In this document: piece by piece, positions 1 to 64,000 of the stretch
Numbering within the stretch: the first letter of the stretch is position 1
Layout of the letters: every line of letters begins with the position of its first letter
NCBI GenBank assembly: GCA_029168955.1
Contig: JAPDOI010000445.1
Span: forward strand, 434,001-498,000
From: Aplectana chamaeleonis
Lineage: Eukaryota; Nematoda; Chromadorea; Rhabditida; Cosmocercidae
Direction of reading: 5' to 3'
Length of the DNA stretch: 64,000 bases
Notes under the pieces: model-generated
Database searches by the model: none
What the model saw: the letters and a program-made list of their open reading frames with translations, nothing else
Told to the model about the DNA's origin: nothing
Translations under genes and position numbers: made by a program

Positions 1-57
1 ATGAAATCTGTCGAGTGAACCCATCGGGCTGTCTCAGCAAGTACTGTGGTGAAGCGT
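1..57 (-). CDS. pmt-1: phosphoethanolamine N-methyltransferase, exon 3 (cut by window edge)
   Basis: Reads from 57 down to 1 and continues outside the window. The acceptor is a long T-run followed by CAG. The first base completes Gly63, giving GAGIG-RFTTVLAETARW-VHSTDF, so motif I runs straight into the conserved RFTTVLAE helix. Asp80 in STDF is the acidic residue after strand 2 that normally contacts the SAM ribose. The His before STD differs from the Leu I recall in relatives; this is a small, unverified difference. Frame and content make it exon 3 of the same gene, so intron 2 spans 58-7970. Confidence 0.93.
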
Positions 58-1120
58 CTGAAAAAAAAAAACGCAATTTCACAAATCTTGGCAGACGGTG
101 AACCTGACTGGGAGCGGCTTCACCATTAGGACCAAATTTTTCTTCTCGTCAACCGATACCAAACTCCCCCCCCCCCCCAACTCGTGTAGCCCTATTTCAA
201 ACTCTGGCAGTGTCTGTCTTGTGTACCAGCAGCTCTAGGTGCTTTTTTTCATTCCAATGATAGCAGTATGAAGACCAAGGAACAGCTGACAGTCGAATGA
301 TAAGCGGACTGCATTTTGAAGGAAAAAACATTCCACATGCAATCTTTGATAGACATATTTCCAGTTGCGGGGAGCCGCTGCCCAATTTTCGAGAGAACCG
401 AAGAAAGAATGACTGCGTGGTAAAATAAGGGGTGGACCGCTGAACGAGTCGATAGCGGATTTAGTGGGATTGAAACAGAACTCAACTCTGAGGAGCAGGA
501 AATGGATTATTGAATGTCAACGTGAGGTTAAAAGGTGAAAGATCTTTTAATAGATGGTTTGAAACGTCTTCCTCCCCTCACGAAATGAGATGGCAAACAT
601 TTAGCAAGCTAACTGCAACCCCCGGTAATGTCCGACCCATCCCTTGCCGGAGCTGAAAATAAATGCGCCTTCATCAGGGTGGGATATTTCGCACTCTGCA
701 TGCACCACATTATGACGAGTCACTAGTTGACTGCTATTCTCAATCGGCGATTCATCCCAAACCATGCCCACTAAAATTATGGTGTAGTGTACGATAAGAT
801 ATCTTGTTCATAAATCTGTCCCATCGTCGAACGTTTCCTACATCACGAATTCTGGTACATGCTACCTACAGTGGTACAATTTTGAAAAAAAATGTCGAAC
901 GAACGAAATTTGAAGAAAAAAAATCGTTCGACAAAATTTCGAACGAACGAAAAAATTGTGAACAATCACAAAATTTTTCCGAAAATTTCGTTCGTGTACA
1001 ACTAAAGCGCCACCGATGGTAGCGGCTACACGAGCTCCTTAGAAAACCGCCGCATTCAATGCGTGCCGAATGTGCATTGAACTCGAGTGGCCACAACCAT
1101 CGAAAGGCAGTAAACTCCAA

Positions 1121-1261
1121 ATACCGTGCGGTACCGATTGCCACAAGGGCATGAAATGATGATATCCGTTGCATTGCTATATCAGACCGACCGTCTCAAA
1201 CTCTCAAATGAAAATTGCAGAGTATTTTATGGCTCTGTGGCAATCGGTACCGCACGGTATT
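1121..1261. repeat. small foldback
   Basis: Arms of about 25 bp (ATACCGTGCGGTACCGATTG at 1121 and its reverse complement at 1242-1261) enclose about 90 bp. It is a hairpin-forming MITE-like repeat without coding capacity. No convincing target duplication was found. Confidence 0.6.
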
Positions 1262-1362
1262 TTTTGTCTAGTTCGAAAGCCCTATCGCAGGGGGGGGGCT
1301 TGCTCCAAATAGCAGCACGTGCTGCGACGTCGCACAGCCGGAGCACGTGCTGCAAAAATTAA

Positions 1363-1798
1363 AAGCAGCATACACGCTCGTAAACGTGTTTGAGATAACT
1401 ACGGAAATAGAATCGTATGACTCAAAACACAACGCCGGCGCATTTTCAAGCGTCAAAAACGACCCACTGTGACGCTACACGAATAAGAAGTAGGCCCAGC
1501 CCTTGTATTTCCTGTTCTCCTCCACAACAGGGGTGCTGGGCCATTCCCACACTCGTCGCTATATGTGGTTCACTTACTGTACTTACCGTACCACCCACAA
1601 ACGTCGACGACGATGGGAATGGCCCAGCACCCCAGTTTTGGAGGAGTACAGCAAATACAGGGGCGGGGCCAACTTCTTAGTCGTGTAGCGGCATTGCGGG
1701 TCGTCTCTGACGCTTCAAATGTGTAGGCGTTGTCTTCGCAGCCATACGATTCTATTTCCGTAGTTATCTCAAACACGTTTACGAGCGCGTATGCCGTC
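1363..1798. mobile_element. TTAA element, family A, copy 1 (AGGCAGCATACACG termini)
   Basis: Termini are inverted: GCAGCATACACGCTCGTAAA at the left and its degenerate complement ending GTATGCCGTCT at the right. The inner arms cover GAGATAACTACGGAAATAGA. It is flanked by TTAA at the left and TTAT at the right. Homologous copies lie at 27959-28418 and 57302-57932. It interrupts an array of GGAGCACGTGCTGCAAAATT-like units found at 1310-1360, 1805-1880 and 2125-2190. There is no transposase, so it is a non-autonomous palindromic element. Confidence 0.75.
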
Positions 1799-1990
1799 TT
1801 TATTCGCAGGAGCACATGCTGCAGATTTTAATCGCAGGAGCACGTGCTGCAAAATTTAACCGCAGGAGCACGCGCTACAAGGTAGTCCAGCGCCTTGGCA
1901 GCAGCTCACCGACTCATGGCGCGGCCAGCTCGCCGAGCACCATCTGGGGCCACCTGCGGTTGGACGAGATTTCCAGCGGCTAGGCGGACC

Positions 1991-2012
1991 TAGCTTGGGT
2001 AACTGAACCGGC
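1991..2012 (-). repeat. SL1-leader-like sequence (copy e)
   Basis: The minus strand reads GGTTCAGTTACCCAAG followed by CTAGGTCC. It resembles the nematode SL1 leader core TTACCCAAGTTTGAG, with substitutions near the 3' end. The downstream sequence (CAGCCGCTGG...) resembles that after the copies at 9845 and 10412. It is a repeat-embedded relic, not a functional SL RNA gene. Confidence 0.5.
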
Positions 2013-2693
2013 GACGAATCCTACATCTGGGTCTCGCCTCAAGAAAGCGTCGCATGCATTACCGTTTTGGAAAACCACTGAAATTGAGTTGAATGTCTAC
2101 CACTCATGGATTGAACGTTGTATTTGTTGGGGCACATGCTGCAAATTGAAACGCAATAGGAGCACGTGCTTCTCTAGCAGCACGTTAACTAATTTTGCTT
2201 CAAACCGCCTTGACCTTGAGTTGAATGCATATTAGACACGCCCTGAATGCGGCGATTGTGTGAGATTATGAGAGGCTACACCGCCGCGCATATAAACGAC
2301 AGTCAGCTCTGCTAAACCATAATTAAGAACTGTTTCATATCTGTCGGCAGTCTTCCTGGCAACTTGAATAGAATGATAGAATAGCAATGGTCAACTCAAA
2401 AAAAAACAGCAGGGAATTTTAACTCTTGAATAAAGTTAAACTTCCCTATACTTTTGTTTATAAGTTTTCAGGCGAAGATATAAGGCGCTGGGCAAGTGTA
2501 TCGGAACACCTACTTCCGAACAGTTCAGTCTTCCGCGCATATCTCCACTATAATGACATTTTAACAGGTGAGTTTTCAAGGCTTAGTAGAGCAACAAACT
2601 CTGCGAAGAGCTCTACTTTCAAGTTAGCTTTTGAAATCCTGATTCATGAGTTAAAAATTTTTTAATAAAATTTCAAGGGTTTTGGTCATTTAA

Positions 2694-4246
2694 AGGCACT
2701 GTTCGCGATAAACCTCATCCGCGGATTTTTCATGACAAACGCTTCTCGTGGCTCTCAGAAGAAGAACAGCGTCGAAAAACCTGGAAGAAAAGCTACCCAG
2801 GAGCCGCAAAACGGCTTACAAGGGAAGTATACAAAGCGTAGGTCGGATCTGCCAAAACGACTAGTGTCGCTGGCATCTCTTGTGGCTCAATAGTAAAACT
2901 GCGCAGTATCCCGCCCCGAGCCTCAGGTTCCAAGAAGTTACAAGCTAAAAAGCTCATTTTTTGTGCTTTTTGTACCTTCCCAAAGGCGCGTTAGTCATCG
3001 AAAAATCCGGAAACGGACCTCATAAATGTGTTCAGCGTCAAAAACTACCCCCTTGAGCAAAGTTTGGGTGAAGGCACATTTTCCGTACTTTGTCCAGACT
3101 AACAGCGTTTTGGACTTGAACGGATTTTCGGTTGGGCGTTTATATCTACCAATTGAGGGCTCTGGAAGCGTTTTAGAAAAATTGTCCAGATTTGACTTGA
3201 AATTCTCCCAAGAGGGTTTTTCGGGGCGCTGATCACGAATCTGTGGTTAATTAGTCGATTTTCCAATGTTTTCGGCTAATTTCGTTGGAAGCTTCCCAAC
3301 CGGGGAAAATTTCGAGGGAAAAACGCGACTTTCGAGATTTCCGGTTCTCTACGATAGATGTGTATCAAAATCATGTTCTATGAGGGTTATTGGGAGAGCT
3401 TAACACGAATCTGGAGTCTGTTTATCGATCTTTTGCAGATTACGGTAGATTACGGTGGGTATTCGGTAGTTTGGTAAAAATCTCAGATTTCACTCAAAGT
3501 TTGATACGGGGGTTATTCGGGGTGGAGAATACGAATTTAACGTCCGTTTGTCGATTTTCAAAATACTGAAGTGGGTTTTAATCCCTAAATGACATGTTAC
3601 CTACCGTAACCTTCAGTAAACCTCAAAATTTCGACAAATGGACTCCAGATTCGTATTCGCCACCCTAGACTACCCCTACATACAACTTTTGAGCTAAATC
3701 CGAGAAAAACTTTTGAAACTACAAAAAAAATGCCCTTGCCTTTTCGCCAGGCTTAAAAAAGGCTCACAACTTTTTTGAGCCTGCGGTTCGCGGCGGGATA
3801 CTGCGCATTTTTACTATTGAGCCAGAAGAGATACTAACCATACTAGCCGTTTTCGCAGATCCGACCTACGCTTTTTATACTTCCCTTGTTAGAAAAGTGG
3901 GCAAACCCCGCCGCTGTGGGCAAGTCCCGCCCCTTCCCGCCACGTGAACAAAGGAACACTCGAAATCGTGAGTTGAGCGATGGTTTCCGATCAAAAGCCC
4001 CGTTCTTCCCTTCACTCTCAACTTCTCTCTTTACTCAGGTCAGCTCGCATACATTGGCTGCAAAAGACGGAAGTTTCATGCCTCGGACAAGTCGTCCACC
4101 ATTTTCCCTCGCTCAATTTTTGGGGTACCATAACTCCATTCCCAGAAGGTCTTGTACGATTTCAGGGACATCATCGGAATCAGCATGGAGCCGTTTTAAA
4201 GATAGGCGGAGAAACAGAAAAACGATTATTATCGCGAACAGTGCCT
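2694..4246. mobile_element. TTAA element, family D, copy 1, interrupted
   Basis: Left end TTAA|AGGCACTGTTCGCGATA; right end TATCGCGAACAGTGCCT|TTGA. Without the insertion at 2819-3888 it would be about 485 bp, the length of the copies at 13123-13607 and 41519-42003. It encodes no transposase. The right flank TTGA is shared with the next element. Confidence 0.85.
2819..3888. mobile_element. Harbinger-like element, family C, copy 1
   Basis: Inverted termini CAAGGGAAGTATACAAAGCG / complement ending ATACTTCCCTTG, continuing into GTAGGTCGGATCTGCC and on for about 110 bp. It is flanked by TTA on both sides (2816-2818 and 3889-3891). The homologous uninterrupted sequence near 13251 reads GGCTTAGAAG, an empty site with a single TTA, which proves the 3-bp duplication. 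The interior is built of repeated motifs (GAACACGAATCTGAGGTCC, TTTGTCGATTTTC). Superfamily is inferred from TSD length and target only. Confidence 0.8.
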
Positions 4247-5221
4247 TTGAAGGCAGCGATCACGATGGAAAACGTTATCGAAAAAACTACAAAAATCAGC
4301 TTAGCTCAAAAACAGCTGAAAAACTATGAAGGTAGCGCCGCGAAAAACGGGGTAGAATCAGAGTTTTTAAGGCCCAACGATGCTAGTTCGTGCACAAGTG
4401 CACAGCGCCGACAAAAAAGATCGCAGTCTCATGCCGAGCAGTCAAAAACCATGGACATTCAGAGGGAGGAAAACTGCAAATTTACCTACTCAGGTAAACC
4501 TAGTTGTCCAGAATCTGACGAATAGGTGTTGAGAATCGGTCGACAATCGAGAAGTTGTCCAGAAAGTTGTTAGGAGTTGTCGAGAATTCGGAGATTCGCA
4601 GTATTTGTCGAGATTTGCGGCCGATTTGTTCAGAATTTCAGAGAGAGTTGCCGAGAATTCGAGGGAACGAGTGCTTGCTGAGAATTCGGATAGATTTCTC
4701 GACACCTTCTTCCGAAATTGAGAATATGTTTCGAATATGTCGAAAATTTCCCAAGAATTCAGGACATCACTTTAGAACCCGCTTTACCCCACTTTCTTCA
4801 ATTATTGCGACGGCTGTTTTTGTTCTTTTCTTTTCATGTGGGTCCTCTGTGGTTTTTTTCTTTTTTTCTCCATTCTTCTAGCTGGTTATCAATTATATTA
4901 CATTTCACCGACTTCTTGAATATCAAACTCGCTTCTTTTTTAAATTTTCATCTTCTCAAAATAGCGAACATACCAAAACATGGGATTTTCTAGTTAAAGA
5001 ATTTTGAAAGTTTACGAGCTTTCAAGGACTGATCTTTTTTCCATGATCGGTAGTTGCGGCAGTCGGATTCAAAATATAATATTTAAGAAGTTACCCAAGA
5101 AGTATCAGAACAACGTTTGAAATTAAGATTGTTAATTCTAATAAATCCCGAATGATTCAGTTCTGACCGAAATTTGCAACTCTAAGCCTTGCAATGTTTG
5201 TTTATCATTACATTAATGTAC

Positions 5222-5640
5222 AATATGTGGACCCGCTGAAAGTCCACATTTCGCAAAGTATGGGTCACGAGAGTACGATATTTGAGTTTATCGGGGTCTA
5301 TTTACCTTCCATACAAACTTCCACCGCCTAAGATGAAGTCAGAACCCCTCTACAGTATAATGGTTCACACCTTTCTCAGGTGTGGTCCAGCCGGAAGTCG
5401 ACTATTTTGAAAACTAGGAGCCACGAGAGTAGAATATTTGAGTCCAGCGTGGTCGATTCACTCGGTATGCAAATCTTCACCGCCTAATATGGAGGCTGAA
5501 CACCGCTACAGTATAATGGCGCACACCTTTCTCAGGTGTGGTCCCGCCGGAAGTCGACAATTTTGAAAACTAGGACCCACGAGAGTAGGGTATTTGAGTC
5601 CAGCGTGGTCAATTTACTCTCTACTCAAACTTTCACCGTC
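5222..5640 (+). repeat. 156-bp tandem repeat, about 2.7 units
   Basis: CACACCTTTCTCAGGTGTGG starts at 5366 and again at 5522, a 156-bp period. A third, more diverged unit lies at 5222-5365. Each unit has a short palindrome CACACCTTTCTCAGGTGTG and the phrase CCACGAGAGTAG. Confidence 0.8.
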
Positions 5641-5905
5641 TTAGAGTACTTCCGAGGACCACTACACTGATAGCGCACTGGTGCTGGTCAAGGCCAATAG
5701 CGGCCCATGTTGAACGATTTTGTAGACCCACAGCACATACGATGCACAGTTTGCCTCTGCCAAACGTCGATGAAGCCAGCCAATTTAAGGATTCGGTCAA
5801 CAGAGTAATGTGAAACCATCTTCGTAGGCTTCGCCGACCGATGTAATCATCGGTTGAGCAGGAGCTCCAATTTTTGGGTAAGTGCATACAGTCGTACATG
5901 TGTAA

Positions 5906-6201
5906 GGCCTATGGTATACTTTGTCGCTGTAATGAGCGACAGGCATGCAATCTAACACGAATCGTGGCGGGACCCGCATCGGAGCAACGGCAACGGTCGT
6001 CGTAGGAACAGATGTCGCGTGTGGGTCGCAGCGACGTGTCGCGGAGGGCTGACATACTGCAAATGTGCTATAGCCTGTCGCTACCACTGTCGCTGTCGCT
6101 GTGCAGTGCACTGCGACAGCGACAGATTTAAAGGACGGGAGGTGGTCGCTGTCGCTGTGCAGAGCGACGCGACCGTGTGTCGCAAAAGTATACCATGCCC
6201 C
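5906..6201. mobile_element. Harbinger-like foldback with TAA duplication
   Basis: Left TAA|GGCCTATGGTATACTTT, right AAAGTATACCATGCCCC|TAA. The interior is rich in GTCGCTGTCGCT and its complement. The GG-rich ends and 3-bp TWA target duplication fit PIF/Harbinger MITEs. Confidence 0.7.
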
Positions 6202-6703
6202 TAAAAAAATTTGTTAACTGTCGAGAGTCGGGCAAGGAGTTGTCGGGAGTTGGTCGAGAAGTTGTCGGGCATTGTCGAGAATTGGGCAAAAAGTTGTCCA
6301 GAATTCTCTAGAGTCTGCGAAAGTTGTCCTGCATTCGTACGCCTGCAGGACAACTTTTCGTCCGATTTTCGACAACTAGTTACCTGAGAATAAAAACAGT
6401 TGAGCAATGAAAGAAAGCATTCCAGTCAAGGTTTTTGACTATATGTGTACATAAATCCGAAGGTTCATTGATTGAAATTGAATTTCAAGCCAGCTGATGT
6501 TCTTGATATAAGAGGTCATCGATGCGGATGATGTGGGGTGGACTCGTCCAAAATCAAAATACAAGAAAGTTCAGACTTCAAATTTCGCTCGAAACAGTGA
6601 TTTTTTCGCGATTTTTTCCTATGGGTCCTACTACTCAAGAACCAGAAAAAGGTTTACAGAGAAAAAAACGACAATAACATTTGATCGCGACCATTACCTT
6701 CAA

Positions 6704-7158
6704 AGGCAGTGTCCACGATCAGAACCATGTCCGATTTTTTGGTGGAGATCGGCAGCTGCGGGGCCTAGCGCAACCCTAACGTTGAAAAAACTAAGAAAAT
6801 TGAGCTTGGAACGGTCCCCTACGGCCCCCAAAGTTGGACACCCGTCAACTCGTCACACCCAGATGCACTTTCCACGCCCACCGACGTGAACAAAGCTCCG
6901 ATTAATAGCCCCGTTCTTCCCTTCATTCTCAACTTCTCTTTTTACTCATGTCAGCTCGCATAGATCGGCTGCAAAAGAAGGAAGTTACAAGCCTCGGACA
7001 ACTCGTCCACCGTGTTTTCTTAGCTCAATCTTTGAGGGACCATAACTCCGTTCCCAGAAGGTCTTGTACGATTCCAAAAACATCATTGGAATCAGCATGG
7101 TACCGTCTTCAGGATAGGCAAAAAAGCAGAAAAACGATTCTTATCGTGAACACTGCCT
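6704..7158. mobile_element. TTAA element, family D/L, copy L1
   Basis: Left TCAA|AGGCAGTGTCCACGATC, right TTATCGTGAACACTGCCT|TTAA. The body shares with family D the block around CCATAACTCCGTTCCCAGAA. It abuts family F copy 1 at a shared tetranucleotide. Non-coding. Confidence 0.75.
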
Positions 7159-7680
7159 TTAAGGGCAATTTTCAAAACAATCTTGTTGAACTGCAAACTC
7201 TGTGTGCTCAATTGATATTAAAGTGACTTCGAAATTAAAATGTAGAAAAGAAGGTGACGAGCTGTCAACGAAAACGGTAATCAGAGTAAAAAAGTTGCAT
7301 TTTCGTGGATTTTCTCAAAAAATAAAATGCTCGAAATGAACCAATATGGAAACATTCCAACATAAGCGCTGTACATGAGACGCAAAGGTCACTCAAAAGT
7401 GTAAATCATACGGCCAATTCTTCACCTTTAGTAGTACTAGGACGTTGAAGGTGCGAATTATTACACTGCTGCCTAGTAGATGCCTGCCCCCATAACTCGG
7501 GAAAACACTGCTCTCAAAATTGCACAATAAGTCTTCAGAGAGTTCATTTCACGTCTGATCAAAATTAAAACTTTGGGCAGCGACGGAAGCCGCTTCGAAG
7601 AATTACATGGATTTCGAAAAAAATGCTTGCAATGCTACATAAATAATCATCTTGTAACCTATACTGAACCAAAATCAACT

Positions 7681-7820
7681 TCAAAAAGGCGTTAGACTTC
7701 TAGTGTAATGCTGGTCAACATATCTTAGATTCGAAGATTCTCGTTCACGATGCAAAAGAATACGCCGGAAGGATTGAAACCCACGGAATGTGGTGTTCCG
7801 ATACTTTTGCCCCCTACTGT
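7681..7820 (-). mobile_element. Tc1-like terminal fragment in pmt-1 intron 2
   Basis: The minus strand starts ACAGTAGGGGGCAAAAGTAT then CGGAACACC, the style of Tc1/mariner inverted termini. A related end is at about 2488-2530 (GGGCAAGTGTATCGGAACAC). No transposase is seen and the opposite end was not located. Confidence 0.5.
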
Positions 7821-7970
7821 AAGTACACGAAATGAAGAGGACACAGAAGAGACAAAGAAAATGAAAGGAATGCAAAAACCATGCAACGCTTGTCATTAGG
7901 TATAAATCGTCCCAATGGCAAAATTTAATGGTGAACGCGGCCCTTGAATCCAATCCAAACCCCTCCTTAC

Positions 7971-8039
7971 CCGATTCCGGCACCAATGTCGACGACGTCC
8001 TTGTTCGTCAGGAGAGGCAAGCTCGATAGGATGTCCGCC
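7971..8039 (-). CDS. pmt-1: phosphoethanolamine N-methyltransferase, exon 2
   Basis: A 69-bp internal exon with a TTTTCAG acceptor and a GTAAGG donor. Joined to exon 1 it gives SDR-ADILSSLPLL-TNKDVVDIGAGI. The first base completes Arg40 and the last two bases begin Gly63. DIGAGIG is SAM-binding motif I of class I methyltransferases, here at about residues 57-63, the position expected for the N-terminal domain of PMT-1. Both junctions keep frame and no stop is present, so the gene looks intact over this part. Confidence 0.95.
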
Positions 8040-8244
8040 CTGAAAATGTTCATTACAAAAATGGTTTATTATAGAAATTCGAAGAAAAAAATTAAAGCTC
8101 AACAAATAAATGAATAAAATCAATATCAAAGGAAAATGGCGAAAGTCGAGGATGAGAAGCTACCGTTACGAAATGAATCAATGAAGGTAACTCCCAACAC
8201 TTTTGGAACGATTTTATCCCACATGGATAGGCAGTTTTCAGTTA

Positions 8245-8665
8245 GGCGCTATTCATACTATTCAACGATTGCGCGACACGCGCGTGCCGCGCTGGCGTGA
8301 CGTTTGTGTATGCATGGCCCGACACCTCTCAAGCGCGGCACGCGCGTGACGCCCGCTCCACCATGGCGGCGATGGCCGTAAGGGCTTTTTAACCATTTTC
8401 ACAACTAATTCATCATCAACTTCATTCGATTTCTTGATCATTAATTCCATTACTACCCTCCGTTACCGTGGAGGTGAACGCATGTACAGAATTCAGTTGT
8501 TTGGCAAAGTTAGGCCCGCTTTCTTTTCTGCCCCGCCTAGGTGTCGCCGCTGGAGTAGTCACCGTCTCCGCAAGCGCGGCACACGCTTGGAAAATATTCA
8601 TACCCTAACGCCACGCCCGCGCGTCACGCGGTGTCGCGCTGGCGTTGAGTAGTATGAATAGGGCC
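8245..8665. mobile_element. Harbinger-like MITE in pmt-1 intron 1
   Basis: TTA|GGCGCTATTCATACTATT at the left and AGTAGTATGAATAGGGCC|TTA at the right give a perfect TTA duplication (8242-8244 and 8666-8668). The GGC(G/C)CTATTCATACTA terminus fits PIF/Harbinger ends. The interior is GC-rich with repeated GCGCGTCACGC-like blocks. It lies wholly within intron 1 (8040-8697) and does not touch either splice site. Confidence 0.85.
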
Positions 8666-8697
8666 TTACAATGAAACAAATTCTCCCAAACAAGCAC

Positions 8698-8816
8698 CTG
8701 TCGCTGCCCTCGAGATCGCTTGCTGTGTGATTGAGCATCATAGAGCTGTGATCTGGTTTGTCTGAGTACTTGTCCCAAAAGGTCTTGAACGAGTCCCGTC
8801 GCACTTCGGCAGCCAT
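8698..8816 (-). CDS. pmt-1: phosphoethanolamine N-methyltransferase, exon 1
   Basis: First coding exon of nematode phosphoethanolamine N-methyltransferase. The enzyme uses S-adenosylmethionine to methylate phosphoethanolamine in the cytosolic route to phosphocholine. The ATG is at 8816-8814. The exon encodes 39 residues plus two bases (AG), including FWDKYSDKP, SMMLNHT and GSD, which I recognise as the conserved N-terminus of the family. It ends at a GT donor (gtgctt), and exon 2 completes the split Arg codon. The start is chosen because a TTTCAG acceptor lies 4 nt upstream and no coding sequence is visible before it. The methyltransferase domain starts close to the N-terminus, as in PMT-1; in PMT-2 it is C-terminal. 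That is the reason for the symbol. Confidence 0.93.
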
Positions 8817-8840
8817 TTTACTGAAATCTGGACAGTGCAG
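8817..8840 (-). promoter_or_regulatory. likely spliced-leader trans-splice acceptor of pmt-1
   Basis: On the minus strand the sequence before the pmt-1 ATG reads ...CCAGATTTCAG|TAAA-ATG. TTTCAG matches the nematode 3' splice consensus and sits 4 nt from the start codon. No upstream in-frame exon is seen. In nematodes this arrangement usually marks SL1 trans-splicing of the first exon. A conventional intron with a non-coding first exon further upstream remains possible. Confidence 0.65.
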
Positions 8841-9280
8841 AAGTTGAACCACAGTTTTTGATTAACAGTATCAAAAATTACAATGTTTTATCGAAGTATC
8901 ACAAAAAGTATACGGGAAAAATGACGACAGGAGCGTGTTGACAACATTAATGTTCATATGAATAATGACTTTCGACATGACAGGAAGCCGCATCTGAGAT
9001 TAGTCATCCGCGCCAGATTTCATAAACATTTTGCAGAATGTGCAGAGAAGAGTGTGTTAGGAAACAAACTGAATGAACCACGACAGCAAATCGAACACAA
9101 AGTTCACACATCTTCGAATGGTCTTTCAAAAATGAGGATAGCAACGTCTGCACTTTCGAAAGAGCAGATCAAAATAGAAGAAATTTGAAAGAAAATCCTT
9201 GTTAACATAGTATTTATGTAGATGGAAAGCACAACAAAGACAGGCAGGCAGTAGCTTCAGAAGAGAGCAATTAAAGGCAC
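8841..9280. other. upstream region of pmt-1
   Basis: No repeat family recognised and no convincing gene. It is the only apparently unique stretch directly upstream of pmt-1, so promoter elements may lie here. No TATA-like element or known site could be assigned. Confidence 0.4.
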
Positions 9281-9844
9281 TACTCTGTAATTTTGACCGA
9301 GAAATAGCAGCGAAATAGTCGAGAAATAGCCCATCACGCTCCGGAGCGGCTCTTGGCGAGCTACTTCTCGGCTATTTCGCAGCTATTTTTCGGCCTTTCA
9401 CAATACGGACAAGAAGCAGCCGATAAATAACCAAGAAATAACTAGAAATAACCAAAATCAGCCGAGACGCGGCCGGCGCACCGACACGCGACACATCCGT
9501 CGCCGGTCCGCTGAGCCGCCATTCTCTGAAAAATATTGCCTAGACTTTCCCGCAACTGCGCAGTCGCAGGGGAGGACCGCAGACGATTCTTCATTGACCA
9601 AATTGCGGAGAGGCCGCGGACGGGTCCCGAAGGAGTCGCGGTAGAGTTGCGGAAGCCTGACCCACGGAGAAGTCGCGGAGGAGTCGCGGCAGAGTCCAGG
9701 GTCGCGGGGGAGTCGCGGAACATTACGGAATCGTGGTGGAGTCACGGGACAGTAACGGAATAGTTGCGGCAAATTATCTCAGAGTCCGGAGCCGCCAGCG
9801 GTTGGGCGGGGCCTCCAGTGGCTGAGCGAGGTCCAAATATGTAC

Positions 9845-9860
9845 CTCAAACTTGGGTAAT
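9845..9860 (-). repeat. SL1-leader-like sequence (copy d)
   Basis: The minus strand has ATTACCCAAGTTTGAG followed by GTACATATTTGGACC. The 16-nt 3' part of the SL1 leader is exact; the 5' six bases differ. The GT after the leader is kept. Confidence 0.65.
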
Positions 9861-10411
9861 AGTATATAAAACTTGGGTAAATACGGAGGTGTTGAGATCT
9901 GAATCATTCCTCTGGAGAACATTATTTCTCGGCTATTTCTCGGTCATTTCTCGGACTTTAACGAAACGGACAAGAAGTAGCCCAGAAGTAACCAAAAATA
10001 GAAGAAACGCGGCCGGAACAGTCACGCAACACAGCCGTCGCCGGTTTGCTGAGCCGCCATTCTCTGAGAAATATTGCCTAGACTTTCCCCCAACTGCGCA
10101 GTCGCGGGTTTGATGCGGGGCAGGACCGCAGACGACTCTTCATTGACCGAATTGCGGTGATGCCGCGGAAGGGTCCCGCAGGAGTCGCGGTAGAGTTGCA
10201 GAAGCCTGACCCACGGAGAAGTCGCGGAGGAGTCGCGGCAGAGTCCAGGGTCGCGGGGGAGTCGCGGAACATTATGGAATCGCGGTGGAGTCGCGGAGCA
10301 GTAGCAGAAGAGTCGCGGGGCAGTAGCAGAAGGGTCGAGGCAATTTATCTCAGAGTCCAGGGCCGCCAATGGTTGAGCGAGACCTCCAGTGGCTGAGAGA
10401 GGTTTAAGTAC

Positions 10412-10433
10412 CTCTAACTTGGGTAACTAAACC
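10412..10433 (-). repeat. SL1-leader-like sequence (copy c)
   Basis: The minus strand reads GGTTTAGTTACCCAAG then TTAGAG and GTACTTAAACC. It matches 20 of 22 leader positions by hand count, with a GT directly after. The downstream phrase CAGCCACTGGAGGTCTCGC recurs after copy d. Confidence 0.65.
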
Positions 10434-10726
10434 GACGGAGGTGCTGACATCTCAATCATACCTCTGACGAGCATTGTTTCTCGGCTATTCCGCGGATACT
10501 TCGCGACAAGCATTATTTGACGACTATTTCGCCGCCAGCATTATTCAGAGGCTATATCTCGGCTATTTCAAGGCTATTTCGCTGCAACCGTTTATTTCCC
10601 GGTTATTTCTAGACTATTGCGCGGAGAGCAGGCATTTCGCAGCTATTTATCGACCAAAGCTCCAGAGTATCGAGTGGCTCCCGCGGCACCAGCGCGGAGC
10701 CGCCGCCTACAATTCGACTTGATAGT

Positions 10727-11241
10727 TTTTTTTTCAGCCAACCAGTCTTTTAAGGGTAAACTGCCGTGTTGGCTCCGCAATGACGCCGCGTCAGCGCCTG
10801 TAAGCACGGACCCGGCACTACCGAGGCGACTCCCCTCAAGGCACTCTTTCGAAAATCCGAAAAAGGAAGGTGTGGCTACAGAAGACTGAAGGTCCTCTGA
10901 GAATTTTGGCCGAAAAATAGTCACGAAGTAGCCCAACAGACTCCTCAGCGGCTCCTGATGAGCTATTTCCGGCTATTTCGCGGTTATTTTTCGGCTACTA
11001 CGCGGCTACTTTCGGCAAAAGCTCTCAGAGTATCGGGTGGATCCCATGACACCAGCGAGGAGACGTCGCCAACAATTCGTCTCGGTAGTTTTTTTTTAGC
11101 CAACCCGCCTTTGAGAGGTAGACTGCCGTGGTGGCTCCTCAATAACGCCGCGTCGGCGCCAACAAGCACCAACCGGCACTATCGCGGCGACTCCTCTCAA
11201 GGCACTCTTTCGAAAATCCGAAAAAGGAAAGTGTGGCTACA
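10727..11241 (+). repeat. tandem direct duplication, period about 361 bp
   Basis: Blocks 10727-10880 and 11088-11241 share AAGGCACTCTTTCGAAAATC, CGAAAAAGGAA and GTGTGGCTACAGAAG. The sequence between them has the GAAATAG/CTATTTC motifs. No gene recognised. Confidence 0.7.
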
Positions 11242-11390
11242 GAAGGTTGCGGTGGGCGTAGATACAATCTTTCAATTTGAGTCCTCCAGAAAGAGACTCT
11301 TAGTTCCATATTGAAGGTTGCCGCAAGGTCGGTGCACGTATGTTTGTTATAACGTACGTGCACCGAGTTTGCGTCAACCGTCAGTAAGGA

Positions 11391-11562
11391 ACTATATACA
11401 TATATACAACCGGCACGGTTCGTACTGATCGCCTGGATTCCTTGTTGCGCGTTGGCGCAAACTCGGTGAGTGCATAGGTTATGACACGCATGCACCAAGT
11501 TTGCGCCAACACACAAAAAGGAATCCAGGCGATCAGTACGATCCGTGCCGACTATATAGTTC
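11391..11562. repeat. hairpin with nested inverted cores
   Basis: Arms of about 45 bp share CGTACTGATCGCCTGGATTC. Inner arms GTTGGCGCAAACTCGGTG / complement are close to the core of the hairpin at 34561-34704. It would fold into a long stem. Confidence 0.7.
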
Positions 11563-12191
11563 GTCTCAATACGAAAAAAAGTTTCATAAACGCCGCATAC
11601 AAAAAAAAATAAAAACAAATGTTCAATAAAGTAAACAAGGAAACTTTGAAAGAAGAATCCTGCTAAGTCAACAAAATTAATGGAATCCCATATTTCTGAT
11701 GCGCATAGCCGTATAGTTACGCCTATATATCGGCTGCGAACACACATTGATAAACATATTGCGGTGACAAGGGAATTTGAATTTATTCATATAAATCACT
11801 GAAACGCGTATGGAAACCACTGGCATTATTGCATCACCCTGTGCAAACCAAAACTTCCTGATGATAATGTCATCCCTACTAATAATGAAGCAAAGCACAA
11901 TAATGGAATCAGAATAACCCAAAGGGAATCGATATCGAAAATCGTTCCCTATATTTGGGGCTTTCCGTAGTCCCTCCAAATAAAATGTACTTCTCTAAGA
12001 ACATTTTCGGATTTAGAATCCGAATATGACCATCAGAGCTGCCTACGATGGCTTTTAACAATGTTATAGGCGTTGTTCTTCAGAATTCCGTAGTAATGTA
12101 CCTTCAAAAACGCATTGTAATCTTTTGAAATTCGCTAAACAGACCTCATAATCGTGTTCAACGCAAAAAAAATTACCAATGGTTGGTTCAA

Positions 12192-12409
12192 CTCAGGCGA
12201 TTCGCAGCCCGAGCCGCCTGACAGTTCGGCTCGTTTCCCCATTTTTCGGGCCACTGCTGTTGTTATCCGAGCCACTGCTGTTGCCGTCCGGGCTAACTGG
12301 AGGAGCCCGGACAGCAACAGCTGTGGCCCGGACAACAACAGCAGCGGCCCGGAGATTAAGGAAACACGAGCCGAACTGTCACGCGGCTCGGGGACCAGAA
12401 CCGCCTGAG
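12192..12409. mobile_element. CTCAG-terminal foldback
   Basis: Ends CTCAGGCGATTC and GAACCGCCTGAG, with arms that share GACAGTTCGGCTCG. The interior repeats CACTGCTGTTG-like units. It sits inside a family C-like interior sequence (12130-13100). No clear duplication. Confidence 0.65.
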
Positions 12410-13118
12410 AACGTTCACTTCTATCGAATAGGAGATGCATAAAGCGTTTGAGAAAATCTCCCAGATTTGACGTGAAATTCTCTCAGGAGGGTTATTTGGA
12501 GTGCTGAGCACGAATCTAAGTTTTAATTTTCGATTTTCAGAGGATTCAGACTAAATTCGTTTAAAGCTTCCTATAAGCGGGAATTTGAAGGCAGAACGCG
12601 ACTTTTGACGATTTCCATATTGCCACGACATATGAGGCTCACACTGTTTTCCTGGGGGCTACTTGGAGTGCTTAACATGAACCTGAGGTCCGTTTATCGA
12701 TTTTTGACAGCTTATGATGAATTACTGTGGGTAGACGGTAGTTAGGTCAAAGTCTCATGTTGTGACTCAAAATTTCCATACGAGGGTTATTTGGGGGTGC
12801 TGGTTATGAATTTGGTGCCCATTTGTAGATTTCCAAATTATTAGGGTAGCTTTTGCCGCCTAAATGACATGGTACCTGCCGTAACCTACAGTAAACCTAA
12901 GCATTTCGACAAGCGGACCGCAGATTCGTGTTCAGCATCCTTAACTCCTCCTTCATACCACTTTTAAGCGTAATCCAAAGAAAATTCAATACACCCGAAA
13001 AATTGCCTGATGTGTCCTTAACTTTTCTAGAATCTTGAGAAAAAACGTTCATAACTTTTTTCAGAGTGCTTCCCGGCAGCTGCTAGGGGCACATTCAGAA
13101 TCAACGTTCAGAAATGGT
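12410..13118 (+). repeat. family C-like interior without identified ends
   Basis: Contains the GAGCACGAATCTAAG, GGTCCGTTTATCGATTTTTG and GTAACCTACAGTAAACC motifs seen inside 2819-3888 and 18237-19201. Further pieces are at 13900-14080 and 15400-15720. It is dispersed repeat, not gene. Confidence 0.6.
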
Positions 13119-13122
13119 TTAA

Positions 13123-13607
13123 AGGCAATGTTCGCGATAAACTTCGTCCTCGAATTTTCCATGACAAACGCTTCTCGTGGCTCTCAAAAGCAGAACAGCG
13201 TCGAAAAAACTGAACGAAAAGCTACCCAGGAGCCGCAAAACGGCTTAGAAGAGTGGGAAAATCCCGCCATTGTGGGCAAGCCCCGCCTCTCCCCGCCCCT
13301 CGACGTGAACAAAGGAACACTCGAAATCGTGAGTTGAGCGATGGTTTTCGATCAAAAGCCCCGTTCTTCCCTTCATTCTCAACTTCTCTCTTTACTCAGG
13401 TCAGCTCGCTCACATTGGCAGCAAAAAACGTAAGTTACAAGCCTCGGACAACTCGTCCACCATTTTCCCTAGCTCAATTTTTGAGTTACCATAACTCCAT
13501 TCCCAGAAGGTCTTGTACGATTCCAGAAGCATCATTGGAATCAGAATGGGACCGGTTTCAAGATAGGTAAGAAAACAGAAAAGCGATTTTTATCGCAAAC
13601 AGTGCCT
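13123..13607. mobile_element. TTAA element, family D, copy 2 (carries the empty site)
   Basis: Left TTAA|AGGCAATGTTCGCGATA, right TATCGCAAACAGTGCCT|TTCA. At 13248-13256 it has the uninterrupted GGCTTAGAA that receives family C in copy 1. One frame stays open over most of its length but ends in a stop before the right terminus. Confidence 0.85.
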
Positions 13608-14599
13608 TTCAGAGAAGAATATTTCTATCGGAATGGCCACTTTGACCAAAAGGAGTTCCCTTGTTGAACCCGTATTTCATTTTCTGGTAGATTAGGTATA
13701 GGTAAATGGTAATTTGCCTCAAGTCTAAGATTTGGCTCAAATTCTACCAAGTGATGTTATTTTCCTGTGCCGGTCAGCGAATGACCTCACTAGGACTTAC
13801 TTATATTTCCCGAAGGCTTTTATAAAACCGTGCGTTGGTAATTATAGGTATGGGACACAGCATTGATAATCCGTTTTTGAAATCGGCTTAATGGGGTTCT
13901 ATAGGTTATTTTGGGTGCTGATTACGAATCTGAGGCCCATCAGTCAACATTTCTAAAATTCCATTTGATTAGGTCCGAAGCTTCAAAATGGGGGACTTTT
14001 GCTGCCCAAACGCGACTTTTGACGATTTCGAGAATGCTACGATCAAATCGCCTCAAAACTTCTACATCAGGTCTGAGCGGAACTGTTCCGTTTCCGCTTC
14101 CGTTTCCGACATTTTAGGACCGGAAAGGGAAGAGCTGTAATGGAAAGAGGTGTATGCAAGGATGCTTCAAATTACGAGGAGAGACCGAGATTCTCTGCCA
14201 AACTCTTGTGTTCATCGAATATGTATCTGAGCCTGGCTAAGGTTCTTGACAAAGTAGGGCCGCCAAAGCCTTCTTACTCGTTTGTCAACCTTCACAACAA
14301 CAATAAGAATCGCGACGCGTTTTCTTGACGTACAGCCTGTCCTTCAGAAAGCAGTTTGGGCGGAGGCAGGTGGAGGTGGCCACAGGCATCGGCACTTCGC
14401 GTTAGAGGGAAATCACAGTTGAATTTTCCCATACTCGACAATGAGCTTTCTTTTATGTTTTATCAAGGTTCAGAATAAAACCTAAACAGTCAACGGTGAT
14501 AATTTGAAGACCGACTTCTGATCAGCTTTGAACACACAGCGCGTCAACCCGCTTACAGCTATACCTGGTACAGCTTGGACTCTACCTGGGGAAAAGGCT

Positions 14600-15125
14600 C
14601 TACACTGTCTCGAAGGGGCAGCTACAATACCGCCGCTATCCAAAGGAAAAAATGGGCGAAATGGGCAAAGTGGGCAACTAAAGCGTCTTTCGACCACAAC
14701 TCGCCTCAATGTGCTCCGTTTTCAATTTCGAAAGAACCAAAATGTCCAACGTGCCACAATCTGTTCAACTATATGAGATAAAATCGGAAATTCTCTATGG
14801 AAACACTTTTTTAAGATGCAGTGAGTTATGAATTTGATAGTGTTATCACAAGATAACGAGACCAATCGACCAAAAAACAGCCGTACGCGGCTCTCTCTAG
14901 CATGGTTAAAATGAAAATGTATTTCGCCCTAAAAAATCATGTTGCTCACAAATTGCGTGGAATATTTTTGCATGACTGACTAGATCACGACATGCTGTAC
15001 ATTTCGGCGTTTTCGAAATTCAAAACGGAACACTTTGAGGCGAGTAGTGGCCGAAAGACGCTTTGGTTGCCCACTTTGCCCATTTCGCCCATTTTTTCCC
15101 TTGGATTGCGGCGGTATTGTACATA
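14600..15125. repeat. foldback with unique loop
   Basis: Arms at about 14634-14740 and 15010-15122 share AAGTGGGCAAC and AAATGGGCGAAATGG in inverted order. The loop has no recognised gene. The flank 13608-14600 shows only family C-like fragments. Confidence 0.6.
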
Positions 15126-16009
15126 TACCGAGTGTTTTTAAAACTTCCTTTTCGGATTTTCAAAGGAGCAAGGATCCGAAATCGTGTCGTGCCTCATAGT
15201 GATTTCATGTAGTTTGACCAATTATAGTTTGTTGACTGACACCATAGTTTATCGAGTGGGAGCAGCAAAAAATGAGCAGCGGCCAAATGTGGGAATGAGA
15301 CAAGCCATTGTTTCTCACTCTCTGCCGTTTCCGGCGTTTTCTAGCCATTTTTCTTCCGTTTCCGTTTCCAAAAATCTTGAAAAAGATTTCCGCACAGCCC
15401 TATGCTACATAGGGGTTATTTGGGCTGCTTAACCCAAATATGTGCTCGGTCTGTCGATTTTCCTTGGATAACGGTATGTAACGGTGAGTATACGGTAGCT
15501 TGGTCAAGGTCTCAGATTTGACCCAAAATTGCACTGTGGGTGTTTGGGACGCGGAACACGAATTTGATATCCATTTTTCTTGATTTTCTAAATTTTACGG
15601 TGATTAACGCCAGTTAAAAGACATTCTGTCTACCTTAACCTGCAGCAACCCTATGTTTTTGGCCGAATCCGAGAAAACTCTTCTGAACGCCCCCAAAATT
15701 CTCTGACGGATACCCTTCACCTTTTTCTGAAGCTATAAAATGCCATTTCTTGAAATCCCCGCAGCCATTTAGCCAATTTCAAGCGCGGGTCAATTATGTA
15801 ATCTCACAGACCTACAGCAACGACAACATAGTTTTCCAAATCGCCACGGGAAGTTCAAAGCAGCTCCTAGTCAGTCTTTCGCAACCTATCTCACCTTTTC
15901 GAAAATCGGGAACCGGTTACTAGACCGGTGACAACCGAGCGAGACCTCAGTGCTTCAAAATCCCGATTTTAGTGATGCTCCTGTTCTGATTGAACATCAC
16001 CTAGGTTCT

Positions 16010-18233
16010 CTAGAGACGAAACTTTGAAAAACTCAGCGGTCAACGCTAGCAGTGTGATGGTTATTGCCCTTTGTAGTATGTAGTAATATTTGGCCAAACT
16101 GGACTTTCTGTTGTTATTGGAGGTCCTCTACCGATGGATCCACTTCTACAATCTTTTATTGATTATTGCAAAAAGTTAATAAACTCGATAATGCCAGAAA
16201 ATCGGTAAAACTACAGTGCCGAGCAGATTTTTTGCAAAAAAAAAAGCGTTCTGCGGCGTTTTTTGCGCTCATAAAGCGTCGCATCGCCATAACTCTCTCC
16301 GAAATTGAGAAATGAGTTGTTCTGGTACAGGCTATGAAACGGCGAAATTCACGTGGTTCCTACGCGTGCTGGTGCGGGGCGGAGGTTAGAGACAGTAAGA
16401 GAGCGGAGGGCAGACGGAGGCCCAGGCGTCGCGCGCGCCGCTCGCGCCTCGAATGATATGAATAACGACGTTTAATAGAGGATACTTTTCGTGCTCCTCT
16501 CAGTGAGGCGAATGCAATGGTATGTAAAGAAAGTCCCTTCGAGTTCGATATTCGGTCTAAAATTGTGTTTTTCCTTCTTAAACTCACATTAACCACAGGT
16601 TAAAGGCAGCGTTCACAATGAACATCATCAGTGACTTTCCACAGCGAAATGACAGGCGAGAAGGATCCTAGGCTCCGAGTGTCGAAAGAATGGTATAAAA
16701 CGAGCCACGAGTGGCCAAATGACGGCTCCAAACAAGCGTTTTGGTGCCCCAGATCCGCCCCCTCGGAATGAACAAATGAAGACTCAGATTACAGGGGTCA
16801 TATTTGCCAATAACCCGCCGGGTACCCGCCGGGTAGTCGAAGGGTAAATGAGGTGAAATTTCAGTACAAAACGCGCGCTCCACGGCCACCTCTCGCCTCC
16901 CTTGGCTTCCCTCGCGACCGCCGGAATTTTTCGAATAGCATAGCTGAAAAATGGCCGCTTCGCGATGGAATCTTTATCTTTTTGCAGTGATATCGATACG
17001 TAACACAGTTTTCATTTCCATCTTACATGGTGTAAGATGGGTTAATCTGCTCCTCTGCCGCGCGCGGTATCATCCCTTCCGCTTCCCTTCGACTACCCTC
17101 GGCGGGTTGTTGGCGAATACGACCCCAGGAATGATCAAGGGAAGGAAGTGCTGATAAGTGAGCTGATCGCTTCATTGCACTGATAGGTATCATCTTTCTA
17201 GCGGTCAATTCCTCCACGCTCAAAAATCAACGTAAACAAGAGAGGGCCTATTTTTGCTCAAAAACGCGTCTTTCGTGTCCTTTATAAGCATGCCTTGCTA
17301 TATAGGGCATCAAACCTTCCGTAGGCCGTGGAGATATCGGAAGTGAAACTTATCGTGAACACTGCCTTTAAACGCAGGAGACACGCTTAAAAATGGTACC
17401 AATTTTATGTCATAAATCGATGGCTTGAAGCTAGTGGTATGGGAAGCCAAAGAAAAACCCGACGAAAACTGCATGCAAATACAGGAATAACGGCTGTTTT
17501 TATTATGGGGTAAAATTGGGCGAGTTTTGCCCGAGCGGTTGAAATAGCTAGTATTAACGATAAAACGGTTGGGATAGCGAAGCCAATAGACTCTTACAGC
17601 CTGTACTAGAACGCTCACCTCGTTGGTAACTTCAAAAACCAGCCGAAGTGACCGTATTCGTATTCCGAGGGAGCGGGGTTGAAAGCTCATGGGCGTGGCT
17701 GACGAAAACTTCCAACTCGAATTTAGTAGTTTTCACTCGTTTTTGACGCTTCCATCGGCTTGAGCGTTCTACTAGGGGCCATACGACCCAGGTAGCGTAG
17801 TTATCTCAACAGCTTTTTCGAGTGTGTCTGCTGCCCTTAGAAACATGACGGATTTCTGCTATCATGACCGTCTGATCGGTTAATTACGAGTGCTTTTGTG
17901 GTACAGATGTGCATTTTTCGATAGACTTCCGGAGTTTGATCTATTATTTTGTAAAACTGTCGTATACGACTCAATCTAATCAATCCATCAAAGACTTCAA
18001 TATTTAAATCGGTTTACTTTGAAGCAAGTTATGGCAATGCGGGGCTTCGAGAGCGCGAAAAACGCCGCAAAACGCTTACTTTGCAAAACATTTGCTCGGT
18101 ACTGTAAGGAACGGTGATGGCTTTTGATATAAGACTCCCAAACACTCATAACTGTCATGTTTGACCACTGATTTTCCCCAATAAAGAGAATTGTCGTCAC
18201 ACTGCTAGCGTTGACCGTTCTACAGTGTGGTGC
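16010..18233. mobile_element. family G element, copy 1, interrupted
   Basis: Inverted arms: CGGTCAACGCTAGCAGTGTG at the left (about 16029) and CACACTGCTAGCGTTGACCG at the right (about 18199). It is related to 25192-25527. It is interrupted by the TTAA element at 16604 and followed directly by family C copy 2. Confidence 0.6.
16604..17367. mobile_element. TTAA element, family H
   Basis: TTAA|AGGCAGCGTTCACAATGAA ... TTATCGTGAACACTGCCT|TTAA, with perfect TTAA on both sides. It contains a nested foldback at 16792-17128 with AATAACCCGCCGGGTA arms. No transposase. Confidence 0.8.
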
Positions 18234-18236
18234 TTA

Positions 18237-19201
18237 CAAGGGAAGTATAAAAAGCGTAGGTCGGATCTGCCAAAACGACTAGTATGGTTAGTATCTCTTC
18301 TGGCTTTTTCGGAGTTTCAAAACATTTTCTCGGATTTGGCTCTAAAGTTGTATGTAGGGGTAATCTAGGGCGGTGAACACCAATCTGGGGTCCACTTGTC
18401 GAAATTTTGAGGTTTACTGTAGGTTACGGTAAGTAACATGTCGTTTAGGGGTCTAAACCCACCTTAGTATTTTGAAAATCAACAAACGGACGATAAATTC
18501 GTATTCTCCACCCCGAATAACCCCCGTTTTCAAATTTTGAGTAAAATCTGAGATTTTGACCAAACTACCATATACCCACCGCAATCTTCCGTAATCTGCA
18601 AAAAACTCGATAAACGGACGCCGGATTCGTGTTAAGCACTCCGAATAACCCTCAGCAAATGACTCTTAGACATATCTATCGTAGAAAGTGGCGTTTTTAA
18701 ATCGAAATTTTCCCCGGTTGGGAAGCTTCAAACGAAATTAGCCGAAAACTTTGAAAAATCGACTAATAAACCAAAGAATCGTGATCAGCGCCCCAAAAAA
18801 CCCACCTGGTAGAATTTTAAGTCAAATCTGGAACATTTTTCTAAAACGCTTCCAGAGCCCTCAATTGGGAGAAATAAACGCCTAACCGAAAATCGGTACA
18901 AGTCCAAAACGCTGTCAGTCTGGACAAAGAACGGAAAATAAGCCTTCACCCAAACTTTGCTCAGGTGGGATAGTTTTTGGCGCTGAACACATTTATGAGG
19001 TCCGTTTCCGGATTTTTCGAAGACTAACGCGCTTTTTGGAAGGTACAAAAAGCACAAAAAATGAGCTTTTTAAGCTTGTCCTTCATGGGCCTGCGGCTCG
19101 GGGGGGGGGGATACTGCGCAGTTTTACAACTGAGCCAGAAGAGATACTAACGACACTAGTCGTTTTGGCAGATTCGACCTACGCTTTGCATACTTCCCTT
19201 G
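18237..19201. mobile_element. Harbinger-like element, family C, copy 2
   Basis: TTA|CAAGGGAAGTATAAAAAGCG ... ATACTTCCCTTG|TTA with perfect TTA duplication. The interior is homologous to copy 1 but inserted in the opposite orientation. Both copies keep a short open frame (68 and 90 codons) from the same interior region; coding is not otherwise supported. Confidence 0.85.
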
Positions 19202-19929
19202 TTAGTACTCACGAATACACCCTTCGTTGTTTGAAAGATTATTGCTAATAACAGTAGACCAGTATAAGTCTCGCATTTGGCTGTAACTTTACTCAGTGGG
19301 ATAATCTAATAATACAAAAATTTTGACCACTGGAACCCGGAAAAAAAATTGGAAGAGCGCCAACAATCCTTTTTTGAGCTTCAAATGATGATCCTTCACG
19401 AAACTTGAGCGGAATTTTTTCAACCTCTGGAGTCCGGAAAGTTGGCGTTGTTTGAAACTTTGCGAATTCACAGGAGAAAACGCAGTTGCATAATTATGGC
19501 AGTAAAATAACCTTATCTTGCAAAAAAACCTTAGTTGCATAATTATGGCAGTAAAATAACGATAGGTTGGATTCATCATCAACTCGCCAAAAAAGTCCTT
19601 ACTTTTAGAAAGCAGTTCGGGCCGACTTTTTCACTCTTGTGCTATGGATATAGGAAAAAAGTAACAAGGAAAGAGTGAAGGCAGCAGTAGAAACGGAGAA
19701 AAGGCTACGAAACCATTTACAGATTGAAATTCGAGGAAATTATTAGCTTCAAACCAGCATGATGTGTGAACCGCCCGCCGAAATGTCCTTCAACAAGAGC
19801 AATGAGAGAAGTTGTAGTCAGCTGACGTCAGTGTCTGCCCTTACGCACGTGACACTCTTTCGACATTGATACGAGAGTCAGATTTGAAAAAGTGGGCTTT
19901 GACATGATATCTTATATTGCAGACGTTAG

Positions 19930-20350
19930 TGTAGATTTATGAAGGATGCTGGAAGTCTTGAGAAAACCTGACATTATTTGGAATCTCTTCGGACCATTTT
20001 ATCATGCCCTCTATACTTTTCGAATGATCGACTTGGGCGAATTGAATTTTTCTCGAATGAGCGACTCTTCCGAGAAGTTGAAAATCAGACTTCTCCGATT
20101 GACCGAATTCTCGAATTCTCTGAAAATCACGTTTTTTCAATGATCGACATCTCGAATTTTCTGAAAATCACTTTTTTGAATGAAAAACTCCACGAGTCAG
20201 TGGAAAATCACACTTTTGACTTCTTGAATCAGTCGAAAATCAGACTTTTTCGATTTATCGACTCCGAGCTTCTCCGAAAATCACGTTTTTCAATCGCTCG
20301 ACTTCCCGAATAAGTCGAAAATCAGACTTCTTCGAATGATCGACCTTTCG
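19930..20350 (+). repeat. degenerate short repeats TCTGAAAATCACGTTTTTC
   Basis: At least six near-copies of a roughly 40-bp phrase built of TCGAATTTTCTGAAAATCA-like pieces. Similar units recur at 21410-21545, so the two arrays may be the ends of one larger element that now holds the foldbacks between them. Positions 19205-19930 show no recognisable feature beyond a short duplicated phrase at 19488-19560. Confidence 0.5.
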
Positions 20351-20447
20351 ACAAAAAAAGTCGACTTTTCCAATAAAATTTTAAGATATTGTTGACCTTT
20401 TCATGAAATAATTTGAGCGGAGCACGGAGACGTAACAGCTCAATGTA

Positions 20448-20772
20448 GTCAAACAATGGGGTGGACCGGCGGCGGACAAGTTGCGTACCGACAGCAGGAT
20501 GGGCTATGTTTGGAACGCAGTTTGCACGCGGTCGGCGCGCAAATTAGGGCGGTCGATACGCACCTCCACGCGGTCAGTATGGAATTCCACGCGGTTAGTA
20601 CGTATCGCCGAGCGGTCGGTACGTCTTGCCACGCGGTCTGTACGCGTTGTCGCGCGGTCGGTACACACTGCCACGCGATCAGTACGCATTGCCACGCGGT
20701 CGGTTGGCATTGCCACGCGGTCGGTACAAAACGCGATTTTTTGCCCGCGGTCGGTCCACCCCATTGTCTGAG
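20448..20772. mobile_element. CTCAG-type foldback carrying a 20-bp tandem array
   Basis: Ends TCAAACAATGGGGTGGACCG and CGGTCCACCCCATTGTCTGA(G). Between 20519 and 20745 lie about 11 tandem units like CACGCGGTCGGTACGCATTG. The Thr-Asp-Arg-rich or Thr-Arg-Ser-rich peptides this array would give on each strand are by-products of the repeat. Confidence 0.75.
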
Positions 20773-21075
20773 TAGCCTTTCGTTTCCGCAACTGCTCCTT
20801 AAATTACTTCCGCGAATATGTATCTATTAAATCAGAAAGCAAGAAGAAATAGCTAAGGCAGAATGAATTGGAAAGAGTACTTGGAAATTTATTGCGATTC
20901 AGGGAAATGATCAGTAAAAATGAAGAAATAGAAGGATTTGGGAGCTGGCCTTAGGGTCTGGAGGTTTTTTTACAGCAGGACGATTGTGGGGACTTGAAAT
21001 TCGAAAAGAAATGAAAATTCGGGGGGGGGGAATGCGCGGAGACGTTCTACCAAAAAAAAAACTGGGGAATGCTAT

Positions 21076-21353
21076 TATACTCTGTTTATCTTGAATTGCA
21101 CAAACACGGTCCGCCAGTAGTCCTCTAATTGGCCCGCTAGTACCGTAGTGTACGTCCACGACGCGTTCTCGGCAGACCCGGGTGGCATGGTGGGTGGCCG
21201 AGTGACGGCATTGACGAATCGATTGCTCTGCACACCGGGTGCACACCCGGGTCTGCCGAGAACGCGTCGTGGACGAACACTACGGTACTAGCGGGCTAAT
21301 TAGAGGACTATTGGCGGACCCTGTTTTGTGCAATTCAAGATAAACAGAGTATA
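21076..21353. mobile_element. family E foldback, copy 1
   Basis: Near-perfect arms of about 105 bp start TATACTCTGTTTATCTTGAA and end with its complement. They share GGTCCGCCAATAGTCC and CCACGACGCGTTCTCGG; the loop is about 70 bp. Copies 25588-25865 and 27289-31487 (split) have the same loop in the same orientation. TA-type target suspected. Confidence 0.85.
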
Positions 21354-22229
21354 ATAGAAGCTTCCCTAGGCACTTGTCGTTTTTGACACCTCTCCCAGGA
21401 ACAGCAAACTCTTGAAATTGACAGACTTCTCGGCTTCTCTGAAAATCCCGTTTTTCTAATGATCAACCTTTTAAAAGAGTCGGAAAACGCCCTTTTTTGA
21501 ACGATCGACTAATTTATTCATCTGGAATTTAAACTTCTCGAATGAGGTATGTATTCCGATTCATTTCGGGCCCAGAAGGCAACGAGTCCGTCAGAACTTG
21601 GCACACGTTGAGTTATACCATCTAAAAGCAATGAACGGCACAGAAGCAAATCGATCAAATTATAAACGCCAATTTTTCAGGGAGGGCGAACGTGAATGTT
21701 GGTGATGATACAGTTTTCTGATGAACAGCCGTTCAACTAATGAATTCGGACAAAGAAAGTTGCTAACAGTCGAGAATTTATTACATGTCACTGACAAGAC
21801 GTTTTTATAACATATGAAATGATTTCCTTCCAGTGAATGAACCGGTTTACAGTTCGTTCGACGAGAGGTGACAGACAGCATTGGTATCACTGATAGCGAC
21901 ATCATACACCTAATAGCCCTGCGGAGCTGTTGTTTCCCTGGACAGTCTATTAGCTGTTTGGTTGGCTATACGAAGAAAACGGTGAAATAAAGATGTTAGC
22001 AAGGTTCGCACCACATTTTGAGCAATGGGAATCGTTGATGGACGATTTGATACACGCCTTTAACCATTTACAGTCCGTAGTTGCAGACAGCCGCCGTTGG
22101 AACAGACAGCTCAAAGTAATCGGGCTACGGAGAAGATTAATCGTGCCGGTACCGATCCCAGCACGACCATTTTCAGTTTGGGTACTGCAACAGCGGTTGT
22201 CCGCGAATGCGGGCCGGATTTTCACTACA

Positions 22230-22535
22230 ATATGAATAGTACCTACACTCTGTTTTGCAGGGAAATTTTGTTTGCTTCCATCGCGTGCGTGTGCTCCCGT
22301 ATGCTGCTCTCTCATTCTCCATCCACTCTCTAATTGAGCCATCCCCCTCAGCACACTCAAGCGAAGGAACCATGTGAATTCCGCTCCGAAATGGAATGTA
22401 TTCTCTCTTTCGGAGTAGAATTTATTGCCGTTAAACGCTTGGGCGTGCGCGCGTATCTGCGTGTCCTTTTCCCACAAATTTTCTCGCTGTATCTACCCTC
22501 ACTCCGCACAAGCACGCGAAAGAAAAAACTAAGTT
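22230..22535. repeat. dispersed repeat with CTCCGCACAAGCACGCG
   Basis: The stretch near 22480-22526 is repeated in inverted orientation at about 25978-26040 and partly near 16355-16400. No gene is recognised in 21354-22585. Confidence 0.45.
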
Positions 22536-22588
22536 TGCCTCCGAAACAGAGAATACATCCAAGTTCACAACCTTGTGTATTTAATTAA

Positions 22589-23137
22589 AGGCTATGGTCG
22601 CGATGAAAAACGTTATAGAAAAAAACTACAAAAATCAGCTTAGACCACAAACAGCTGAAAAACTATGAAGGTAGAGCGGTGAAAAACGGGCTAGAATTAG
22701 AGTTTCTAGGGACCAAAGAAGCTGTTTCGTGCACACGTGCACAGCGATGACGAAAAAGATCGCAGTCTCATGCCGAGCAGTCAAAAATCATCGACATTCA
22801 GAGGAAGAAATAAATGCAAATTTAACGAATAAAAACAGTTGAACAATGAAAGCATCACTTCAGTCAATGTTTTTGACTAGATGCGTACATAAATCCAAAG
22901 CTTCATTGGTTGAAATTCAATTTCAAGCCAGCAGATGTTCTTGATGTAAGAGGTCACCGATGCCGATGATGTGGAGTGGGCTCGTCCACCATCAAAAGAC
23001 GAGAAAGTTCAGGTTTCAAATTTGGCCCAAAACGGTGGTTTTTTCGTGATTTTTTCTTATAGGTCCTGCTACTCGAGACCCAGAGAAGGGTTTAGAGAGA
23101 AAAAGACGACAAGCATATTTGATCGCGACCACTGCCT
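22589..23137. mobile_element. TTAA element, family F, copy 2 (uninterrupted)
   Basis: TTAA|AGGCTATGGTCGCGATGAA ... TTTGATCGCGACCACTGCCT|TTAA. Perfect TTAA duplication. It is colinear with 4251-6699 after removing 4489-6388 from the latter. Confidence 0.85.
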
Positions 23138-23471
23138 TTAAAAGAACAGAGCAGGTCAGCAAGTAGTTTTTGAGACCAGACAATATTAGGACAGGAAAAT
23201 GGCCTCATACGCTACCAATGATTTTAGAGGCATCCATTTGAGATTGTGCAGCTGCACACCTGTTGATGACGAACGAACATGCGGACTCAAATAAATGCAG
23301 TCAGTAGTTCCTGCTGTTTGCTGATGACGTGTTCAGGCAACTTTTGACAGACTACAGCTAAAACCAAAATCGGAACAGATGTAAAATAAGGGAGAACGCG
23401 TCGATTACAATAGCTGAGGACCAGTAAAGAGCCAGTGGAGGACCATGAATCCGTGGACTTCCTCATAATTA

Positions 23472-24071
23472 CTCAGACAGTAGGTGCGGGCATATCGCTG
23501 GATTTCGGCGGGCGGATCGACATCCGCCTGCCCGTAGCCAGCGATCTGCCCTCGATGCCACATGTGGGTTATTTTCATGGTTCCCACCACGGTCTCCGTG
23601 TGTGGGACCACCCCCCCCCCTTAGTCGTGGGGATCATCCCCTCAGCTGCCAAAAGTTGTTCTCCGGTTTCATAGTGATCCTTCAAAGGTGACTTGAAGTC
23701 ACCCTCCAGAATCAGCTTCAAAATGCCGAGTGAGCGTTCGGTGAGATGGAATGCCTTTTATAACCTCAATTATCATCAAGAATTGACAAGTTTCACCGTG
23801 TGAAATTTGGGCGAGCGGATCGCTGGCTATCAAAGCGGTGGCGGGCGGATGGCTGGCTATCAAAGCCCTGGCGAGCGGATCGCCGGTAGGTTACGGGCGG
23901 ATCGCTGCATCTCATAGCTCAGCGGGCGGACCGCTCGCAGATTGCGGGCGGATTGCCGCTTTAGAGCTTGCCGGAGATCCGCCCGCTTATGTGATCAACT
24001 TTCCCAGGCGCCGCTATCCGCCCGTCAAAACGCAGCAATTGCCAGCGGTCAGTCCGCACCTATTGTCTGAG
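23472..24071. mobile_element. CTCAG-terminal foldback
   Basis: Ends CTCAGACAGTAGGTGCGG and CCGCACCTATTGTCTGAG. The interior repeats GGGCGGATCG-like units (GCGAGCGGATCGC and complements). No target duplication identified. Confidence 0.7.
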
Positions 24072-24157
24072 CAGAGTATGTCCCGCTTTATTCACTTCTG
24101 ACCATGCTAAAGTGGTATCTCTTGTTAACCCTGGAAATTTGGTGAGTTGGATATCAC

Positions 24158-24241
24158 CTGCCAATCTCTGAAAGTGCAACTGCTCTCCTTGATCCGCCCA
24201 CCAAGAACGGCTATGTCGCTGACAAAGCACTGCGCCTCGCC
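24158..24241 (-). CDS. possible internal exon, unknown protein
   Basis: An 84-bp frame, phase 0 at both ends, lies between a GTGACAG acceptor and a GTGATA donor. The peptide includes AQCFVSDIAV, GGRIKESS and CTFRDWQ. It is not in a recognised repeat. It is too short to identify and could be chance; no partner exon was found. Confidence 0.25.
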
Positions 24242-24847
24242 CTGTCACATTTCGAAACATTAGACAAGAGAATATATGCGGTTATTCGATTCGACGAGGT
24301 CTTTTTGCACAGTGGTGGGTGAAAAGTGCTGATTATGACTGATTATTCATGCATACTTTTTAGTCGATTTCGACTATACACAGAAGCTAAAATAGTTCAC
24401 AGGAACAGAAGGTGGAGAGAGAACGCGTTTGCAGGAAGTTTTACGAAATTGAACGAATAAATGATGGAGATGTAGGTCTTTCACTTCACATTGATCCGAG
24501 CAAGTCAGAATTTAACGAGGGAGAACGTATGAGACAAAAAATAAAATTGAAACAGATCGAATTTTTGCACACACAGTTATATCACGTAAACAAATTATAG
24601 ACCTTTTTGGAATTGGTTCACTTACTCTTCGAACACAATAATTGGAAAAAAAATCATATAGAACATAAACTTCAAACAAAACGACAGCAGTATAAATAAA
24701 ACATATTAACAAAATTTATTTTAAAGAAATTAATATTAATTATTAATGATACAAGATATAATGATATTTTTTCAACAAAGAATCAATACTGTTAACCATT
24801 CACTCTTTTCCAATAGGGGAATTTTTAAAAAATATTATCACAAATCT

Positions 24848-25191
24848 TCATTGGAATATTACAGGATAAGACTCATTATCAGACTCAATTCGTGAGTGAT
24901 GTCGTGAATGTGAAGCTGAGGCTTGGCCAAACAAGCCAGTCCAACCACAATCGATTCGCGACAAAGCCTCCACACTTTGCGTGCGGTGCACTAATTGAAA
25001 GAATCCTTTCTTCGATGGGTCAAATGAGAATTTCAGAAGTTCCTTATCGAGTTGAATGTATTGAATATGTTGCCTGAAGTCTTCAACCAACTCTATAATT
25101 CGCAAGCAACATTCACTTACGATACATGTAACTAACACTTGCTTAGCAGGAAGCTCGGGCGTTTCATTCCGTTTTTTTAGCCGTACTGCTT
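24848..25191 (-). CDS. possible last coding exon, unknown protein
   Basis: The minus-strand frame opens after a TTTGTTTTCAG acceptor and runs about 114 codons to TGA at 24850-24848. The peptide includes LPAKQVLVTC, RIIELVEDF, QLDKELLKFSFDP and RIESDNESYPVIFQ. An AT-rich stretch and AATAAA near 24714-24720 follow, as expected for a 3' UTR. The composition looks coding, but I recognise no family. The acceptor coincides with the end of the MITE at 25192. An inner intron-like span is out of frame, so a continuous exon is preferred. Confidence 0.4.
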
Positions 25192-25527
25192 CTGAAAACA
25201 AAACTCCGAATCTCATCGATCAACGCTAGCAGTGCGATGGTTATTTCCACCTACGGTGAGAAAGCAGCGGCGAAACAGAAATTTTTGGGGGTTGTCGAAG
25301 GTCCTCTATCGAATGAATCCACTTCCATAGTCTTTTGTTGATTTTGCGAAAAATCAATAAAATCGATAATTCCATAAAATCGATAAAATTCCACGGCAGT
25401 GAGTTCAATTGATAGAGGACCCTCGAACACTCATAACTGTCGAGTTTGACTACTGAATTTCTTCGATAAAGTGAGATACCATCACACTGACAGCGTTGAC
25501 CGATGAGATTCAGAGGTTTGTCTTCTG
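25192..25527. mobile_element. family G MITE, copy 2
   Basis: Arms CTGAAAACAAAACTCCGAAT at the left and, reversed, CAGAAGACAAACCTCTGAAT at the right, continuing to ATCAACGCTAGCAGTG. About 336 bp. Its left tip supplies the CAG acceptor of the possible exon 24848-25191. Confidence 0.65.
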
Positions 25528-25587
25528 AGATCATCACAACTGCTCTCTATGGCCCCTGTCCGTAGTCCCACCCGGTCCATATGCTGA

Positions 25588-25865
25588 TATACTCTGTTTA
25601 TCTTGAATTGCACAAAACACGGTCCGCCAATAGTCCTCTAATTGGCCCGCTAGTACCGTAGTGTACGTCCACGACGCGTTCTCGGCAGACCCGGGTGGCA
25701 GGGTGGGTGGCCGAGTGACGACATTGACGAATCGATTGCTCTGCACACCGGGTGCACACCCGGGTCTGCCGAGAACGCGTCGTGGACGTACACTACGGTA
25801 CTAGCGGGCCAATTAGAGGACTATTGGCGGACCGTGTTTTGTGCAATTCAAGATAAACAGAGTAT
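25588..25865. mobile_element. family E foldback, copy 2
   Basis: Nearly identical to 21076-21353, including arms, loop and orientation. The high similarity suggests recent activity. Not coding. Confidence 0.85.
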
Positions 25866-26264
25866 TAAATACGCAAAACGTTCACAAAAAATGTCATTCG
25901 ATAGCCCTCCGTAGTCCCTCCTAGGTCGTCCGTAATCCCCCCGGTCCCTATGTATCCCCTGGTTCCGAGCCGAATTTACTCTGTTCCCTCGCGCGCTTGT
26001 GCGGAGCGAGGGTAGAGACAGCGGAAAAATGCGGAGAAAAAGAGAAGCAGCGTATGCGCGTCGACGCATGCGATGAACGGAAATAACTTTCACTTGGAAA
26101 CGGAGGATATGTAAGGCACGCGGAACGTAGGCAAAAAAATTGTTCTTAGGTAGGTTTTCCCACGTCTTCCGTAGTCCACCATATAAGCACCAATGGGCAT
26201 ACCGTCGAGAGCGGTCCATGCATGCGCATAAGCGACTTATCTAGGTGGGATTACGGACGACCTA

Positions 26265-26515
26265 CAATTCATCTACGCATTCGCGTTCAGTTCGCAAAGT
26301 GCACGCTGATCGCGAAAGCGTGCTGCGTCGCGGATGCGAGGATCCTCAGACAGGGATTTTGTATCACCCAGGCGGTGGGATCACCCTGACGACAAAGACG
26401 AAAACCGCCCGGGTGACCTCACATCCCTGTCTGAGGATTCTCGCAACCGCACCGCAGCACGCTTTCGCAATCAGCGTGCACTTTGCAGGCTCAACGGCAT
26501 TGCGTAGATGAACTG
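26265..26515. repeat. foldback hairpin
   Basis: Arms share GCAAAGTGCACGCTGAT and GCGAAAGCGTGCTGCG in inverted order around a loop containing CCGCCCGGGTGACC. Arms are about 100 bp. No gene. Confidence 0.65.
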
Positions 26516-26709
26516 TATAGGGGACTACGGACGACTCATGGCAAATACTTTGAACTATCATCCGACTATGATGGAGTCTACATGAATCTTAAAATCTGTG
26601 TCTATCGTACGCAGTGCCTTTAGAACCCCTTCTGCAGCCACACTTAGCCGCGAAAGCGTGATGCTATCGCTATTCGAGAAAGCCTAGACGCTCTAGCTCT
26701 CATCCTGAA

Positions 26710-26845
26710 GGGGTCGTTTATACTTCCGCCGTCGAGCGGCGCGGCGAAGTGCATTTTTGTAATATTGATCACGCGGCGCGGCACGATCGATATTGTAGGA
26801 TTGCACTCTGCCGCGCCGCTCGGCGGCGGAAGTATAAACGACCCC
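26710..26845. mobile_element. short TIR element with GAA duplication
   Basis: GAA|GGGGTCGTTTATACTTCCG ... GGAAGTATAAACGACCCC|GAA. Near-perfect arms with a GCGGCGCGGC centre, 136 bp. The terminus resembles the GGCCGGGATCATACTTCC group at 58384. The rest of 26846-27288 shows nothing recognisable. Confidence 0.75.
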
Positions 26846-27958
26846 GAATGCTCGACCCACAACCACGCTGCGCCGCTCGTTTTGAAGACATTTTTCAATC
26901 GATTCGTGCTGATACGGCAGTGTCTTCACCCCTTCATAATGTTCGTTTCTTAGTCTACGTTCCCTCTTTATCTTCAAGATCTCTCAACATTTTATTGTAA
27001 TATAAAATGAACAAAATCATTGGTGTTCTGTCGTGAATGCAAAAGTCTTGTGTGTTTTGCAATATCCTATACTACAGTTGGGATGTGTATTGATTACTAA
27101 AGTGAAGTCGAAGTTGTAGACGCCGGGTTTCCTACCCAGGTTGTGATATTATAGCCATTAAATCCTTATTGCTGCGGCAATTGACACAAATCGTGTCATG
27201 CAATATTGGTTGGAAAGTAACCAACGAACCGCTACACCGTGTATAAAACTTTAAATACGTATTCAAAACGCGTTAACCTCTGAATTGGTATACTCTGTTT
27301 ATCTTGAACTGCACAAAACACGGTCCGCCAATAGTCCTCTAATTGGCCCGCTAGTACCGTAGTGTACGTCCACGATGCGTTCTCGGCAGACCCGGGTGGC
27401 AGGGTGGGTGGCCGAGTGACGGCATTGACGAATCGATTGCTCTGCACACCGGGTGCACACCAGGGATGTGCGGCAAACGATTTTCAAAAATCGGCAAGTG
27501 ACAATCGACAAAAATCGCCCAAAAATGGCTGGCAAACGGCAATCGGCAATCAACAAACGGCAAAATAAAAAACCTCGTACAAAAAAGGATACGAATGCTT
27601 GAAAAGTAACTGATAGAAGATGTTTGATTTCTTCATGCACCTTTCGTATTAAAATAACAAAGTAACAAATCTTTTCCGATGACACCACGTGGACTTGAAA
27701 TTTTCAGAGCAACATCTGATATGAAAAAAACAGTTCCGGTAAGGGTATTCCATTGAAAACTGGTAATCAGAATATTTTGTGTAAAGGTAGCAATTTTTTG
27801 AGATTCTCTGGTGCCAACTATTTTCGGAGAGCCGAAGCCATAACTCCAGCGATACTGAGATCGCCATTAATGAATGGCTGACGAGTAAAATAGTCTTGCA
27901 CTTCTTGATAGAAAAAATTTCAACAATTTTTGAAATCCTAGGATTAGTCTGATGTGAA

Positions 27959-28418
27959 AGGCAGCATACACGCTAATAAACGTGATTGGGATAACAACTT
28001 GAATCGAATCATATGGCTTACGACATAATGCCTACGCATTTTGAAGCGTCAAAAACGACCCACACTGCCGTTACAGGAAATGCAATTTCGGCCCCGCCCG
28101 TATTTTCACGCCCCCTGTATTTGCCCCTTTCCTCCAACACAGGGCTGCTCGGTCATCTTCGCCGTCAGTGACATGAGTGGTTCACTTGATAGCCAATTCG
28201 CCAACCGTCTCGACGGCGAAGATGACCCAGCAACCCTGCCTTGGAGGGAAAGGGCAAATACAGGGGGCGTGAAAATACGGGCGGGGCCAAACTTGCTACT
28301 CCATAACGGCATTGTGGGTCGTTTTTGAAGCTTCAAATTGAGAAGACAGTATGTTGTTGGCCGTTCGGTTCCATTCACGTTGTTATCTCAGCCACGTTTA
28401 CGAGAGTGTATGCTGCCT
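27959..28418. mobile_element. TTAA element, family A, copy 2
   Basis: TGAA|AGGCAGCATACACGC ... GAGTGTATGCTGCCT|TTAA, with long inverted arms. Interior arms share AATTTCGGCCCCGCCCGTAT. Left flank has one mismatch to TTAA. Confidence 0.8.
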
Positions 28419-28650
28419 TTAAACTTATACCGTTAGAACTACACCGCATTTATAGATCCTTTTGTTATTTTTTCCAGCGCAACCACATCACTGTAGTCGT
28501 TTAAATGTGTGTAAAGCGAAGATTGATCTTCGCTCTATAAACAATCGTTCAATGTTTTTGTTGTTCAACAATGTTTTTTTCATAATAGGTGAAAAGTTCA
28601 ACTTCCAGTGATGTTATTGGAAACTATCTTGAATCTTCGCTTTACATCAT

Positions 28651-28731
28651 CTAATGGAGGAGCGAATCAGATATGGAAAACGTGCTGTTACTGTCTTCAC
28701 CGACTTCAAAGCCGCATTTGATTGCATACAT
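28651..28731 (+). pseudogene. non-LTR retrotransposon reverse-transcriptase scrap
   Basis: The translation RYGKRAVTVFTDFKAAFDCI followed by H matches the conserved F-D-F-K-A-A-F-D motif of non-LTR reverse transcriptases (RTE/CR1 type). It breaks off at an in-frame stop soon after. About 27 codons survive, within hAT element B copy 1. Confidence 0.7.
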
Positions 28732-29005
28732 GGGCCTCAATAAAATTCAGACTCTCTCTGAATTCAGAGTAGTAGATTCCATCTAGAGACCGCGATAAAA
28801 ACGCCAATTCGGGTGCTATCACCAGTCTCAACTTTGAAGTTTTTTAGGTATAGCCTCTTTCTCTCTTTCCGGGCAGGTAGCAGTAAGGCTTAGCGGGCTT
28901 TCCTTGTGACCGCTGCGCTGCGTGCTCCGGAAGAACTAGTAGAAGCGAGAAAGGCTTCAGGCCTATATTCCCTAAAGAGTGGGAGCGTCGGTACCGTAGT
29001 GGAGC

Positions 29006-31084
29006 CAGGGCTGGGCACGCGTCCCGGGTAACCTTAGGGGGGTGCATATTAGACGTTGCAGAGAGGGCAAAGGGGGGTGCCTAAACCGAACACCAAAAAA
29101 AAGAACGAAGTGCATGTTCTGTCGAATTTCAGGAAAAAAATAGTACGCACTATTCTTCTAAATTGTCATATCTTCTTCTCCGCTTTTTGAGTCGAACACG
29201 AAAAGAATTCAAATTATTGATAGAGATGCAGGTTGTGTTCGCAATAATTCATAGTTGCTGTCAAAGTTTGTTTCGATGAAGGATTTAACACTACTCTGTT
29301 ATCTTGTAGCAAGTAAGGATTGATGTGGTGTCATGTTTCTTTGATGCAGCGTTCATTGATTACGCGGGTGGCTACCGATTCGAGGCAAAGATACTAAGAC
29401 AGCGCCCAGGAAAACTATCATTCAAGTTCAAAAAAAGATTAGCGAACTGATGTATAGCCTAGGTCGCTCATTTTGAGCCGGTCGAAGCAAGGCTTATCGG
29501 GCTTATCATGTCAAAATCTTCTTATCACTGTTATACTTTGCCATGACCGACCGCTCCGCTGCTTACTCCACCCGGACTCATCCTAGCAGGCTAGGCTTTA
29601 TTTCGACAGTTTAACAGTACAGATAGCACAGTCAGCATCACAACTAGTCAATAGATTTTTATTTATGAGAATGTGACTTATGAAGAGAGCCAACTATAAA
29701 AAATGAAGACTGCAAGTTACTATGAAAGAAGCGAATGACCGTTTCCTCCTCATTGAGAAGTCCCCTGAGCATAAGAACCCGAGTTTTATCCACCTTGAAT
29801 GCCGCAATCTCTCATAGACTAGGTTAGCCGTGCGGTCTGGTGTTTGTCCGCAGCTACACAACGCGCACTGGAGTGGACGCGCACGCAATATTAATTAAAA
29901 AATGTATTTTATTACAGAACGAGGCAGAGAAAATGATTGAAACTGGAGTAAACTGAGACAGGCAGAAATAGGATTCTTTCAATGTTTACAGTATAGAAAT
30001 TTAATGTAAACAAACTATGTTGGAGCGGAGTGAATTTTTTGGACGTGATAAGGTTCATTCAAATGAACCTAGTTGATTAAAAACACCCATAAACATGAGA
30101 ACTAAGAGCATTGCGAGAAAGACGAGAATCTGGCAAACATTTTAATAGCAATAGGTTTGATATTCAATGTGATTTAAGGACCTTAAAACTCGTCCCGGTT
30201 TTGTCCCGGTTTTCGGGGTAAAACCGGGACGAGATTTAAGGTCCTTAGATCCTATTAGAAACCGGTCCCATCGATGCTAAAATGTTTGTCAGATTCTCCT
30301 CTTTCTCACAATGTCCTTTGCTCTCAGTTTAATGCTAGTTTTGATCAACTAGGTTCGTTTGAATGAACCTTATCACGGCTAAATATTTACACCCGCTCTA
30401 ACTTTGTTTATTTACATTAAATTTCTAAAGTGGGTACATCCAGAATAGAGTACCTTTACCATCTTTCATTTCCTTCAGTTTCAATCCTTTTCTCCTCTCT
30501 GTTCTGTTATAAAATACATTTTTTATTAATATTGTGTGCGCGTCCATTCCCGTGTGCGCTGCGTAGCTGCGTACAAACACCGTATCGCACGGCAAGCCGA
30601 TTTTTTAAGGGATTGCGGCATTCTAGGAGGGTAAAATTTGGGTTTTTTACTCTCTACGAATCATATGAATCCTAACATTGTTCCACAACACAAAATAGTT
30701 CTGATTTCCACATCAGAACAATCAAACACAGATTAACTAATCCTTCATAGGTTTATGAAAACATTCGACAGGAAACATTAGTTATCGCAATAGTAGTAGT
30801 TCTGTTGTTGGTAATTGTTCAATTGTTTTGTATTGAAAAATGCTTTATCTTTTGTAATAAGTTCAGAAATTACACTACCCTTTTTGTTGCCATTTTCGGA
30901 ATTTTTTCTATTCAGTGCTTTTTTTATATTCTTGTTTATCAAAATCAGGAAGTCAAGATCATGGCTGTTGAACTATTCCGAAAAACAGCCGATTTCGATT
31001 TCCCATAAGGGGGTGCCTAAAAATTACCGAGCTAAGGGGGGTGCATATTCAGATTCGCCATGCCGGGACGTGTGCCCAGCCCTG
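29006..31084. mobile_element. hAT-like element A, non-autonomous
   Basis: Ends CAGGGCTGGGCACGCGTCCC and GGGACGTGTGCCCAGCCCTG; perfect 8-bp duplication AGTGGAGC at 28998-29005 and 31085-31092. Length 2079 bp. It contains no recognisable transposase and a palindrome of about 0.9 kb. Subterminal AAGGGGGGTGC blocks occur at both ends. Confidence 0.9.
29765..30655. repeat. palindrome of about 0.9 kb inside hAT element A
   Basis: Arms align from about 29765 to 30655, with visible mismatches. They share AATGCCGCAATC, GTGTTTGT-CGCAGCTAC and ATGAACCTAGTTGATTAA-like blocks in inverted order. The centre near 30180-30250 is a strong hairpin with AAGGACCTTAAAACTCGTCC and AAACCGGGACGAG. It would give a very long double-stranded RNA if transcribed. 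Confidence 0.8.
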
Positions 31085-31566
31085 AGTGGAGCATGGACAC
31101 AATGACATTCGAATCGCAAACTGTTTTTTAGAGGGTTCCACTATAAAGACACAAAGGTTCTATCCAAAAGACGAAAGAGCTGGATCATCATTTGGGATTA
31201 GGGCGTGGCCCGTTTACAATGGGCCTTGCATCCAAATCGCGGCAGTTGTTATCCATTACTCAATTTTTGCCGAATTTTGTCGAAAAGGGGTAGGAAAAGC
31301 GGCAAACGACAATCGACAAAAATCGTCCAAAAACGGCCGGCAAACGGCAATCGGCAACCGGCAACCGGCAATTGCCGCACATCCCTGGTGCACACCCGTG
31401 TCGTGGACGTACACTATGGTACTAGCGGGCCAATTAGAGGACTATTGGCGGACCGTGTTTTGTGCAATTCAAGATAAACAGAGTATAGCTATGCTTATAT
31501 GCTCTTGCTAGGTTTGTAAATGTATGAGTTGCACACAAAGCTTGCTATGGAGGCTAAGGAGGTTGC

Positions 31567-31680
31567 TATGGAATTCTACAGTTTCGGGAATGCGTCTATA
31601 CTTATGATACGCACTGCATAAAGTGCGTATCATAAGTATAGACGCATCTCCGAAACTGTAGAATTCCGAATCCGCAAAAA
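31567..31680. repeat. near-perfect hairpin
   Basis: Stem arms share GAATTCTACAGTTTCGG and TGCGTCTATACTTATGATAC, with a loop of only a few bases around 31619. A third copy of the phrase GCGTCTATACTTATGATACG lies at about 31776. It could form a small-RNA precursor-like stem of about 50 bp. Confidence 0.75.
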
Positions 31681-32319
31681 CGCTATCTAAGCCTTATGGT
31701 TGTATCCAAACTCAGCACGGCTGAAAACCCTTGTCAAAACATTCTCTATGAACTTTGATTTTTCACTTTCAGAGGTGCGTCTATACTTATGATACGCACT
31801 GTATGGAAAGTTGCTGTATAGAGGCTCCACTCACTACTCACGAGACAAACTACTATACTATATGTAAAATCATTTTCGTTGAAAAAACAACAAGTTTGAT
31901 AAGCTGTAAGAACCGAGACCCGCTACATGCTGTGCACGTGAATAGCTTCTCCATAGTCAACCATAAAATGGGAAATGACTCAGAGGTGGTGACAGCAGCT
32001 AATATGACAACATGGCCGGGGGTACAGGGGTTAAGCGACGTCGCAGCAAACATGTTTTTTCCACGCCACAAATGTCGACGAAACGCGCGAAATGGCCGAA
32101 ATTATCGCACTAGTCGATAAGCAGCAGATTTTATAATACGCGCAATCTGCAATTCGCGGGTAATGATTTCGAGCCGCCGGTTTTAATGAGCCATTGTTTA
32201 ATAAGGTGCTTGTAATCACAATTGCATACATCTCGCCGCGAGCAGATCACAGAGCATTATCGTACGAAAAACCGCGAGGTAACCGGTGTCATAGTTAATT
32301 GGCTCAAAAGTTTTGAATA

Positions 32320-32790
32320 AAAATCGTGGTCCTTGTATTTCGGTATAGAGGTGACCTTTATCTCTCTCCACATTATGATGAAATATGTAAAAAAGCCATG
32401 GTACGTTCATTTCGTACACTTAAAGCTCTTTCGACAAAAGATAGAAGTGTTTTAATTAGAGCGTATAAAACTTACACAAGGCCGCTTGTTGAATGTGGAT
32501 GCACAGTTTTCTGTCCAGACAGAAAAAGGGATATCCACAGGATTGAAAAAGTACAGAATAGCTTAACTAGAAAAGTTTTTATTAGGACCGGAAGCTATCA
32601 GTATATCAGACTTCCCTCCCCAAGGAGAGGAATTCAGTCCTGGAGTTACCAACTTTAGAATCAAGAAGGAAAGTATTGATTTCAATGTTTTATACACTAG
32701 TACATTCCGTGACCAGAGGAGGAGGGATCAGGGAACAAGGGAAGTGCGCTTCACGGTTGTTCCCATGGCCTCTCCTCGAACATGATGAAC
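32320..32790 (+). pseudogene. non-LTR retrotransposon reverse-transcriptase C-terminal fragment
   Basis: The translation contains HYDEICKKAMVRSFRTLKAL, LIRAYKTYTRPLVECGCTVF and RIEKVQNSLTRKVF, the thumb and C-terminal region of CR1/jockey-type non-LTR reverse transcriptases. After about 32640 it continues in a shifted frame (FRIKKESIDFNVLYTSTF). The catalytic palm and endonuclease are absent, so it is a dead fragment. Confidence 0.8.
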
Positions 32791-33429
32791 GCGAAAACAA
32801 AGCCGCAGCGTATACGATGATGCAGACGGCCTAGTCGCGAGGTGGTCTCGCACTTCGCAAGTTGAGGGGGTTGATCTGCCCCTCAAGGACTACGTAAGGC
32901 TATTTGTCTGGATTTCAGAGGAGCTATTTAGCTTCTCTATAACCTTTAGTCAGAGGTGAATGTCTTTGGACCGATCGCAGTTTTTCAGGAACAGGAGACT
33001 ATCGAAAACAGCGAGTTCTAGCAAGCTTATTTTTGATCAATCATTGAACAATGGGAAGGTGTGCAGTCCAAAGGTCGCGGGAAGACCTGCAGTCCGGAGA
33101 ACAAGAGAACTTATAGAATTCCATAGCAACCTCCTTAGCCTCCATAGCAAGCTTTGTGTGCAACTCATACATTGACAAACCTAGCAAGAGCATATAAGCA
33201 TAATATCATGTGAACATCGGTCGGGTCAGCCACATCGGGTGTTTTTTTTTCACCCCACCTCATTCATGTGTTTCATGATTATCGACCGGGCTGGCTACGC
33301 CGATCAGCCAACTATGGCCGAGGCCTTAGAAATCTACGCAAGCAAGGGTGACCCATTCGAGCCCAGAAACAGTGAAAATCGCTGCAGTTATCTGTAATAG
33401 AGACAAACTGACAGACAGGGGTGGTCCAC

Positions 33430-33586
33430 TTCTGGCGCCAAACAGTGAGAAGATGGGGCGGATCCGACGGAAGGGCTAACCAATGCTATTGTTTACCGAA
33501 GTGGCATCGACCAATAGCAGTGCCTAGCCCTTCCCTCCGATCAACCTACCCTCCTCATTCATTGGCGCCACAAGACGACCACACGC
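33430..33586. repeat. foldback hairpin
   Basis: Arms share GGCGCCAA, AAGGGCTA and CAATGCTATTG / complements. About 157 bp. The following 33590-34560 shows no recognised repeat or gene. Confidence 0.6.
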
Positions 33587-34560
33587 CAGAGAGTAAAAGT
33601 GCCAAACAACTTCTCCTTTACAAAACATTTGTCTGTCCTTTTTCATTCCTCGGATTTTACCTGCCCTAACACGCTCTCTTAGAATAAGGAATGGCACGCC
33701 GGAGCAGACATTTTCGTCCTCTTCCTAGCAAGCATAACCTACTATATATACTTAAATAACATCACCCTACTATATATACTGCAACAATGCGTTACTATGA
33801 CTGAGCTTTTTCTTCTAAAACAAAAGCCCAATACGTTTCTACTACATTAAAGCTCTCCTATCAAGTTATAGCACTCCCCTCGGAAACATGGATGTCTACA
33901 TGATTTTTTGAATAGCACTCATGAACCGGAGATTCCCAACGGAAAACGACATGGAGTAGACATATACGATGAACTGTGCTTTTAGAGCCATCCTCCAGAC
34001 ATTAATTTTTGAACCACAGAGATGTGAATGATAACAACAATCTAAAAAAGGCGGTTTTCATCTGTGATCGAATCAAAAATCACCACTCGTGAAGAAACAT
34101 ACACACCCAGTACAAAGTTTAATTCAGCAATCGTTTCGATTTACAGACTTTCCGGAACATTCGTGAACCACGCTTTTTCTGAACAAGTACGCCATAAACT
34201 ATCTAGCTTAAAACCTTCCCCCTCTCACCCCCACAAAACTCAACTCGCGCAGTATTTTTCTTTCCAAATACTATTCGCAAGGCAGATACTCATGTAGAGC
34301 AGAGAAAATACCGATTTTCACTGATATCGCGAATCTTACAGCTATTTTGTGCTGATTTTTCCGCTTGAAGGACCGTGTGATCGATAAAGTGTCATAAATA
34401 GTGATTTTTTATCCAAAATTCTGTTTCCGTGTTTTGCCCTTCTGAATGATTATTCTTCTTTCCTATGACTTCCTAATGATGTAACTAGGAGTTTTTTCAT
34501 TACCTAAAGATTTTTTTAATGTTTATTGATCGAATGTGTAATTGCTCTCTAATATACATA

Positions 34561-34704
34561 ACTTCGGCATGGATCCTGAAGAGACTTTGCGTTTCCGATT
34601 GGAGGTTGGCGCAAACTCGGTGCCCCTATGTCATAGCATATGGCACCGAATTCGCGCCAACCTTCAACAGTGAACGCGAAGTCTCTTCCGGATCCATGCC
34701 GAGG
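34561..34704. repeat. hairpin related to 11391-11562
   Basis: Arms share CGGCATGGATCC, GAAGAGACTT and GGTTGGCGCAAACTCGGTG with their complements, around TATGTCATAGCATA. The inner core is shared with the hairpin at 11.4 kb while the outer arms differ. Confidence 0.7.
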
Positions 34705-34840
34705 TTATATGCTGTTTTTACACGTACGTTATCCTACGTCCTTGAATAAGTAAGTGAATAAATATGACTGTTACTGTCATAGAAATACCGCGTAGAGTTA
34801 GTTGTTGGACTCAAAAAAACATCGTGGCCAAATTTTTCTA

Positions 34841-34908
34841 GCCAATGGGATCGAACCCGGTGGTCTCCGTCTGGTAATCCACGCCCTGAACCACTCAACC
34901 AACCTGGC
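34841..34908 (-). repeat. tRNA-like sequence, probable SINE head or tRNA pseudogene
   Basis: The minus strand has an A-box-like TGGTTGAGTGG and a B-box-like GGTTCGATCCC with tRNA-like spacing. The outer ends GCCAG.../...TGGC pair for about five positions. The anticodon stem does not pair and the length is only 68 nt, so a working tRNA is unlikely. A pol III-derived SINE head is the best reading. Confidence 0.55.
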
Positions 34909-35425
34909 TTGTCTGGATAGTTGAAGCAGAAGATACAATGGGACAGGGACTGTCTAAAAACCGAAAGAGGAGTTGTCCTTTTTTTGCAGTTTGAAACGTC
35001 AAGCCACTCAACGCGAGTGAAGTGGTCCCGAGTGGAATCAGAGCCGCAAAAGGCTGGACAACTCCTCCCTCGGTGTGTAGAGAGCTCCTGTCCAGATACA
35101 ACGCTTGCCATTTTGGCCTTTTCAACATCAATTCAGAAAATGGCTCACAACTTTTTCCCACTAATATTTGCGTAGCTAATGTCTGTCCGAATGAGACTGT
35201 CCGCCAACGCGGTCGGCGTGCGTGTCGAGCCTCCGTAGCAAAGGCATTTTTTGAATCAACTTTCCCACAGGTGCAGACAGCTGACTGAGATACCATTCAA
35301 TAGTCGTCTAATATTACCTCTATTCAATCAACAGGTTTAAAAATCCGTTTGCTGCGTCCGCTTCACACGCACGCTGTCCGCGTGGGCAGGCAGTCTCATT
35401 CGGACCGACTTTAGTAGGATGTTCT
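34909..35425. repeat. two foldbacks
   Basis: 34909-35105 has arms sharing GAGGAGTTGTCC / complement. 35170-35425 has arms sharing GTCCGAATGAGACTG, GCCGACCGCG-like and CGTGTGAAGC-like blocks. Long open frames on both strands follow from the symmetry. Confidence 0.55.
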
Positions 35426-35492
35426 ACCGGCCACCCGGAAGATATTTTGGCAGCAAAACATGGATGTATGGGGAGTTTTGGCGGATGTTTGA

Positions 35493-35936
35493 AGGCAGTG
35501 TTCACGATGAATATCGCACTTGAGTTCAACCCAAAAATGAGATTGTTTGGTCGTGAGGTAACTTATAGTGAAGAAACGGAAGAAAACGTCCAGAATAGGT
35601 CAAAATGACGGTTTCTAAATTCAGGGCGTGAACGAGAATCATGGGCCTTGCTGAATTCGGCAAGCGCGCGCTAACCGCGAAATTTGCGCGAATCCATGAT
35701 GCTAACTGCGGCAGAGTTGCTTGGCGATTTGCCATCGAAACGTGTGCGGCGCCACAAGCTCGTCCGATTGGGGGGCGGACCGGGATAGGTAGGCGCACCG
35801 GGAGAGCTTTCAAAGCCGTTTGTATTTATTTCTGGCCAGTTTTCGTTTCTTTCTTCGACCCTATCCTCTACAGCACCTGCGAACTTAGTGTTTCACACCG
35901 AGACCTCGAGAACGAGATTTATCGTGAACACTGACT
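35493..35936. mobile_element. TTAA element, family K, copy 1
   Basis: TTGA|AGGCAGTGTTCACGATGAA ... TTATCGTGAACACTGACT|TTAA. Homologous throughout to 63189-63617. The interior contains ACGTGTGCGGCGCCACAAGC. No transposase. 35941-36750 shows nothing recognised. Confidence 0.8.
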
Positions 35937-37022
35937 TTAATAAAAAAGTAGATACAACTTTGGTTTAGTCTGGTCTACACGAGAAACTTAGGCTATTTAT
36001 CTATATGGGTTTGGATGATCTTGTAATTAGCGGAAAATTATCCTTGGAAGAAAGCACTTTACATTCCCCTCAGTTCCTAAACAGAAATATTCATTCCTTT
36101 ATCTAGTGCAGCATTGATCCTTGCGCGTACTTCGTGCGATTTGTGTGTCGCTGTACACCGCACACACAAATATTGTGTGTTGTCCGCAGCTACACAAAAT
36201 CTCCTAGTATTGTTCTAGAGAAATCACAGAAAGAAAAGTATTGGAAAAGCAGATACATGAGAACAGAATCACAGCTCGCCGATCACTTTAAACAGCTGCT
36301 TGCAGCGACCGAGCCACGTCACTTCTTTCTTGTTTACTTGAACAAAACTCTGATCACAGCGTCGAAAAGATAGCGAGAAGACGGACATATACACACTCTA
36401 GTTAGTAGAAAGCAGTCTATGAGAATTCATAAGCGTTAAATTGAGCATATAGGTATGTAAGTTATCACTGTTTGATGATGTTTCGTAGAAATGTCCGAAG
36501 GAAGCAATATGGGCGTGAAGACCACTACACGTGCGACAAACATGCTGCCAGCCACCTACGGCAGCGATGAGAGGGAAGTTCATGAAAAGTGTGAACAAAA
36601 ACGCCCACGCTAAATTCCACATATATATGTAGCTTATCATTCGCCGAACGACAGCGCAACATTTTACCTAGCGGTGCAATAAGAATATACGTAATTAAAG
36701 AGAATTTTTGATAGTTTATGCATGTGCTAGCCGCCATCTTAGAAAAAGCAAAACGAGTTTCTTGCAATATAAATGTAACTTATTTGAATGTCTCAAGTAA
36801 CTTACATTTATATTACATGTAACATACTTTTATATTACATGTAACTTAGATTTATATTACGTGTAACTTACACTTATGTTTCATGTAACTCAAATTTGAA
36901 TTCTCACTATGGGTGGCCATCACGAAACGCAGACGACACGCGACGCAGAGGGCTCGTCCCAGACCACACACTACGCAAAAAATGCTGTGCAGGGCCATCC
37001 CTACTGGTGTGGGGTCAAATAG

Positions 37023-37044
37023 CTCAAACTTGGGTAATTGAACC
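37023..37044 (-). repeat. SL1-leader-like sequence (copy a, best match)
   Basis: The minus strand reads GGTTCAATTACCCAAG then TTTGAG; 21 of 22 positions equal the SL1 leader as I know it (T to C at one position). It is followed by CTATTTGACCCCACACCAG rather than GT. It lies in the left arm of the 1.9-kb palindrome. Confidence 0.75.
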
Positions 37045-38396
37045 AACAGCAACGCCAGTCGTAAGCCTGAGCCTGCGAGTGCGTCGTACATAAACCTTGG
37101 AAATATCTTCTTGGCCAATTTAAGTTACTTGCGACTTATATTGTGCCATTTAAGTTACATGTAACATACCGGAGGCACACTGCACGCAGTACCCTATCAG
37201 AAGTCGAAAACAAGTTACTTGTAACATATATAAGCTGGTGTAAGTTACTTTCGACTCATCTCAAGACATTTAGAGTACATGTAATATATCGGAGGCGCAC
37301 CGCACTTAAATGACCTGAGATAAGTCGCAAGTAACTCAAATCGGCTCAGATATGTTACAAGTAACTTGTTTTCGGCCTTTTACGTTGCAGGTGACATGTT
37401 TTCATTTTTCTGAGATGTCGGACTTCTCTTCCCTGATCGCTGGCTGATCGGTTCACCACAAAACCAAAAATGTTCTCTCTTGGCTAAAATTTGTATAGTT
37501 AACCGCAGCGTTGCGGTCGACACACTACATAAAACTACGGTGGAAAACCTGGCGCTTCGGCAGATTTCGTCATCAGCCAAAGCTGATTTTCTGGGTAAGT
37601 TACGGCTTTTCCTTTTTATCGCTTTTTTCTGTTTTATTTTTGTTTCTGACTCTTTTATCAATGCGAATAGGGGACTTTGTTAGTGAGTGAGGGAAAGCTG
37701 CAGTTTGTTCGGGCTTTATAGTGTTTTTTTTTCAAAATTCTACTTTAAAATTGAAAAAAACGGCGAATTTTTCTCACGCAGTAAGAAAAGCCCTTATTTG
37801 AACTATTGAAAAAGTCAGAAACAAAAATAAAGCATAAACATGCGTGAAAAAAAGAAAAACCGTAACCTAACCAGAATATCAGCTGTACTGTCCATCGATG
37901 CAAAAATCTGGCAAAGCGCCCGGTTTTCCACCGTAGTGTTAGTGTGTCGACCGCAAGCACACTATCGTCCTTTAGCATTGCGGTAAATTGTATGTATATG
38001 CTCTCGCACATGTGCATTTAGGGTGCGATAAGAAGTTCTTGTACAATCCTTCATTACTAAATCTATACAAGAAAAAACATTCTCTTATTTCAGACTGTGC
38101 TCATTTGGTTTACTCAGCAAAATGACAACAAGTTACTTGTAACATTAAAAGCCGTAAACAACTTACTTTCAACATTTCTGGCCTTACGTAAGTTGCTTGC
38201 GACTCATCTTAGGTCATTTAAGTTACATGCAACATATCGACGGGATACTGTGTGCAATGCTCCTCCGATATGTTACGTGTAACTCAAAGGGCACAGGACA
38301 AGTCGCAAGTAACTTAAATCGAACAAGAGAAGCATATTTCTAAAGGTAGTATACGACGCAGTGTTAGGGGTCAGGCTTAGGAGTGGCTTTGCTGTC

Positions 38397-38418
38397 TGTT
38401 CAATTCCCCAAGTTTAAA
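38397..38418 (+). repeat. SL1-leader-like sequence (copy g)
   Basis: Reads TGTTCAATTCCCCAAGTTTA then AAGTACTTGACCC. It is the partner of copy a in the right arm and diverged from it. Both are followed by a TTGACCC block and further alignable sequence. Confidence 0.55.
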
Positions 38419-38891
38419 GTACTTGACCCACACTAATAGGCAAGGCCTCGCACAGCGTTTTTCGCGTTGCCTGTGTTCTGGGACGCATGCGGACGCGTTC
38501 TCCGCGCCGCGTGGCGTCTGCGTCACGTCATGGCAATCCATGGTGGAAATATAAATAGAAGTTACATGATTCATAAGTGTAACCAAAACGCAATATAAAT
38601 GCAAAGTACTTGAAAGATTCAGGTAAGTTACATTTACATTCCAGTAACTTGCTTATATTTTCTGAGTAGATGAGTCTCTGTCCAAGAGCGCCTGAGGTTA
38701 TCGGGTCTCTATACGTAAGTCATCCTGAAACCAGTGTTCTGCGAAATAGCACTGCTATTCGATAGAAATTCGAGCCCAATTAGTGGGTTAAAAAATAGCA
38801 GCTTTTTACTCGAGACGAAATTTAGGGAAATTGCGTCTTCTTTTGTCGCTGGCAGGTACGCACGGCACACTCCTGCACCTTGCTTCAGTAA

Positions 38892-40175
38892 GGCCTCTTT
38901 CAGAGTTCGATCGCTCTGCGACGCGATCGTGGTCACGGCGACGCGATCGTCGCGTCGCCGTGGAAATCGCAGATTTTGGAAGTGTGAAGGCCCAATCGCG
39001 GAAGTTGGCGACCACGCACTTTTACGTACACATTCTAATCGACGCCTATTTCATGTTCGCGCTCCGGTACTGGGAGAAGAGATTGACGCTTTGGAGGAAC
39101 TACAGGAGGTATATTGTACTACAGATGAGCGAATGAAGATGCTGAGGTGAACTAATGGAGTAATCGCCGCTCTGCAGCCGCGACGCAAATGTTTTGCCGT
39201 CATTTCAAATGTACTGAACGCAATAAACACCTACAAACCTCGAATATGACGCCAGACATTCGTCAGGATCACTAACACGTTTAGACAAAGGTATTGACAA
39301 TGTTGCTGGCATAGAAGGCTTCTCATCTCACAGTGTGCCTCAGTCGGCTCTTCGGAGCCGGACCTGGGAGGTGACTTCGAATCACTCACCTGAAGATCCA
39401 CCGAATACCGGAGGATAATTTTTGTCGCCGAGAGGAGGGGCTCCCCACGGCTCGGGGGGGGGAGGTGGTACCCAAATGTGGGGCTATCTCCCCACGGTCC
39501 ACGGGGGGATGCATCCTACTGCGGACCGTGGCGGTGAGGTCACCCCCCCCCCGCCCTGTGGGGACACCAAAGGGGTTTACCCCAGTGGCATGTCCCCGGG
39601 GTCCCCTGTGTGAACCCGGAGAAAGTGTATCCCTGTAAAAACGGGTTAGGTTACCGCCTACACCAGAATTTGAAATTCCCTCCAAAATCGAGTTTTGTTC
39701 AACTGCAGTGCTAGTATACCTGTTAAAAACATGTTAGGTTTCGGTCATCTACAGGAGAATTCCGTTCATCTACAGCTGATAGCAGTAGATCCTCCGGGTA
39801 ACTCCAGTAGATGACCTCTCCCAGTGTCGGAGCGGTGTCGCGCAATCGGTTAGTCATTTATGATAAAAAGGTGCATGGTGATTTCTCATTTTATGATAAT
39901 AATCATTTTATGATAATGATTGTTTTTTATTATGATTGGTTTGCCTACTTATATTTATTTTCCCTTAATCAACGTGGCAAAAAGAGGAATTTGAACGAGG
40001 ACATATGAAGCGGTCGACGCGATCTGGCCATCTCAGTCGCCCAATCGCGCGATTGGGCGACTTTCCCCGCGATCTTGTCTGAAAGCCCGGCGACCTGATC
40101 GCGCGACGCGACCAGATCGATACACAGTGTTTCCATGCGGTCGCGTCGCAGAGCGATCGAACTCTGAAAGAGGCC
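38892..40175. mobile_element. Harbinger-like foldback with TAA duplication
   Basis: TAA|GGCCTCTTTCAGAGTTCGAT ... ATCGAACTCTGAAAGAGGCC|TAA, perfect duplication at 38889-38891 and 40176-40178. Arms continue through GCTCTGCGACGCGATCG. The interior has G- and C-runs at 39430-39620 and a stretch similar to 57990-58270, probably another inserted repeat. Confidence 0.8.
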
Positions 40176-40713
40176 TAAGACAAACAAGCGCGAAGTCGAG
40201 CCTGTTTTCCAGGCGAGACCCATTTTGTTGAATCGAAATTCAGAAAACTAACAAAGTGAGTGCTCACAAATGCGTGAGACAGCGTGTAATTCGTGTACTC
40301 GAGCATGGAACCCCTATTCAAGTCTCTGAATCAAACTCGGCTGCACTTTTGCGGGCATCCAGGTGCAAGTACGCCGTGGCTGTGAACAACAGCTCACATA
40401 GCGTCGGCTTTAGTGTTCATCACTTTTGAATGTTCTACGAACTGTTCTATGATACATATCTGAATGTTTTCGAAAACTCAAAAAATCGTCATGTTAAACC
40501 CTTAGTGAAGAGACACATTTACGCAGGGGAAAGATCCATCAGCGTGTAAAAAGCGGCTGCTCTGTGTGGGAATCGGCGGAGGAGGATCTCCTTCAAAACA
40601 AAGATACAAAGGACAGATGCACTTTGTGATGATAACCACCCTTGAAGGCAATTACACTTTCTCATCACTGCATTTCACCGACTTTACATTTGGGGAGTGC
40701 CCAAGCTGAGATA

Positions 40714-41438
40714 TTAGGTTGATGCAAAAGTTTCCAGACTTTTCACGACTTTGATTAAAACACTTTTATTTCAAAAACAAATAAGGCTCACCCAACATAA
40801 TAATTTCCATTACATTCAAGAACCCTTCGCCTCCGATTGGGCAGACCATGAATTTCCGACGCGTTGAACTCTGGCTGTTTCGAGTCGAAGTATTCTTCTA
40901 CGGTCATTTTGACTTTGTCAACGTTAGTGAACTGTTTTCCATCCAGGAAGTGCTGCGCTGCAAAGGGCGGAACAGATGGTAGTCGGAAGGGGCAAGATCC
41001 GGGCTATATGGAGGGTGAGGAAGAACTTCCCAGCCCAGGTCCAGCAGTTTCTGCTCGCCTTCTTCGCGACAATGCTCGGCCACACGTACCTCGGATAACC
41101 CGACAGAAAGTGCTGGACCTGGGATGGGAAGTTCTTCCTCACCCTCCATATAGCTCTGTTCTTAACCCTTTCGACTACCATCTGTTCCGCTCGATGCAGC
41201 ATTTCGCGGATGGAAAACAGTTCAATAACCATGACGAAGTCAAAATGGCCTTAAAAGAATACTCCGACTCGAAACAGCCAGAGTCCTACGAGTCGGGAAT
41301 TCATGATCTGCTCAATCGGTCGCGAAGGATCCTTGAATGGGATGGAAATTATTTTGCTGAATGAGCCTTATTTGTTTTTGGGATAAATGTTCTCTATTCA
41401 GAGTCGTGAAAAGTCCAGAAACTTACGCATCAACCAAA
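40714..41438. pseudogene. mariner remnant, two 3' halves head to head
   Basis: Both ends are the same mariner 3' terminus (TTAGGTTGATGC / GCATCAACCAAA) next to TA. The right half encodes VLDLGWEVLPHPPY, FDYHLFRSMQ and a C-terminus to TGA at 41364. The left half encodes DLGWEVLPHPPYSPDLAPSD and YHLF on the minus strand. These are the mariner transposase regions around the last catalytic Asp. The DNA-binding domain and first catalytic residues are missing. Flank 40180-40710 shows nothing recognised. Confidence 0.85.
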
Positions 41439-41518
41439 TAATCCAGAAAGGGGTGAGCAGCTGCTGAATCTGGTATGCATGCACAAGAAGTATAGCTGCA
41501 GTATAGCGAAACATTTAA

Positions 41519-42003
41519 AGGCACTGTTCGCGATAGAAATCTCTTTTCTGTTTTTTTGCCTATCTTGAAACCGGTCCCATTCTGATTCCAATGATGCTTC
41601 TGGAATCGTACAAGACCTTCTGGGAATGGAGTTATGGTCCCTCAAAAATTGAACTAGGGAAAATGGTGGACGAGTTGTTCGAGGCTTGTAACTTCCGTCT
41701 TTTGCAGCCAATGTATGCGAGCTGACCTGAGTAAAGAGAGAAGTTGAGAATGAAGAGAAGAACGGGGCTTTAGATCGAAAACCATCGCTCATCTCACGAT
41801 TTCGAGTGTTCCTTTGTTCACGTCGAGGGGCGGGAGGAGGCGGGACTTGCCCACAATGGCGGGGCTTGCCCACTTTTCTAAGCCGTTTTGCGGCTCCTGG
41901 GTAGCTTTTCGTCCCGTTTTTTCGACGCTGTTCTGCTTCTGAGAGCCACGAGAAGCGTTTGTCATGGAAAGTTCGAGGATGAAGTTTATCGCGAACAGTG
42001 CCT
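41519..42003. mobile_element. TTAA element, family D, copy 3
   Basis: TTAA|AGGCACTGTTCGCGATAG ... TTATCGCGAACAGTGCCT|TTCA. 485 bp, inverted relative to copy 2 and very similar to it. The shared frame is open across the element. Confidence 0.85.
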
Positions 42004-42515
42004 TTCACTTTTCACACCCCTACCCCGGGCGTCGCACCGTTGAGACAGCCATTATGTGGTTCCTCATAGCGCGTTTGTAGGTCCACCAAACATGGTTTAC
42101 GAAGGAAACCTCTCAGAGTTTCCTCTGTTTATCGTAAGTAGAGGGCTGGGTGATTGCGAAACTTCTACAGTTCTTCAAGAAACCCCGACAGTGGCTATAC
42201 CACCGGATAGCCCTCAACGCCAGGATCACGATATCACCCTAGTTTTTGCACAAAGTTGTGTTTGAAGCGAGTTATTCGGAAAGGACGTTCTCGCGCACTT
42301 TTTGACCAAATCCAATGAGAGGTATTCTGGAAATTTGGCTTTCATGCAAAAGTAGCGATTTGGGAAATGCCATTTGAAATTTTAAAAAAGCTTCAAAAAT
42401 ATCTCGAAATATCCAAAAAATGATTTGGCATGAAATAGCCTGAAGTAACAAAAAAGCTAAGCAATTGAGTGAAAAAACTTAAAATGCGAATTTCGCTCAA
42501 CGATTCCCAGTTTGA

Positions 42516-42962
42516 AAGCAGTGTTCACGATAAAAAATGTGTTTCAGTTACCACTAGGAGTGGGTAGTGCGGGGCCAGGAAGAGCCCCAAAAGAGCCCGA
42601 AGTTGCCACTTCGAGCGCGAGGCAAATCTCAATCAAAAGCGCAATGCTTGCCTTGCGACGTGAACAAATGACAACTCGAGATCGTGGGATGAGCAAGGGT
42701 TTCCGATCAACAGCCCCGGTCTTTCCTCCATTCTCAACTTCTCTCTTTACTGAAGTCAGCTCGCATACATCGGCTGCAAAAGACGGAAGTCACAAGCCCC
42801 GGACAACTCGTCCACCTCACTTCCCAGCTCAAATTTTAAGGGACCATAACTCCGTCCCTAGAAGGTCTTGTACGATTTCAGAGACATTATTGGAATCGGC
42901 ATGGGACCGTCTTCAAGGTAGGCGGAAAAGCAGAAAAACGATTTTTGTCGTGAACACTGCCT
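42516..42962. mobile_element. TTAA element, family D/L, copy L2
   Basis: TTGA|AAGCAGTGTTCACGATA ... TGTCGTGAACACTGCCT|TTAA. The right TTAA is shared with the piggyBac-like element that follows. It contains the same block around GGAAGTCACAAGCC as other members. 42008-42510 has no recognised gene. Confidence 0.8.
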
Positions 42963-42966
42963 TTAA

Positions 42967-44305
42967 CCCATTCACGACCACGCCTAATTTTGGGTGGCTG
43001 CACGTTCGGACCGCGTGCAATATTGCGTCACCGTATACAGTGTCCCACCGGTGGGCCACTTTTGCTCGAATGGCACGCCACCAAAAAATCGATTTTGGTT
43101 TTTTTTGTTTATTCTACGACTGTCGACGTCAAAATCATGATGCCAAAGTTTCAGCTTCCATAACTCTTTCCTTCCAGAGAAATTGCCTCCTAAATTTTCG
43201 ACTGTGTAGATAAGACCATCCACAAAATCACGAAAGTTCGTTGAATTCTAGCGGTTTGGAACATTAATTATCGTAGATCACCTTGATAGACATTCCTCTG
43301 TTCTTCAATCGGCGGGAAATGCTTAGTGAAATGATATTTTTTTCAGATTTGCACTAATTTTGCTTTAGCTACTCCCTTGCTCTTGCGGTCTATCGCATTC
43401 CGGCGCGAGTTTTTTTTTGTAGTAAACATTTTTAGCATTCTTTTTGACATCTAGACGTAGAAAATACTCCTCAATTTTAATATTGACTTTTAATGCTGAT
43501 GGAAATGACTTTTTTTTAGATCTTCGCCATTTTTTCTCGGCCACCCCCTCAACCCTCCGGTTCGGCGCCTTCTAGGAAGAGATTTTTTGTGAAAAGCATA
43601 TGTGTTTTTTGCATTCAAACGTATAAAATAGTTCTATTGTTACAAATTGACTAGGAATGATTAGTGTAATTACCGTTTTATAAGTTTTCACTCGTTTTCT
43701 GCTCTGGCACGTCCCCATTTTTCTCGTCCGCTCCTCTGCAAGGTAGCTTTCACCGATGTTTGAGCCCCGGCCTACGATGGTACACCAACCGTAACCAAGC
43801 AGGACTTTCAAAAAAGGCCCTAATGATCTCAACATTAGTGACCTTTGCATAAAATAAATGAGGTGAACAAAATACGGGCGAAAGAAAAGCCGATTCTCTA
43901 CGCCGGAATGGTGCGCAGTATCAGTAATCATACTTCTGTGATATTTATAAATAGTGCTATACGGTCTTACCACTCTAAGAAGTAAGGATTGTTTCCCGAG
44001 TAATGGAAAAAAGATAAAATTCTTCATTAAGTGCTTGTAAAAATGCGATCTGTACTCATAATGGCGGTTTTCGACCTTGCTACATTCGAAGGGTCAGATA
44101 TCTTGTAGTGGTGAAGCTGCCAGCGGACCACGAAGTTTGTAGTCGACCATAGAATAGGTAAATACATTGACCATAAGTAGGTTTAGAAATTCCTTCACGT
44201 AGTGGAGAAAACGATTTTCGAAAAGAGTGTCCCACCGGTGGGACAAGCGGTCCGAAGTGGTAGTCAACGCGTGTCCCACCGGTGGGACACGCGGTCGTGA
44301 ATGGG
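42967..44305. mobile_element. piggyBac-like element
   Basis: TTAA|CCCATTCACGACC ... GGTCGTGAATGGG|TTAA: perfect 13-bp termini starting CCC and perfect TTAA duplication, the piggyBac signature. The subterminal palindrome GTCCCACCGGTGGGAC occurs at about 43042, 44230 and 44272. About 1.34 kb. Confidence 0.85.
43572..44027 (-). pseudogene. possible piggyBac transposase remnant
   Basis: A 151-codon frame within the piggyBac-like element. The stretch LGPFLKVLLGYGWCTIV, SYLAEERTRKMGT and QSRKRVK is spaced like the piggyBac block ending in LAEELL...GT..RKR. The Asp-Asn-Phe expected after the Val is not present. The identification rests on this weak likeness plus the surrounding termini. Confidence 0.35.
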
Positions 44306-44389
44306 TTAACGAGAAAAACCTCCAGCAGTATTTTGTTGTATGACTATATTTTTGAAACATCTGAACTACAACCATAAAAAACACCACTC

Positions 44390-44700
44390 TTCAACGCATT
44401 TTGTGCAACAGGTGGATACCGATATTAATGATCATTAATAATCGATTTTGCGGGATGAGAAGAATTTCCCAAACAAGGGACTGTGAGCCATCAACAATCA
44501 ACGCTCATTGCGGCCACTTGGACAACAGGCGAAAAAATCTATATCATTGATTGGTACTAATTGATAAGATTTGATGAAAGAAGTTTCCAAGCCAAGAGAC
44601 TCATACAGATCAGCAATCAGCACTCCTCGCCGCATTTTGCGCAATAAGCGCGAAAATCGTTAATATTGATTATCGATCGATGACGTGTCATTAGTACATA
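44390..44700 (+). repeat. degenerate short tandem repeat
   Basis: Three diverged units of about 110-125 bp share CAATCAACGCTC-like and TTTTGCGCAATAAGCGCGAAAA-like phrases followed by AT-rich ATTAATGAT. No gene. Confidence 0.4.
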
Positions 44701-45037
44701 CGAAATATGACAAGATCAGTACTGTCGAGTGTCCTTCAACGACCTGTGTTAATTGGCTGCAGATCCACCCACACATTTTGGTCTCCACAGCCGTAGCGTG
44801 CCCGAGTAGTTTTCGTGCTCCACGACTAGCTCTTTTCAAAGCAATCTGGAGCTAATTTCTACGTCCACTCTGAACATAGATTTCGAAAAAGCGGTTGCGC
44901 GCGGGGCCGCTTCGGAGCCAAATCTGGAGCGCGCTCCAAAAGTAGTTTTATACTGGTCCGTTTTCAAGTTATATTAAATATAATTTGTCCGTCGCCTCTT
45001 TGCTCGCACATTAGTTGTCTGTGACGACAACCAACTC

Positions 45038-46066
45038 GAACGCTAACGTCGGACAGGGAACGAGATTCTCACTGCGTGAAATAAGGCGTTTGGGCATGTA
45101 AATGACATGTTACCATGAAAGCTATCGTTCATTCTCAAGGAGTTAGAAGTTCTTTTTCGTAATTTGTCGGAATCTTATTCCTTTTGATCCATTATACAGT
45201 GAACTTCCCCTTCGTGAGCTCAGTATCCCAGAGATGAAATTTCTCAAAATATGTCACTAATCGTGCTTTGTCGATTGAATTATTGACACTATTCCACTTT
45301 TCGGACTCCAAAGCTCGAACAAGCTTTCGCCTAAACTTTATGGTTAATCGGTGGTGCTGAACAGGGGTGTGCGTTAATGAAATTTATTTTTTCGTTAACC
45401 GTTAATCGTTAATTTTTGAAAAAAAAAACCGCGTTAATCCGTTAATGCGTTAACACGTTAATTTTGCATTTCGTTAACAATTTTGAAAACATTACCTGAC
45501 CACCACGAAAATCGATAAATAATCAGACGTCCCAAAAAAAAACATGAAACACGTTCCATACCAAACACCGCAGTCCGTACACTCCAAACTTGGAAATCAT
45601 CTTCATGGATTATTAATACTATCAGCCAGAACAATAAAGGAATACTCTTCAAGAATAGGAATCCTGACATGCAAAAAAACATAGATGGATGGAACATTAA
45701 CGAAATAAAAATTAACGTGATTTCGGGACTTCTTCGTTAACCGTTAATCGTTAATTTTTGAAAAAAAACCGCGTAACCCGTTAATGCGTTAACACGTTAA
45801 CGTTATTAACGCACAGCCCTGCTGCTGAACACTAGTCTGTTTCGTGTTCAGCACCTCAACTAACCCTACTAATGAAGCTTGGGCGGAAATGTTACTCGAT
45901 CCCTGGAAAAAGGGAAATACAGATATATTTTTCTCGAGTTTCGTTGAAAGAGCTTTTATCTTTCGTGGAGAATATCAGCCCAATATCACTTTAAACACGT
46001 TCGGGTTCCATCACTTGGCTGTTTTACGCAGTGAGGATTCCGTTCCCTGTCCGACGTTAGCGTTCG
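45038..46066. repeat. inverted repeat pair around hAT element C
   Basis: CGAACGCTAACGTCGGACAG at 45038 and its complement ending at 46066 form arms of about 47 bp. The enclosed sequence has family C-like motifs and hAT element C. The open frame at 45844-46134 falls in this repeat. Confidence 0.55.
45362..45821. mobile_element. hAT-like MITE, element C
   Basis: Ends CAGGGGTGTGCGTTAATG and CGTTATTAACGCACAGCCCTG; flanks GTGCTGAA and CTGCTGAA match at 7 of 8 positions. The subterminal regions are clusters of CGTTAACCGTTAATCG and GCGTTAACACGTTAA. 460 bp, no coding. Confidence 0.85.
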
Positions 46067-46268
46067 AGTCGAAAACCACCAGCTGCGGCGAAACGCCGGT
46101 GTATGACCTGGACCTTAAGGCCCCACCCACTTAAGTTCCGTGTTTTGAAGTGACATGCAGGTAGAAGGCTGCTGTATTTCTAGTACACTTATTGCTGACT
46201 TTTGGTAGTCACCTCTCATATTTAAAACAACGTTTGCCTAATGCGCCGTATAACAACGTTTTTTTCAA

Positions 46269-46738
46269 AGGCAGTGTTCACGATAAAAATCCGCCTATGT
46301 TGAAGACGGTCCCATGCTGATTCCAATGATGTTTTTGGAATCGTACAAGACCTTCTAGAAACGGAGTTATGGTCTCTCAAAAATTTAGCTAGGGTAGCAT
46401 GATGGACGAGTTGTCTGAGGCCTGTATTTCCGTCTTTTGCAGTCGATGCATGCGAGCTGATCTGAGTAAAGTGAGAAGTTGGGAATAAATTGAAGAACGG
46501 CGCTATTGACCGGGAACCATCGCTCATCTCACAATCTCGAGCATTCATTTGTTCACGTTGGTGGGCGTGGAAAGTGCATCTGGGTGTGACGAGCTGACGG
46601 GTGTCCAACTTTGGGTCCGTAGGGGACCGTTCCGAGCTCATTTTTCTTAGTTTTTTTCAACGTTAGCGTTGCCCTAGGTCTCGCAGCTGCCGATCTCCAC
46701 CAAAAAATCAGACATGGTTTTTATCGTGGACACTGCCC
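46269..46738. mobile_element. TTAA element, family D/L, copy L3 (inverted)
   Basis: TCAA|AGGCAGTGTTCACGATA ... TTATCGTGGACACTGCCC|TTAA. The interior, read on the minus strand, matches L1 and L2. 46743-47450 shows no recognised gene; a 44-codon stretch near 46930 was considered and set aside. Confidence 0.75.
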
Positions 46739-47477
46739 TTAAATAAGAGATTTCTGATAACCTACCGGGAATGAGAGACGGCTGATTTGCGTGAAGGTCA
46801 GTGTGAAGTGAGTCACTTTAGAGAACAAAAAAAATGAAGGAAGGGAGCACTATGAAATGATAAACCTTCGGAGAAAATAACACATTCTTATCTCTGATGT
46901 TCATCGTAGTTGCATTAGAGGAACCCTAATCAGATAAAAAGCCAGGTGAGCATGTTAAATCCTACAAAGGCAAATTCAAACTGGAACGGGAGAAGGTGTT
47001 ACTGCGAGAAGGTGATCACTGGTCAAAATGGCGTGATGTGCGTTGGCGAATTCCAGGCGCACTTCGTTCCTCGACCAGATAAGGCAAGTCGTCGACTGAA
47101 TTTCGCACCCTGTTTATGACGCTTGGATACCTTCATGGGTACAAGGTTCACAATCCGCGTAGAGAAAGGTTCAGAATTTTGCCAGCAGTGATTTCAGGAA
47201 CCTGCTCATGTACTAAGGAGTGGACTCAATTCAAATTTTAAGAAACGCAGATGATTGAGAAGTATTAGAGAAGTCTCTGAATTGAGCTAGATTTCGAAAA
47301 AATAGGGAGAAGCGCTTGAAAACGTCGCACAGTTTCACTTGGAGGCTAATGTTTGCTTGACATGGGATTCGTATTCGTTTCTGAATGATTGAGCACTTCA
47401 CGTAGTGATGTATCCTCTGGTTCGGGGTTAACACTTAGGAGACCGCGCGTTCCATGGCTAGTAGAGTATGTCAACGA

Positions 47478-47760
47478 ATATTCGGAAAACGAATATTCGG
47501 GCGAATAAACGAATAATCGAATATTCGAATAATTCGATTATTCGGAAAAGTCAATTTTTCGAATAATTCGTTTATTCGAATATTCGGAAAAGTCAATTTT
47601 TCAAATTATTCGTTTATTCGAATATTCGGAGAATTCAATTTTTCGAATAATTCGTTTAATCGAATATTCGGAGAAGTCAATTTTTCGAATAATTCGTTTA
47701 TTCGAATATTCGAACGGCCCAATATTCGAATATTCGGCCGAATAAACGAATAATTCCAGA
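47478..47760 (+). repeat. tandem array, unit about 40 bp
   Basis: Units of the form AGTCAATTTTTCGAATAATT-CGTTTATTCGAATATTCGG repeat at least five times. A matching array at 48890-49190 has six or more. The motif is palindromic (GAATATTC, CGAATAATTCG). Confidence 0.85.
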
Positions 47761-48229
47761 AAAATAGGAACCAGTCTTCGGCACATGTCCATTTTGGCGG
47801 CCCAGAGGTGAAATGTCTCCAACCAAACTGGGATCTATCTTAGCGGGGGGAGGCACTATGGCTGGATGCACTTAGCCCCGCCTTTTACCGTGCCGCACTA
47901 AATTTGAGCTCACTCGGGGTTTCCCTCCCCTGCCAGAACCAGGATTGCAGCACACGGAAAAATGGGCGTGGCCAGGTGCGATACAACAGTGCCCCCCCGC
48001 TTAGATAGCACTCAAACAGATAAGAAATTCGGATATTGTTGATAGATACTGTTTAGAAAAGACAAAGACTTTGAACATATCGTTTAGCAACTACTCATAG
48101 ACAGTGATAAATGTTGGTTTGAATACTCTTATGATATAATGTGAAATGTCTTTTTCGTGGAAGTATATTGGCATAGCTTTGATCCATATAATACCATACA
48201 AAAAATCAAGAAAGTTGGTAGTGCCGCTA

Positions 48230-48840
48230 ATGGGGGTTCGATTATGCATACTTCTCTGAGAAAATTTGCCGTGTCAGTGCCGGGAAAGTACCGCGGCCCT
48301 CGACTGTGCCGTGATAGTTCCGCGATGGTACCACAGCTGCTCCGGGATCAGAAGATTTTGTTGCCGTGCCTTGAGCCTCGACATCGCCGCGATAGTACCG
48401 CAACGGCCACGCGGTAGAGCCGCGCCGGCTCGGCTAGGATGCAGCAGTGAACCCGTGTGGAGTACGATGTACTATCCTGTGTGGTAAAACGAAATCGTTG
48501 CCGGCTCAATTAGCCAAGTTTGAGGTACATTCCGTATTTCCTTGGGCGCAAAAGCAGCTGTGACCTCTGTCCCTATTAGACAAAGAACGTAACGACCGCA
48601 GGTGCGTATTTTGTCCTTAGGTCCTCTTAGTTGCATTATCATTCTTGAATAACTTCATATCAGATACTCCCCGGAGCCGCTGCCGCACTATCACGGAGCC
48701 GAAGCGGCACTGCCGCATCGCCGCAACAGCTCCGCGATAGCTCCGCTGCAGCTCCGCGGTAGTGCAGGCGCTGCTCCGCGATAGTGCCTGTAGGCTCCAA
48801 AGCTGCAGTATCGCGGGACCGCAGCGGCAATTTCTCTCAG
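48230..48840. repeat. GC-rich repeat with GCCGCGATAGT units
   Basis: Many GCTCCGCGATAGTGCC / GCGGTACTATCGCGG phrases on both strands at 48280-48420 and 48670-48830. The same family is at 60940-61500 within hAT B copy 2, and a related one is at 9.6-10.3 kb. Confidence 0.6.
48503..48524 (+). repeat. SL1-leader-like sequence (copy b)
   Basis: GGCTCAATTAGCCAAGTTTG + AG, followed by GTACATTCCGTATTTCC. 19 of 22 leader positions match by hand count and a GT follows. The downstream block, with CCTCTGTCCCTAT, recurs after copy f. Confidence 0.65.
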
Positions 48841-49474
48841 AGTCGGGCCGTACTTCTAATTCGATTTTTCGCGATTTTGACCGGATATTTGAATTATTCG
48901 CATTCGAATCATTCGAATAATTCGATTATTCGGAAAAGTCAAATTTTCGAATAATTCGTTTATTCGAATATTCGAAAAGTTAAACTTTCGAATAATTCGT
49001 TTATTCGAATATTCGAAGAACTCAATTTTTCGAATAATTCGTTTATTCGAATATTCGGAGGAGTCGATTTTTCGAATAATTCGTTTATTCGAATATTAGG
49101 ATAAGCCAATTTTTCGAATAATTCGTTTATTCGAATATTCGAAGGAGTCAATTTTTCGAATTATTCGTTCATTCGAATATTCGAAAATTTTTATTCTTTT
49201 GATATACTATAATGGCTAGCCCCCGTAGCGGACCGGCGCGCTCCACGGCCAATCACTTCAGTGAGTTTTTAAACTGATTTTTTGTTGCAATTGCCCATGT
49301 CAAAATTAGATATATGGCGCTTAATATTTGCTTACCACTTATGGAAGTTGTATGAAGCATAGATATAAAAGCAATAATTGGAAGTATTCCGTTTTTCTTG
49401 AGATAAAACGAAAAAAATCGATTTTTCGGAGTGGGTGAGCAGTGTGGACACGTGGTCCATTAAGTGTTAAATTT

Positions 49475-50070
49475 GGGCCGGGATCATACTTTAGGCGGCG
49501 AGCGACGCGACCCAATGTTTACCATCAATATCGACCGAAAATCGATAGGCCCGGATCATACTACCGTCGCGGCGATGCGTGGGAAAGAGCAGTATCGATC
49601 AATCGCGGCGATTTTGCGCTTCGGAGGGTATTGATTGTTTTCATATGCACAGAGGCAGTTCATCGAGTCGATTAGAAAGAGATATTCATCGGAGAATGGT
49701 TGACACCTCTGTTTCTACCCACATTAGCGAATTTTTTAGCAAACATGGATACCGCCGCGATTTCATCTCAACGCTGCCCAACGGAGAGCGGCTCCGATAT
49801 GATCGCGGCGATACGAAATTATGCCCGATATTTCGAAAATGTGGTTAAAAATGAAGCATTTAACTGATTTCTGATGAAGATATCATCCCATTCCACCCAG
49901 CAGGTTGTTGTTTGGCTCGCCAAAAGAATCGATTCCCTCCAAAGCGCAAAATCGCCGCGGTTGATCGATACTGCTCTTTCCCACGCATCGCCGCGACGGT
50001 AGTATGATCCCGGCCATAGGGTCGATATGCACAATCGCCGTCGCTGATCGCGGTGAGTATGATCCCAGCC
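49475..50070. mobile_element. Harbinger-like foldback, nested pair
   Basis: Outer ends GGGCCGGGATCATACTTT and GAGTATGATCCCAGCC|TTA. Inner element 49549-50014: ATA|GGCCCGGATCATACTACCG ... CGGTAGTATGATCCCGGCC|ATA with perfect 3-bp duplication. Arms share GATGCGTGGGAAAGAGCAGT. Confidence 0.75.
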
Positions 50071-50984
50071 TTAGTGTGTGTCACGGCCAACTCGCGCTAC
50101 GAGTACGCGACGCGTTGGTTTTGCACGACGTCCCGCGCCCATCAGCTGATCCTGTGCTGCTTTCTTGATTTTCCATGGATTTCGTCAACACTTACGTTTT
50201 TTTTTCAACAGTTTTGGATCTTCAAACTTTACGTTTGTTATATTACTATCGTTTGCTGAAGATTTTTTTCCCGGAAAAGCGAAAATTGTCAGCAACGGAT
50301 AAGAACCGCCAATGTTTGATGATTTTTTTATCTCGTGGTGTTACCCAATTAGAACCTGTAATCATGTAGTGTTCGCTACTGAGTTTTTCCTACCTAGCGA
50401 GATTTTCATTGATCGTAAATCTTCTCACAACTTTTATATTACTTAGGGTTCCTAATGTGCTCCAAGAGCTCCAAGAGATTTCCTTATGTGTTTTTTCTTT
50501 TGAATCTTTTTTTTCTGTTTGAAACTGCTTTTACGATGTGTGCTTTTGTTGTTTTGCTTCTCCAAAACCGTTTTTTTTCTGATTATGGGTCTCGCCCGAA
50601 TTGGTTTTCGCTGAAGATTCCGAAGCCGATGATTCCCGCTATTCCTGAAATAGAAATTTTATAAAACGGTCGTTATTTAACAAACGCAGCATTTAAAAAT
50701 CAAAAACTGTTGAAAACGACGTGAGAGGTCGTAAGAACTAAGAGAATTCCAGAGAACTCTTATGATCAGCTAACGACGGCGGGCGCTGAAGCTCGTATGA
50801 AACCCATGCGTCGCGTGTCCGCAACGCGTGTCCGCAATGGTGCACCCTAAATTTAACCCCGAGCAAGAGCACAAATAAGATTTATCGTTAATTATCACTT
50901 GGTAGAGTATATATGGTCTATATCATAGATTTCGGCGCCACTTGCGATTGTGGCATGATGCAACTGGTGCGTATACACTTCGGT

Positions 50985-51220
50985 GAAAATGTGTAATGAC
51001 CACGTCAGGCCGAAGCCGGCTGATTAAGTCGAGTACTATCATTCACAGAGCCAAATTCCGGTCCACAATTGCGGACTACGACTGCTGCACCATGCGACAT
51101 GTGATGGTCGTGCTGGGAGGAAGGTGAATTGTGCCGGGATCAGGTGGTCCCATCACGCGCGTGTCTCATGATGAAACAGCCGTAGTCCGCAAATGCGAAC
51201 CAGAATTTAACCCGGCAGTA
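50985..51220. repeat. foldback with GTCCGCAATTGCGGAC motif
   Basis: TTCCGGTCCACAATTGCGG at about 51056 is complementary to a block at about 51180-51210. Related ends are at 52708-52740 and 63730. The rest of 50075-50980 is AT-rich and shows no convincing gene. Confidence 0.5.
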
Positions 51221-51293
51221 AGTCATACGTATTGTAGCCTACCGTAAAGGCATATACGTGTTCAGCGTCCCAAAATGTAGTAGTCGGAGATTA

Positions 51294-52063
51294 GAGCCCT
51301 ATTCACAGCTGGTCGCTTCGACTAGTCGCTTCACCACAAACAGTTACAAAACCCATCACGACAACCGATCTTGCACTGAGTCGCGACGGGTTGGAACAGT
51401 TTGCAGTTTCAGTCGCGATCGCCGAGCGACTGCGGTATTGCACAGCTGGCCGAAGCGACCTGCTTGATTTTGTTGGGTCGCTTCGACTAGTCGCATCGCT
51501 TCCATGATGGAAGCGATTCGTCTAGTCGATGCGACTAGTCCGTAATCCTCCGTCAAAACTTTTGTTATTTGTCGCCGAATTGCGGACCTCACACACATCT
51601 GGGGTGAATTTCCAGTGAAATTCTACAATCACACCATAGCAATCGTTTTCATCCTTTTCGTCTCTCATGTTTATTAACTTGTAACGCATCATGCTGAACA
51701 TAAATGTTAAATCACGGACCACGATCGAGAAAAATGAAAAAATGTAATGTTTTAATCGAAAAGTGGTTTTAAAGCTATTTATATCACATGAACTTTTCGG
51801 TCAAGTATTCTTCTGTTGTTATAGCGGTCTTGCGACTGACCCCCACGACTCTAGTAATCCGTGCGAGCAAACCGAAAAATTTCGCAGCGTTGTCCCCAAA
51901 TCTCCGTCCCCTTTCACACGGAATTGCGTCCCCACAAGCGATGCTAAGTCGCTCGACGGTTTGAAATCGCTGGACGAAGCGATTTCCAATCGCTCCGTCA
52001 AGCGATTCCAGATCGCGGCAGTATTGCGACTTCAATTCGAAGCGACCAGCTATAAATGGGGCG
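51294..52063. mobile_element. Harbinger-like foldback with TTA duplication
   Basis: TTA|GAGCCCTATTCACAGCTGG ... CCAGCTATAAATGGGGCG|TTA; duplication at 51291-51293 and 52064-52066. The interior repeats GGTCGCTTCGACTAGTCGC and complements. 770 bp, no transposase. Confidence 0.75.
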
Positions 52064-52159
52064 TTAGACGAAAAAAATTTTTTCTCCACAAATGGACTCC
52101 GAAAAGTGAAATGGTGTAATTTTTACTAGTTGTCAACATTAGAATACAACAGCACTCAC

Positions 52160-52252
52160 AAAGGGATCTGACACAACGTAGAGAACTTCATGAGAGTACT
52201 TGCAGAATCCTTCACCGTCAGCAGCTCGTGAGAAGATTTCAGCCACGCGATA
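52160..52252 (-). CDS. internal exon of an unidentified gene
   Basis: A 93-bp exon, phase 0 at both ends, with acceptor ACTGTACAG and donor GTGAGT. The 31-residue peptide includes YRVAEIFSRAADGEGF, KYSHEVLYVV and SDPF and has a strongly protein-like composition. It lies outside recognised repeats, just downstream of none and upstream of the MITE at 51294 in transcription sense. I do not recognise the family and found no neighbouring exon. Confidence 0.5.
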
Positions 52253-52921
52253 CTGTACAGTACGAAAGTGAGAATAATTCATCTAAGATTAGCCGATCTT
52301 AGCAGATCTAATTTAAACGTTCTCGTAAAAGATCACGCTTTCAAGGTTGAAGGTGAAACAGGTTTCAAAAAACAATCGGTGCTAGCAGTTTTTCAGATTA
52401 ACAGGAGAAAGTGAGGGCTTGTGTGGCTTTCTTGATTTCCTAACTTCACAGAATTTTCAATGCTAAGCACAATAAAACACCGGCCGCACAGATTTGACTT
52501 TCTTAAACTTTCTCACTAAGAGCTTCTCAGCTTTCCGGGGCAGTTAAGGAGATCATGCTATTTTTCTTCAAAACTTTCTTGCTCTATCATTCTGCGGCCT
52601 TCAGATGGATAAAGCAAGGGTATTTTAGAGAGAAATAGTATTATCTCCTTCTTCTGTCCCGGAGCCTATTAAACTATGTGTTAAAAGCAAGTTCTACTAT
52701 CGTTCTCGGAGCCTAATCCGGTCCGCAATTGCGGACCACAGGGCCCGTAGCGATTCCTTCGAAAGGTGGGAGCTCACAGCTGCCTCCCCGGCGCGAGGTG
52801 GTGGCTCACATCGCAGGCGAAAAAGGTGGTGGCCGCTCTACCCTAATGCACGTGTGCGCGCTGAGGTGGTGACTTCGCTCGCAGCCGAATGTCACCCACC
52901 TCGGCACGCAGCCATGGACCT

Positions 52922-53622
52922 CTCAGATAGAGACATCACACTTCCCGCGGTATCACTAGCCGACGTCCCGTAACCCCTCCCGCGGAAGGCCAATAGATCG
53001 GTCGCGGGCAGTCGGTAGCGCTGTTTCGTTGACTGCCATATACGGTGAACACGCACTCTGCGGCCCATCTGCCACCACCTTACGGCTAATCTGATGACGG
53101 ACAGAAGACAGTCCTAAAACAGTTTGCGGCACATTTAAAAATCACCCTTTAAGTAAAGGTCTCTCCTAGCAAAACTTCAAAAATCCGCTCCTGGGGATTT
53201 CACCTTGAACTGCTCTTGACAAGTAAGGAGTGAGCTTCTACGGGGAAGCTTCCTACACTCACTAGTACTCGCAGCCTTCCGGTTCGCAGATGCCATCAAC
53301 GGACAGTGGTTCACCTGCCCAAGGCCAGCGTCGCACACAGCGCGGGTTTCGGAAAGAGTCTCAACACAGCGTTCTCTGCTCAGCAATTATTCATTGGCTC
53401 CACTCTAGTGGGTGGTGCAATGATGATATCAGAGTGGGAATCGATGAGTGAGTGTTCGATGACCCCCAGGAATAGCCGACTGCCCGCCGACACTCCGCGG
53501 AGAGACGGGAAAGCCTTTCTGTCAGCGGGAAGTGGGGCGCTGTGCCACGCCCACAAAAATGGGGCCGCGCGAAGTCGACTAGCCCGACTTGGCCGGCGGG
53601 AAGTGGGCTGTTTTTATCTGAG
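52922..53622 (+). mobile_element. 702-bp CTCAG element, copy 1
   Basis: Ends CTCAGATAGAGACATCACAC and GGGCTGTTTTTATCTGAG. 701 bp. It matches copies 2 (inverted) and 3 in length and sequence. The 108-codon frame in it is mirrored by a frame in copy 2 and has no known domain. Confidence 0.85.
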
Positions 53623-53705
53623 TGAGGTCTGAAAGGGAGCCACGAGCTGCGAGTGGAAAGTGGAAATAGCGCGCACATTGCAGAGGCGCGCAGAGAGGGA
53701 GCCAA

Positions 53706-54407
53706 CTCAGATAAAAACAGCTCACTTCCTGCCGGCCAAGTCGGGCTAGTCGACTTCGCGCGGCCCCAATTTTGTGGGCGTGGCACAGCGCCCCACTTCC
53801 CGCTGACAGAGAGGCTTTACCGTCTTTCCGCGGAGTGTCGGCGGGCAGTCGGCTATTGCTGGGGGTCATCGAACCCTCACTCATCGATTCCCACTCTGAT
53901 ATCATCATTGCACCACCCACTAGAGTGGAGCCAATGAACAACTGACGAGCAGAGAACGCTGTGTTGAGACTCTTTCCAAAACCCGCGCTGTGTGCGACGC
54001 TGGCCTTGGGCAGGTGAACCACTGTTCGTTAATGGCATCTGCGAATGAGAAGGCTGTAAGAAGCAGGGGGTGTAGGAAGCTTCCCCGTAGAAGCTCACCC
54101 CTCACTTGTCAAATGCAGTTCAAGATGAAATCCCCAGGAGCGGATTTTTCGAATTTTGTTAGGAGAGACCTCTACTTAAAGGGTGATTTTTAAATGTGCC
54201 GCAAAATGTTTTAGGATTGTCTTCTGTCCGTCAGCAGATTAGCCGTAAGGCGGTGGCAGAAGGGCCGCAAAGTGCGTGTTCACCGTATACGGGCAGTCAA
54301 CGAAACAGCGCTGCCGACTGCCCGCGACCGATCTATTGGCCTTCTGCGGGAGGGGTTACGGGACGTCGGCTAGTGGTACCGCGGGAAGTGTGATGTCTCT
54401 ATCTGAG
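53706..54407 (-). mobile_element. 702-bp CTCAG element, copy 2 (inverted)
   Basis: Starts CTCAGATAAAAACAGCTCAC and ends TGTGATGTCTCTATCTGAG, so it is copy 1 reversed, 83 bp away. Together they make a palindrome of about 1.5 kb. Confidence 0.85.
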
Positions 54408-54447
54408 AAGTCATGGGTCGTGCATGACCGAGATGGTGGCGGCGCTG

Positions 54448-55149
54448 CTCAGATACAGACAGCACACTTCCCGCAGTACCATTAGCCGACGTCCCGTAAC
54501 CCCTCCTGCGGAAGGCCAATAGTTCGGTTGCGGGCAGTCGGCAGCGCCGTTTCGTTTACTGCCCGCACACGTTAAACAAGCACTATGCGGCCCTTCTGCT
54601 ATCGCGTTCCGGCTAATCTGATGACTGACAGAAGACAATCCAAAATCAGTTTGCGGCACCCTTGAAAATCACCCTTTAGATAAAGGTCTGTACTAACAAA
54701 ATTTCCGAAATCCCCTTCTGGGCTCTTCATCTTGAGCTGCTTCTGAAAAGTAAGGTGTAGGCTTACACAGGGTTGCTTACTACACTCACATGCGCTTGCA
54801 GTCTTTTCATCCGCATATGCCACCAGCAGACAATGGCTCACCTGCCCAGAGCCAGCGTCGCATATAGCGCGGGTTTCGGAGAGAGTCTCAACACAGCGTT
54901 CTCTGCTCAGCAATCGTTCATTGGCTCCACTCTAGTGGGTGGTGCAATGATGATATCAAAGTGAGAATCGATGAGTGAGTGTTCGATGACCCCCAGGAAT
55001 AGCCGACTGCCCGCCGACACTCCGCGGGAAGACTGGAAAACCTCTCTCTCCGCGGGAAGTGGGGCGCTGTGCCACGCCCACAAAATTGGGGCCGCGCGAA
55101 GTCGACTACCCCGAATTGGCCAGCGGGAAGTGGGCTGTTTTTATCTGAG
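54448..55149 (+). mobile_element. 702-bp CTCAG element, copy 3
   Basis: CTCAGATACAGACAGCACAC ... GGGCTGTTTTTATCTGAG, same orientation as copy 1, 40 bp after copy 2. It has slightly more substitutions in the middle (54590-54800). Confidence 0.85.
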
Positions 55150-56849
55150 GGGAGGAGAACACGATTCCTTGATCTTGCTGGCGACTTTTGACCATCTCCG
55201 TTGAGGTTCAAGTAAAATTCTGAGTTTTGGGCTGATCATGCGAAAATTCCATGCAGTGGCTGTGAATTGGGCATTGAAATGATAGCGTCCCCTAACATGT
55301 GATAAATCTTGGAGAAAAAGTCTCTATGAAGCCTACAACAACAGAAAACGCTTCAATATTGCTGCAATGATGTTGGCCGTCTTTAGTAATCAATCGCTCC
55401 TCATCAGCTGTTGATTTTTCGCGGGCGCTGTTTGTTTCCTATTATTATTTCTGTTTCTGACCCCTCTGGTTGGCTACTTTTTTCATAAAAGGCTGTACGT
55501 AAAGTGTATATACTGTATGTTGCATTCCGTTAATTTCCTTCGCGGAAAAACGAAAATAATGTGATGTTGAATTCGACAAATTTTTGTCTCCAGAGTGCTT
55601 AGCGAGTTTTTCGTATGGTTTCGTGATTCACTAATTTTGCTGGCTGCGAGATATTTTTACAGATTCTTCGCGGTGAAAAGTTTGAGATCGTGTCTCAGTT
55701 AATCATATCTCTAACTGGCTCTGTTCGTTTCGATCGAAATGGCACTGTTCTTCAACACGTTTTTTCAGCTCAGAAGTTGCCGAAAATGCATATTGGTTAA
55801 CCCCATCCCCCACCCAAAAAAAACCTCACCTTAATACTAGCATACCGTGAGACGCATTGCGTACAGTGTTTATGAAAAAAATCGAAGAAAAAATTCGAAC
55901 AGTCAAGAAAGGAGGAATCGGCAGCAGCCGTCAAGCATAGCAGCAGATTTAAAGGTGGAGAACAGTATTCTTCACAGAAGAAAAGCACAACGGGTTAATG
56001 ATTATGAGCTCTTATCAGACAAAAAATCTGGACGATAATTTCCCGAAAGAAAAATCCAGAAGTCTGAGAGATACCTATAAACATTCAAGATTTGTTTTCA
56101 CTTTTTCGCCCTAGAAACAATCAAGAACAAGCCTACACCACGGTTTTCAAAAGGTACCTGAGTTATCATCAAAATTGTTGGGTGTAGGTAAAATTTTCGT
56201 GATAACTTGTGAACGGTTTCCCAGACTCTAAAAAGGGCATTTTTCTTTTTCGGAATCATGAAATATTCAAAAACATTAAGATTTGCTTCTATTCTTAACT
56301 CATTTTAGTTCGATGTTTGTTAAGCGAATAGCAGCGTGATCAAGTAGAAACATGGTCCTCGAAAGAAAAATCATAAGTCCTGTAAGAATAGGTATGATTC
56401 TAGAACTGGAACATCACCTGCTTAGTTAAGAAGAAGGTAAGTAGAGCACGGGAGGAGAAAGGTCAATTATCTCTGTGACTAGTTCTAGAGTAATTTGCTG
56501 ACTTTTCGAAAAAAAAACAGAAAACATGAACTTCTTTTGCAAACTCGAAAATTTGTTCTTGTGCAACTGCTGAAAACGTCTAAGCAGAGATAGCCGTGCA
56601 TAGTTTGTAATAAACTTATCAGAATAGGATGGACTGCAGACAAAAAGGGAATGATTTCGATGGAATAGATTGTTTTCCTTGTCTTTTCGCTTTCTGTGTC
56701 TACTCAGGCAGGCATATCGGATCATTTGGCGAATTTCTGTCTTCTTTCGCCTTCCCGAATACAGCCACTGGTATTTCCCAGAGCTTGAGTCCGTTCCCAT
56801 CATCCGAGTTGAAGAGTGCGTGGTGCAGTGGCAGACATGAAAAACATGG
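55150..56849. other. stretch without recognised feature
   Basis: AT-rich and apparently not part of the families above. Short frames at 55847-56038 (plus) and near 56690-56850 (minus, containing LKLWEIPVAVFGKAKED) look protein-like but lack complete splice signals. Confidence 0.4.
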
Positions 56850-56853
56850 TTAA

Positions 56854-57297
56854 AGGCAGGGTTCGCGATAAAAAACGACTTTTGAGCTCTCTTCATAAGA
56901 ATGTAGATTTGGCCACCACAAAAGTAAAAGTAAGTGAAAAAACCCGGAAATTCGCTGGAAAAACGCTCAAAAACAAAGTATAACGGCCAATTACCGGTGT
57001 CGGCCGGCCCCCTAATTAACGCGATTTTCATTAATGCTTGCTTATCCAAAATTCGTTTTGCTGTTCAAGTAATCAGTAGTCTCCAGAAATGTTCAGAAAT
57101 TACTTTAGAAGCAAAATAAAAGTTAACAAAACAGGTTTTTACCCGAATCTCGATAATTGGGAGCGGGAGGACACCAAGCCATAACTTTTTCCTGCGCGTT
57201 TTTTCTCCAATTTTTTACTTATTTTCACTTTTGTGATGGCCAGATCTACCATTTTACGGTGATAGCACAACAACCGATTTTATCGAGAACCCTGCCT
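56854..57297. mobile_element. TTAA element, family M
   Basis: TTAA|AGGCAGGGTTCGCGATAAA ... TTTATCGAGAACCCTGCCT|TTAA, perfect duplication. Arms share CACAAAAGTGAAAATAAGTA-like sequence. Its right TTAA is also the left TTAA of the next element. Confidence 0.85.
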
Positions 57298-57301
57298 TTA
57301 A

Positions 57302-57932
57302 AGGCAGCATACACGCTCACAAACATGGTTGAGATAACAGCACAAATAGGACCGCCTGGCCCCTACCATCTCGTCAACGGCGTTTGAAGCGCTGAAAACC
57401 ATCCAGGTTGACAGAATTCGAGCATTCCCGTCTCGAAAGCCTGTGGAACCCCACCCCTACGAATAACAGAATGAAGAGTGAGGCATGTGAAAACATTTGA
57501 TAGCTTAGAGTGATAGCCCTAGCAAATGAGAGTCTACGAGAGAAACGGCTTGGTTTACCTGAATATAACATGTCTGCTTACTGATGAAATGCTCCATTTT
57601 ATAAGCCAGCCGGAGTAGATGGGCTTTCTTGAAAGTGGATGGGAATTAATCGGTATGTAAACAAGTTATATACAGGGAAATCAAGCTGTTTTTCTCGTAG
57701 ACCCTCATTATAAAGTGCTATCGCTCTAAATTATCAAATGCTTCCACATGCCTCACTCTTCATTCTGTTATTTGTAGGGGTGGGGTTCCACATGCATTTG
57801 AGAGGGGAATGCTCAAATTCTGTCAACCTGAATGGTTTTTAGCGCTTCAAACGCCGTTGACGGCATGGTAGGGGCCAGGCGGTGAAATTTATGCTGTTAT
57901 CTCAACCATTTTTGTGAGCGTGTATGCTGCCT
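57302..57932. mobile_element. TTAA element, family A, copy 3
   Basis: TTAA|AGGCAGCATACACGCTCAC ... GTGAGCGTGTATGCTGCCT|TTAA. Inner arms share CAAACGCCGTTGACG and GAATAACAGAATGAAGAGTG. No coding. Confidence 0.85.
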
Positions 57933-57989
57933 TTAAGCGAACTATCACGTCCTCATGTGTTTATCACATGCACAGCCGGAATGAAAGGT

Positions 57990-58275
57990 GCCTCATCTCA
58001 CACGATTTCTCATTCGGCATTCTAATGCCGGCCCTAGAAGGTTACTTGGAGTCCCTCTCCGGAGGCCAGCATATTTTTGGACGCTGGAGGGATACGGGAT
58101 CCTCACAGCTGGGGGGGGGGGAGGTTTCGCCGCGGTCCGCAGGGAGGGTGGTTCCTCACCGCAGACATCGGCGAAGGTTACGCCGTTGTTGCGGACCGAG
58201 GCGGGGATTTCTCTGCCGTGGACCGCGACATTCACGCACCTCTCGAGAAGAGGCGGATACAAAGAAAAACTAGGG
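57990..58275 (+). repeat. GC-rich repeat also seen near 39310-39560
   Basis: Shares the order CTCATCTCAC, GGAGGT, a G-run and GCGGACCG-rich text with 39310-39560. The inner part has GGTCCGC / GCGGACC inverted blocks. Function unknown. Confidence 0.45.
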
Positions 58276-58383
58276 AGAAATTTCAAAAATCGCCCGGACA
58301 GCCACCGCAGTGCTAAGTGCGACTGAATATCGCTCCGAGCGGGACTGCGGTCGACCGGAGAGCGGCTGCTGTGCCCCGATTAA

Positions 58384-58507
58384 GGCCGGGATCATACTTC
58401 CTGCGATCGACGATTGCGACGTTGCATAACAGGCATATCGATTTTCGGTCGATACTGATGGTAAACATTGCGTCGCGCCTATCGTCGCAGGAAGTATGAT
58501 TCCGGCC
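58384..58507. mobile_element. Harbinger-like MITE with TAA duplication
   Basis: TAA|GGCCGGGATCATACTTCC ... GGAAGTATGATTCCGGCC|TAA, perfect duplication. 124 bp. The interior GCATATCGATTTTCGGTCGA matches parts of 49475-50070, so it belongs to the same family. Confidence 0.85.
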
Positions 58508-60425
58508 TAAATGGCTGATTTTCGCTCGGAGCGGAGAGACAGCGTCGCTCGAATCGCTCTCCGGTCCCGCTCCAAGCGATGGTTCGCCTGAGTCGGACTC
58601 GTTATATGGGATCCATGGAACGGGGAAATCAGCTCAGAGTCGTTATATGGGAGCTATGAAACGGGGAAATTTTCTGAGCTGAAAACATCATCTCGATTTA
58701 AATTTTATTTTGAAGTTCCATCCATCAAAAAATTGTGCCAAAATAGGCTTCGTTACTAAGCGCAAAACCCCTTTTTTTCGTTTTTTCGTCTTCTAACTGT
58801 TTAATTGTACAAAGGGATTTTTTTAAACAATTCCCCGAGGGAATTTTCTCTTTACGGGATCACAGCACTTCAAAATCGGCCTTACGCACAGTTTGGGGGC
58901 AGGGCTACCGGTTCACTCGAATTCAAATTCCATGACCGCAACTTCTGCAAGGCCTATCTGAACGCTAAAAACATTTTGAGAAACTCTCATTCTTAACCAG
59001 ACATGGGACGTTTTCGCAAAGGAAGGTATTAATCAGTCAGAAATTTATTTCAGACTTGAACCTTCTCAGTTTTTTCTGTTTTCAAAGAGAAATAGGGTTC
59101 TTGCTGGAATGCAGATTCATGTCAAATTTAAAGCGGAGCAGTCAGGGTTCTCCAGAAGAACTTTCTAATCGTATTGTATTTCTCTAAAGGTGCTCCACTC
59201 CAAGTTTAGCTTCCAGACCACTTCAGACGGAGTTACCTGTTCAATTGGTACAGATTTCGGTGCTATTTCCTAATATTGATGAACAACGAGCAATCTTTGT
59301 TCAGAACCGATTTTCTTGGTACAATTGAACAGAGAAATTTCTAGGTCAGGATTTAGTTACCACAACAAAACTGAGTTTTGGTTTTGCGTTTCAAGAAATA
59401 TACGTTTTAATAAGAAAAGGACCTTGTGATGAGTCATGCTGCGTTTTTTGTGTGTTGAGTTTGTTTAATCGTTCCAGTAGAAACCTTACCCCATTATTCA
59501 CACAAAAATGTTTTGCCCTTGCGAAACATCAGCTTTCCAAAGTTAGCTTCTAGTCCAGTTGGGGCGTGGCCTTTATTTCACCTGATTTAAAAATCCATGC
59601 TATTGTAACTCCTGGAAGTGTCACCCACAAAAAGTCACCGAAAATTAGATTAGATCTGGAATTTTCATTTTATCAGTCAAGAAGTGCGATATCTACACAC
59701 ATAGAAGCATTTCTCAGTTTAAATTCATTTCGAATTTATGGTTTTTTAAGTAGTATTATTTAGGGCAAAACTCAGGTTCACCTCCTATTTCACGCTCAAT
59801 ACCATAGTTGTTTTGGAAGACTGATTCTCGTTGTTCAGAAATTTTTTAAAATTCTGCTTCGCTGCAGGACCCCAAAATTAGTCCTCAGACCAGTGGGGGC
59901 GGAGCCAGCAGATCCTAGTAGCTATAAATGTTGGTGCTAATAGATCAGCTCAAGTATTTCCTGATGAAAGTATTGATCCGGCTTTCTCTTTTCCTCATTT
60001 TATAGGAGCGTTGAAGCGGTAAATTTTATAGCAGTAAAAAATTTTGCTGATAAAGTTTTTTTCATACTTCTGGGTCTATGGTTATTTTCTGAGCTTATCA
60101 CTTATTAGAGATTATTATTCCTTTCTTCTATTCCCAACTTGTATCTTCCAACTGGTTGACTTCATTATTTTGCACGAATATAATGCATGGATTCATCGCT
60201 GCAACATCCCTAAATCAGCTTCCAGTCCATTTGGGGCGGGGCTATCAGTTCCCCGCAAGTTTGACTTCGATTTGCCAGAAACTAATCGAAAGACCGAAAC
60301 CAATTCGTATATCTCAAACTATTCTGCGAAAAATTGCACAAAAAGTCCCTAGAATGTGTGTGTTAATACTTTTCCGAAACGGCTAAGGCGTGATTCCTTC
60401 GACAGCTCGGTGAAAGGGCAGCAAA

Positions 60426-62529
60426 CAGGGATGTGCGGCAAACGATTTTAAAAAATCGGCAAACGGAAATCGACAAAATTTGTCTCAAAATGGCCCGCAA
60501 ACGGCAATCGACAAGCGGGAAAATAAAAAAAAACGTTACAAAAACGATACAAATGTTCTAAAAGTACTTGTTAAAATACTATTTTCTCATGCACATTTCG
60601 TATTTCAAATAGTCAGATAAGAAATTGTTTCTCAGTAATACCACAATAAGTTGAACCTCTTGCGTTGATACAATACCTGATAGAAACAGCACCGAAATTA
60701 ACATTCTATTTACACACTAGTAAGCGAAATGTTGTGGTGAAAGGATACTAATTTTTCGAGGTTCTCTGATGTCAACCTTTTTTGGAATATGTAGAAGTAT
60801 TTCATTTGCTTCGTGTTCCAAATTCATCGCACAAAATTCAGAATATCGCGCGATCCAAGTTAAGTGGGTGATCACACGAAATTCCTTCAAAGAAGTGAAG
60901 AGCTCAATGTGGCCTTACTTTAGCTGATTGGTTTCTAACGAGCGTGGCAGCCACGCCGCTTCTCTGGTACATGTTGCCGCTGCGGCTCCGCGATAAAGTC
61001 ACACCGGCTCCTACAGGCACAACAGAAGCACCGCGAAAGTGCCACTGCGGCTCCGGGACCGATGGCCGTGCCTTTACAAAAATAGGACCGACTGGGAGAA
61101 CCTCATATGAATTTAATTGTGGGTCATAGTACAAATGTGCGGGGCCTACGAAGAAAAATGTGCACCTATGGTTGTTAGGCTCTCTATCTGATAGGGACAG
61201 AGGGTATCCTCGTTACTGCGGGCAAGGAGATACGGGACGTGGGTAATCAAACTCGGGTGACTGAACCGGCGATACCACATAGGACGGTGCAACGTAGTCG
61301 ACGCGGGTTAGCTTATGCATCCTCGCGGAGCTGGTGCGGTTCTAACACGGAACCGCTGCGGTACTATCGAGGCAATGTCGCGGCGCTGTCGAGGGTCAAG
61401 GCACTGCAACAGAATCGTAACGGTAGTGATGCTCATGGAGCCGCTGCGGTACTACCGCGGAACTATCGCGGCACAGTTAAGGGTCACGTTACTTTCCCGG
61501 AACTGCTGCGGCAAACCTTCTCAGAGTTCGCGGCGTACCTCACGGTGTGTTTACTGTTCCACCGGAATTTATTGAAAGATAATGACATGAACAAATTCCT
61601 CTAAGACGCATGTTTTTGGACGGTCTTGTAAGCGTTTTTGAGAAACCGCTCCATATTCGGCATCTCTACCCTTAAGACCTTTCAAATTTCTTCTAAAATG
61701 TGCGCTAACAACTGAAATACAAACAATTGACTAGTTTTTCAAGCTTTGCACAAATACGACTCCTGAAAAACCGCGCATATCTCGAACCTCCTCTTTCCTA
61801 AGCCGTACGCCACCTCTTGTTCCCAACTGATCAATCTACACTCCGTGCATCCAGTTTAGAGTCAAGCAGCGAATTTAATCAAAACGGATGTTCCCCACGC
61901 CTTGTACACCCTCTCCCACCCTTTCAACTCAGAACTCCAACTTTCAACTTGGTGCCATATTTTTTAGCGCAATTGTGAGCATTATAGAAGATGGTGAAGT
62001 GAATAAGCCCACAAACTGCCGGTGAAGTCCAACACCCTTTACACGACGCTTTGAAAATTATCTGAAAGAATTTGATCCATTCAGCGTATTTCCTGAACCC
62101 TTTGTGCTCTCACCTAAAAATGATCAAGGTTTTAAATCCTGCCCCGATGAGCCTTACGTCAATTGCTCAAGCCTCAGCGAGGAGGCGGTGGGGAATTCGG
62201 TGTTCTTCCAGACAAGAGGACCCACACGAGCATGACACTGCAATACTAAAAATTGCTTTGACATGACCGCACGGTAGGTCACATCAACTGGCTTGAAGTT
62301 TTGTAGTACGTATAGTCTGTTTCTCTACCTTCGAGCCGGTCGCTGCACGGCTCAGCAGGTTTACCATGCGCGTCCTAATCTCGGCGTTTGTTATCTATTT
62401 CGCACTTTTTGCCGAATTTCGTCGAAAAGTGAGAGAAAAAGCGGCAAACGACAATCGAAAAAAATCGCCCGAAAACGGCCGGCAAACGGCGATCGGCAAC
62501 CGGCAAACGGCAATTGCCGCACATCCCTG
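60426..62529. mobile_element. hAT-like element, family B, copy 2
   Basis: Ends CAGGGATGTGCGGCAAACG and CAATTGCCGCACATCCCTG; flanks GCAGCAAA and GCCGCAAA agree at 7 of 8. 2104 bp. The left 200 bp and right 130 bp align with copy 1. The interior differs, with GC-rich GCGGTACTATCGCGG units and an SL1-like sequence. No transposase recognised. Confidence 0.85.
61246..61267 (-). repeat. SL1-leader-like sequence (copy f)
   Basis: The minus strand GGTTCAGTCACCCGAGTTTG + AT is followed by TACCCACGTCCCGTATCTCC. 17 of 22 leader positions match. The downstream block aligns with copy b, which supports common descent despite divergence. Confidence 0.5.
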
Positions 62530-63188
62530 GCCGCAAACCAACTTGTTAGGACACATTTTGGATATATCGCTTATGGAAAATTTTCATCCATTGGAAGTTG
62601 TATAAGTGATCATTTGCAAGACACTTTCGTTACTACTTAAGATCAAGTTTGTTACTTTGTCGTGATAATAGTGAATCTTCAAAATAAAATTTCGAAAAAA
62701 AAAGATTATGTTCTTCTCGACTGCATAAGTCTGAAGTTCGTTACAGCATAATAGGGCGGAGCCAGCGGAATCCTCTCTGTACGAATTTCGAAGTTTTAGC
62801 CAATGATTTAATAGTAGCACAATACAGGAAATTTTCTGCTGAAAAGCGATTTATTTGTCAACTATCTAGTAATTTTTTTTGACTTGAGATTTTTTTTCAA
62901 AAACAATTATTATAGGGAAATCATCGTTTGGTGATGAATAATTTCTTAATTTATTTTCTCTTTCGTCTTAATGAAAAAAATTACGCTCCATGTTTTTACT
63001 CAGTATTAATTTTCCCTATAGCGAAAATCAACACTTTAAATTTATCCTCCAGCACATCAGGGGCGTAGCCATCACTTTACTTGAGTTCCAACAGGCTCCG
63101 CAACATTTTGTCAGGCTTTCGTTATTGTTCACTTGCCTGAGCGAGCAGCATTCTTCAAGTTTTATCCCGAAAAAATCCCAATAGTTAA

Positions 63189-63617
63189 AGGCAGTGTTCA
63201 CGTTGGATATCGCACACGAGTTTACCCAAAAATGGGATTGCTTAGTGGTGAGGTAAATAATAGTGAAGAAACAGCGAAAAAAAAACGTTCAGAATAAGCT
63301 AAACTAACGGTTTCTAACGTTCAGGGCGTGGACGAGAATCATTGGTCCTGCTGACTACGCGCGCTAATGGCGAAATCTGCGCGAAACGATCAGGCTGGAC
63401 GCGGCAAAGTTGCTTGGCGATTCGCCATCAAAACGTGTGCGGCGCCACAAGCCCGTCCGAATGGGGGCGGACCGGGACAGGTAGGACAACTTTCAGAGCG
63501 GTTTTCGTCGACTTCTGGCCCGTTTTCACCGCTTTCTTCGACCTATCCTCGCCAGCATCTGCCAACTTAGTGTTTCACACTGAGACCTCGTGAACGCGAT
63601 TTATCGCAGACACTGAA
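63189..63617. mobile_element. TTAA element, family K, copy 2
   Basis: TTAA|AGGCAGTGTTCACGTTGG ... TTATCGCAGACACTGAAT|TTTA. Colinear with 35493-35936, right end somewhat decayed. Confidence 0.75.
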
Positions 63618-63727
63618 TTTAGCGATTTTAGGGCCGACTCCCAAATTTCACCTCCGTTCCAGTTAAGGAGGGGCCAGCAATGTTCATTGGGTTCAAATTC
63701 TGACGCGACGCAAAATGCTGTGCTTCT

Positions 63728-64000
63728 CTGGGCCTAATTCCAGTCCGCAATTGCGTCTCGACACGCTTTGCGGCCGCACGCGCTCGAGACAGTCGATTTT
63801 CCAGCGCTAAAGCCGACTCGATGTGGCTCTTTATACAGTTTTCTGCAATTTTGTTCAGTTTCCAGTTTCCAAAACCCAGCTAGAGTCGGCTGCGGCGCTG
63901 GAAACTTTCCCGGTTCGAAAGCGCGCGGCCGCAAAGCGTGGGTTGCTATAGGCGGCGACCGGACCAAAATATCAAAAATTACTTCCGAGGTTGGACTGTG
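63728..64000. repeat. foldback cut by the window edge
   Basis: Left GGGCCTAATTCCAGTCCGCA and the arm GCTTTGCGGCCGCACGCGC pair with GCGCGCGGCCGCAAAGCG at about 63920. The outer left end resembles 52708-52740. The right end is outside the window. Confidence 0.55.

Follow-up and report, generated by a model that had tools for sequence, protein, structure and literature searches.

SL1-leader-like repeats of a nematode genome probably carry the 5′ module of SL1 RNA genes in MITE-like DNA elements

Introduction

Nematode gene expression involves a highly conserved RNA, SL1, and in Ascaris the SL exon also serves as a promoter element. The window analysed here, a stretch of 64 kb from Aplectana chamaeleonis, raises the question of what sequences resembling the SL1 leader are doing inside its repeats. 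We examined them together with the genome assembly to which the window belongs (1,036,593,504 bases, 1.04 Gb, in 2,087 contigs), other stretches of which are given L-numbers (L003, L044 and so on).

Seven SL1-like leaders in the window

The whole 64-kb window was searched with the full SL1 22-mer, and up to 6 mismatches were allowed. Seven sites, a to g, were found.

1988–2009, minus strand: leader a; 6 mismatches; GTAC absent after the leader
9845–9866, minus strand: leader b; GTAC directly after; a second partial leader at 9866–9880
10412–10433, minus strand: leader c; 2 mismatches; GTAC directly after
37023–37044, minus strand: leader d; 1 mismatch (21/22 match); CTAT directly after
38397–38418, plus strand: leader e; 5 mismatches; GTAC directly after
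48503–48524, plus strand: leader f; 3 mismatches; GTAC directly after
61246–61267, minus strand: leader g; 5 mismatches; TACC directly after

A Markov null gave 0.73 expected sites, with a maximum of 3 in 100. Permuted SL1 sequences at the same ≤6 mismatches gave a mean of 0.68 sites in the window over 300 permutations, with a maximum that was also 7; at ≤3 mismatches, three SL1 sites were observed against none in all 300 permutations. The leaders score 31–41 bits by a PWM built from the same seven leaders that it scores, compared with 16.0 for the next-best window site and 22.3 for the best of 20 random sequences. The consensus search of the genome, a check proposed with the initial annotation, placed leader matches far above controls: the exact 15-mer TTACCCAAGTTTGAG occurs 4,944 times against once for the reversed control, the exact canonical leader followed by GT occurs 749 times against 0, and the leader with C at position 5 (C5 leader) followed by GTAC, with ≤3 mismatches, has 12,984 sites against 0. 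In 230 kb chosen irrespective of the motif, nine sites with ≤5 mismatches were found versus 0.5 for permuted SL1, and one of the nine lies outside any element. A chance origin of the window leaders is ruled out by the Markov and permutation nulls and by these genome-wide counts, and the initial description of SL1-leader-like sequences in at least seven dispersed repeats stands.

The window copies differ from the canonical leader by 1–6 mismatches. The initial annotation had most leaders followed by a GTAC splice donor; this is exact in four of the seven (b, c, e and f), while a, d and g differ. The downstream groups that it proposed (c, d and e; b and f; a and g, lettered in the order listed) are replaced in our alignments by the pairs b/c (76% identity), d/e (65%) and f/g (68%), and copy a is weakly like copy c (66% over 93 columns). 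Within the three pairs, conservation of the leader does not exceed that of the flanking sequence.

The leaders lie in families of TIR-bounded elements

We classed 60 genome copies with ≤4 mismatches and enough flank, using thresholds of our own choice, into 32 D, 14 A, 5 F, 3 SL genes and 6 others. Window copies d and e belong to D, b and c to A, and f and g to F, and copy a failed the classing. The D and A consensus sequences differ from the canonical leader at position 5 only and keep GTAC, within a GTACTT start; GTAC is absent from the F consensus. Copies in the window and in the unselected stretches were detected through their SL1 likeness; among them, identity to the family consensus is 0.92 in the leader versus 0.79/0.81 in the flanks for D, 0.88 versus 0.76/0.86 for A, and 0.85 versus 0.80/0.80 for F. 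In the C1 cut-outs, leader conservation is biased upwards because they were picked by the exact 15-mer. Tandem D units, 343–373 bp apart, are present in L024. An F element in L003 lacks ~98 bp from the leader on, which may represent either an empty site or a deletion.

The elements and promoter-like modules of the window are as follows.

1994–2263, minus strand: a-type element stretch; 74% to the sequence before the SL1-5S gene L044, 69% to L003:8140–8607
2010–2055, minus strand: promoter-like module of copy a; 29/50 nt identical to the stretch before the SL1 gene L045
9282–10668, minus strand: A-family composite; two tandem units, 9362–9953 and 9923–10505, 76%
10434–10479, minus strand: promoter-like module of copy c (A family); window 10456–10406 aligns to the SL1 gene L044 at 82%
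36738–37414, minus strand: D-family TIR element holding leader d; D-type inverted ends
37045–37090, minus strand: promoter-like module of copy d (D family), by the D-family upstream homology test
38111–38669, plus strand: D-family TIR element with leader e; in opposite orientation to the element at 36738–37414
48254–48843, plus strand: F-family TIR element holding leader f; ends of CTCTGAGAAAATTTGCCG type
60960–61528, minus strand: F-family element with leader g; right end placed by TIR match (61498–61527), left end by eye only

The A-type inverted ends of the composite are at 9282–9318 and 10634–10668, with further such ends at 10895–10931 and 10995–11031; the ends of the a-type element were not found by TIR match within the window. 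A palindrome at 36795–38654 has as its outer parts the two D elements holding leaders d and e, and its reading as a single element was rejected, TIR matching having revealed two inverted D elements.

Self-alignment of cut-outs from elsewhere in the genome found inverted repeats of 35–39 bp (86–95%) at the ends of three of four D cut-outs (L085, L086 and L087), and terminal inverted repeats of 39 bp (85%) and 28 bp (89%) in two of three A cut-outs (L088 and L089). The same procedure found no terminal repeats in the F cut-outs L091 and L092 (0/2) or in the A cut-out L090. In the D cut-out L084, inverted ends were seen by eye only. Terminal inverted repeats, as in MITEs, are thus present in D and A cut-outs by self-alignment and in the window D and F copies by TIR match. 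The elements are ~560–760 bp long, and inspection of the cut-out flanks found no clear target-site duplications. The one element ORF scanned for a transposase (10025–10426, minus strand) had no Pfam match, and none of ten ORFs scanned against Pfam was above the cut-off. A LINE-like fragment returned no homologue at E≤0.001, and a tRNA search found no tRNA genes.

Most copies sit in TIR-bounded, MITE-like elements of ~560–760 bp, which supports the spread of SL RNA gene parts by DNA transposons. High copy number and short length would also suit SINEs copied from SL RNA, the alternative offered by the initial annotation. That origin is unsupported because the elements have inverted ends and their common part starts upstream of the leader: the module reaches ~46 bp upstream of the leader, where an RNA-derived copy would begin at the transcription start. 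We regard RNA-copied SINEs as quite unlikely.

Upstream homology links the elements to SL1-5S genes

The scoring of 50 of 256,011 candidates gave at least three Rfam SL1 (RF00198) matches in the genome, L044, L045 and L046, at 45–50 bits, which is below the curated cut-off of 75. All three also hold a 5S rRNA gene (105–114 bits), and SL1-5S linkage is an arrangement known from nematodes. L044, L045 and L046 all read the leader followed by GTACTTTC, with the donor start GTACTT. L045 and L046 agree at 98% over 1.1 kb and could represent a single locus.

We compared the 50 nt before the leader with the same region of the SL1 genes, using 2000 shuffles and testing 21 pairs. Against L045, the upstream sequences of A, of a and of the L003 copy, a sister of a, have 31, 29 and 33 matches, respectively, each reached in 0/2000 shuffles, and that of D has 24/50 (1/2000 shuffles, p 0.0005). 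The F upstream is not significant against L045 (19/50, p 0.19), and neither is the D upstream in an ungapped comparison with the other SL1 gene, L044 (19/50, p 0.16; anchored score p 0.01). On this sequence comparison, the ~46 bp before the SL1 gene leader appear to resemble the A, a and D upstream regions and not significantly that of F.

Beyond the donor, the elements and the genes part ways. The SL1-5S genes (RF00198; here L044–L046) and the elements are alike in an SL1-type leader, in the GTACTT donor start of the D and A consensus and in the upstream block of A, a and D. They differ in the bodies that follow the donor, which are unrelated, and in the TIRs that bound the elements. Rfam SL1 had no match in the window at the gathering cut-off or at E≤10, and none at E≤1 in 19 element or mixed stretches and L009. 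The window copies are not intact SL RNA genes because what follows the donor is different and Rfam SL1 is not matched; no clear stem I was found after the leader (p 0.04–0.84), and Sm-like 9-mers are present in two of the seven window copies, against a background of ~1.15 per stretch. The proposal that SL RNA genes were spread by DNA transposons is supported for parts of the gene, namely the donor start and the upstream homology of A, a and D, carried in D, A and F elements with inverted ends; it is unsupported for complete genes, and so is an origin as RNA-copied SINEs.

The same comparison bears on convergence, that is, a binding site for a transposase or host factor that resembles SL1 by accident. 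In its favour, the motif, judged by eye, is central between repeat arrays in several copies. Copy d, however, matches SL1 at 21 of 22 positions, GTACTT and the upstream block are common with the 5S-linked SL1 genes, and hybrid loci, described below, join element and SL1-5S sequence. We consider convergence highly improbable.

Elements and SL1-5S genes are joined inside the leader

A search with an SL1-body pattern returned 14 genome places within 2 mismatches (control 0), all of which were examined. Joints were read from alignments, and S-type (L066) and D-type (L064) upstream sequences were recognised by eye. The perfect canonical leader is present in three of the 14 SL1 bodies, L044, L045 and L046, and all three lie behind element-type upstream sequence: L044 joins an a-element upstream (79% to L003, 74% to window 2263–1994) to SL1-5S, and L045 and L046 have an S-type upstream before the SL1 body. 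The first unit of L064 has a D-type upstream before the SL1 body and a leader beginning GGTTCATTTACCC, which is present also in some D copies. The first unit of L066 has an S-type upstream before the SL1 body and a leader one base short. Five 5S tandem-array units have a different leader start, GGGTCATTAACCC, one of them with a further change near the leader end, and have no element-type promoter upstream. The upstream sequence of the remaining four SL1 bodies, L067–L070, is unrelated. Counted along the leader, the common part starts at position 10 in L070 and the tandem units, at 11 in L068, at 9 in L069 and at 4 in L067.

A search with the S upstream as DNA gave 127 candidates, and all 40 that were scored match at 95–100%, including L045 and L046. 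Among 12 other S copies, 11 were readable; with the same upstream and leader start, three run into one body and eight into another. The S upstream repeat is joined to three bodies, and SL1-5S bodies are joined to a-, D- and S-type upstream sequences. Therefore, a single upstream module precedes different bodies and a single body follows different upstream modules, with the switch inside the leader. These joints suggest that some SL1 genes of the genome have swapped parts with the repeats inside the leader. The module may have moved from SL1 genes to elements or from elements to SL1 genes.

The simplest account of what we observe (the copies and their numbers, the donor start, the A, a and D upstream homology, the D, A and F inverted ends and the leader joints) is an SL1 gene 5′ module in MITE-like elements that spreads as DNA and undergoes exchange at the leader. 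We consider it likely that the repeats are non-autonomous, TIR-bounded (MITE-like) DNA elements carrying this module, and that estimate covers the whole of the following proposal. The module would run from an upstream stretch of ~46 bp, containing a TACGACGCACT-like block, through the 22-nt leader to the donor or intron start, GTACTT in the D and A consensus. The upstream block would act as an SL-type (snRNA-like, Pol II) promoter, from which a capped, donor-bearing RNA would start at the first base of the leader. Copies would spread as DNA with the help of a transposase acting in trans. At the leader, of which thousands of copies exist, recombination or break repair would exchange promoters and bodies between the elements and the SL1-5S genes.

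A further step, which we hold as possible and rather doubtful, is that the functional SL1 genes of the genome depend on promoters and leaders of transposon type, the SL1 source having been rebuilt from mobile elements via the leader joint. With the leader as the point where transposon promoters and RNA bodies change partners, the source of an essential leader would be rebuilt in this manner. A promoter-leader-donor module borne by transposons in more than ten thousand copies, together with its exchange with SL1-5S genes, offers a way to ask how SL genes multiply, and it bears also on how they change promoters and stay correct.

Relation to known systems

The nearest known cases in the literature searched are MelSat01 and Pr77. 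MelSat01 of Meloidogyne is the Mi-SL1b satellite, which keeps an SL gene of ~90 bp (PMC9673304). As here, SL1 gene sequence is amplified as a repeat; it is a satellite there, whereas here it is in dispersed TIR elements with several families and bodies. Pr77 is a short promoter bound by TBP and SNAP50, like SL promoters, and a hallmark of trypanosomatid retrotransposons (PMC8190864). A short promoter common to different mobile elements is the likeness. The Pr77 elements are protist non-LTR retrotransposons with Pr77 at the 5′ end, whereas ours are DNA elements with the module and leader internal. The repeats thus raise the question whether transposons exploit an SL-type promoter, as Pr77 elements appear to in trypanosomatids.

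Pseudogenes of snRNAs and SL RNAs are dispersed, probably non-functional gene copies (PMC4233971, PMC7986045); our case differs in that a promoter and leader module precedes several unrelated bodies. In the open-licence papers searched, nematode TIR elements that bear part of an SL gene as a module are not described, and a literature search for the variant leader letters gave no match.

In the original study, NeSL-1 reportedly inserts into the SL exon at one site. NeSL-type retrotransposons target spliced-leader exons (PMC4640811). The likeness is that DNA events take place at the SL exon; in our case a break site is no more than suggested by the leader joints.

Element leaders and mRNAs

The repeats could instead be working alternative SL RNA genes, with a C5 variant leader donated to mRNAs or competing as a decoy. 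The GT donor is kept in the D and A consensus, and an Sm-like motif (A[ACT]?T4-8[GC]) at 20–60 after the leader is present in 16 of 32 D copies, at +37 to +42, near the position of +45 in the true SL1 genes; stem I is possible in the D alignment, which has no covariation. Against this reading, the motif in that interval is absent from all 14 A and all 5 F copies. Further out, it is present in eight of the 14 A copies (93–98) and in four of the five F copies (83–86).

As a genomic proxy for leader use, we considered C5 leaders whose next base is not G, of which the genome has 137. None of the 20 examined looks like a join of leader to mRNA; they are 11 D, 5 A, 3 F and 1 a, and 18 of them are clear element copies. 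This sample of 20 of 137 places, read at the level of genomic sequence, offers no support for the use of element leaders on mRNAs, and we judge alternative SL genes to be unlikely.

Genomic leader-to-mRNA joins would be expected if the repeats were retroposed trans-spliced mRNAs amplified by transposons, and such junctions seem to be present elsewhere: an ATG with an open frame comes immediately after a canonical-type leader at L052 and L060, and L053 has the same sequence as L052. These loci give no frequency because they were found through the canonical letters. The window copies, by contrast, keep promoter-like sequence before the leader, and GTAC after it in four of seven. A retroposed-mRNA origin is already contradicted for the element copies, and as an account of the repeats it is very improbable. 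Two of the class calls among the 20 C5 places are weak, L094, with F upstream only, and L112.

Canonical SL1 leaders outside the elements

Outside the TIR-bounded, MITE-like elements that carry SL1-like leaders, we found that the canonical leader is followed by GT unexpectedly often. In total, there are 749 places with the leader followed by GT, compared with 144 in which it is followed by A, C or T. Thirteen of the 749 were fetched in a non-random draw, and eight of these were judged by eye to be non-element. The observation refers to the following places in the same genome:

L009:5939, L071-L073, L077, L079-L081 and L083, canonical leader followed by GT

In addition, five units of the SL1 tandem arrays (L064, L065 and L066) have a leader that starts with GGGTCATTAACCCAAGTTTG, unlike the canonical one.

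An F-family element elsewhere in the genome (L003:3911-4427) lacks ~98 bp, with the gap starting at leader position 3-4; an SL RNA is roughly this long.

Repeats and other features in the window

The F-family element that holds leader f (48254-48843, + strand) has a 42-bp satellite array of the TCGAATAAT type on each side:

47475-47798, satellite array
48862-49269, satellite array

A TCGAATAAT-rich stretch was also seen by eye upstream of L045, a 5S-linked SL1 gene with a perfect canonical leader; a BLAST comparison at 1e-6 gave no match between this stretch and the arrays in the window.

The ORF at 40852-41364 resembles by eye the end of a mariner-type transposase, and in Pfam it matches DDE_3 with just E 0.073, which fails the family cut-off. 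The window also contains a 489-bp repeat in inverted copies (94%):

13121-13609, first copy
41517-42005, second copy

Sequences of the TTAAAGGCA type lie close to the ends of this repeat and recur throughout the window. The hairpin at 31574-31663, which matched two microRNA families on both strands with scores under the family cut-offs, is probably a palindromic repeat.
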